Shown here one piece after another: positions 1 through 32,564 of a stretch of DNA of 32,564 nt (the first letter of the stretch is position 1; every line of letters begins with the position of its first letter). The stretch spans positions 1-32,564 of the forward strand of contig JAJQDV010000022.1 in assembly GCA_021202015.1 (NCBI GenBank). Direction: 5' to 3'. The notes beneath the pieces are model-generated. The model was not told where the DNA came from. It worked only from the letters and a program-made list of their open reading frames with translations, and ran no database searches. Made by a program: the position numbers and the translations under genes. This DNA comes from Clostridiales bacterium (GTDB lineage: Bacteria; Bacillota; Clostridia; Lachnospirales; Lachnospiraceae).

Positions 1-11
1 TTATTTGCAAC

Positions 12-36
12 AAAAAAAGAGAGGTGTTAACCTCTC
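12..36 (-). terminator. Rho-independent terminator, minus strand
   Basis: A GAGAGG/CCTCTC stem with a six-base loop (19-36) is followed, on the minus strand, by seven T residues (18-12). It would end the candidate small RNA. Confidence 0.6.
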
Positions 37-90
37 AAAGTGTTTAACTACCGGCAGGATCCTGCAACGGTATTTCATCAGGACATTGCA
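12..90 (-). ncRNA. Candidate small RNA (unidentified)
   Basis: On the minus strand a TTGCCA box (124-119) and a TACAAT box (102-97) are 16 bp apart, predicting a start near 90. About 55 nt further lies a terminator hairpin with a T-run. Between them is a second hairpin with ACCG/CGGT arms around a GCAGGATCCTGC palindrome. No open frame of useful length fits this transcript of roughly 80 nt. I do not recognise an RNA family. It could also be the leader or tail of something outside the window. Confidence 0.35.
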
Positions 91-150
91 ATGGCTATTG
101 TAGCATAAAAAATAAATTTGGCAAGAAAATTTAAAAATGAAATGATATTG

Positions 151-179
151 TTGACAGAATGTTCGAGAATTCGTAATAT
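151..179 (+). promoter_or_regulatory. Sigma-A promoter for the SSB-like gene
   Basis: TTGACA at 151-156 and TAATAT at 174-179 are separated by 17 bp. The predicted start near 186 leaves a leader of about 58 nt before the ATG at 244. It points away from the minus-strand promoter of the candidate small RNA. Confidence 0.7.
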
Positions 180-243
180 TTTTATGTTATCATGACCGCC
201 AGTCTTCAAGAGTAAAGTACATGTGAAGAAGGGAGTATACAAA

Positions 244-876
244 ATGACGGATAAATTATTTGAAAACAATCAGGTATCCATGACAGGCGAGATCATTTCC
301 GGTTTTCGTTACAGTCATGAGGTGTACGGAGAGGGTTTTTATATGGTAGAGATCGCGGTGAGCAGGCTGAGCAGCTGTGCCGATTACATACCGCTCATGA
401 TTTCGGAGCGGCTGGTCGATACGGAGCGGGATTACACCGGGCAGATCGTCCGCGTAACCGGGCAGTTCCGTTCTTATAACCGCCATGATGAGAGAAAGAA
501 CCGGCTGGTGCTGTCGGTGTTTGTGAGGGAGATGGAGTTTCTGGATGAGCCGGAGGAGGGAGAGAATACGAACCGGATCTGTCTGGACGGATATATCTGC
601 AAGGAACCGGTTTACCGCAGGACACCGCTTGGCCGGGAGATCGCGGATGTGCTGCTCGCGGTCAACCGCTCCTACGGAAAGTCCGATTACATACCCTGTA
701 TTTGCTGGGGGCGGAACGCCCGATTTGCCTCTGGTTTTCATGTCGGCAGCCATGTTTATCTGGAGGGGCGCATCCAGAGCCGGGAGTATGTGAAAAAGCT
801 GGACGACGAGGAGTCGGAGCGGAGAGTGGCTTACGAGGTATCCGTCAATAAGCTGGATCTGATCCCGGAGGACTGA
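244..876 (+). CDS. Single-stranded DNA-binding protein, two OB folds
   Basis: Predicted cytoplasmic ssDNA-binding protein of 210 residues. Two SSB-like OB folds follow each other, at about residues 9-105 and 110-205. The second carries the classic SSB pattern, with R-T-P-L-G-R-E near 126-132 and C-W-G-R-N-A at 154-159. The first is more divergent. The acidic DDDIPF-type tip of housekeeping SSB is absent; the protein ends in a short acidic LIPED tail. This suggests an accessory SSB-like protein rather than the main replication SSB. The ATG at 244 is preferred over the upstream GTG at 223, because a GAAGGGAG ribosome site lies about 9 nt before it and would be inside the longer frame. A clear promoter precedes it. 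The gene appears to stand alone before cobO. Confidence 0.8.
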   Translation: MTDKLFENNQVSMTGEIISGFRYSHEVYGEGFYMVEIAVSRLSSCADYIPLMISERLVDTERDYTGQIVRVTGQFRSYNRHDERKNRLVLSVFVREMEFLDEPEEGENTNRICLDGYICKEPVYRRTPLGREIADVLLAVNRSYGKSDYIPCICWGRNARFASGFHVGSHVYLEGRIQSREYVKKLDDEESERRVAYEVSVNKLDLIPED

Positions 877-1039
877 AGGTTCTGATTCATGCATGCCGGT
901 TAATTATGCAAAGAACCGTTCTTCCTCATGTTTGTCGGACAGACCGCCCTCCGGACGGTTTGGCTTGTGTTTTTTCTGTGAATGTGGTATGGTGTTCTGC
1001 ATAAACGGATACATACCATTGAGAGGAGAAACCAAAGGC

Positions 1040-1531
1040 ATGGGAAAGATACAGGTTTATTTCGGAAACGGCAGGGGAAAGACGTCTGCTGCCCTGGGCT
1101 GTGCCATCCATGAGGCCAGCGGAGAGGGTTCCGTCATTATCATCGAGTTTTTGAAAAAGAAAAATGAGGCGGAGACAGAATTCCTGAAGCGTCTGGAGCC
1201 GGAGATCCGGGTATTCCGTTTTCAGAAGACGAAACAGAATTATGAGGATCTGGATGAACAGGGACAGCATGAGGAACAGATGAATATGAAAAACGGCATG
1301 AACTACGCGCGGAAGGTGCTCCAGACCGGGGAGTGCAGTACATTGATTCTGGATGAGGTGCTGGGTCTGTTGGACTATGGTATCATCCCGGAGGAGGATC
1401 TGCTGGCCATGCTGGATCTGCGCTCGGAGGGGACGGATGTCATTCTTACCGGACGGGTGCTTGGGGACGCGCTTCGGGAGTATGCCGACACGGTTTATGA
1501 GATCAGTGTCAGAAAGGAACTCTGTGAGTAA
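1040..1531 (+). CDS. cobO: Cob(I)yrinic acid a,c-diamide adenosyltransferase (CobA/CobO/BtuR family)
   Basis: Predicted to transfer the adenosyl group of ATP to the cobalt of reduced corrinoids, in cobalamin synthesis or salvage in the cytoplasm. The 163-residue protein has the family's N-terminal P-loop, G-N-G-R-G-K-T-S at residues 9-16, the L-D-E-V motif at 104-107 and a T-G-R motif at 137-139. It is slightly shorter than the usual 170-200 residues. The ATG at 1040 follows GAGAGGAGAA at 1021-1030; the open frame extends upstream to 893, but that part has no family similarity. Directly behind the stop lies a degenerate second copy of the last 11 codons, described separately. No other cobalamin gene is in the window. 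Confidence 0.88.
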   Translation: MGKIQVYFGNGRGKTSAALGCAIHEASGEGSVIIIEFLKKKNEAETEFLKRLEPEIRVFRFQKTKQNYEDLDEQGQHEEQMNMKNGMNYARKVLQTGECSTLILDEVLGLLDYGIIPEEDLLAMLDLRSEGTDVILTGRVLGDALREYADTVYEISVRKELCE

Positions 1532-1588
1532 TACCTGACAGGTTACGAGATAAGTGTCAGGAAGGATGTCTGTGAGTAATAACTGACA
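1492..1588 (+). repeat. Duplicated 3' end of cobO
   Basis: Positions 1492-1540 and 1541-1588 are near copies of about 48 bp with a one-base length difference. The first encodes the end of CobO, Y-E-I-S-V-R-K-E-L-C-E-stop. The second reads Y-E-I-S-V-R-K-D-V-C-E-stop. The copies differ at several bases, so the duplication is not recent, or it derives from a lost tandem paralogue. Confidence 0.85.
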
Positions 1589-1622
1589 AAATAGAAAAGC
1601 TTTCCTGTGAGATTGAACCACG

Positions 1623-1688
1623 CAGTGGATTTTTATCAGTTTTTTGAGCGAAAACGCCTGAAAACTGATTTAAAACCACTGTTTTTTT
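1623..1688 (+). terminator. Terminator after cobO
   Basis: A long interrupted stem joins CAGTGG (1623-1628) to CCACTG (1676-1681), with an inner TCAGTTTT/AAAACTGA pairing, followed by seven T residues at 1682-1688. Confidence 0.75.
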
Positions 1689-1768
1689 ATATTGACTATA
1701 TTCTAAGTATACACTTTAAAATAACTTCTATGATTCGTGTTTCGGAAAACAGAGATACGAGAAAGCAA

Positions 1769-1805
1769 ATGCCCTGAGGACATGGAAGTCCGTTCCTCAG
1801 GGCAT
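1769..1805 (+). promoter_or_regulatory. Leader hairpin upstream of the SLC13-type permease
   Basis: ATGCCCTGAGGA (1769-1780) pairs perfectly with TCCTCAGGGCAT (1794-1805) around a 13-nt loop, ending 10 nt before the ribosome site. A short ATTTTC follows, so it may attenuate or stabilise the transcript. A weak TTGACT (1692) and TTTAAA (1715) pair could be the promoter. Confidence 0.45.
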
Positions 1806-1828
1806 ATTTTCAGAAAGGAGTTATCAAA

Positions 1829-3262
1829 ATGAAAATTGCAAACAAGAACTACATTCATTATCTGATCGCGCTGATCATCGGCATTGTGATTGCAGTCGCG
1901 CTTCAGCCGACAAACGGGCTGACGAATCTCGGCGTCCGCGTCATCGCGATCCTGATCCCGATCCTGTATCTGTGGCTGACGGTGAATACGCACTGGGTAT
2001 CCATCCTGGCGCTCGGCCTGATGGTCATGACACAGGCGATGACGGCGAACGAGGTGTGGGCCGGATCCATGGGACATTTTGTCGTGATTACCGTGCTGGT
2101 GTACATGGTGCTGAATGTGTGTCTGAGTGAGACCGGCGTGATCAACAAGATCGCCATGTTTTTCGTCACGCGGAAGTTTGTGCAGGGCAGGCCCTACGCG
2201 TTCCTGGCGATGTTCTTCGCCTCGAACGTCATCATCGGGCTTTTCATGGACAACCTTTCTCTGGCGGTCATCTACATCGGCATCGCGGAGGTCCTGTGCA
2301 AGGAGATGGGCGTGAAGAAGGGCGAGCCCTTCTATACCTGCATCTTTACGGGAACGATGCTCGGCAACGTGCTTCTGTCGATCTGTTCGCCGATCGCGCA
2401 CGCGCTCCCGAATATCATCATCGCCTCTCTCGAGACCCAGTTCGGCATCACGATTACATACGCGCAGTGGCTGGCCATCGGCGTGCCTTATGCCGTTGTG
2501 ATGTATCTGGTCATCATGCTGATCGTCCGCATCTGGAATCCGGACACCAGCAAGTTCACGAACTTTGATGTGGAGGCGGTAAAGGCAAAGCAGCAGCCTC
2601 TTGGCAAGGACGGCATTATCTCCGCAGTTGTATTTATCTGCGTGATCTTCTTTGTCCTGGCGCCGTCACTGCTGTCCGGAGTTTCGACGTTCTTCAGTTA
2701 CCTGAATGACTGCGGCGTCGTCGTACCCGCGATTCTGGCCATCGCTTTCCTGGCGATCGTACCCGCAAACGGGAAGCCGGTGCTGAATGTGCCGAACGCA
2801 TTGAAGCAGGTGCCGTGGGCGCCGCTGATCTTCGCGGGTACCGTATCCATGTTTGCCACGCCGCTTTCTTCTGAGGCGACCGGCATTCAGACCTGGCTCG
2901 GAAATATCCTGCAGCCGGTACTGGGAGGTCTGCCGACATTCGGCATCATTGTCATCCTGTTCCTGCTTGCGATCATCATGACGAACTTCCTGTCCAATAC
3001 GGTAACGATGGTGCTGTTCTTCAATATCGGCGCCGTGCTGCTCGGAAACGGAAATACCAATATGGCAGCGTTCACGGTCATGATCGCGCTTGCCGCCGGC
3101 ATGGCGACGGTTACGCCTTCCGCGGCGGTTCCTTCCCCGTTCTTCTTCGGACCCGGACATGTCACGATGAAGAATACCGTAAAACACACGGTGTTGTTCG
3201 CGGTGATATCCTTTGTGGTATGTATTGTGTTCATGCCGATCGCGACCGCGTTTTTCAGTTAA
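1829..3262 (+). CDS. SLC13/DASS-type anion permease
   Basis: Predicted inner-membrane permease of 477 residues with about 11-12 hydrophobic segments across its length, in the ion-transporter superfamily that includes SLC13/DASS carriers. Such carriers usually move di- or tricarboxylates, or related anions, with sodium. Repeated half-structure is visible: each half holds a small-residue, Asn/Thr/Ser/Pro-rich segment, around 150-190 (G-L-F-M-D-N-L-S then S-I-C-S-P) and around 390-440 (N-F-L-S-N-T then T-P-S-A-A-V-P-S-P). These resemble the substrate-binding helix tips of the family. The start at 1829 follows GAAAGGAG. The gene is flanked by a leader hairpin and downstream hairpins and appears monocistronic. 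The substrate cannot be read from sequence. A transporter for fermentation acids is plausible, but this is inference. Confidence 0.75.
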   Translation: MKIANKNYIHYLIALIIGIVIAVALQPTNGLTNLGVRVIAILIPILYLWLTVNTHWVSILALGLMVMTQAMTANEVWAGSMGHFVVITVLVYMVLNVCLSETGVINKIAMFFVTRKFVQGRPYAFLAMFFASNVIIGLFMDNLSLAVIYIGIAEVLCKEMGVKKGEPFYTCIFTGTMLGNVLLSICSPIAHALPNIIIASLETQFGITITYAQWLAIGVPYAVVMYLVIMLIVRIWNPDTSKFTNFDVEAVKAKQQPLGKDGIISAVVFICVIFFVLAPSLLSGVSTFFSYLNDCGVVVPAILAIAFLAIVPANGKPVLNVPNALKQVPWAPLIFAGTVSMFATPLSSEATGIQTWLGNILQPVLGGLPTFGIIVILFLLAIIMTNFLSNTVTMVLFFNIGAVLLGNGNTNMAAFTVMIALAAGMATVTPSAAVPSPFFFGPGHVTMKNTVKHTVLFAVISFVVCIVFMPIATAFFS

Positions 3263-3267
3263 GATTC

Positions 3268-3306
3268 GTAACTGTGAAGGTACTGAACAGTTACTAAGAT
3301 TTTTTA
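3268..3306 (+). terminator. Possible terminator after the permease
   Basis: GTAACTGT (3268-3275) and ACAGTTAC (3287-3294) form an 8-bp stem with an 11-nt loop, followed after five bases by a T-run ending at 3305. Confidence 0.45.
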
Positions 3307-3317
3307 TACTGCATTTT

Positions 3318-3342
3318 GTGGCGGAGGAATATCCTCCGCCAC
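3318..3342. terminator. Strong hairpin between convergent genes
   Basis: GTGGCGGAGGA (3318-3328) pairs with TCCTCCGCCAC (3332-3342) across a short loop. No T-run follows on either strand, so its role as a terminator is uncertain. It sits between the permease and the convergent TRAP-type lipoprotein gene. Confidence 0.45.
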
Positions 3343-3453
3343 TTATCTGAAGGAGAGTTCATAGTTACTATCAGGACGAGGATGCGTTAGGAACTGTTAA
3401 GAATTAACTTTGCATATCCTTAGTTTAGAGCATCCGTCCCATCGCGGAAATCT

Positions 3454-4554
3454 CTACTGCTTTGCTTCCTCCACACATTTGACCGCTTTCTCGTAGATTG
3501 CCTGCCCGTCATAGCCGAGCGCATTGATCTCCTCAATCCAGTCGGCGGCTGTCTGTTCCGCGGCTTCCTGAAGCTTTGCTTCCTCTTCCTCGCTGAATGT
3601 ATAGATCGCCCGCGGATTCACAAGGGTGATCAGATTCCGCACTTCCTCCTCGTAGACATTCCAGGTGGAAGCGTACTGGATGGCCTCTGCGCTTGTCTCG
3701 TCCAGGATTTCCCGCAGGTCTTCCGGAAGACTGTTGTAGCTGTCCAGATTCATGACCATGAAATAAGTGGAAACGCCCATATTTTCATCCAGGTAATAGT
3801 CGCACACGCCGTTTAAAGCAAAGGAGCGGATGGCATGCCAGTCCGTAATGGCTGCGTCACAGTCCCTGCTCAGCAGGGAGGAATACAGATCGTTGATCGA
3901 GACGGTGACCGGCGTTGCCCCGAGATTTTTCACCATGAGGGTGGCGGGGTCTCCGCTGGCCCGGATGTTCATGTTCGAGAGCTCCTCCACCGTGGTGACC
4001 TTCTCATCCACCAGCGCGATCGGGGATTTGCAGTTTGTGTGAAGCAGGAGGACATGGACTTTGCTGTATTCCTCGTCCAGGTAGTCCGTTTCGTTATAGA
4101 AATTCCAGAGTGCTTCGGAGCCTTGAACCGCGTCCTCAATGCCGAGCATCGGCAGCGAAAATACCTCCGTGACCGGGAACTCATCGGCGTAAGCGGACTG
4201 AAGTCCCCAGGCGATATCCGTCTTTCCCTCAAGCACATAATCGTAGGACTCGTTGACCTTTGCCAGCGTTGAGTTATGCTGGATGATGATGTTGATGCGG
4301 TGGTCGGACGCCTCCCGCACGGAAGCGGCCCATGCTTCCAGAAACTCGCCGGTGGCGGAAGTCCTCGGGTCATGCGAGGTTACGACCAGCTCGTAGGCCT
4401 CACTTTCGGCGTCCGCGCTCTCCTTAGCGGCGGAGGTGTCCGTTGTGTTCGTGCTGTCTTCTGCAGCGCCCGTGTTGTCTGAGGATCCGCATCCGGTCAG
4501 CAGGACGCCTGCGAATGCGATACATAACGCGATGCTTATGATTCTTCTTTTCAT
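3454..4554 (-). CDS. TRAP-type (DctP family) solute-binding lipoprotein, orphan
   Basis: Predicted extracytoplasmic solute-binding protein of 366 residues. A signal peptide ends in the lipobox L-L-T-G-C with Cys22, followed by a Ser/Thr/Ala/Asp-rich linker to about residue 52. The rest matches DctP-type binding proteins: an S-H-D-P-R-T start, an Arg at 198 in N-I-R-A-S-G (the carboxylate-binding Arg of this family) and G-A-T-P-V at 212-216. TRAP carriers usually take up organic acids. The small and large membrane subunits (DctQ/DctM) are not next to it, so it works with distant partners or is a stray binding protein. The start is set by AAGGGGG a few bases before the ATG. A good promoter lies upstream at 4603-4631. 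The longer frame to 4689 covers that promoter and is not believed. Confidence 0.82.
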   Translation of the reverse strand: MKRRIISIALCIAFAGVLLTGCGSSDNTGAAEDSTNTTDTSAAKESADAESEAYELVVTSHDPRTSATGEFLEAWAASVREASDHRINIIIQHNSTLAKVNESYDYVLEGKTDIAWGLQSAYADEFPVTEVFSLPMLGIEDAVQGSEALWNFYNETDYLDEEYSKVHVLLLHTNCKSPIALVDEKVTTVEELSNMNIRASGDPATLMVKNLGATPVTVSINDLYSSLLSRDCDAAITDWHAIRSFALNGVCDYYLDENMGVSTYFMVMNLDSYNSLPEDLREILDETSAEAIQYASTWNVYEEEVRNLITLVNPRAIYTFSEEEEAKLQEAAEQTAADWIEEINALGYDGQAIYEKAVKCVEEAKQ

Positions 4555-4602
4555 GATGTCGCCCCCTTTTTGATTGTTGATTGTGTAATTTTTTATGTAT
4601 TT

Positions 4603-4631
4603 ATTATAAATCCTGTAGAAAATTCTGTAAA
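4603..4631 (-). promoter_or_regulatory. Promoter for the TRAP-type binding protein
   Basis: On the minus strand TTTACA (4631-4626) and TATAAT (4608-4603) are separated by 17 bp, about 48 bp before the start codon. Near-consensus spacing and boxes. Confidence 0.65.
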
Positions 4632-4696
4632 ATACACAGTTTTGGTCATATGATTCATGAGTGAATAGATGGGGCGATTTAAAGCACATAAAAATC

Positions 4697-4725
4697 TTGT
4701 TCGTATGTTACGGATATGGTAAAAT
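4697..4725 (+). promoter_or_regulatory. Possible promoter for the AAA-like ATPase
   Basis: TTGTTC (4697-4702) and TAAAAT (4720-4725) are 17 bp apart, leading to a leader of about 65 nt before the TTG start. Confidence 0.45.
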
Positions 4726-4797
4726 ATGTGTTGCCGATGAATTTTTCGTTACCGGAAAAGAATATGCCATCATGGAATCGGAATCAGGAGGAAAGTC

Positions 4798-6114
4798 TTG
4801 AGCAAAATTTTTAATGTGACAGCAAATTGCATACCGGACAGGCATTATATGGTTGATCTTAAGGAGCGTCTTTTTGAGATACGGAGGATGATAGATCGAG
4901 GTGATTATTTTACTATTAACCGTGCCAGACAGTATGGAAAAACAACGATGCTTTTTGCGCTGGAGGCTTACCTCAAAGACGATTATCTGGTTATTCATCT
5001 GGATTTTCAGGATTTAGATGAGTCTGCGTGGAGCAGTGTTGCAGATTTCGTCTCCGCCTTTGCGGATGAAATTCTGACGGCAATGGAGCTGTCAGGCGGT
5101 GTGCCGGAGGAACAGTTGGAACTTCTTCGGACATTTGCAGATAGAACGGCAAAAAAAATGAATCTGAAAAGCCTGTTTACGGTAATCGGAGATTGTTGTA
5201 AAAATTCTGATCAGCCAGTTGTACTGATGATAGACGAAGTTGACGCTGCATCCGATTATGACGTATTTCTTGATTTTCTGGCGCAGCTTCGGGCGCGTTA
5301 TATCAGGAGAAGTATTTCTCCCACATTTCAGTCAGTGATTCTGGTCGGTGTACATGATATCAGGAATCTGAAGAGAAAATTTGTCGCAGCAGGGGAACAC
5401 AGTACGAACAGCCCATGGAATGTTGCTGCTGATTTTACTGTTGACATGAGCTTTTATACGGAGGACATTGCCGGGATGCTCCGTGATTACGAAAAGGATT
5501 ACGCGACCGGAATGAATGTGAATGAGATTGCGCAGGAGATTTATAATTATACATCCGGGTATCCTTTTCTGGTTTCACGTATCTGTAAGCTTCTGGATGA
5601 GAGGATTCAGGGAACGGAGAAGTTTCCGGACAGGGCGTCTGTCTGGTCGCGGGATGGTGTAATTGAAGCGGTCGGAATGATCGTAATGGAAAAGAATACT
5701 CTTTTTGAGTCGTTGATTGATAAAGTAAACCGATATACGGATTTAAGGGAAATCGTTTACGATATTCTTATGAAAGGAGAGGAAATTCCTTTTAATCCAT
5801 TGGTTGAGTCGATTAGTGTGGCAAGTATGTATGGATTTATCAGGGATGTAAATTCAAAGGTAGCTATTGCAAATCGTATATTTGAAACGATATTGTATAA
5901 CTATTTTCTGGTCTGTAAAGAAGGGGACAAGACTGAAATTTACAGACTTGGGGCTCGTGAGAAAATTCAGTTTATTCGAGAAGACGGTCTGGATATGGAA
6001 CGGATCCTGGAGCGTTTTGTTGTCAGTTTTAATGAACTGTATGGTGATCAGCCGCAGAAATTCAAAGAAGATGATGGGAAAGGAAATTCAAATCGGCGGC
6101 AGAATTCTGATTGA
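4798..6114 (+). CDS. AAA-like domain ATPase, C-terminally truncated
   Basis: A 438-residue member of the AAA-like ATPase family common in gut Firmicutes, often present in many copies and of unknown role. The N-terminal H-Y-M-V-D start, a Walker A-like R-A-R-Q-Y-G-K-T-T at 42-50 and Walker B V-V-L-M-I-D-E-V-D at 141-149 are intact. Relatives, as I remember them, continue about 90-100 residues further with a nuclease-like domain (I-E-L-K motif) and end in a typical L-I-E-A-V-V tail. Here the frame leaves the family after K-F-K-E-D-D-G and ends in unrelated residues. The typical tail survives one frame over, at 6080-6127. The gene has therefore suffered an internal deletion with frameshift and may be a pseudogene, although its ATPase part is complete. 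The TTG start at 4798 has CAGGAGGAAAG just before it. Base use is more AT-rich than in neighbouring genes. Confidence 0.75.
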   Translation: MSKIFNVTANCIPDRHYMVDLKERLFEIRRMIDRGDYFTINRARQYGKTTMLFALEAYLKDDYLVIHLDFQDLDESAWSSVADFVSAFADEILTAMELSGGVPEEQLELLRTFADRTAKKMNLKSLFTVIGDCCKNSDQPVVLMIDEVDAASDYDVFLDFLAQLRARYIRRSISPTFQSVILVGVHDIRNLKRKFVAAGEHSTNSPWNVAADFTVDMSFYTEDIAGMLRDYEKDYATGMNVNEIAQEIYNYTSGYPFLVSRICKLLDERIQGTEKFPDRASVWSRDGVIEAVGMIVMEKNTLFESLIDKVNRYTDLREIVYDILMKGEEIPFNPLVESISVASMYGFIRDVNSKVAIANRIFETILYNYFLVCKEGDKTEIYRLGAREKIQFIREDGLDMERILERFVVSFNELYGDQPQKFKEDDGKGNSNRRQNSD

Positions 6115-6127
6115 AGCGGTAGTGTAA
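6080..6127 (+). pseudogene. Frameshifted C-terminal tail of the AAA-like ATPase
   Basis: In the frame one base away from the ATPase frame, this stretch reads K-E-I-Q-I-G-G-R-I-L-I-E-A-V-V-stop. That is how full-length family members end. Upstream of 6080 this frame has no family similarity, so the domain between D-D-G (near 6078) and this tail is missing. Confidence 0.7.
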
Positions 6128-6159
6128 CATCGACAGAATGATGTCGGAAAGGAAACGCG

Positions 6160-7092
6160 ATGATCGGAAATTTTGACAGCTACATGATTTTTTACAGCAC
6201 GGCAAAAAACAAAAATATGACGGCTGCCGCCGCGGAGCTTTATCTGTCGCAGCCTACGGTCAGCCGGGGGATCCGGGAGCTGGAGGATCAGCTGGGCTGT
6301 ACGCTGTTCATCCGCTCGAAAAAGGGCGTGGAGCTGACGCCGGAGGGCGAACTGCTCTTCCGCCATGTGGAGACGGCGTTCGGACATCTGGAGTCCGCGG
6401 AGCAGAAATTAAAACAATATAAAAACCTGGAAAACGGAATGATACAGATCGGCGCGACGGAGATGACGCTGCAGTATTTCCTTCAGCCGTATCTGGAGGA
6501 TTTTCGCGGGGATTACCCCGGCGTTCGCGTGAAGCTGTCTCTGGGTGAGCCGGAGACGCTGTACGACCAGCTGAAATCAGGTATGGTTGATATTGCCGTG
6601 TTTCCGGCGCCTCCCGCTGTGGATGAAACCGTACTCCTGACGCCTCTGGCGGAGGTTGAGAATATTCTGATCGCGGGGGAGAGGTTCCGGTATCTGGCCG
6701 GATCTCTGCGGCATCTGGCGGATCTGGTCCGTGAGCCTTTTATACTGCTTCGACCGGGAACCGGGGTGCGTACAGGTCTGGAACAGTTCTTTTCCGAACA
6801 TCACATATCGATCAGCCCGGAGTATGAGGTTTCCACCATGCAGATGGTCATTTCTCTGGTTCAGTCTGATATGGGGATCGGTTTTGTCCCGAAGCCTTAT
6901 GTGCATGAGGAGTTGAAGAGAGAGACGGTCTTTCAGATCGAACTGGCGGAGAAGCCGCCCGGGCGGCAGATCTGCCTGTGTACGAGCCGGATCTACCCGC
7001 AGAGTGCTGCCTGCAGGGAACTGATCCGCTGCCTGGAGGACGGCTCTCCCGGAACGACGGGAGAGGCAGCAGCCGGGGCCGCAGGGAACTGA
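6160..7092 (+). CDS. LysR-family transcriptional regulator (left flank of prd genes)
   Basis: Predicted cytoplasmic DNA-binding regulator of 310 residues. The winged helix-turn-helix spans about residues 5-65, with the typical L-S-Q-P-T-V-S-R-G-I-R-E-L-E recognition region and T-P-E-G-E after it. The effector-binding domain covers about 90-290 (start I-Q-I-G-A-T; M-G-I-G-F-V-P near 245). The gene converges on the prd operon, whose last gene ends 158 bp away, and is a candidate regulator of it. The last residues, from the R-E-L-I-R-C motif on, come from a 68-bp tandem repeat that also supplies the stop codon. The original C-terminus has thus been altered and is rich in Gly, Ala and Thr. ATG at 6160 follows GGAAAGGAAA. 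The effector is unknown. Confidence 0.85.
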   Translation: MIGNFDSYMIFYSTAKNKNMTAAAAELYLSQPTVSRGIRELEDQLGCTLFIRSKKGVELTPEGELLFRHVETAFGHLESAEQKLKQYKNLENGMIQIGATEMTLQYFLQPYLEDFRGDYPGVRVKLSLGEPETLYDQLKSGMVDIAVFPAPPAVDETVLLTPLAEVENILIAGERFRYLAGSLRHLADLVREPFILLRPGTGVRTGLEQFFSEHHISISPEYEVSTMQMVISLVQSDMGIGFVPKPYVHEELKRETVFQIELAEKPPGRQICLCTSRIYPQSAACRELIRCLEDGSPGTTGEAAAGAAGN

Positions 7093-7169
7093 TCCGCTGC
7101 CTGGAGGATGGTACGCCCGGAACGACGGAAGAGGCAACAGCCGGGGCCGCAGGGAACTGATCCGCTGCC
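7014..7169 (+). repeat. 68-bp tandem repeat at the 3' end of the LysR gene
   Basis: Two full copies start at 7014 and 7082 and a partial third at 7150, each beginning CAGGGAACTGATCCGCTGCC. Copies 1 and 2 differ at about six positions. As 68 is not a multiple of three, each copy changes frame. The frame of copy 1 meets a TGA in copy 2, which ends the LysR protein. Confidence 0.9.
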
Positions 7170-7198
7170 CTGACGGGCGGTACTTTACCGATAGAAAA

Positions 7199-7236
7199 GG
7201 GGATATATCCAGCTGAGAACGGGAAAACATATCCCT
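7199..7236 (-). terminator. Possible terminator of the prd operon
   Basis: On the minus strand AGGGATAT (7236-7229) can pair with ATATCCCC (7206-7199) and is followed by TTTTC. The loop is long (22 nt), so the call is weak. Confidence 0.35.
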
Positions 7237-7250
7237 CTGATAAAAGTGGG

Positions 7251-7976
7251 TCATACGTTGTGACGGTACTCATAGGGCAGTACCTTCATCCCGTTGTAGG
7301 AGGGGCAGTCCCGCACCCATTCGAGCGATTCTTTTACAATGGCGGTCTGCATGGGGATATTATTCGGTTCGCCCGCGTTGGAACCGATTGGGACATGCGG
7401 CGCCGTGATGCGCGGAGCTCCCTGCTGACGGGCGATCGGCGGAAGCGCGGCGATCACGCAGCAGCTCATTCCTTCGGTCTCGCAGCAGCGGGTGACGATG
7501 GTGGCGGAACGGTGGCAGGTGCCGCAGCCGCCGGTGCAGAGGACAATATCCACGCCCTGCGCCTTCAGCTTCGCGGCGATCTCCGGTCCGGTCTCGCCCG
7601 TGAATTTTTCTACGTTTCCGCCGCCGCCCATAAACGTATAGGTCTCATCGGCCAGGGAGCCGATAAAGCCCTCCTTCACCAGCTCACGCAGTCGGTCGAT
7701 GGGGAACATGGCGTTTACGTCTTTGTTGATGTCCGAGTTGTCAAATCCGCCGTGCGTCACCATCAGCTGATCGGAAGGGGTTGAGAATTCGATCGTGCGA
7801 TAACTGAAATCGCCCGAGGTGTTGAACGGCTCCTGATCTTTTTTGTGAATGCCGCCTGCCGTGATAAAAGCGATCTTACATTCGGACAGGGGCTTTTTTA
7901 ATTCGGTAAAAACCGGCTTCGGTGTGATCGGTACAAATATTTCAGACTGCATGTTTTCCACGGTTGTCAGTTTCAT
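7251..7976 (-). CDS. prdB: D-proline reductase subunit PrdB, cysteine form
   Basis: Predicted catalytic subunit of D-proline reductase, which opens the D-proline ring to 5-aminovalerate with electrons delivered through PrdC. The 241-residue length and the overall pattern fit PrdB, including T-H-G-G-F-D near 74-79 and C-T-G-G-C-G-T-C-H-R-S-A-T at 147-159. Characterised PrdB carries selenocysteine at about position 152 (in-frame TGA). Here the matching residue, Cys151, is a TGC codon at 7526-7524, so this is a cysteine homologue. Cys154 follows two residues later. The start at 7976 has AGGAGGAAA before it. The gene is the last of the minus-strand prd genes, 24 bp after the small protein gene. 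A related reductase of the glycine/proline reductase group acting on another substrate is possible, but the adjacent PrdA and proline racemase favour D-proline. Confidence 0.85.
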   Translation of the reverse strand: MKLTTVENMQSEIFVPITPKPVFTELKKPLSECKIAFITAGGIHKKDQEPFNTSGDFSYRTIEFSTPSDQLMVTHGGFDNSDINKDVNAMFPIDRLRELVKEGFIGSLADETYTFMGGGGNVEKFTGETGPEIAAKLKAQGVDIVLCTGGCGTCHRSATIVTRCCETEGMSCCVIAALPPIARQQGAPRITAPHVPIGSNAGEPNNIPMQTAIVKESLEWVRDCPSYNGMKVLPYEYRHNV

Positions 7977-8000
7977 AAAAGGTTTCCTCCTGTTCGATAA

Positions 8001-8411
8001 TTAAAAAATTTCCTGCATGTGGCTGAGCCAGAATTCCGTCTGCAGGCCCTCTTTCAGAGGGACATCCGTGAAGACAAAGCGCAGCGGAACGGCGACGGTT
8101 CCGATTCCGTCTGAAATCGTCGCCATGATGGCGGTGTCATTGACTTCCGTAATCGTCGCGTAGAGCATGGTGGGCCATGGATCCGGGCGAAACATTCCGC
8201 TCATGTCGACGGCAAACACGTCGTCTGTGACGCGCAGATAACTGAAGAAAAAGGTCAGCTCGCATCCGACGCGGATCGGACGGACGGCAGAGATGCAGGC
8301 CGGGCGGATCGTGATCACACCCAGTCTTCCGTGGATATGTATTTTTACATATTCCTCTGTAATCTCTTTGACCAGTCCGCTCATCCGGACCGGGTTGATT
8401 CTGTATTCCAC
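8001..8411 (-). CDS. Small prd-operon protein, possibly CBO2463/CBO2479-like
   Basis: A 136-residue soluble protein encoded between prdA and prdB, 52 bp after prdA and 24 bp before prdB. It has no signal peptide or membrane segment and no obvious catalytic motif. It is rich in beta-prone Val/Ile/Thr stretches, for example around V-K-I-H-I-H-G-R-L-G-V-I, suggesting a beta-barrel fold. Small proteins annotated as CBO2463/CBO2479-domain are, from memory, found in proline reductase operons of clostridia, and this may be one; I cannot confirm it. The GTG at 8411 is chosen because AGAGGAGG lies 8 nt before it. The ATG two bases earlier on the same strand is out of frame and only 4 nt from that site. 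Confidence 0.65.
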   Translation of the reverse strand: MEYRINPVRMSGLVKEITEEYVKIHIHGRLGVITIRPACISAVRPIRVGCELTFFFSYLRVTDDVFAVDMSGMFRPDPWPTMLYATITEVNDTAIMATISDGIGTVAVPLRFVFTDVPLKEGLQTEFWLSHMQEIF

Positions 8412-8463
8412 ACATGTCGCCTCCTCTGTTTGTTGTGAAGTGAATTGCGGGTTCGGAAACGCG

Positions 8464-10338
8464 TCAGTGCAGCGTGCCGCTGTCGACCAGCGCGGTTTCC
8501 GGGAGACCCAGCAGCCGGTTGTTCGCATTGATCACGTCGTTGTTCCATTTCTTCGGGGCGGGTTTGATCTCCACGCCGGCCATTTTGTTTTTGAGCATCT
8601 GGATGGCGCGGGCGGCGACTTCCTTTGTAACGCAGGAGCATCCCGCGATGTTATCTTCAAAGCCGCCCAGATCCATATTCTCTTCTACCATGGCGTCGGC
8701 ATATCTGTTTCCGACCACAAGCTGTCCCTGATAAGCGCAGAACGATACGCCGACCACCGGAATGCCGCGTTTCCCGGCCTGCCCGATGTGCTGGATGAAA
8801 TCGATATGGTTGTTTCCGAAGCCCTCCGTAGTGATGATGCATCCGTCAATGTCCAGACCTTCGAGCATGCTGCCGAGTCTTTCGGATACCCAGAGCTTTT
8901 CATCGTTGACCTGGGGAGAGCCGATGAAGATTACACCGACGAGATCCAGCTCGGCATCCGCGGCCAGTCCCTCGACCAGCGGCTCGCGGATGTAATGCCG
9001 CGTCATTTCCTTTGTCGCGGGTCCGATACAGGTCAGTGCGTGGATGGAACCGTCCCGCACCTGATTCGGCGTCAGGAGGATCGGCACATTACCGCAGTCC
9101 ACATTTTTCTGGCCGCCCAGGATGCCGCAGGGCTCGGTCGGACAGATCACATTGTCGTGCATTGCGCCCTGTCCCATGATCTCTTTGACGAGAACAACCC
9201 GGGGATTGCCCTTGCGGCGGACGTCCTCGCAGATTTCCTCGCGGACGACTTCGCCGTCGTATTTTTTCAGCTCTTTGCGGATGGCGTCAATGATGGAATC
9301 CTGGCATTTGTGCGCGGCAAACGGTCCGGGCCGGCTCATGCCGGTCATGCGCTCGATCGTAGCATGGCAGCGGATGATGATGTCGTTTTCATCCGCGCAT
9401 CCCGGATGGCCGAAATACATTTTTTCATCCAGATACCCTTCAGAGGAGCCGAATTCGTGGATCTGGACGCCGTCCTCGTCCACTCCGGTCAGCATGAAAA
9501 CAACGCCGTCGGCGACCTTTGTAATTCCCTCGCCCAGCTCGCCTTCAACCTTGGCGGCGATTGGGCAGACGTCCATGATGGTCTCCGTATAGATATGCCG
9601 TTTGTCGGGATAGATCACATCCAGCTGAATATCTTTACATAATGCGTCTTCCTTCAGGGCTTTCTTTGCCAGGGCTTCATCGATATAGATCACCCCGTTT
9701 TCAATAGCGGTTCTGTCTCCGATTACAACATCGGTGATCTTTATATGCTGTTTGATCAGGGTGCGGATGACCTTTTTTGCGCCGGTTTCCGGAACGGCGG
9801 GAAAATCGGTGCCGAAGGATGGTTCCTGCTGGAACGGCTCCAGCGGAATATCCAGGGAGAATCCCTTTAGTTCTGCGGCGCTTTCGATTTCGATATGCAG
9901 GGTCTGCGTTCCGGGGAGCGCCCTGACGATAGAAGCCGGAGATGCGGCTGTACCGGGTGCAGGAGCCGATTCCGACGAAGCGTCACATGTCAGAAATGAT
10001 TTCCCGGATGAGACAGATCCCGCAACAGGGGCGGTTTCCGGAGTTTCATATGTGTGATCCGGTGCCGGGGCGGTTTCCGGAACTACATTTACGCGATTGA
10101 GTACCGATGCGGTAATCTGGGTCAACGCTTCCACATCACAGACCAGCGTAGCGCCGAGCACCTGTTCGATCGTCAGCCCGTCCGGACGCAGCGTCAGAAG
10201 TCCGGCCTCCTCCATATCGTCGAACAGTGTGGGATCCTCCAGATCCGCGGCGCTGATTTTTAAGCCTTTGCTTCTGCGGCAGCAGAAAACAGCGGGATCT
10301 TTTAAATGCTTCTGCAGTGTTTCCGGTGTGATTGACAT
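8464..10338 (-). CDS. prdA: D-proline reductase proprotein PrdA (may be translated from its own start)
   Basis: The 624-residue PrdA module with its own ATG (10338) and AAGGAGG 8 nt upstream, so it could be made separately even though it lies in frame behind PrdC. Its length is that of ordinary PrdA. The N-terminus is M-S-I-T-P-E-T-L-Q; residues about 100-155 form an Ala/Pro/Thr/Ser-rich linker. The processing site is A-L-T-C-I-G-P-A-T-K-E: cleavage before Cys437 (codon 9030-9028) would convert the Cys to the catalytic pyruvoyl group and release a C-terminal chain of about 188 residues, similar to the small subunit of the known enzyme. The proline is bound as a Schiff base to the pyruvoyl group and reduced together with PrdB. 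Confidence 0.85.
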   Translation of the reverse strand: MSITPETLQKHLKDPAVFCCRRSKGLKISAADLEDPTLFDDMEEAGLLTLRPDGLTIEQVLGATLVCDVEALTQITASVLNRVNVVPETAPAPDHTYETPETAPVAGSVSSGKSFLTCDASSESAPAPGTAASPASIVRALPGTQTLHIEIESAAELKGFSLDIPLEPFQQEPSFGTDFPAVPETGAKKVIRTLIKQHIKITDVVIGDRTAIENGVIYIDEALAKKALKEDALCKDIQLDVIYPDKRHIYTETIMDVCPIAAKVEGELGEGITKVADGVVFMLTGVDEDGVQIHEFGSSEGYLDEKMYFGHPGCADENDIIIRCHATIERMTGMSRPGPFAAHKCQDSIIDAIRKELKKYDGEVVREEICEDVRRKGNPRVVLVKEIMGQGAMHDNVICPTEPCGILGGQKNVDCGNVPILLTPNQVRDGSIHALTCIGPATKEMTRHYIREPLVEGLAADAELDLVGVIFIGSPQVNDEKLWVSERLGSMLEGLDIDGCIITTEGFGNNHIDFIQHIGQAGKRGIPVVGVSFCAYQGQLVVGNRYADAMVEENMDLGGFEDNIAGCSCVTKEVAARAIQMLKNKMAGVEIKPAPKKWNNDVINANNRLLGLPETALVDSGTLH

Positions 10339-11661
10339 AAGACATTCCTCCTTAAATATAGCGGTTTTCCGGATTCTCCGGATCAGCGGGTGGTTGACGG
10401 CTCGCAGGGCCTGGTCCGTACAGTGCCAGACCGGGAGCCCGAGCGCCGGCGCGCAGGACATAACGGTGTTGGTACAATCCGTGCAGCTGCTGATCAGGAC
10501 GGCCTGCGCCCCCGCCTTTTTCAAAGCCATCACCTTCTGCACCTGACCGGGGCAGTGTCCCGGGTTTTCACATTTCCTCGTGCCCCGTACCTCCTTTGCC
10601 TGTTTGCAGAATTCAATGCCGGCGACAGAACTTCCCAGACTTTCGGCGATCTGTCGCAGGCGGGCTTCATCGGCGCCGCATGCGCAGACAAGAAGACCGA
10701 TTTTTTCCGGTCCCCGCGGAAAACATTCTGATGCGATGAGGCCGCCGGTCGTCTTGACCAGCGGAGCATCCATGGCGGTGCGCTTGCCGGTGAAGGGTCC
10801 TCCCGCGATCAGTTCCCCGAATTCATCGGCGGCGCCGCCCGCTTTTTGAAACAGGGCTTCGGTGGAGATGCCGAGCGGCTGGTCGGGGAATACCCGAATC
10901 AGATTATCCCGGTGATTCCCGCGAATCTTTCCGGCAATCGTGACGTCCTTGTCGATCAGCGGCTTTCTGAGGACCACGGCTTCATAGATCCGATATACAG
11001 TCTCCGTGTTCAGTACGACGGCGCCTGCGGCGGAGGGGAGTGCTTCCGGCGGCAGCAGCTGACCGAGGGATTCCCGGATGACGGCTCTTTCTTCTCCCAT
11101 TGGATACAGATCCGGAAGAAGGCAAAGCTCGAAGGGTCTGTCTCGGATTTCGCGGTTGAGCGCGGCGCACTCCACAGTATGCTTTTCCTTTATGGCTATG
11201 AGAGCCTGTCCGGCATGAACCAGTGTTCGGACGATTTCCAGTCCCTGCAGGATTTCTGCGGCGTTGCTTCGGATGCGTGCCAGGTTGTGTTCCAGAACGG
11301 GTTCGCACTCTGCGGCGTTTAAGATGACCGTGCCGCCGGGAACGGGAGTTTTCAGTTTCGCGTATGTGGGAAATCCGGCGCCGCCGAGACCGACGATTCC
11401 GGCCCGGCGGATCATGTCCAGAGGTTCGCCCTGTGCCAGCGGAATATAGTTCGCCGGGACGGCTTCTGTGCCTTCCACGGTTATTTCATGCGTATTCACC
11501 TCTGTTACAACCCCCGGGATACTGCTGTAAACGGGTGCGCATAACGCGTCCGGATCCGCAGATGCAAGAAGCTGTCCGCGTACCACGGAGGAACCTTCCG
11601 TGACACAGGGGACAGCTTCTTTGCCGATGTGTTGTCGGAGAGGGAATCGAAAGATGCTCAT
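8464..11661 (-). CDS. prdC-prdA: PrdC-PrdA fused reading frame (RnfC-like electron carrier joined to D-proline reductase proprotein)
   Basis: One uninterrupted frame of 1065 codons joins two proteins that are normally separate. Residues 1-441 are PrdC, an RnfC-like protein thought to bring electrons from NADH to proline reductase. It shows G-L-G-G-A-G-F-P near 91-98, N-A-A-E-C-E-P near 115-121, and a Cys-rich end with S-S-C-T-D-C-T-N-T (Cys393, Cys396). Homologues can carry selenocysteine in this cluster; here the codons are TGC or TGT. Residues 442-1065 are PrdA. At the junction the prdA ribosome site AAGGAGG (10353-10347) is read through in frame as part of F-K-E-E-C-L before the prdA ATG. 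The frame would have ended in a TAA touching that site if one more A stood in the GGAAAACC run upstream. So the fusion may be real, a one-base deletion, or a sequence error. ATG 11661 is chosen for AGAGGTG upstream; GTG 11670 and ATG 11667 are alternatives. Confidence 0.8.
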   Translation of the reverse strand: MSIFRFPLRQHIGKEAVPCVTEGSSVVRGQLLASADPDALCAPVYSSIPGVVTEVNTHEITVEGTEAVPANYIPLAQGEPLDMIRRAGIVGLGGAGFPTYAKLKTPVPGGTVILNAAECEPVLEHNLARIRSNAAEILQGLEIVRTLVHAGQALIAIKEKHTVECAALNREIRDRPFELCLLPDLYPMGEERAVIRESLGQLLPPEALPSAAGAVVLNTETVYRIYEAVVLRKPLIDKDVTIAGKIRGNHRDNLIRVFPDQPLGISTEALFQKAGGAADEFGELIAGGPFTGKRTAMDAPLVKTTGGLIASECFPRGPEKIGLLVCACGADEARLRQIAESLGSSVAGIEFCKQAKEVRGTRKCENPGHCPGQVQKVMALKKAGAQAVLISSCTDCTNTVMSCAPALGLPVWHCTDQALRAVNHPLIRRIRKTAIFKEECLMSITPETLQKHLKDPAVFCCRRSKGLKISAADLEDPTLFDDMEEAGLLTLRPDGLTIEQVLGATLVCDVEALTQITASVLNRVNVVPETAPAPDHTYETPETAPVAGSVSSGKSFLTCDASSESAPAPGTAASPASIVRALPGTQTLHIEIESAAELKGFSLDIPLEPFQQEPSFGTDFPAVPETGAKKVIRTLIKQHIKITDVVIGDRTAIENGVIYIDEALAKKALKEDALCKDIQLDVIYPDKRHIYTETIMDVCPIAAKVEGELGEGITKVADGVVFMLTGVDEDGVQIHEFGSSEGYLDEKMYFGHPGCADENDIIIRCHATIERMTGMSRPGPFAAHKCQDSIIDAIRKELKKYDGEVVREEICEDVRRKGNPRVVLVKEIMGQGAMHDNVICPTEPCGILGGQKNVDCGNVPILLTPNQVRDGSIHALTCIGPATKEMTRHYIREPLVEGLAADAELDLVGVIFIGSPQVNDEKLWVSERLGSMLEGLDIDGCIITTEGFGNNHIDFIQHIGQAGKRGIPVVGVSFCAYQGQLVVGNRYADAMVEENMDLGGFEDNIAGCSCVTKEVAARAIQMLKNKMAGVEIKPAPKKWNNDVINANNRLLGLPETALVDSGTLH
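10339..10353 (-). promoter_or_regulatory. Internal ribosome-binding site of prdA inside the fused frame
   Basis: AAGGAGG at 10353-10347 is followed by 8 nt and the ATG at 10338. It decides the probable independent start of PrdA and marks the old prdC/prdA boundary. Confidence 0.75.
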
Positions 11662-11766
11662 CTTCATCACCTCTATTTTATAACCTTTGTTCCTTCGAAT
11701 CAGGAATCACCGGCTTTTGTTATCTCATAGTATCGCCGCTGATCGATGTTCGGTGAACTTGCCCAC

Positions 11767-11772
11767 AGTATA
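11767..11772 (-). promoter_or_regulatory. Possible -10 box of the prd operon
   Basis: TATACT on the minus strand (11772-11767), about 105 bp before the prdC start. No good -35 box lies 16-18 bp upstream (TTCCCT at best), which would fit an activator-dependent promoter. Confidence 0.3.
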
Positions 11773-11877
11773 CAGGATAAAACGGAAAAAGGGAAATTTC
11801 TATTCTCCATGGAAGGCATAACAGATTGTTATGGATAAAGCTGAGAATTTTGGTAGAGAATGTGACCGGAAACCGTT

Positions 11878-11985
11878 AAGGTATACCTTCCAGGCACTCG
11901 TGAACTCATGCGCTAACGCGCGGGGTGCGCTATGCGCAACAAGGTATACCTTCCAGGCACCTCTTAATTCATGCGCTTCGCGCGG
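11878..11985 (-). repeat. 63-bp-spaced direct repeat at the 3' end of the second LysR gene
   Basis: AAGGTATACCTTCCAGGCAC begins at 11878 and again at 11941. Each copy continues with a related stretch containing ATGCGCT and CGCGCG. Copy 2 includes the stop codon and last codons of the minus-strand LysR gene (11964). Copy 1 is a diverged duplicate beyond it. Confidence 0.85.
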
Positions 11986-12869
11986 AAATAACAAGGTAGC
12001 AGTTCCGGCAGGGTTTCCTGCGTGACATGGATAAAGCGGGAGGCGGCGGGTGTGAGCCCCTGTTTGGAAATATACGCGATTCCGAGTTCGCGGGAGAAGA
12101 ACGGATCCAGCGGAAGGACCCGCACATGTTCAGCGGTTCCCCGGATTACCAGATCGGGAAGAATGCTGATGCCGAGGTCATTGGCGACCATGGTTACAAT
12201 GGCGAGGTCGTCCTTCGAAGAAAAATGCGTGTTCGGATCAATACCGGTCTGGCTCAGGACATGGTGGATATCATAATCTGTGCCCTCTGCGGAAAGAATG
12301 AAGGGCTGGTTCTCGATTTCCGAGAGCGGGAAACCCGATTCGGAACAGAACGGATAATTTTCCGGGAGAATGGCCATCAGCGGATCCTCGCAGAGAGAGA
12401 GCCATTCCAGCCCGCAGGTGCGTCTCCGACTCAACAGACCCAGATCGGCCCGGCTGTTTCTGATCCAGGAGACAATGTCATCCGTGCCGCCTTCCAGCAG
12501 TTCAATCTCAATGCCCGGATACTGTTTCTGAAAAGAGGACAGAATGGACGGAAGCCAGTTGCGGGAGATGCTGGCGAAACAGGCGATCGTCAGATGACCG
12601 TTTTCCAGACTGTGAAAAGACGCGACCATCTGCTCGATTTTTTCATTGTCGTCAAGGAGCTGGCGGACCAGGGGGAGGAGGGTCCTGCCGTTCGAAGTGA
12701 GCACAACACCCTTTTTTGTGCGCAGGAAGAGCGGGAAGCCGAGTTCGTTTTCCAGCGTTTTCAGTACGCGGCTCACGCCCGGCTGTGTATAACCCATACG
12801 AAGACCTGATTTTGTGAAATTTTTTGTTTCCGCTACATCTGCAAATAATGCGTATTTGTTGATCTCCAT
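11964..12869 (-). CDS. LysR-family transcriptional regulator (between prd operon and transporter operon)
   Basis: Predicted DNA-binding regulator of 301 residues, with a winged helix-turn-helix at about 3-62 (G-Y-T-Q-P-G-V-S-R-V-L-K-T-L-E) and an effector domain from about 90 on (L-T-I-A-C-F-A-S-I near 94). It lies between the prdC start and the divergent amino-acid transporter operon, the usual place for a LysR regulator of both. The start at 12869 has GAGAGGAG upstream. A TATAAT lies at 13012-13007, but with no well-spaced -35 box. Between that box and the start codon is a strong hairpin followed by TTTT on this strand, which could attenuate expression. The last codons sit in a direct repeat that was duplicated downstream. 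The effector is not known; proline or 5-aminovalerate would fit the context. Confidence 0.85.
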   Translation of the reverse strand: MEINKYALFADVAETKNFTKSGLRMGYTQPGVSRVLKTLENELGFPLFLRTKKGVVLTSNGRTLLPLVRQLLDDNEKIEQMVASFHSLENGHLTIACFASISRNWLPSILSSFQKQYPGIEIELLEGGTDDIVSWIRNSRADLGLLSRRRTCGLEWLSLCEDPLMAILPENYPFCSESGFPLSEIENQPFILSAEGTDYDIHHVLSQTGIDPNTHFSSKDDLAIVTMVANDLGISILPDLVIRGTAEHVRVLPLDPFFSRELGIAYISKQGLTPAASRFIHVTQETLPELLPCYFRAKRMN

Positions 12870-12940
12870 AGATATTCTCCTCTCCGGTGCTTTCCTGGTA
12901 TAGAGTCCGGTTAATTCGAGGACGCCACACCAGATGAAAA

Positions 12941-12967
12941 GGAGGCTGTCCTTCGCGGACGGCCTCC
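12941..12967 (-). terminator. Terminator-like hairpin in the LysR leader
   Basis: GGAGGCTGTCC (12941-12951) and GGACGGCCTCC (12957-12967) pair along 11 bp with one G-T pair. On the minus strand the stem is followed directly by TTTTCATC, about 70 bp before the LysR start, so it may end or attenuate the LysR transcript. It lies in the 563-bp intergenic stretch 12870-13432. Confidence 0.5.
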
Positions 12968-13121
12968 CTTGGTTCTGAAAATTCCGATATTCATTTCTTT
13001 TTTTCTATTATAAAAGAATTTTTCAGAAAATACCTGCCAAAAATATTGAAAATCCGTCCCGGTTCGTTGTCGTTTTTCTCACATATAACAATCTGTCATG
13101 GATCCTATATGATATCGTTAG

Positions 13122-13150
13122 TTTACAAACGGGAAATCCTGTGTTTTAAT
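13122..13150 (+). promoter_or_regulatory. Possible promoter of the amino-acid transporter operon
   Basis: TTTACA (13122-13127) and TTTAAT (13145-13150) are 17 bp apart. The transcript would have a leader of about 275 nt holding the palindrome and hairpin annotated next. Confidence 0.4.
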
Positions 13151-13216
13151 GCAGTCAACCTTCAAAAATTCATTTTCGAGGCAGGCAACGGAGTCAAAAA
13201 GACTTCAGGCGCCTGC

Positions 13217-13264
13217 TTTTTTATCATATAGGAAAGTTCTCCGAACTTCCTATATGATAAAAAA
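13217..13264. repeat. Long near-perfect palindrome
   Basis: Arms of 23 nt (13217-13239) and 22 nt (13243-13264) are complementary apart from one extra A, around a TCC loop. Each strand starts with TTTTTTATCATATAGGAA. The first 14 bases recur at the end of the window (near 32545) followed by AGAA. It may belong to a family of dispersed palindromes. Confidence 0.8.
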
Positions 13265-13332
13265 CGCTCCGCTGTGGATACGCATGCCGTGCAAAGGAAG
13301 ATGTCTGCTTACGCAGACGCGCGGCAGCGCAG

Positions 13333-13359
13333 GAATCCCGCGAAGCGGGATTCTGTTTT
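13333..13359 (+). terminator. Terminator-like hairpin in the transporter leader
   Basis: GAATCCCGC (13333-13341) and GCGGGATTC (13345-13353) form a 9-bp stem with a GAA loop, followed by TGTTTT. It ends about 70 nt before the binding-protein gene and may reduce read-through. Confidence 0.5.
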
Positions 13360-13432
13360 ATGAAAGGTTTTGCTGCAAAAGGAAAAATTGTTTCGCACCC
13401 GGTTTTTTTGAAATCGGAAAAAGGAGGAAATC

Positions 13433-14329
13433 ATGAAAAAGAAAAAAATGATCTCATTATTTATGGCGTTCGGCATGGCGGCGACACTGCTTGCCGGCTG
13501 CGGCAGCAGCACGGACAGCAGTGGGGAAACGGAAGAGACCGCGTCCGCCGCGGAGGAGTCTTCTGAGTCTGAGAGCGCCGCTGCGGAGGAAACCGCGGAC
13601 GCGCCTTCCTGCCAGGGCGCACTGGAAGGGGTGACCCTTGTTGTCGGTACTTCCGGAACCTATGCGCCGTTTTCTTATTTCGCTGAGGATGGAGTGACAT
13701 TGCAGGGATTTGATATCGATTTCCTGTATGCGCTTCAGGATATCCTCGGATTTGAGATCGCGGACGATACCATTCAGGATATGGATTACAGCCCGCTCGG
13801 AACATCCATCAGCCAGGGTACGCTGGACATCGCGGCCGCGGCGCTCTGCGCAACGGATGAGCGAAAGGAATCCATGAATTTTACCGATATTTATTATGAC
13901 GCCGGCATTGTCGTGGTCGTCGGGGTTGATAACGAGACCATAACGAGTGTGGACGATCTGACGGGCGGCGAGTACACCGTTGCCATTCAGAGCGGGACGA
14001 TCGCTTATGAATACGCGGTCGCGAATCTCCCGGAGGACTGTCTGCAGACCTATGATTCTCAGGCATTGGCATACAAGGCGGTAGAGGACGGGCAGGCGGA
14101 CGCGACGATCTACGATCAGCCGGGTACCGCGTATTCCATTAAGACGGGCGAGATCAACTTAAAGATCGTCGGCGACGAGTTCTATACCGGGCAGGCGCCG
14201 TACGCACTGGCTCTGTCGTTTGATATCTGCGAGGAATATCCGGAAATCGTGGATGATTTCAATGAGGCCATCGCTTATCTCGAGGAAACCGGAAAAATGG
14301 ATGAGATCAAAGCGGCCTGGTGTGATTAA
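13433..14329 (+). CDS. Amino-acid ABC transporter, substrate-binding lipoprotein
   Basis: Extracytoplasmic binding protein of 298 residues in the family 3 (polar amino acid) group. The signal peptide ends in a lipobox L-L-A-G-C with Cys23, followed by a Ser/Glu/Ala-rich linker to about residue 60. The mature domain begins L-V-V-G-T-S-G-T-Y-A-P-F-S-Y and contains G-F-D-I-D, a hallmark of this group, and a D-I-A-A-A-A stretch. The start at 13433 follows AAAAAGGAGGAAATC. It is the first of three transporter genes. Because proline reductase, proline racemase and a regulator surround the operon, proline is a reasonable substrate guess, but the sequence does not show specificity. Confidence 0.85.
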   Translation: MKKKKMISLFMAFGMAATLLAGCGSSTDSSGETEETASAAEESSESESAAAEETADAPSCQGALEGVTLVVGTSGTYAPFSYFAEDGVTLQGFDIDFLYALQDILGFEIADDTIQDMDYSPLGTSISQGTLDIAAAALCATDERKESMNFTDIYYDAGIVVVVGVDNETITSVDDLTGGEYTVAIQSGTIAYEYAVANLPEDCLQTYDSQALAYKAVEDGQADATIYDQPGTAYSIKTGEINLKIVGDEFYTGQAPYALALSFDICEEYPEIVDDFNEAIAYLEETGKMDEIKAAWCD

Positions 14330-14407
14330 AATAACAAAACCCTTCCCCCTGCGGGGAAAACGTATCTGACACGGGCAGGCTGATTTCCTGCAGGAGGGAG
14401 GAATCCT

Positions 14408-15073
14408 ATGAGTGCCGAATTTTTAGCTGAAATCATACCGATGCTGTTTCGCGGGCTGAAGGTCACCATGCAGATCGCATTGACGGGTATCCTTCTGGGC
14501 TTTATCCTCGGCGCTGTCAGCGGCTATGCGCTGCAGTGCCGGAATAAGATCGCGAGGGCAATCGCCAATGTTTACATATGGGTTATCCGCGGGACGCCGC
14601 TTGTTGTGCAGGCATTGTATGTGTATTTTGCGCTTCCGGCTCTGGTGACGCTGATTACGGGGAACCGTTTTGTGATCGACAGCGTGGTCGCCGGCATTAT
14701 CGTCATCACGCTGAACGCGGGAGCGTTTATTTCCGCGATCGTCAAGGGCGCGCTGGAAGGTGTGGACATCGGACAGAGGGAGGCGGGACACGCGCTGGGG
14801 ATGACCCGGTTTCAGGTGCTTTTGCATGTGGTGATTCCCCCGGCGTTTAAATCCATGATTCCCGGTCTGTTTAACCAGTTTATCATCTCTGTAAAAGATA
14901 CGGCGCTGCTGTCCATGATCTCGGTTGCGGATATCACCCGCCAGACGCAGAACTATGTGGCGCGTACATACAATACCCTGCCCGCATATACGGCCTGCGC
15001 CCTGTTTTATCTCATTCTGCTGTCCATTCTGATGGTGCTGCAGAAGGTAGTGGAAAACCGTATCAACAAATAG
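14408..15073 (+). CDS. Amino-acid ABC transporter permease (HisM/GlnP type)
   Basis: Membrane subunit of 221 residues with about five hydrophobic segments. It has the EAA loop that contacts the ATPase, E-A-G-H-A-L-G-M-T near 121-129 and ending V-V-I-P. The N-terminal region [13 protein letters not shown] is typical for polar amino-acid permeases. Only one permease gene is present, so the channel should be a homodimer. It follows the binding protein by 78 bp, and GCAGGAGGGAGGA precedes the ATG. Confidence 0.88.
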
Positions 15074-15137
15074 GAGGCAGATTCTTTCGCGCAGAGGGCG
15101 GTCGGAATCCGCATCGGAAAACAGGAGGGCGGCAATT

Positions 15138-15899
15138 ATGAGTGAAGCATTACTGAAGATCAGTCATCTGGTGAAGTCCTTCGGTGATCTGGAGGTTCTT
15201 CGGGATATTAATATGGAAATCGGGCGGGGCGAGGTCGTCTGTATCATCGGTCCGTCCGGATCCGGAAAAAGTACGCTTTTGCGCTGCATCAATCAGCTCG
15301 AAACGCCCACCGGAGGGGAGATTTTCTATAAAGGGGAAAATCTGTGTGATCAAAACGCGGACATCCGCAGATTCTGTGAAGAAGTGGGTATGGTGTTCCA
15401 GAAATTCAATCTGTTTCCCCTGAAAAACGTGCTGGATAATGTCACGCTGGCGCCGATTCTGACAAAGCATAAGAACCGGAAGGACGCGGAAGTGTTTGCA
15501 ATGGAACTGCTGCGGAAGGTAGGACTGGAAAGCAAGGCCTCGACGAAACCGAATATGCTGTCCGGGGGACAGCAGCAGAGGGTGGCCATCGCGCGGGCGC
15601 TTGCGATGGAGCCGGAGGCTCTGTTGTTCGATGAGCCGACCTCGGCGCTGGATCCGGAGCTTGTCGGAGAGGTCTTAAACGTCATGCGCGATCTGGCAAA
15701 TGACGGGATGACAATGCTCATTGTGACCCACGAGATGGCGTTTGCGAGAGATGTGGCGGATCGGGTGATCTTCATGGACGAGGGCTATATCGTGGAACAG
15801 GGCGTTCCGGAAGCGGTGCTGGGAAATCCGAAGGAGGAACGGACGAAGGCGTTCCTGTCCCGTTTCCTGGAGTCGCAGGGAAGTGATAGTGTTGTGTAG
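15138..15899 (+). CDS. Amino-acid ABC transporter ATPase (GlnQ type)
   Basis: Cytoplasmic ATPase subunit of 253 residues with all expected motifs: Walker [10 protein letters not shown] at 38-46, Q-loop Gln88 in V-F-Q-K-F-N-L-F-P, signature L-S-G-G-Q-Q-Q at 141-147, Walker B L-L-F-D-E-P at 162-167 and the switch His198 in V-T-H-E-M. The size and the F-N-L-F-P stretch are those of polar amino-acid importers. It is third in the operon, 64 bp after the permease, with AGGAGGGCGG before the ATG. Confidence 0.9.
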
Positions 15900-15973
15900 G
15901 TATGCAGATATTGCGTAACGGCAGGAGAGCAGCTGCATCCGCACAGTCGAAAAAAACGAGAGGGTGAGTCGGT

Positions 15974-16588
15974 ATGGAAAAATTCGTGATCACGATCACA
16001 AGGGAATTCGGCAGTCTGGGGCGCCCCATTGCGAAGGAACTGTCACAGATCCTGAAGGTGCAGTATTACGACCGCGACATTGTGGAGGCGACGGCCAGGC
16101 AGCTGAATCTGCCGGTTTCCGTTCTGAGCAGGAAGGAAGAGAAGCGGTCGGGATTTTTTGACATGCTTTTCCCGCTCGGGATCGAGGATGCGGCGCAGCA
16201 GAGCCGGATCTTCAGCGCACAGTCGCAGATCATTCATTCCCTGGCGGAAAAGGAATCCTGCATTATCGTCGGCCGATGCGCGGATTACATCCTGCGCGAC
16301 GAACCGAACGCGCTTCACGTATACATCTATGCGCCTTACGCGGACCGCCTGGCGAACTGTGTCGGCCCGCTCGGCATGAAGAAGAATGAGGCAAAAAAGA
16401 TGATTGCGGAAGTGGATAAGGCGAGAACCGCCTATCATAAATATTTTTCGCATTATGTGCCGGGAGACCCGGAGCACACGCATATCATGATCAACAGCGC
16501 GGTGCTGGAGGTAGAGGGAACAGCGCAGGCGCTTGCGGCCATTGCCGGCATCCGGTTTGGGATACAGGAAGAGCGGGAGCAGCCGTAA
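15974..16588 (+). CDS. Cytidylate kinase-like family protein
   Basis: A 204-residue protein of the cytidylate-kinase-like family, whose members resemble nucleotide kinases but have no agreed substrate. The N-terminal I-T-I-T-R-E-F-G-S-L-G-R-P-I-A stretch (about 6-20) is the family's version of the phosphate-binding loop. I-I-V-G-R-C-A-D-Y near 95-103 is another typical motif. No membrane segment is seen. It lies between the ABC transporter and the proline racemase gene on the same strand; why it belongs there is unclear. AGAGGGTGA precedes the ATG. The last codons and stop are inside the first unit of a 37-bp tandem repeat. Confidence 0.75.
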   Translation: MEKFVITITREFGSLGRPIAKELSQILKVQYYDRDIVEATARQLNLPVSVLSRKEEKRSGFFDMLFPLGIEDAAQQSRIFSAQSQIIHSLAEKESCIIVGRCADYILRDEPNALHVYIYAPYADRLANCVGPLGMKKNEAKKMIAEVDKARTAYHKYFSHYVPGDPEHTHIMINSAVLEVEGTAQALAAIAGIRFGIQEEREQP

Positions 16589-16706
16589 AAGCAGGATATT
16601 TCCGGGAGAGCGAGAGCAGCCGTGAAAACAGGATATGTCCGGGAGAGTGAGTGCGGCCGTGAAAGCAGGATATATCCGGGAGAGTGAGTGCGGCAGTGAA
16701 AACAGA
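16577..16706 (+). repeat. 37-bp tandem repeat, three and a half copies
   Basis: Units start at 16577, 16614, 16651 and 16688 (partial), with a core close to GCAGGATAT-TCCGGGAGAG. The first unit contains the end of the kinase-like gene. The array fills the gap before proline racemase. There are no spacers between the units, so it is not a CRISPR array. Confidence 0.9.
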
Positions 16707-16723
16707 ATTCAGGGAGAACGCAG

Positions 16724-17755
16724 ATGAACAGATGTCCGACGGTGAGGGAATACGCCTATCATTTAAAAACCATTGACTCCCATACGATGGGGGAATCGAC
16801 AAGGATCGTCTACGACGGTTTCCCGAAGCTTCGGGGAAAGACCATGATGGAGAAGAAAAACAATCTGGTGGAGTGTTATGATTTCCTGCGGACAGCGCTG
16901 ATCCTCGAGCCCAGGGGACATCGCGACATGTTCGGGGCGGTTCTGACTGAGCCGGTCCACAGAGAAGCGGATTACGGCGTGATCTTTATGGATAACGGCG
17001 GCTGCCTGAATATGTGCGGACACGGGAGTATCGGAACGGCGTCCATGCTGGTGGAGACGGGTATGGTTGAGGTGACGGAACCGTACACGGAGGTCGTACT
17101 GGACTCGCCCTCCGGCATCATCCGCGCGAAGGTGCATGTGGTAAACGGGGAGGCGGTGGAGGTCAGCATTCTGAACGTGCCGGCGTTTCTCTACAAACAG
17201 GATCTTCAGGTGGAGATAAAACCGTGGGGCGTGATCCCGTTTGACATTTCGTTCGGCGGTTCGTTTTTCGCGATTGTCGACGCGGGCCGGATCGGGCTCC
17301 CGCTGGAGATGAGCCACATCCGGGAGATCACGGATCTCGGCATGGCGATCCTCAGGAAGGCGAACGCGGCCTATCCGGTGAGGCATCCGTATCTTGACAT
17401 AACCACGGTCGATCTGGTAGAGTTTTATTCGCAGGCCGACCTGGCGCAGGCGGATCTGAAAAACTGCGTGATTTTCGGAGAAGCGCAGGCGGATCGTTCC
17501 CCCTGCGGGACGGGAACAAGCGCAAAAATGGCGGATCTCTATACCAGGGGAGAGCTGGGCCTGCATGAAGAGTTTGTCTATGAGAGCATTACGGGCTCCC
17601 TCTTTAAGGGGGAGGTCGTGCGGGAGCTTGAGATTGATGGAAAAAAAGCGATCATCCCGCAGATTACCGGAAGCGCTTATATGACGGGGTTCAACGAGTG
17701 GATTCTGGATGATCAGGATCCTCTCCGGTTCGGATTTCTCCTGAGAGAGGCATGA
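16724..17755 (+). CDS. prdF: Proline racemase family protein
   Basis: Predicted cytoplasmic racemase of 343 residues that would convert L-proline to the D-proline needed by proline reductase. Both catalytic cysteines of true racemases or epimerases are present: Cys98 in N-M-C-G-H-G-S-I-G and Cys261 in D-R-S-P-C-G-T-G-T. The D-I-S-F-G-G-S-F-F-A stretch near 174-183 is also typical. Having both cysteines speaks against the related 3-hydroxyproline dehydratases. 4-Hydroxyproline epimerase remains possible from sequence alone, but the nearby prdA and prdB favour proline. The ATG at 16724 follows CAGGGAGAAC. Its stop overlaps the next gene's start (ATGA at 17752-17755). Confidence 0.88.
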   Translation: MNRCPTVREYAYHLKTIDSHTMGESTRIVYDGFPKLRGKTMMEKKNNLVECYDFLRTALILEPRGHRDMFGAVLTEPVHREADYGVIFMDNGGCLNMCGHGSIGTASMLVETGMVEVTEPYTEVVLDSPSGIIRAKVHVVNGEAVEVSILNVPAFLYKQDLQVEIKPWGVIPFDISFGGSFFAIVDAGRIGLPLEMSHIREITDLGMAILRKANAAYPVRHPYLDITTVDLVEFYSQADLAQADLKNCVIFGEAQADRSPCGTGTSAKMADLYTRGELGLHEEFVYESITGSLFKGEVVRELEIDGKKAIIPQITGSAYMTGFNEWILDDQDPLRFGFLLREA

Positions 17756-18666
17756 TTCTTATGAAAAAAACAGCTTCGCTGCTGATTCTGGCGGCGGGTA
17801 TCCTGTGGGGGAGCATGGGATTGTTTGTCCGGAAACTGGATCTGTACGGACTGACTTCCATTGACATTGTGGCTTTGCGGGCGATGGTAACATCTGTTTT
17901 CCTGTTTTTGTTTCTGCTGATTTTTCGCAGAAAGCTGCTACGGATCCGGCTCAGGGATCTCTGGTGTTTTCTGGGTACCGGGATTGCGAGTATCGCGTTT
18001 TTCAACTTCTGTTATTTTAAAGCGATCACGCTGACCTCGCTGTCTGCTGCGGCGGTGCTTTTGTACACCGCGCCGGCGATCGTGATGGTGCTTTCCCGGT
18101 TTCTGTTCGGGGAAAGGTTCACAAAAAGAAAACTGTTGGCACTGTTTATGACGTTTTTCGGCTGCGTCCTCGTTACCGGCGTACTGACGGAGCCGGGGAA
18201 TCTGTCCGCCGGGGGAATCCTCGCGGGGCTGGGCGCGGGGCTCGGATATGCGCTGTATTCCGTTTTTTCGCGTTACGCGCTGGAGAGGGGATATCATTCC
18301 CTGACGATCACATTTTATACATTTCTGATCGCTGCGGTCGGGACTGTCTTTATGGCGGACATCGGAAAGGTAGGAAGGGCGGCGTCCGACAGCGCATCCA
18401 TGCTGTTGTTCTGTATCGCGTTCGGCGTGCTCTGTACGGTTGTGCCGTATCTGACTTATACTCTGGGGCTTCAATTTGTGGAAAACAGCCGGGCGTCCAT
18501 CATTGCTTCTGTTGAGCCGGTCACGGCCACGCTGCTGGGGCTGGCTGTTTTCGGGGAAAAACTCTCCGCAGCCGGCGCGGCGGGGGTTGTGCTGGTGCTT
18601 GCGGCGCTTGTTCTGTGCCGGGAGCCGAAAAAGAAACGGAAGGCAAATGTGGGAACCGAAAAATAA
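17752..18666 (+). CDS. EamA/DMT-family transporter 1
   Basis: Inner-membrane protein of 304 residues with about ten hydrophobic segments in two EamA repeats (about 5-145 and 155-290). The first starts L-L-I-L-A-A-G-I-L-W-G-S-M-G. The end is basic (K-K-K-R-K). DMT carriers export amino acids or other metabolites, or import them; direction cannot be told. The start overlaps the proline racemase stop by 4 bp, suggesting coupled translation; a second ATG at 17761 is an alternative. The position within the proline genes suggests moving proline, 5-aminovalerate or a related product (inference). The 3' end is in a direct repeat shared with the leader of the next gene. Confidence 0.82.
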   Translation: MILMKKTASLLILAAGILWGSMGLFVRKLDLYGLTSIDIVALRAMVTSVFLFLFLLIFRRKLLRIRLRDLWCFLGTGIASIAFFNFCYFKAITLTSLSAAAVLLYTAPAIVMVLSRFLFGERFTKRKLLALFMTFFGCVLVTGVLTEPGNLSAGGILAGLGAGLGYALYSVFSRYALERGYHSLTITFYTFLIAAVGTVFMADIGKVGRAASDSASMLLFCIAFGVLCTVVPYLTYTLGLQFVENSRASIIASVEPVTATLLGLAVFGEKLSAAGAAGVVLVLAALVLCREPKKKRKANVGTEK

Positions 18667-18777
18667 GGGACGGAAGACGGACCGCGTATGAGGGAATCGA
18701 AATATAAAGAACGGATGGCAGATGGTGAATGGGAAAATTGAAAAATAAGGGACGGAAGGCGGACGGCGAATGAAGAA
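18658..18777 (+). repeat. 38-bp direct repeat flanking the gap between two DMT genes
   Basis: GAAAAATAAGGGACGGAAG begins at 18658 and again at 18740, and similarity continues for about 38 bp each time. The first copy holds the end of DMT gene 1; the second holds the start region of DMT gene 2. Spacing is 82 bp. Confidence 0.85.
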
Positions 18778-19645
18778 ACTGATTATTATTCTCGGCGTGG
18801 CGGGGACTTCTCTCTCCGCGATTCTGGTGCGGTATTCAACGGCTTCCGCGACGGTTCTGGTCGTTTACCGGATGCTGTTTTCCGTCCTGCTGCTGCTTCC
18901 GGGAATCCTCGGCGCACGCCGGAAAGAATTAAAACAGATCGGGCGCGGGGATATCCTCCGCTGCCTGCTCAGCGGTTTTTTCCTCGGAATGCATTTTGTC
19001 TGTTATTTTCTGAGCCTTCAGAATACGAGCATCTCCTCCTCGGTTGTGCTCGTGGATACGGAAGTGTTTTTTGTGGCTCTGGGCGGTCTGCTGTTTTTAC
19101 ATGAAAGAGTCAGCCGGCCGGTGTGGATCAGCATGATCCTGACATTCGCGGGCAGTATCATTGTTTCCGCGGGCGACATGGAAAGCGGACAGCTGGCGGG
19201 CGATCTGCTGGCCCTGTGCGGCGCGGCCTGCTCCGCTGTCTATACGCTCATCGGGCGGAAATGCAGGGAACATATGTCCACAACAGTCTATACGTGGATC
19301 GTCTATGCCGCCGCGGGAGCCGTGGCGATCGCCGCGTCCCTGACGGCCGGGGAAGGCATTGCCTGCGACGGCAGGAACCTTCTGGTGGCGCTGGGACTGG
19401 CGGTGTTCTGCACGTTGCTCGGACACAGCATTTTCAGCTGGGGGCTGAAATTCGAGAAGGTGTCTTTTATCTCCACGGTGAAGCTTCTGGAGCCGGTGTT
19501 CGCCTCATTGCTCGGCATTTTGCTGCTGAAGGAGATACCGGCGGGATCGTCAGTGGTCGGTGGGATTATTATTATCATCGGGATCGCGCTCTGTATACGA
19601 TTTAATCAACAGGGCGGGGAGGAACTCAGCGGACGAAAGCAATGA
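18770..19645 (+). CDS. EamA/DMT-family transporter 2
   Basis: Inner-membrane protein of 291 residues with about ten hydrophobic segments in two EamA repeats. It is not a close copy of the first DMT protein, having diverged clearly at the start (I-I-L-G-V-A-G-T-S-L-S-A-I-L-V-R-Y). Features typical of the family include F-L-H-E-R-V near the end of the first half and L-E-P-V-F-A-S-L-L-G near 244-253. It follows gene 1 by about 100 bp and precedes the aminotransferase gene. The substrate is unknown. A weak purine-rich stretch (GGACGGAAGG) serves as ribosome site. Its last codons (S-G-R-K-Q-stop) lie in the first unit of a 53-bp repeat. Confidence 0.82.
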   Translation: MKKLIIILGVAGTSLSAILVRYSTASATVLVVYRMLFSVLLLLPGILGARRKELKQIGRGDILRCLLSGFFLGMHFVCYFLSLQNTSISSSVVLVDTEVFFVALGGLLFLHERVSRPVWISMILTFAGSIIVSAGDMESGQLAGDLLALCGAACSAVYTLIGRKCREHMSTTVYTWIVYAAAGAVAIAASLTAGEGIACDGRNLLVALGLAVFCTLLGHSIFSWGLKFEKVSFISTVKLLEPVFASLLGILLLKEIPAGSSVVGGIIIIIGIALCIRFNQQGGEELSGRKQ

Positions 19646-19740
19646 AAAAGAAGAGTACGTCCGCAGGCCGGGAAGAGTCGAACGGACGAAAAGAACAAAA
19701 AGAAGAATTTATTCGTTTGTCCGGAGAAATTTTGCGGACA
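19630..19740 (+). repeat. 53-bp repeat, two units, upstream of the aminotransferase
   Basis: Units begin with CGGACGAAA at 19630 and 19683, and a stub CGGACA at 19735. In the first unit CGGACG and CGTCCG arms can form a hairpin. The two units resemble those at 21282 and 21335 in the second array, in the same order. Confidence 0.85.
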
Positions 19741-19750
19741 ATAAAAAACA

Positions 19751-19771
19751 AGGTGATATCTGACACTACCT
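19751..19771 (+). promoter_or_regulatory. Possible operator upstream of the aminotransferase
   Basis: TGACACTACCT at 19761-19771 is identical to the left arm of the palindrome before the dehydrogenase gene. An imperfect match to the right arm (AAGGTGATATC) stands just before it. The shared 11-mer, 23 bp ahead of the start codon, suggests a common regulator. Confidence 0.35.
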
Positions 19772-19793
19772 ATTTTATAAAAGGAGGCAAACC

Positions 19794-20999
19794 ATGAAAC
19801 TGGTGGATACGGGTTTTACGGCACAGGAGATCCGGGACAAGGTAAATACTTACATGATTGAGACCTATGAGCGCTTTGATTTTCTGGCGGAGAGCGCGAA
19901 GGATCAGTATATGTATGACGAGGAGGGAAACCCTTATCTGGATTTTTATGCGGGAATCGCGGTCAATTCCGTCGGAAACTGCAATGAGAAAGTCGTGGAG
20001 GCGGTACAGGAACAGGCGGCCACGCTGATGCAGACCTTTAATTATCCGTATACGATTCCGCAGGCGCTTCTCGCGGAGAAAATCTGCACGTCGATCGGCA
20101 TGGACAAAATATTTTTCCAGAATTCCGGGACGGAAGCAAACGAAGCCATGATCAAGCTGGCACGAAAATACGGGGTAGAGCATTACGGGCCGCATAAATA
20201 TCACATCGTCACCGCATCCATGGGCTTCCACGGAAGAACTTTCGGTTCCATGTCCGCGACCGGGCAGCCGGACAACGGCTGTCAGATCGGTTTCGGCCCG
20301 ATGACGGATGGATTCTCCTATGCGGAATTCAATCATCTGGAAGCTTTCAAAAGCGCCTGTACGGAAAACACCATTGCGATCATGGTGGAGCCCGTGCAGG
20401 GGGAGGGCGGCGTCCATCCCGCGACCATGGAATTTATGAAGGGACTCCGCGAATTCTGTGACGAGAAAGGGATGCTTCTGCTTCTGGATGAGGTTCAGAC
20501 CGGCTGGTGCAGGACGGGTGCAATCATGTCCTATATGAACTACGGCGTAAAGCCGGATATTGTCTCCATGGCGAAGGCTTTGGGCGGCGGGATGCCCATC
20601 GGCGCGGTCTGCGCGACTGCCGACGTCGCACGGGCATTTGACGCAGGTTCCCACGGCAGCACGTTCGGCGGACATCCGGTCTGCTGCGCGGCCGCCCTGG
20701 CGGCGGTCGGGGAACTGCTGGAGAGGGATCTTGCCGGAAACGCCAGAGAGATAGGCGCTTATTTTACGGAAGAGCTGAAAAAGCTTCCGCATGTAAAAGA
20801 GGTACGTGGGCAGGGCCTTCTGGTCGGCGTGGAATTCGATGATACCGTTTCGGCGCCGAAGGTCAAGCACGCCTGTATCGATCGGCATCTGCTCGTCACC
20901 GCAATCGGCGATCACATTATTCGCATGGTTCCGCCGCTGACTGTCACCCGGGAGGACTGCGACCGGGCATATGAGATCCTGCGGGAGGCGGCAGGGTAA
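19794..20999 (+). CDS. Class III aminotransferase, candidate 5-aminovalerate aminotransferase
   Basis: PLP-dependent class III (omega-) aminotransferase of 401 residues, closest in feel to acetylornithine and 4-aminobutyrate transaminases. Seen motifs: N-S-G-T-E-A-N-E-A at 110-118, H-G-R-T-F-G near 146-151, L-D-E-V-Q-T-G at 231-237 (Asp232 for the pyridine nitrogen) and the PLP lysine Lys261 in S-M-A-K-A-L-G-G-G. These enzymes take amino groups from the far end of linear amino acids. Next to genes making 5-aminovalerate, the simplest proposal is 5-aminovalerate plus 2-oxoglutarate to glutarate semialdehyde plus glutamate. Acetylornithine or GABA remain alternatives; no arg genes are nearby. 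AAAAGGAGG precedes the ATG. Confidence 0.8.
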
Positions 21000-21083
21000 A
21001 ACGGTAAAAAACCCCAACAGATAATCAGGACTGCGCGGTTCTGTGAGAGGCGGCGATTCCACCAGACGTAAAGACGAGTCCAT

Positions 21084-21110
21084 TGCGACCGGGCATATGA
21101 GGTTCTGCGG
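21084..21110 (+). repeat. Short copy of the aminotransferase 3' end
   Basis: TGCGACCGGGCATATGAG followed by a T-C-T-G-C-G-G-G-like stretch repeats the sequence near the end of the aminotransferase gene (from about 20958), about 126 bp further on and outside any gene. Confidence 0.75.
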
Positions 21111-21122
21111 GTGTCGAAGTTG

Positions 21123-21467
21123 CGGACAAAAACGGCGAAAAAGGAAAAATCGTCCGTCAGGCAGGTAATATCGAGCGGACGAAAACAGCGAAAAAGAAGA
21201 ATGTGTCCGTGTGCCGGGAGGGCGAGAACGGACGAAAGTGATGAAAAAGAAGAAATCGTCCGTGTACCGGGAGGGCGAGAATAGACGAAAATGACGAAAA
21301 AGGAGAGTGCGTCTGTAGGCCAGGAAGAGCCGAACGGAAGAAAAGAACAAAAAAGAAGAATCTGTCCGTTAGCCGTGGAAGCATCTACGGACGAAACAGG
21401 AAAAGCCAGATAGAAAGTCCGTATGCTGGAAGAAATCCAACTGACGAAAACAGAAAAAAACAGAAAT
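21123..21467 (+). repeat. 53-bp tandem repeat array between aminotransferase and dehydrogenase
   Basis: Units begin at 21123, 21176, 21229, 21282, 21335, 21388 and 21441, exactly 53 bp apart, with starts resembling CGGACGAAA and an inner A-rich GAAAAAGAAGAA part. Units are degenerate. CGGACG and CGTCCG-like arms recur in many. No spacers, no open frame I believe. This fills most of the 510-bp gap 21000-21509. Confidence 0.9.
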
Positions 21468-21469
21468 TT

Positions 21470-21495
21470 GACACTACCTGCAACAAGGTAGTGTC
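21470..21495 (+). promoter_or_regulatory. Perfect palindrome upstream of the alcohol dehydrogenase
   Basis: GACACTACCT (21470-21479) and AGGTAGTGTC (21486-21495) are perfect inverted repeats around a 6-bp loop, ending 14 bp before the start codon and touching the ribosome site. It could be an operator or an RNA hairpin that controls translation. The left arm recurs before the aminotransferase. Confidence 0.6.
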
Positions 21496-21509
21496 GGCGG
21501 GAGGGAAAT

Positions 21510-22646
21510 ATGAAAAAAATGATGTTGACAGGACAGGCGCTTATCACCGGAGAAAATGCGCTGGACTACCTGGGAACAATCTCATATGAAAAAGCGGTGA
21601 TCGTAACCGGCGGCTCGTCCATGGAAAGGACGGGCGTCCTGCGGCGCATCCGGGAAATCATGAAAAAGGATCACAGTCAGATGGCGGTGTATTCCGGCAT
21701 CAGCAAAAACCCGTGCAAAGCCCAGGTGCTGGCGGGATGCGAATTCCTGAGGCAGGAGAAACCGGACGTCGTCCTGGCTGTGGGAGGCGGCTCCGCAATC
21801 GACGCGGCAAAAATGATGGTGCTTTTCTATGATCATCCGGAGCTTGATTTTGATAATGTGTTTTGCCTGCCGCTGGATGATAAGAAGCTGAAGACGACGC
21901 TGATCGCGGTTCCGTCCACCTCGGGTACCGGATCGGAGGTGACGACTTCAAGCGTGATCACACTGGAGGACAAAGGTTTTAAAATGGCAGTGCGCGCCGC
22001 GTGCCTGCGGCCCGCGATTGCGATTCTGGACGGAGAGCTGCCGATGACGCTGCCCGCATCCATTGCGGCAGAGACGGGGATGGATGCGCTGACGCACGCG
22101 CTGGAGGCCTATGTGAATAAAAACGGAAATGAATTTACGGACGCGCTCGCAAAAGAAGCCGCGGTGGGAATCCTTTCCTGGCTTCCGGTTTCCGTCCGGG
22201 AAGGATCGAAAGAGGCCAGGACAAAGATGCATCATTACCAGTGCATGGCGGGTATGGCGTTTGCCAACAGCGGCTTGGGGATGGTGCATGGGGTATCGCA
22301 CGCGTTCGGCGGAAAATATAATATGGCACATGGGCTGGCCAATGCGGTGATTCTGCCATATTCCATGGATTACAATAAAGAAGACCCGGAGGTCAGCGCG
22401 AAGTACGATGAGTTGTCCCGTGTGATCGGAAAGGATCTCATCACAACGGTCAGAGAACTGCAGGCGGAGCTTGGAATCCCGTCCTGCATGAGAGATGCCG
22501 GGATAGCGGAAGCGGATTTTCGCGCGGATTTCGATCATCTTCTGAAATACTCCATGCAGGGATCCACAACGGTGAATCCTATAGAAGTATCTGCGGAGGA
22601 TATGAGGGAATTTCTGAAACGCGTGTATTACGGGAGTAATCCGTAA
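21510..22646 (+). CDS. Iron-type alcohol dehydrogenase, candidate 5-hydroxyvalerate dehydrogenase
   Basis: Group III (iron-dependent) alcohol dehydrogenase of 378 residues, expected to reduce an aldehyde with NAD(P)H. Seen motifs: G-G-G-S-A-I-D at 92-98 for the cofactor, P-S-T-S-G-T-G-S-E at 135-143 and the metal ligands Asp192, His196, His260 and His274 in D-A-L-T-H and V-H-G-V-S-H...A-H-G. Next to the aminotransferase it could reduce glutarate semialdehyde to 5-hydroxyvalerate, as in 5-aminovalerate-fermenting clostridia. 4-Hydroxybutyrate or butanol dehydrogenase activity is an alternative that sequence cannot exclude. GGGAGGGAAAT precedes the ATG. It is the last gene of the plus-strand run. 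Confidence 0.82.
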   Translation: MKKMMLTGQALITGENALDYLGTISYEKAVIVTGGSSMERTGVLRRIREIMKKDHSQMAVYSGISKNPCKAQVLAGCEFLRQEKPDVVLAVGGGSAIDAAKMMVLFYDHPELDFDNVFCLPLDDKKLKTTLIAVPSTSGTGSEVTTSSVITLEDKGFKMAVRAACLRPAIAILDGELPMTLPASIAAETGMDALTHALEAYVNKNGNEFTDALAKEAAVGILSWLPVSVREGSKEARTKMHHYQCMAGMAFANSGLGMVHGVSHAFGGKYNMAHGLANAVILPYSMDYNKEDPEVSAKYDELSRVIGKDLITTVRELQAELGIPSCMRDAGIAEADFRADFDHLLKYSMQGSTTVNPIEVSAEDMREFLKRVYYGSNP

Positions 22647-22677
22647 AAAATCCTTGCGTAGCTCTTTGCAAAAAATC

Positions 22678-22705
22678 GAGCAGGAGGCAATAATGCCTCC
22701 TGCTC
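22678..22705 (-). terminator. Terminator between convergent genes
   Basis: GAGCAGGAGGCA (22678-22689) and TGCCTCCTGCTC (22694-22705) form a 12-bp stem with an ATAA loop. On the minus strand it is followed by GATTTTTTG, so it chiefly ends the minus-strand ATPase gene and may also stop the dehydrogenase transcript. Confidence 0.75.
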
Positions 22706-22774
22706 AATCAAAAGCATACCTTTCGAGAGTGTGAATTCTGTTGTGTAAACTCTTTGGATTGATGAACTAAATCG

Positions 22775-24160
22775 TCAAAACAGATCCTCCGTGGTCAGCA
22801 GCACTGCGCCTTCTTTTGCCGCTCTTTTCTGAACCGGTGCGGTAAAGCCCCTCCTGCTTATAAACATGAGGTGTTTCTTCATGTCTTTGGGAAACGCTTT
22901 TGCGGCGATAGTCAGATCCTCGTACTCTTCCATTGGCATCGGACGGTTTGTGTACTTGCATTCACAGAAGATGCCCTCGGTTTTTTTTCGGTTCAGCGCG
23001 AGCAGGTCTATGTCATCCTGTGCGCGGATTGCGGGATTGTTTCCCCACCATTTTCCGATGGCAGCCGGGACAAAGGGGAGCTTCCGCAGTCTTGCCTGTC
23101 GGATCAGGTATTGTCGGCAGATATCCTCAAAGGCCAGTCCCATAAAATCAGAAAGCTCGCTCATGATTTCTTTTGCGGCTTCCGCAGGTCCAAGCAGGTC
23201 GTAGTAGCTTTTGTTTGAAAAAACATAGCGGTACCAGAAGCGGAAAAAGTGGTCTGTCAGGGTGTAGATTGTCTTTTTACCTGTTTCCGGTTCTCCGCAG
23301 GGCGTCTTTTTTTCAATCAGCCGGATTGCCTGCAGTGTCATCAGATATTTGCTGCACTTGCTTTTTTCCTCGTGGATATTGTCCGCGATCTCCGTAACTT
23401 TATTGGAACCTCTTGCGATTACTTCCAGAATACTGTTGTATACACCGGGTTCCCGCAGTTCCATCCGCAGTACATTCATCGGTTCGTCATTTAAAAAAGA
23501 GCCGTTTTTCAGAATTTCACGTTCCAGATTTTCCTGAATGGATCGGTTCGGAGAGAACGCGTTCAGATAGCGGGGAATTCCGCCGAGTATGCCGTAGGCG
23601 GTCAGTTTTTCCTCAATTGAATAGCCGGGGAAAAATTTTGCGCTGTCGAGATAATCGAAAGGCAGTACTTCCATCGAAGATGTCATGCGGCCATAGAGAG
23701 GACTTTCATAACCCATGATGCTGTTGACCATAAAACTTACGCTGGAACCGCAAAGGATGAGGAAAATCCGAAGCCCCTTCCAATGAAGGTCGATTTCATG
23801 CTGAAGCATACTTTTGATGGATGGATTTGATCCGGCCATGAAAGGGAATTCATCAATAATCAAAACTGTTTTTTTGTCGAAGGATTTATTTGTTACGTAA
23901 GCAAACGCATCCTCCCAGTTCTGAAACGGAGCAATGAATTGCCCATCAAAGTGCAATTGGACGGTTTTCGAAAAATCGTGTAAATTCAGACTGTCATTTT
24001 TTTCCTGCGCGGAATAAAAAATGACATTGTGTTTGCGGGAAAACTCCTGCAGGATAGTGGTCTTTCCGACCCGCCGTCTCCCATACATAACCAGAAACTC
24101 AAAATGTCCGCTGTTATTCAGATCCTCAATCTGCTTTAGCTCCTGCTCTCTTCCGATCAT
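22775..24160 (-). CDS. ATP-binding protein, archaeal-ATPase type with DUF234-like C-terminus
   Basis: A 462-residue P-loop ATPase of the archaeal-ATPase/DUF234 kind. Walker A is G-R-R-R-V-G-K-T-T at 27-35, Walker B V-L-I-I-D-E-F at 99-105. A helix-turn-helix-like part lies around 260-310. The C-terminal domain, about 345-450, has a D-D-I-D-L-L-A...E-C-K-Y pattern like the PD-(D/E)XK nuclease fold. The biological role of such proteins is not settled; mobile-element or defence links have been suggested. Start ATG at 24160 follows ACGGAGGATTTTTC. It is a single gene facing the proline locus, unlike its neighbours in function and more AT-rich, which hints at transfer. Unlike the AAA-like gene at 4798 it seems complete. 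Confidence 0.78.
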   Translation of the reverse strand: MIGREQELKQIEDLNNSGHFEFLVMYGRRRVGKTTILQEFSRKHNVIFYSAQEKNDSLNLHDFSKTVQLHFDGQFIAPFQNWEDAFAYVTNKSFDKKTVLIIDEFPFMAGSNPSIKSMLQHEIDLHWKGLRIFLILCGSSVSFMVNSIMGYESPLYGRMTSSMEVLPFDYLDSAKFFPGYSIEEKLTAYGILGGIPRYLNAFSPNRSIQENLEREILKNGSFLNDEPMNVLRMELREPGVYNSILEVIARGSNKVTEIADNIHEEKSKCSKYLMTLQAIRLIEKKTPCGEPETGKKTIYTLTDHFFRFWYRYVFSNKSYYDLLGPAEAAKEIMSELSDFMGLAFEDICRQYLIRQARLRKLPFVPAAIGKWWGNNPAIRAQDDIDLLALNRKKTEGIFCECKYTNRPMPMEEYEDLTIAAKAFPKDMKKHLMFISRRGFTAPVQKRAAKEGAVLLTTEDLF

Positions 24161-24291
24161 TGAAAAATCCTCCGTGTTCCTGTAAATTTTATGATTCCGG
24201 CCCGCCCCGTATAATTGTATACTCATAAGTAGTATAATCATGATTCATAAAATTTACAAGTGGAAATTGACATTCATCCCGAAAACAGCAG

Positions 24292-24320
24292 TTGACAAGG
24301 ACGATGTTCCGTGCTATAGT
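24292..24320 (+). promoter_or_regulatory. Promoter of the dapA transcript
   Basis: TTGACA (24292-24297) and TATAGT (24315-24320) are 17 bp apart, near consensus, placing the start about 50 nt upstream of the lysine riboswitch. Confidence 0.75.
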
Positions 24321-24376
24321 CAGCATGTATCCGGAAAAAAACAATTTTCGGACGCATGAAAAGGACATATAAAAGA

Positions 24377-24543
24377 GATAGAGGTTGCATACTCTATGAG
24401 TAAACTGCCGGATGCGCCGGAAGCAGGAGAAAGCAGTGGAAAGGAGAGCATGCCGAAAGGGTAATCCTGTTTCGGAGGATTATTTCTTGGGCGCAGCGTG
24501 AACAATGCTGCGACTGTCATCGCCTTTGGGATGGAGCGCTATC
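24377..24543 (+). ncRNA. Lysine riboswitch (L box)
   Basis: The stretch shows elements of the lysine aptamer: AGAGGTTGCAT followed by GAGTAA at the 5' side, a central ATGCCGAAAGGGTAA, then GCGACTGTCATCGCCTTTGG and closing GAGCGCTATC. GATAG (24377-24381) and CTATC (24539-24543) form the base of P1. Upstream is a good promoter and downstream a terminator hairpin, then dapA, a lysine-biosynthesis gene. High lysine is expected to favour termination. Confidence 0.85.
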
Positions 24544-24573
24544 ACCGGATCATACAATCCGTATTTATCAGGG

Positions 24574-24601
24574 ATCGGCGTTTCCGCCGGTTCTTTTTGT
24601 T
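24574..24601 (+). terminator. Terminator of the lysine riboswitch
   Basis: ATCGGCG (24574-24580) and CGCCGGT (24585-24591) form a 7-bp stem with a TTTC loop, followed by TCTTTTTGT. It lies between the aptamer and dapA and is the likely switching element. Confidence 0.7.
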
Positions 24602-24642
24602 ACTGTGAAAAAATGTATTCTGATAATGAGGAGGAAATGACA

Positions 24643-25530
24643 ATGTCGATTTTCAGAGGAGCAGGCGTTGCGATCGTGACGCCGATGAAGGACAACTTTG
24701 ACGTGGATTACGAGGCGCTGGAGGCGAACATCAACTACCAGATCGAGAACGGGACGGACTGTATCGTGATCACGGGCACGACGGGGGAGAGCGCTACCCT
24801 GACGGAGCAGGAGCATGTGGACGTCATCCGGGCAGCGGTGAACTTTACGAAGCACCGCATTCCGGTGATCGCAGGGACCGGCAGCAACAGTACCCGAACG
24901 GCGGTTGAACTCTCGAAGGCCGCGCAGGAGGTCGGCGCGGACGCCGTACTGGTGGTGACGCCCTATTACAACAAGGCGACGCAGAAGGGACTGGTCGCGC
25001 ACTATACGACGATCGCGAACGCGGTTCAGGTACCTCTGGTGATGTACAATGTCCCGTCCCGGACGGGCTGCAACATCCTGCCGGCTACCGTGGCGGAGCT
25101 GACGAAGAATGTGGAGAATATCGTTGGCATCAAGGACGCCACGGGCAATATGGCGCAGGCTGCGCAGATGATGAATTTATGTGATGGTAATCTGGAACTC
25201 TATTCCGGCGAGGACGGACAGGTGCTCCCGCTGCTTTCCATCGGCGGTATCGGCGTGATCTCCGTGCTGTCGAACATCGTGCCCCGTCAGACGCATGATA
25301 TGGTGATGGAGTACCTGGAGGGCGACCGGAGGAAGGCGATGCAGATCCAGCTTGATGCGGTTCCGCTGATCAACGCGCTGTTCAGTGAGGTGAACCCGAT
25401 TCCGGTCAAGGCGGCCATGGAGATGCTCGGTATGCAGGCCGGTCCGCTGCGCGCACCCCTGAGCGAGATGGAGGACGCGCATAAGGAGATTCTGCGGCAG
25501 GAACTGATCCGGTTCGGGCTGATGAAATAA
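24643..25530 (+). CDS. dapA: 4-Hydroxy-tetrahydrodipicolinate synthase
   Basis: Condenses pyruvate with aspartate semialdehyde in the diaminopimelate and lysine pathway, in the cytoplasm. The 296-residue protein has the expected size and motifs: G-T-T-G-E-S at 45-50 (Thr46 and Thr47), Tyr109, Y-N-V-P-S-R-T-G at 135-142 with Tyr135 and Arg140, and the Schiff-base lysine Lys164 in G-I-K-D-A-T-G. The ATG at 24643 lies 7 nt after GAGGAGGA; the ATG at 24637 is too close to that site. The lysine riboswitch and terminator upstream point to repression by lysine. dapB follows 106 bp later on the same strand. Confidence 0.95.
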   Translation: MSIFRGAGVAIVTPMKDNFDVDYEALEANINYQIENGTDCIVITGTTGESATLTEQEHVDVIRAAVNFTKHRIPVIAGTGSNSTRTAVELSKAAQEVGADAVLVVTPYYNKATQKGLVAHYTTIANAVQVPLVMYNVPSRTGCNILPATVAELTKNVENIVGIKDATGNMAQAAQMMNLCDGNLELYSGEDGQVLPLLSIGGIGVISVLSNIVPRQTHDMVMEYLEGDRRKAMQIQLDAVPLINALFSEVNPIPVKAAMEMLGMQAGPLRAPLSEMEDAHKEILRQELIRFGLMK

Positions 25531-25554
25531 GTGAAAAGTACGAAAAATATCTTG

Positions 25555-25575
25555 CCCCCGCAGGCGCTGCGGGGG
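25555..25575 (+). terminator. Hairpin between dapA and dapB
   Basis: CCCCCGCAG (25555-25563) and CTGCGGGGG (25567-25575) form a 9-bp stem with a GCG loop, followed by TATTATAC. The T content after it is low, so it may be a partial terminator or mRNA stabiliser within the operon. Confidence 0.5.
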
Positions 25576-25636
25576 TATTATACTATAGAAGAAACCGATG
25601 TATTTTGAATAATAAAAACGATTCAGGAGGATTTTT

Positions 25637-26395
25637 ATGACCAGAGTAATCATGAACGGCTGTAACGGGCATATGGGCCGAGTGATCAGCGACCTGTGCG
25701 CGCAGGATGCGGACATTGAGATCGTCGCGGGCGTGGACATTGATACGGAGTCGCCGTACGGTTATCCCGTTTTTTCAAAGATCTCCGACTGCGATGCGGA
25801 GGCGGACGCGATCATCGATTTTTCCCACGTGAGCTGCATTGACGCACTGCTGGCTTACAGTGTGGAGCGCCGGATCCCGGTGATCGTCTGCACGACGGGG
25901 CTTTCCGATGAACAGAACGCGGCGGTACGGGCGGCGAGTGAGAGGGTGGCGGTCTTAAAGTCGGCCAATATGTCCCTCGGCATCAACACGCTGATCGAGC
26001 TGTTGAAACCGGCTGCGCGCACCCTGGCGGGAGCGGGCTTTGACGTCGAGATCGTGGAGAAGCATCACAACCGGAAGCTGGACGCGCCCAGCGGAACGGC
26101 TCTCGCACTGGCGGATTCGGTGAACGAGGCGATGGAGCATGAATATGAGTATAAGCTCGACCGCTCCGCGGAGCGCAAAAAGCGTGAGAAAAAGGAGATT
26201 GGGATCCAGGCGGTCCGCGGCGGCACGATCGTCGGTGAGCATGAGGTCCTTTTCTGCGGCACGGACGAGGTCGTCACGTTCAAACACACGGCGTATTCCA
26301 GGGCCATCTTCGGAAAGGGTGCTATCGAGGCGGCGAAGTTCCTGGCCGGAAAGCCGTCGGGCTTTTATGACATGGGAGACGTGATCCGCGGCTGA
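25637..26395 (+). CDS. dapB: 4-Hydroxy-tetrahydrodipicolinate reductase
   Basis: Reduces the DapA product with NAD(P)H in the lysine and diaminopimelate pathway. The 252-residue protein starts with the dinucleotide-binding loop G-C-N-G-H-M-G at 8-14 and has the signature E-K-H-H-N-R-K-L-D-A-P-S-G-T at 141-154, including the catalytic His143 or His144 and the lysine of K-L-D. The spelling of the glycine-rich loop (N and H within) is common in Clostridia. TCAGGAGGA stands before the ATG. It follows dapA and lies just ahead of fbp. Confidence 0.95.
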   Translation: MTRVIMNGCNGHMGRVISDLCAQDADIEIVAGVDIDTESPYGYPVFSKISDCDAEADAIIDFSHVSCIDALLAYSVERRIPVIVCTTGLSDEQNAAVRAASERVAVLKSANMSLGINTLIELLKPAARTLAGAGFDVEIVEKHHNRKLDAPSGTALALADSVNEAMEHEYEYKLDRSAERKKREKKEIGIQAVRGGTIVGEHEVLFCGTDEVVTFKHTAYSRAIFGKGAIEAAKFLAGKPSGFYDMGDVIRG

Positions 26396-26456
26396 TCGTT
26401 TGTTCCGTGAAAATTATATAATAATGAAACAACTCTACACTGACAAGGGGGAAATT

Positions 26457-28424
26457 ATGTTAAAAAACGCAGATCTGAAGTATTTAAGCGTGCTGGCGGA
26501 CCAGTATCCCAGCATTGCGTCCGCGGCGACGGAGATCGTGAATCTGAAGGCGATCTTAAGCCTTCCGAAGGGAACCGAGCACTTTATTACGGATGTACAC
26601 GGCGAATACGAGCAGTTTCGCCACATCATGTGCAACGGCTCCGGCGCCATTCAGAAGAAGATCGAGGAGGAGTTTGGCAATTCCCTGGGCATCCCCGAGA
26701 AGCGCACGCTCGCCATGCTGATCTACTATCCGGAGATCAAGATCAAACAGATCCAGGAGCAGATTGAGGACGAGGAGAATATGACGGACTGGTACCGTGT
26801 GACGATCTTCCGACTGATCCGCGTGTGCAAGAACGCGTCCTCGAAGTACACCCGTTCGAAGGTGCGGAAGTCTCTGCCCGAGGATTTTTCCTATGTGATC
26901 GAGGAGCTGCTCGCGGGGCGTCCCGACGTGTTCGACCAGGAGGCGTATTATTTTGAAATTATCAATTCCGTCATAGAGACCGGACGGGCTTCCGAGCTGA
27001 TCTGCGCGTTTGCCCATCTGATCCGGCGGTTCACGATCGACCATCTGCATGTGGTCGGCGATATTTTTGACCGCGGACCTTATCCGCATCTGATCATGGA
27101 CGACCTGATGAACCACCACTCCGTGGATATCCAGTGGGGAAACCACGATATCCTGTGGATGGGGGCGGCGGCCGGATCGGAGGCCTGCATGTGCAATATG
27201 CTGCGCATCTGCGCCCGCTACGGAAACCTCGGCATTCTGGAGGACGCCTACGGCATCAATCTCGTTCCGCTGATGCGGCTGGCGCTTGAGTCCTATGAGG
27301 GGCCGGTCAGCAAGACATTTGCAGTTCGCATTTCCGACGACAGCTATGACAGCAGCTTTGCAGAGATCGACGCGAAGATGCACAAAGCGATCTCCATCAT
27401 CCAGTTCAAGCTGGAGGGTCAGCTGATCAAACGTCATCCGGACTGGGAGATGAATGACCGTCTGCTGCTGGATAAGATGGACCCGGAGAAGGGGACGATC
27501 GTGGTCGACGGAAAGGAATATGCACTGAACGATTCGTTTTTCCCGACCTTTGACAAAGAGCATCCTTATGACCTGACCTACGAGGAGAGCGACGTTGTCA
27601 GACGGCTGAAAAACAGCTTTCTGCGCAGTGAGCGTCTGCAGCGTCACATCCGCTTTTTGTATACAAAGGGCAGCCTGTATAAGGTATACAACGGCAATCT
27701 CCTGTATCACGGCTGCGTACCGCTCAACGAGGACGGCAGTTTTCAGGAGGTGAAGCTCTTCGGGAAAAAATACAGCGGAAAGGCGTTGTATGACATTCTG
27801 GAGCACTACGCGCGCAAGGGCTACTATTCTCTGAATCCGGAGGAGAAGAGAAACGGGCAGGACATCCTCTGGTACATCTGGAACCACAAGGGTTCGCCGG
27901 TGTACGGCAAACAGAAGATGGCGACGTTCGAGCGCTATTTCATTGATGATAAAAAGACGCATGAGGAGGCGAAAAATCCCTATTATAAGCTTTATGAGAA
28001 CGAGGAAATCCTCGATAAGATCCTGGTGGAGTTCGGACTGGATCCGAAGGGCGCCCACATTATCAACGGGCATGTACCCGTTATTGTGAAAAAGGGCGAA
28101 TCGCCGATGAAATGCGGCGGCAAGCTCCTTGTCATCGACGGCGGATTCTCGAAGGCTTACCAGTCGAAAACCGGCATCGCGGGATACACGCTGATCTACA
28201 ATTCCTACGGGCTGATCCTCGCCGCGCACGAGCCGTTTGAGTCACTGGAGAAGACCGTGCTGAATGAGACCTGCACGCATTCTCACATCGTGATGGATGA
28301 AAACGCGACGCGCCGCATCATGGTCGGCGACACAGATACCGGGGCGGAGCTGAAGGAGCGGATTGAAGAACTGGAGGAGCTGCTGGAGGCCTACCGAAGC
28401 GGCGTACTTGCAGAGAAAGCGTGA
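26457..28424 (+). CDS. fbp: Fructose-1,6-bisphosphatase, class III
   Basis: Hydrolyses fructose 1,6-bisphosphate to fructose 6-phosphate in gluconeogenesis. The 655-residue length is that of the Firmicutes-type (class III) enzyme, which belongs to the calcineurin-like metallophosphatases. Metal-binding motifs are visible: D-V-H-G-E-Y near 44-49, G-D-I-F-D-R-G near 203-209, W-G-N-H-D near 232-236 and N-G-H-V-P-V near 540. The ATG at 26457 follows AAGGGGGA; an earlier in-frame ATG at 26424 has no ribosome site. A TATAAT-like box at 26417-26422 might start a separate transcript, though no good -35 box is seen. It is 61 bp after dapB. Confidence 0.93.
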   Translation: MLKNADLKYLSVLADQYPSIASAATEIVNLKAILSLPKGTEHFITDVHGEYEQFRHIMCNGSGAIQKKIEEEFGNSLGIPEKRTLAMLIYYPEIKIKQIQEQIEDEENMTDWYRVTIFRLIRVCKNASSKYTRSKVRKSLPEDFSYVIEELLAGRPDVFDQEAYYFEIINSVIETGRASELICAFAHLIRRFTIDHLHVVGDIFDRGPYPHLIMDDLMNHHSVDIQWGNHDILWMGAAAGSEACMCNMLRICARYGNLGILEDAYGINLVPLMRLALESYEGPVSKTFAVRISDDSYDSSFAEIDAKMHKAISIIQFKLEGQLIKRHPDWEMNDRLLLDKMDPEKGTIVVDGKEYALNDSFFPTFDKEHPYDLTYEESDVVRRLKNSFLRSERLQRHIRFLYTKGSLYKVYNGNLLYHGCVPLNEDGSFQEVKLFGKKYSGKALYDILEHYARKGYYSLNPEEKRNGQDILWYIWNHKGSPVYGKQKMATFERYFIDDKKTHEEAKNPYYKLYENEEILDKILVEFGLDPKGAHIINGHVPVIVKKGESPMKCGGKLLVIDGGFSKAYQSKTGIAGYTLIYNSYGLILAAHEPFESLEKTVLNETCTHSHIVMDENATRRIMVGDTDTGAELKERIEELEELLEAYRSGVLAEKA

Positions 28425-28532
28425 GGATGCAGAGGTCTACCCGTGGAATTTCCTGTGTATACGATGATTCTTTGTTATGCAAGTTCCGGATAACTGAATG
28501 CAAAAACAGAAAGAATCATATACTAAAAAAAG

Positions 28533-28561
28533 TTGACAGGTATAGACGCAGTCGATAAAAT
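28533..28561 (+). promoter_or_regulatory. Promoter of the modABC genes
   Basis: TTGACA (28533-28538) and TAAAAT (28556-28561) are 17 bp apart. A second possible -10, TATAAT at 28593-28598, has no matching -35 box. Confidence 0.65.
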
Positions 28562-28591
28562 ATATCTGTACTATGTCGTACCTTATATTTT
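28557..28591 (+). promoter_or_regulatory. Imperfect dyad, possible molybdate operator
   Basis: AAAATATA (28557-28564) and TATATTTT (28584-28591) are inverted repeats 19 bp apart, with an inner GTAC (28568) and GTAC (28578) pair almost on the same centre. It overlaps the -10 box and the start of transcription, as an oxyanion-responsive repressor site would. No regulator gene is nearby. Confidence 0.35.
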
Positions 28592-28620
28592 GTATAATGC
28601 AAGACAGGAGGGTGTTCCCA

Positions 28621-29574
28621 ATGAAAAAGAGAATTGTAAGTATTATCCTTGCAGCGATGGTTGGTTCCGCGATGTTGGCAGGCTGCGGAAGCTCCAGCAC
28701 TACGGATGATACGACGACGGACGAGACGAGCGTAGCCGATGAGACGGAAGACGCCGACGAGGAGCTGTCCGTTGAGGAAGAGGAAGAAGAAGCAGCGGAT
28801 CAGTTTGAGGCAACAACGATCACGGTTTATGCGGCAGCGAGTTTGCAGACAGTTCTGACTGAACTGATCGAGGTTTATAATGAGACGCAGCCGAACGTTG
28901 AGATCGTAGGAAGCTACGACAGTTCAGGCACGCTGCTGACTCAGATCGAGGAAGCCAACGGCGACGGCATCGACGTTTTCTTCTCCGCAGCGCAGAAACA
29001 GATGAATACGCTGGAGGAGGACGACGGACTGGTCGTTGACGGCACCAGACACAATGTCGTAAACAATCAGGTCTGCGTGATCACTTATGCAGGCAGCGAG
29101 ACTACGGTAACGGGTCTTTCCGACATCGCGAACGCGTCCAGTCTGGCGCTGGCTGACGGTTCCGTTCCGGTTGGCAAGTATACACGTCAGGCGCTGGTGA
29201 ACGCCGGCATGCTGGACGAGGTGGAGGATGTATCCACGATCACAACTGATGAGGTTTCCGCGGCGCTCGGCGGCATTGAGATCAATGAGTGCGGCAACGT
29301 GAGCAAGGTGCTTCAGGCCGTAGCGGAGCAGTCCAACGAGGTTGGTACGGTTTATTATTCCGATACCTACGGTTATGAGGATCAGATCGAGATTCTTGAG
29401 TATGTCAGCTATGATCTGACCGGCGACGTGATCTATCCGGTTGCGCAGGTGGCGAACGGCAGCGCGGACGAGCTTGAATCCGCGGCGGCGGCTGACTTTA
29501 TTGAGTTCCTGATTTCTGATGAGGCGAAGGCAATCTTCGACAGCTATTACTTTGATACAGATGTAGAAGATTAA
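28621..29574 (+). CDS. modA: Molybdate ABC transporter, substrate-binding lipoprotein
   Basis: Extracytoplasmic molybdate-binding protein of 317 residues. The signal peptide ends in a lipobox M-L-A-G-C with Cys22. A long acidic linker of Asp, Glu and Thr, to about residue 62, separates it from the binding domain, which starts I-T-V-Y-A-A-A-S-L-Q as in ModA. D-G-I-D-V-F-F-S-A-A and V-P-V-G-K-Y-T-R-Q-A are further ModA hallmarks. Tungstate cannot be excluded as substrate. The ATG at 28621 follows AGGAGGGTG. modB starts 236 bp later, past a hairpin. Confidence 0.9.
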   Translation: MKKRIVSIILAAMVGSAMLAGCGSSSTTDDTTTDETSVADETEDADEELSVEEEEEEAADQFEATTITVYAAASLQTVLTELIEVYNETQPNVEIVGSYDSSGTLLTQIEEANGDGIDVFFSAAQKQMNTLEEDDGLVVDGTRHNVVNNQVCVITYAGSETTVTGLSDIANASSLALADGSVPVGKYTRQALVNAGMLDEVEDVSTITTDEVSAALGGIEINECGNVSKVLQAVAEQSNEVGTVYYSDTYGYEDQIEILEYVSYDLTGDVIYPVAQVANGSADELESAAAADFIEFLISDEAKAIFDSYYFDTDVED

Positions 29575-29688
29575 TCAGAGAATCGAGTTTGAGGCGGTTT
29601 TTGCTTCATACTTGCCGCGCGGGGTGCGTACAGCATAGTTGTCATATTCCTTTCGCACCTCTGCGCATAAAAGACACATAGTACAGGG

Positions 29689-29718
29689 AATGGCATCTGA
29701 TTTTTTTCAGATGCCATT
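29689..29718 (+). terminator. Hairpin with T loop between modA and modB
   Basis: AATGGCATCTGA (29689-29700) and TCAGATGCCATT (29707-29718) form a 12-bp stem around a loop of six T residues, followed by TTGCG. It may reduce read-through from modA to modB so that more binding protein is made, or stabilise the modA mRNA end. Confidence 0.55.
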
Positions 29719-29810
29719 TTGCGAATATGGGTGGCCATGACGGAGTCATCGATTTTCATTTTTTTGCAGGAGCGTGTCTTTCATAACCAGATTTTGAGAA
29801 GGGAGATATT

Positions 29811-30515
29811 ATGGATACTGTTCTGGAGATTTTATCCGGTCTGGACTGGAGTCCTTTATTTATATCATTGAAAACAGGCGTTGTAGCGACGTTTATCTCA
29901 TTTTTTCTCGGCATTTTCGCGGCGTGCAAGGTCATTCATGCCGGAGATAAGGGCAAGGCCATCGCGGACGGATTTCTTACTCTGCCGATGGTGCTGCCGC
30001 CTACCGTGGCCGGCTTCTTTCTGCTTCTGCTGTTCAGCCTGAAGCGTCCGCTTGGCAGTTTTCTGTTTAATGAGCTGGGCATTAAGATCGTGCAGACCTG
30101 GGCGGGCTGTATCATCGCGGCGACCGTCATCGCGTTCCCTCTGATGTACCGTAACGCGCGGGCCGCCTTCGAACAGCTGGACTCGAATCTCGTGTATGCC
30201 GGGAGGACGCTCGGCATGTCGGAGGTTCAGATTTTCTGGCGTGTGATCGTGCCGAATTCCGGTCCCGGCATCGTTTCCGGAACCATCCTTACCTTTGCCA
30301 GAGCGCTGGGTGAGTACGGAGCGACCTCGATGCTGGCGGGTAATATTCCGCACAAGACGTCGACGATCTCACAGCGGATCGCCATGGTCATACAGGACGG
30401 AGATTACCTGACCGGCGGCATCTGGGTCATCATCATCCTGCTGATCGCTTTCGGCGTGATCGTGGCGATGAACCTGGTGGCCGGCAAGAACCTGAAGAAT
30501 GTTCAGAGGTGGTAG
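29811..30515 (+). CDS. modB: Molybdate ABC transporter permease
   Basis: Membrane subunit of 234 residues with about five or six hydrophobic segments. It has typical ModB stretches: L-P-M-V-L-P-P-T-V-A-G-F near 58-69, the EAA-like loop A-G-R-T-L-G-M-S near 125-132 and, later, A-R-A-L-G-E-Y-G-A. Located between modA and modC, 12 bp before the latter. GAGAAGGGAGA precedes the ATG at 29811. Confidence 0.9.
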   Translation: MDTVLEILSGLDWSPLFISLKTGVVATFISFFLGIFAACKVIHAGDKGKAIADGFLTLPMVLPPTVAGFFLLLLFSLKRPLGSFLFNELGIKIVQTWAGCIIAATVIAFPLMYRNARAAFEQLDSNLVYAGRTLGMSEVQIFWRVIVPNSGPGIVSGTILTFARALGEYGATSMLAGNIPHKTSTISQRIAMVIQDGDYLTGGIWVIIILLIAFGVIVAMNLVAGKNLKNVQRW

Positions 30516-30527
30516 AGGAGACCGTAA

Positions 30528-31586
30528 ATGGGAATTGAAGTAGCGATAAAAAAGAAAATCGGAAGTTTTTTTCTGGATGTGAATTTTTCTTCGGAGCAGG
30601 AGATCTTTGCCATCCTGGGCGCCTCCGGGTGCGGCAAGAGCATGACCTTAAAATGCATCGCCGGGATCGAGACGCCCGACGAGGGTACGATCATCCTGAA
30701 CGGGCGGACTCTTTTTGATTCGGAGAAAAAGATCAATCTGATTCCGCAGAAACGCAGGGTGGGGTATATGTTTCAGGACTACGCCCTGTTTCCGAATATG
30801 ACGGTAGAGAAGAATATCATGGCTGGCATGGGGAAAAACCCGGATCCGGAAGTGGTGAAAAAATATATTGAGACCTATCGGCTGGACGGGCTGAACAACC
30901 ACCTGCCCCGCCAGCTTTCCGGCGGACAGAAGCAGCGGGTGGCGCTGGCGCGCATGCTGGCCTCAGAGCCGGAGATCCTGCTTCTGGACGAGCCGCTTTC
31001 CGCGCTGGATACGTATCTGAAGTGGGAGGTGGAGGAGGAGCTCAAGGAGCTGTTTTCGATGATTCAGAAAACCATCCTCTTCGTCACGCACAGCCGGGAT
31101 GAGGTGTATCATCTCTGTGACCGGGTCTGCGTACTTGAGGCCGGTCATGTAGAGACTATTCAGAATACAAGAGAATTTTTCGCGAATCCGGAGACGGTTT
31201 CGGCGGCGAAACTGTCCGGCTGCCGGAATATCTCCAGGGCAAGGAGGATCTCAGACCATGAGGTCTTCGCGGAGGACTGGAATATGTATTTCAAACTGGA
31301 GCGCAAAGTGCCGGAGCGGCTGGATTATGTCGGCAGCCGGGCACATTATATTGAGGCGCTTCCGGATGCGGGCATTTCGGAGGAGATACCGCCGAACTGC
31401 GCGGTGATGACGGTGAACCACATGATGGAACAGCAGTTTGAGTCGGAGCTGATCCTGGACTGTGAGGGGGAAGCGGGTGCGCAGGTGCGTCTGCTGATGG
31501 ACAAAAAGAAGGCGGAGGAACTCTCACGCAGGGAACGGCTGGCGATCCGGATTCCTGAGGAGGCGCTGTTGCTGCTGCGGAGCTGA
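30528..31586 (+). CDS. modC: Molybdate ABC transporter ATPase
   Basis: Cytoplasmic ATPase of 352 residues. Walker A G-A-S-G-C-G-K-S at 31-38, Q-loop Gln83 in M-F-Q-D-Y-A-L-F-P, signature L-S-G-G-Q at 130-134, Walker B L-L-L-D-E-P at 151-156 and His188 in V-T-H-S-R. The length matches ModC, with a C-terminal regulatory region after about 235 that may bind oxyanion, although I do not see a clear MOP motif. It follows modB by 12 bp, with GAGGAGACC before the ATG. Last gene of the mod operon. Confidence 0.9.
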   Translation: MGIEVAIKKKIGSFFLDVNFSSEQEIFAILGASGCGKSMTLKCIAGIETPDEGTIILNGRTLFDSEKKINLIPQKRRVGYMFQDYALFPNMTVEKNIMAGMGKNPDPEVVKKYIETYRLDGLNNHLPRQLSGGQKQRVALARMLASEPEILLLDEPLSALDTYLKWEVEEELKELFSMIQKTILFVTHSRDEVYHLCDRVCVLEAGHVETIQNTREFFANPETVSAAKLSGCRNISRARRISDHEVFAEDWNMYFKLERKVPERLDYVGSRAHYIEALPDAGISEEIPPNCAVMTVNHMMEQQFESELILDCEGEAGAQVRLLMDKKKAEELSRRERLAIRIPEEALLLLRS

Positions 31587-31714
31587 TATAGACATATTAT
31601 TTCAATTTAACAGTGTACAAAACGGAAAACAGAGCGTATGATAGTTGCGAGAAAATGATTTCATTCAGGGTTTACAACGGATCACCTCAGTGATGAGAAG
31701 AGAAAGGCGAAGTT

Positions 31715-32564
31715 GTGAAAGTGAAGTATAAGGGAATCCTGTTCATCGTGCTGTCGGCGCTCTGTTTTGCGTTTATGAATATGTTTGTGCGGCTTGCCGG
31801 CGATCTGCCCTCGGTGGAAAAGAGCTTTTTCCGCAATCTGATCGCGTTCGGCATTGCCCTCATTATGATGATCCGGCAGAAGCAGCGGTTTACCGTAGAG
31901 AAGGGAAACTGGAAATATATGATCCTGCGGGCCGGCTTCGGGACGATCGGCATTCTGTGCAATTTTTACGCGGTGGATCATCTTGTCCTGTCCGACGCCT
32001 CCATGCTCAACAAGATGTCGCCTTTTTTTGTGATCATCTTTTCCTTTCTCATTTTAAAGGAGAAGCTGACGCCGATTCAGGTGACGGCGGTCTGCGGCGC
32101 CTTTGCGGGCAGTCTGCTGATCATAAAACCTACCTTTTTAAATATGAATCTTTTCCCGTCTCTTATCGGGCTGTGCGGCGGGCTCTGCGCGGGCATTGCC
32201 TACACTATGGTCCGGATCCTGGGACAGCGAGGGCAGAAGGGGACGACGGTCGTCCTGTTTTTCTCCGGATTTTCCTGTCTGGTGACGCTGCCGTACCTGC
32301 TGTTTGCCTTCGTACCGATGAGCGGTATGCAGGTACTGTCGCTGCTGGGCGCCGGTCTCGCCGCGGCGGGCGGACAGTTCGCCATCACGGCAGCCTACTA
32401 CCATGCGCCGGCGCGGGAAATCTCCGTTTATGACTACTCTCAGATTATTTTTTCCGCGGTCATCGGATATTTTCTTTTCAATCAGATTCCGGATCGGTAC
32501 AGTGTGGTCGGCTATGTGGTCAGCAGCGCCATGGCGGTGTGGATGTTTTTTTATCATATAAGAA
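31715..32564 (+). CDS. EamA/DMT-family transporter 3, cut by the window end
   Basis: Open frame of 283 codons running off the window without a stop. The start is a GTG at 31715 with GAAAGGCGA upstream; a GTG at 31721 is an alternative. The protein has about nine or ten hydrophobic segments in two EamA repeats: the first begins G-I-L-F-I-V-L-S-A-L-C-F-A-F-M-N; the end of each half carries the usual A-G-S-L-L-I and Y-S-Q-I-I-F stretches. Most DMT proteins are about 290-300 residues, so only about ten are missing. The sequence at the edge begins with a motif shared with the palindrome at 13217. Substrate unknown. Confidence 0.8.
   Translation, partial: MKVKYKGILFIVLSALCFAFMNMFVRLAGDLPSVEKSFFRNLIAFGIALIMMIRQKQRFTVEKGNWKYMILRAGFGTIGILCNFYAVDHLVLSDASMLNKMSPFFVIIFSFLILKEKLTPIQVTAVCGAFAGSLLIIKPTFLNMNLFPSLIGLCGGLCAGIAYTMVRILGQRGQKGTTVVLFFSGFSCLVTLPYLLFAFVPMSGMQVLSLLGAGLAAAGGQFAITAAYYHAPAREISVYDYSQIIFSAVIGYFLFNQIPDRYSVVGYVVSSAMAVWMFFYHIR

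Follow-up and report, generated by a model that had tools for sequence, protein, structure and literature searches.

In the window, by which we mean the whole stretch of DNA analysed here (32,564 nucleotides, from a gut-type anaerobe), a class III aminotransferase (AT) and an iron-type alcohol dehydrogenase (ADH) stand behind a set of proline reductase (prd) genes, and this arrangement raises the question whether a bacterium that makes 5-aminovalerate from proline can also consume it. 5-Aminovalerate is named as the product of proline reductase in PMC6615313 and PMC13188914, and where these papers describe the prd enzymes as making it, no further step is named. We regard it as moderately probable that the genes form a selenium-free cluster for proline fermentation, one branch of which consumes the product of the cluster itself: the AT and the ADH would convert 5-aminovalerate into 5-hydroxyvalerate. 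The parts are known, the combination is new. The features are the following (position in the window, strand in brackets):

7251..7976 (-): PrdB, subunit of D-proline reductase in its Cys form (Cys151, TGGCGTC); TIGR04483 447.4 bits, cut-off 300
8001..8528 (-): CBO2463/CBO2479-domain protein; NF041553 105.8 bits, cut-off 50
8464..10338 (-): PrdA proprotein part of a 1068-aa frame; TIGR04480 846.5 bits, cut-off 700
10339..11670 (-): PrdC electron-transfer protein; TIGR04481 574.4 bits, cut-off 490
11964..12869 (-): LysR regulator, divergent from the importer; homologues in other prd loci
13433..14329 (+): amino-acid ABC importer, binding protein; PF00497 86.5 bits
14408..15073 (+): permease of the amino-acid ABC importer; many prd loci have a homologue (55-80%)
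15138..15899 (+): ATPase of the amino-acid ABC importer; many prd loci have a homologue (52-78%)
15974..16588 (+): cytidylate-kinase-like protein; PF13189 159 bits
16724..17755 (+): proline racemase family protein (PrdF); PF05544 380 bits; motifs MCGHG and DRSPCGTGT
17752..18666 (+): EamA/DMT carrier 1; PF00892
18770..19645 (+): EamA/DMT carrier 2; PF00892
19794..20999 (+): class III aminotransferase (AT) of a prd-associated clade; TIGR00707 421.9 bits
21000..21509 (+): gap between AT and ADH, 510 bp; repeats, copy of the AT end, hairpin
21510..22646 (+): iron-type alcohol dehydrogenase (ADH); PF00465/PF25137

The preliminary description had placed PrdC-PrdA, PrdB, the racemase, the importer, two DMT carriers, the aminotransferase and the dehydrogenase in this region, and protein models and open reading frames bore out the position of every one of them. 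Curated cut-offs were exceeded by PrdA, PrdB and PrdC alike, and this family membership supports the prediction that PrdA and PrdB of the window convert D-proline into 5-aminovalerate. PrdA contains HALTCIGP, which we take to be the site of the pyruvoyl-forming Cys. A single open frame of 1068 aa (8464-11670, minus strand) holds both PrdC and PrdA, the former reading into the latter without a stop; in 77 of the 78 other loci with the two in this order a stop closes the PrdC frame ahead of PrdA, and the remaining locus (L092) has the two genes in different frames. A true PrdC-PrdA fusion protein is not claimed, because PrdA has retained its own ribosome-binding site (aaggagg, preceding the ATG at 10338). 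The mechanical start of the CBO2463-domain protein overlaps PrdA, the true one probably lying further downstream, and tblastn matches to this protein, some of them partial, were obtained in 55 of 80 named prd loci. PrdF stays below the cut-off of its best NCBIfam model (PRK13969, 469 bits, cut-off 556), and both racemase motifs are found in its sequence, presumably with the two catalytic Cys.

At the classical Sec position of PrdB there is a Cys codon in the window. The same is true for 78 of 107 PrdB rows (the window being one row), and 29 have an in-frame stop; these rows correspond to 103 distinct sequences, 28 of them with the stop. No match for SelA was found in the own genome of the window, which is 91% complete. 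PrdB homologues with Cys at the Sec position were counted as early as 2005, as a table in PMC1088965 records, and the window PrdB does not differ from them in any essential way; the Cys therefore bars only the label 'selenoenzyme', and the Sec/Cys difference was rejected as a novelty.

Homologues of the LysR regulator (47-65%) occur in many Cys-type prd loci, and weaker ones in others. The cytidylate-kinase-like gene adjoins ABC genes in prd operons and in AT-ADH operons. Together with the CBO2463-domain gene, these two were absent from the earlier gene list. Carrier 1 has a homologue immediately 3' of PrdF in four loci (L034, L044, L045, L224), followed in L044 by a 53-55% homologue of carrier 2, and may be considered a candidate exporter of 5-aminovalerate or 5-hydroxyvalerate. 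The idea that EamA carrier and aminotransferase represent mutually exclusive fates of 5-aminovalerate was refuted by L224 and L226, where both are present.

The aminotransferase is predicted to act as a 5-aminovalerate:2-oxoglutarate aminotransferase. Its score is above the cut-off of the ArgD subfamily (410), under that of ornithine aminotransferases (TIGR01885, 293 vs 378.4) and far under that of GABA transaminases (TIGR00700, 223 vs 506.65), and by sequence its best solved relative is the ArgD structure 2ord, which we assume to be the T. maritima enzyme. The Tyr of TYxRF and the Arg of FHGRT are retained from ArgD; GABA transaminases have Ile at the place of this Tyr, a position that the GabT-like row of our alignment does not reach. 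Since 5-aminovalerate is ornithine without the alpha-amino group, an ArgD-like pocket would fit its chain length. A second acetylornithine aminotransferase for arginine synthesis, present here by chance, would also score above the TIGR00707 cut-off, yet the gene stands outside an arg operon, its linkage to prd recurs, and the genome has a dedicated argD within argJ-argB-argD (contig C51, models over cut-off), whose product is 39% identical to the AT; this explanation, already disfavoured, has a negligible probability. The third class III match of the genome is hemL (608 bits, cut-off 527). In the tree the AT rows form a single clade of 56 (99/98), separate from the ArgD and GabT-like rows and with near-invariant residues of its own. 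The AT is not the biosynthetic ArgD of the genome. On the same tree, from which L047 (AT split over two frames) and L115-L133 (overlap with loci fetched at greater length) were omitted, the prd-linked label requires seven changes, at least four of them forced, and therefore the linkage to prd has changed repeatedly.

The AT gene was linked to prd in 17 of the 80 named prd loci, and such a linkage occurs in Lachnospiraceae, Clostridium, Sporolactobacillus, Liquorilactobacillus and one Bifidobacterium. Of the 63 named loci without a linked AT, 50 were followed up (13 being left out), and 23 of these 50 genomes have the gene elsewhere or beyond the fetched stretch. The context lists give 'noAT' for the window, L138, L164, L230, L233, L235 and L239, yet tblastn detects the gene in the first three of these. 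In the family sample of 299 genomes, the AT was present in 16 of 31 PrdA-positive genomes vs 30 of 268 others (p=4.6e-7; p=1.6e-6 minus the own genome), after G222 (45% identity, E 3e-102) had been removed from the count of carriers (47 to 46), and in 30 of these 46 no PrdA cut-off is reached. Some genomes (e.g. G150/L045, G038/L064) belong both to this sample and to the named loci, thus the two sets of counts are not independent. At class level the association is weak (3 of 22 PrdB-positive vs 5 of 369 other genomes, p=0.007; p=0.049 minus the own genome).

As regards the partner, 31 of 64 AT rows (63 places, L087 and L141 being on the same contig) have an iron-type ADH no more than 3 kb away. 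Among control ORFs the count is 7 of 495; these ORFs, with a length of 300 aa or more, were taken from the named prd loci that lack AT, and do not come from matched genomes. Among the prd-linked AT rows only 5 of 21 have an ADH at this distance, and in a sister group of 10 rows there is none, the sequence stopping within 600 bases of the AT in three. AT and iron-type ADH are found together with prd genes in four relatives, in the order PrdF-AT-ADH in L165, PrdF-ADH-AT in L078 and L189, and AT-ADH after PrdB and a TetR gene in L085. In three more (L226, L227, L228) PrdF, AT and ADH are close together; the order is PrdF-ProC-AT-ADH in L227 and L228, and L226 (with L034 the fullest relative) has a run of PrdF, EamA carrier, glutamate dehydrogenase, HypD activase, HypD, ProC, AT and ADH. 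HypD (hydroxyproline dehydratase) of this run scores 1476.7 bits, and the glutamate dehydrogenase models in L226 are under their equivalog cut-offs (482/620). In L043 and L076 PrdF is followed by an iron-type ADH without AT, and both genomes have the AT elsewhere. Several related bacteria share this kind of gene set, and some add enzymes of supply and recycling.

The dehydrogenase of the window itself is predicted to be a glutarate-semialdehyde reductase (5-hydroxyvalerate dehydrogenase), and it reaches no NCBIfam equivalog cut-off. The ADHs near AT fall into groups merely about 30-35% alike, and the window enzyme shares just 27-34% identity with the full-length ADHs that relatives carry close to AT or prd; a fragment in L047 has 48% identity over 64 residues. 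Homologues with at least 48% identity were found in 7 of the 299 family genomes, none of which has AT or PrdA. The co-occurrence of prd genes with the AT-ADH pair, proposed earlier as a check, thus held for the aminotransferase and for the iron-type ADH as a type, and failed for the ADH of the window. The latter belongs to another subfamily, one that does not travel with prd, and this counts against the proposed pathway. It may then be asked whether 5-aminovalerate is a substrate of the AT alone, and the ADH, 510 bp further on, forms an unrelated unit, e.g. a reductase of succinate semialdehyde or another aldehyde. Besides the group to which the enzyme belongs, this is favoured by the neighbourhoods of its homologues (eight, from seven genomes, G277 appearing twice): in five (L207, L209-L212) the same run contains a different class III aminotransferase, directly adjacent in four and scoring 618 bits on PRK08117 in L210. 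The gap points the same way: it contains four degenerate repeats of 53 bp (21125-21396), a stretch (21084-21116) that duplicates 33 nt from the 3' end of AT at 88% and, immediately before the ADH ribosome-binding site, a hairpin (21470-21495). Yet in these neighbourhoods, too, the ADH has a class III aminotransferase as its partner, which makes omega-aldehydes plausible substrates, and the enzyme matches the ADHs of the relatives in strand and place; we consider it unlikely that the ADH is such an unrelated unit. The motif TGACACTACCT before AT and ADH was rejected as a common operator, since it is likewise found ahead of genes in L246 and L175.

The two enzymes could also be a general deaminating pair for GABA (4-aminobutyrate) or mixed omega-amino acids, with 5-aminovalerate at most a side substrate. 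The majority of the AT-ADH pairs found are located outside prd loci, frequently accompanied by an importer of the ABC or APC type, and a GabT-like second aminotransferase is near in L154, L157, L159, L167, L173, L186 and L187 (models were run for L159 only). Where a GabT-like enzyme exists the AT would be redundant for GABA, however, and the low TIGR00700 score together with the repeated linkage to prd makes this explanation distinctly unlikely. The ArgD/OAT-like sequence, and ProC immediately 5' of AT in L226, L227 and L228, would suit an ornithine delta-aminotransferase supplying pyrroline-5-carboxylate, hence proline, to proline reductase. This we hold to be very unlikely: the TIGR01885 score is too low, HypD already accounts for ProC in L226, and the iron-type ADH partner and the prd-free AT-ADH operons are left unexplained.

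Returning to the branch from 5-aminovalerate to 5-hydroxyvalerate, the steps that lead up to it are supported by family membership: the importer would take up L-proline, the racemase would form D-proline and PrdA, PrdB and PrdC would yield 5-aminovalerate. With 2-oxoglutarate as acceptor of the 5-amino group, the AT would then form glutarate semialdehyde and glutamate, and the ADH would reduce the semialdehyde with NADH to 5-hydroxyvalerate. Glutamate dehydrogenase, whose gene is beside prd in some relatives, may return 2-oxoglutarate and NADH with the release of ammonium, and the EamA carriers may export 5-aminovalerate or 5-hydroxyvalerate. Since the NADH spent by the ADH is balanced by the one that glutamate dehydrogenase yields, the conversion of 5-aminovalerate into 5-hydroxyvalerate and ammonium would be redox-neutral, unless the glutamate nitrogen goes into biosynthesis. 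The extended electron sink suggested in the preliminary description was rejected on this stoichiometry, and the net gain of the branch would be the nitrogen released from proline. Its end point is probably 5-hydroxyvalerate; further conversion to valerate, also raised earlier, finds no support at the locus. No CoA-transferase or acyl-CoA dehydrogenase was found on the contig of the window, and PF02550 had no match in the own genome, where a PF01144 pair on C41 comes closest to models of acetate/3-oxoacid CoA-transferases and a single acyl-CoA dehydrogenase, on C56, to acryloyl-CoA reductase (510 vs 640). A supposed valerate operon in L081 (CoA ligase 3' of AT) was dropped, the next genes being a transpeptidase, a LacI regulator and sugar genes.

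Compared with the Stickland cluster of C. sticklandii and C. difficile (prdABCDEF), PrdA, PrdB, PrdC and the racemase are common to both, whereas the window has Cys instead of Sec in PrdB and a LysR gene, with no PrdR-type gene recognised in the cluster, and adds the ABC importer, the EamA carriers and then the AT and the ADH. The predicted first steps match the 5-aminovalerate fermentation of Clostridium viride (formerly in C. aminovalericum), in which, according to PMC8473912, 5-aminovalerate is deaminated to 5-hydroxyvalerate. In the C. viride system 5-aminovalerate is made by a different organism and valerate is formed; in our case a single genome combines the two halves, and the locus holds no gene for a later step. 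More tentatively, and with a probability that we place somewhat short of even, the selenium-independent prd operon may have been extended in several lineages into a self-contained route by which imino acids of the collagen type (trans-4-hydroxyproline and proline) are turned via 5-aminovalerate into 5-hydroxyvalerate and ammonium. Glutamate dehydrogenase, HypD, ProC, an AT clade dedicated to 5-aminovalerate and interchangeable iron-type ADHs would take part, while prd-free relatives would scavenge excreted 5-aminovalerate by AT-ADH and an importer.

Proline fermentation is commonly read from the presence of 5-aminovalerate. Should a large number of bacteria in gut and rumen process this compound further, its levels would understate the use of proline. 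The proposed branch, if true, would provide candidate genes for 5-hydroxyvalerate and make an aminotransferase clade testable for a reaction known from clostridial biochemistry, and the benefit to which it points would be nitrogen release rather than electron disposal.

All genes named in the preliminary description were recognised by their frames and family models between 7251 and 22646 of the window (contig C18 of our genome G000; 2.21 Mb, 73 contigs):

7251-7976, minus strand: PrdB, own model exceeded (447.4 bits)
between PrdB and the PrdA-PrdC frame, minus strand: CBO2463-domain protein
8464-11670, minus strand: PrdC and PrdA in a single 1068-aa frame, both models exceeded (PrdA 846.5 bits, PrdC 574.4 bits)
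11964-12869: LysR gene, divergent from the plus-strand row
plus-strand row: amino-acid ABC importer, cytidylate-kinase-like protein, proline racemase (PrdF), two EamA carriers, class III aminotransferase (AT), alcohol dehydrogenase (ADH)
21510-22646, plus strand: the ADH, iron-type

HypD (hydroxyproline dehydratase), ProC and glutamate dehydrogenase were not recognised within 7251-22646. Both in prd and in AT-ADH operons, the cytidylate-kinase-like protein (PF13189, 15974-16588 in the window) is frequently found next to genes of an amino-acid ABC importer. Further downstream, a lysine riboswitch (RF00168, 113 bits) was found at 24371-24549, 5' of a dapA-like gene.

The AT falls into the ArgD subfamily by model (TIGR00707, 421.9 bits, cut-off 410), and scores below cut-off both as a GABA transaminase (223/507) and as an ornithine aminotransferase (293/378). 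It is distinct from the biosynthetic ArgD of the genome, which lies on contig C51 behind argJ and argB (all three over cut-off) and is 39% identical to it; the third class III aminotransferase match in this genome is hemL (608/527). A 62-row tree groups the 56 AT rows in a single clade (99/98), separate from the ArgD and GabT-like rows, on which the prd-linked label requires 7 changes, at least 4 of them forced. Set against the two ArgDs compared, the clade has, among other differences, a near-invariant Asp29 where TYxRFP has Pro, and near-invariant Phe82, Tyr84, Pro85 and Thr87 in the SNLxxN loop of ArgD. These residues are consistent with an altered substrate but do not establish one. A sister AT group (L142-L147, L149-L152) stands without ADH, alaS adjoining in 4 of 10 rows; of the 9 family genomes that hold it, 8 have PrdA over cut-off, each with an in-frame stop in PrdB.

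Co-occurrence with prd, the check suggested in the preliminary description, was borne out for the AT. Among 80 named prd loci fetched by PrdA, 17 carry the AT at 64-84% identity, including loci of Lachnospiraceae, Clostridium, Anaerocolumna, Sporolactobacillus, Liquorilactobacillus and Bifidobacterium aquikefiri. For 50 of the remaining 63 loci, 23 genomes have it elsewhere or outside the fetched stretch, and four of these ATs proved to be close to PrdF (L224, L226, L227, L228). AT and prd are clearly associated in the family sample (299 genomes; PrdA by model cut-off in 31, AT at E 1e-150 or better in 46, both in 16; p=4.6e-7, or 1.6e-6 minus our own genome) and weakly so in the class sample (391 genomes; PrdB 22, AT 8, both 3; p=0.007, or 0.049 minus our own genome). 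In both samples the majority of AT carriers have no over-cut-off prd.

An iron-type ADH lies within 3 kb of the AT in 31 of 64 AT rows, and equally near to 7 of 495 control ORFs, which were other frames of 300 aa or longer from those named prd loci that lack the AT. The order is PrdF-AT-ADH in L165 and PrdF-ADH-AT in L078 and L189; in L085 AT-ADH follow PrdB and a TetR gene, while in L043 and L076 PrdF is followed by ADH, the AT being elsewhere in both genomes. Outside prd a frequent order is PucR-type regulator (model run on L163), ABC importer, cytidylate-kinase-like protein, AT, ADH (L135, L158, L163, L166, L169). The ADHs near AT or prd in relatives divide into two or more groups sharing about 30-35% identity, and the ADH of the window is outside both (27-34% identity). 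Homologues at 48-65% identity to the window's ADH are present in 7 of the 299 family genomes, all of which lack AT and PrdA; a different class III aminotransferase is in the same run in 5 of 8 neighbourhoods of these homologues, immediately adjacent in four (model run for L210). It is therefore the enzyme type that recurs, not the orthologue, and the claimed AT-ADH pairing with prd stands for the former but not for the latter.

Beside the AT clade an APC-type amino-acid permease and an iron-type ADH share one frame of about 870-960 aa (L159:3493-6153); comparable long frames are present in L138, L154, L157, L162, L167, L237 and L238 (models run for L159 only). L186 holds two aminotransferase-ADH pairs together, the aminotransferase being GabT-like in one and a member of the AT clade in the other, plus a relative of cupin-HTH regulators and a permease.

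The fullest relative is L226, which continues the contig of L034 past its end with the end of PrdF, an EamA carrier, glutamate dehydrogenase (best models under cut-off, 482/620 and 465/750), HypD activase (431/425), HypD (NF043068, 1476.7/1100), ProC (273/197), AT and ADH. PrdF-ProC-AT-ADH were found in L227 and L228 of Pseudobutyrivibrio, in whose genomes a glutamate dehydrogenase relative adjoins prd (L038, L039); another is at the edge of L165. HypD or its relatives are also in the prd loci L035, L076, L084, L085, L086, L087, L090, L091, L093 and L094 (among these further loci, models were run for L035, L084 and L085). Deamination of 5-aminovalerate to 5-hydroxyvalerate would need glutamate dehydrogenase, aminotransferase and alcohol dehydrogenase, as found adjoining.

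The pairing is weaker in the window itself: AT and ADH are 510 bp apart, and this gap contains four degenerate 53-bp repeats (21125-21396), a second copy, at 88%, of a 33-nt stretch from the AT 3' end and, immediately 5' of the ADH ribosome-binding site, a hairpin of 12 pairs (z -4.99). The 53-bp-period repeat is degenerate, intergenic and dispersed, with 12 matches in the genome including the query itself (also on contigs C11, C50, C69, C46, C49, C30 and C62); one match, at 19628-19707 between the second EamA carrier and AT, means that AT is flanked on both sides. The motif TGACACTACCT stands shortly 5' of the AT and ADH start codons (19761-19771 and 21469-21479), hairpin-forming before ADH, and also in L246 near 1578 and L175 near 2225, seemingly before two unrelated genes.

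The PrdB of the window has Cys in place of selenocysteine, and no SelA match was found in its genome (91% complete). Across 107 PrdB-bearing loci rows this position is Cys in 78 and an in-frame stop in 29 (103 distinct sequences, stop in 28). The Cys form is not new, since such forms were already counted in 2005 in a table of PMC1088965. Seven genomes (G387, G416, G463, G484, G503, G562, G584) have two over-cut-off PrdB genes each, one stop-free inside and one with in-frame TGA. There is no stop between PrdC and PrdA in their shared frame in the window, and aaggagg precedes the PrdA ATG; elsewhere, among the 78 loci where the two genes stand in order, the PrdC frame has a stop in 77 and the frames differ in 1. 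The simplest reading is that the stop was lost and PrdA is still translated on its own; a read-through product is possible.

According to family membership, L-proline would be imported, racemised and reduced by PrdA/PrdB with electrons via PrdC. The AT may then convert 5-aminovalerate and 2-oxoglutarate to glutarate semialdehyde and glutamate, the semialdehyde would be reduced with NADH to 5-hydroxyvalerate, and glutamate with NAD would give back 2-oxoglutarate, ammonium and NADH. In the genome of the window PF02550 has no match, PF01144 has a single pair on C41, and a single acyl-CoA dehydrogenase lies on C56. A passage of PMC8473912 describes proline to 5-aminovalerate in C. sporogenes and 5-aminovalerate via 5-hydroxyvalerate to valerate in C. 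viride, that is, the two halves split over two organisms. Judged by titles and abstract openings, searches of open-access papers brought up none on a prd operon with this AT-ADH branch.

The proposed proline-to-5-hydroxyvalerate cluster is thus partly supported, the comparative evidence being good for the AT and moderate for an ADH partner, but its role as an extended electron sink falls, as the AT, ADH and glutamate dehydrogenase steps sum to redox-neutral. The branch would therefore release nitrogen, and the electron sink would be enlarged only to the extent that glutamate nitrogen enters biosynthesis.
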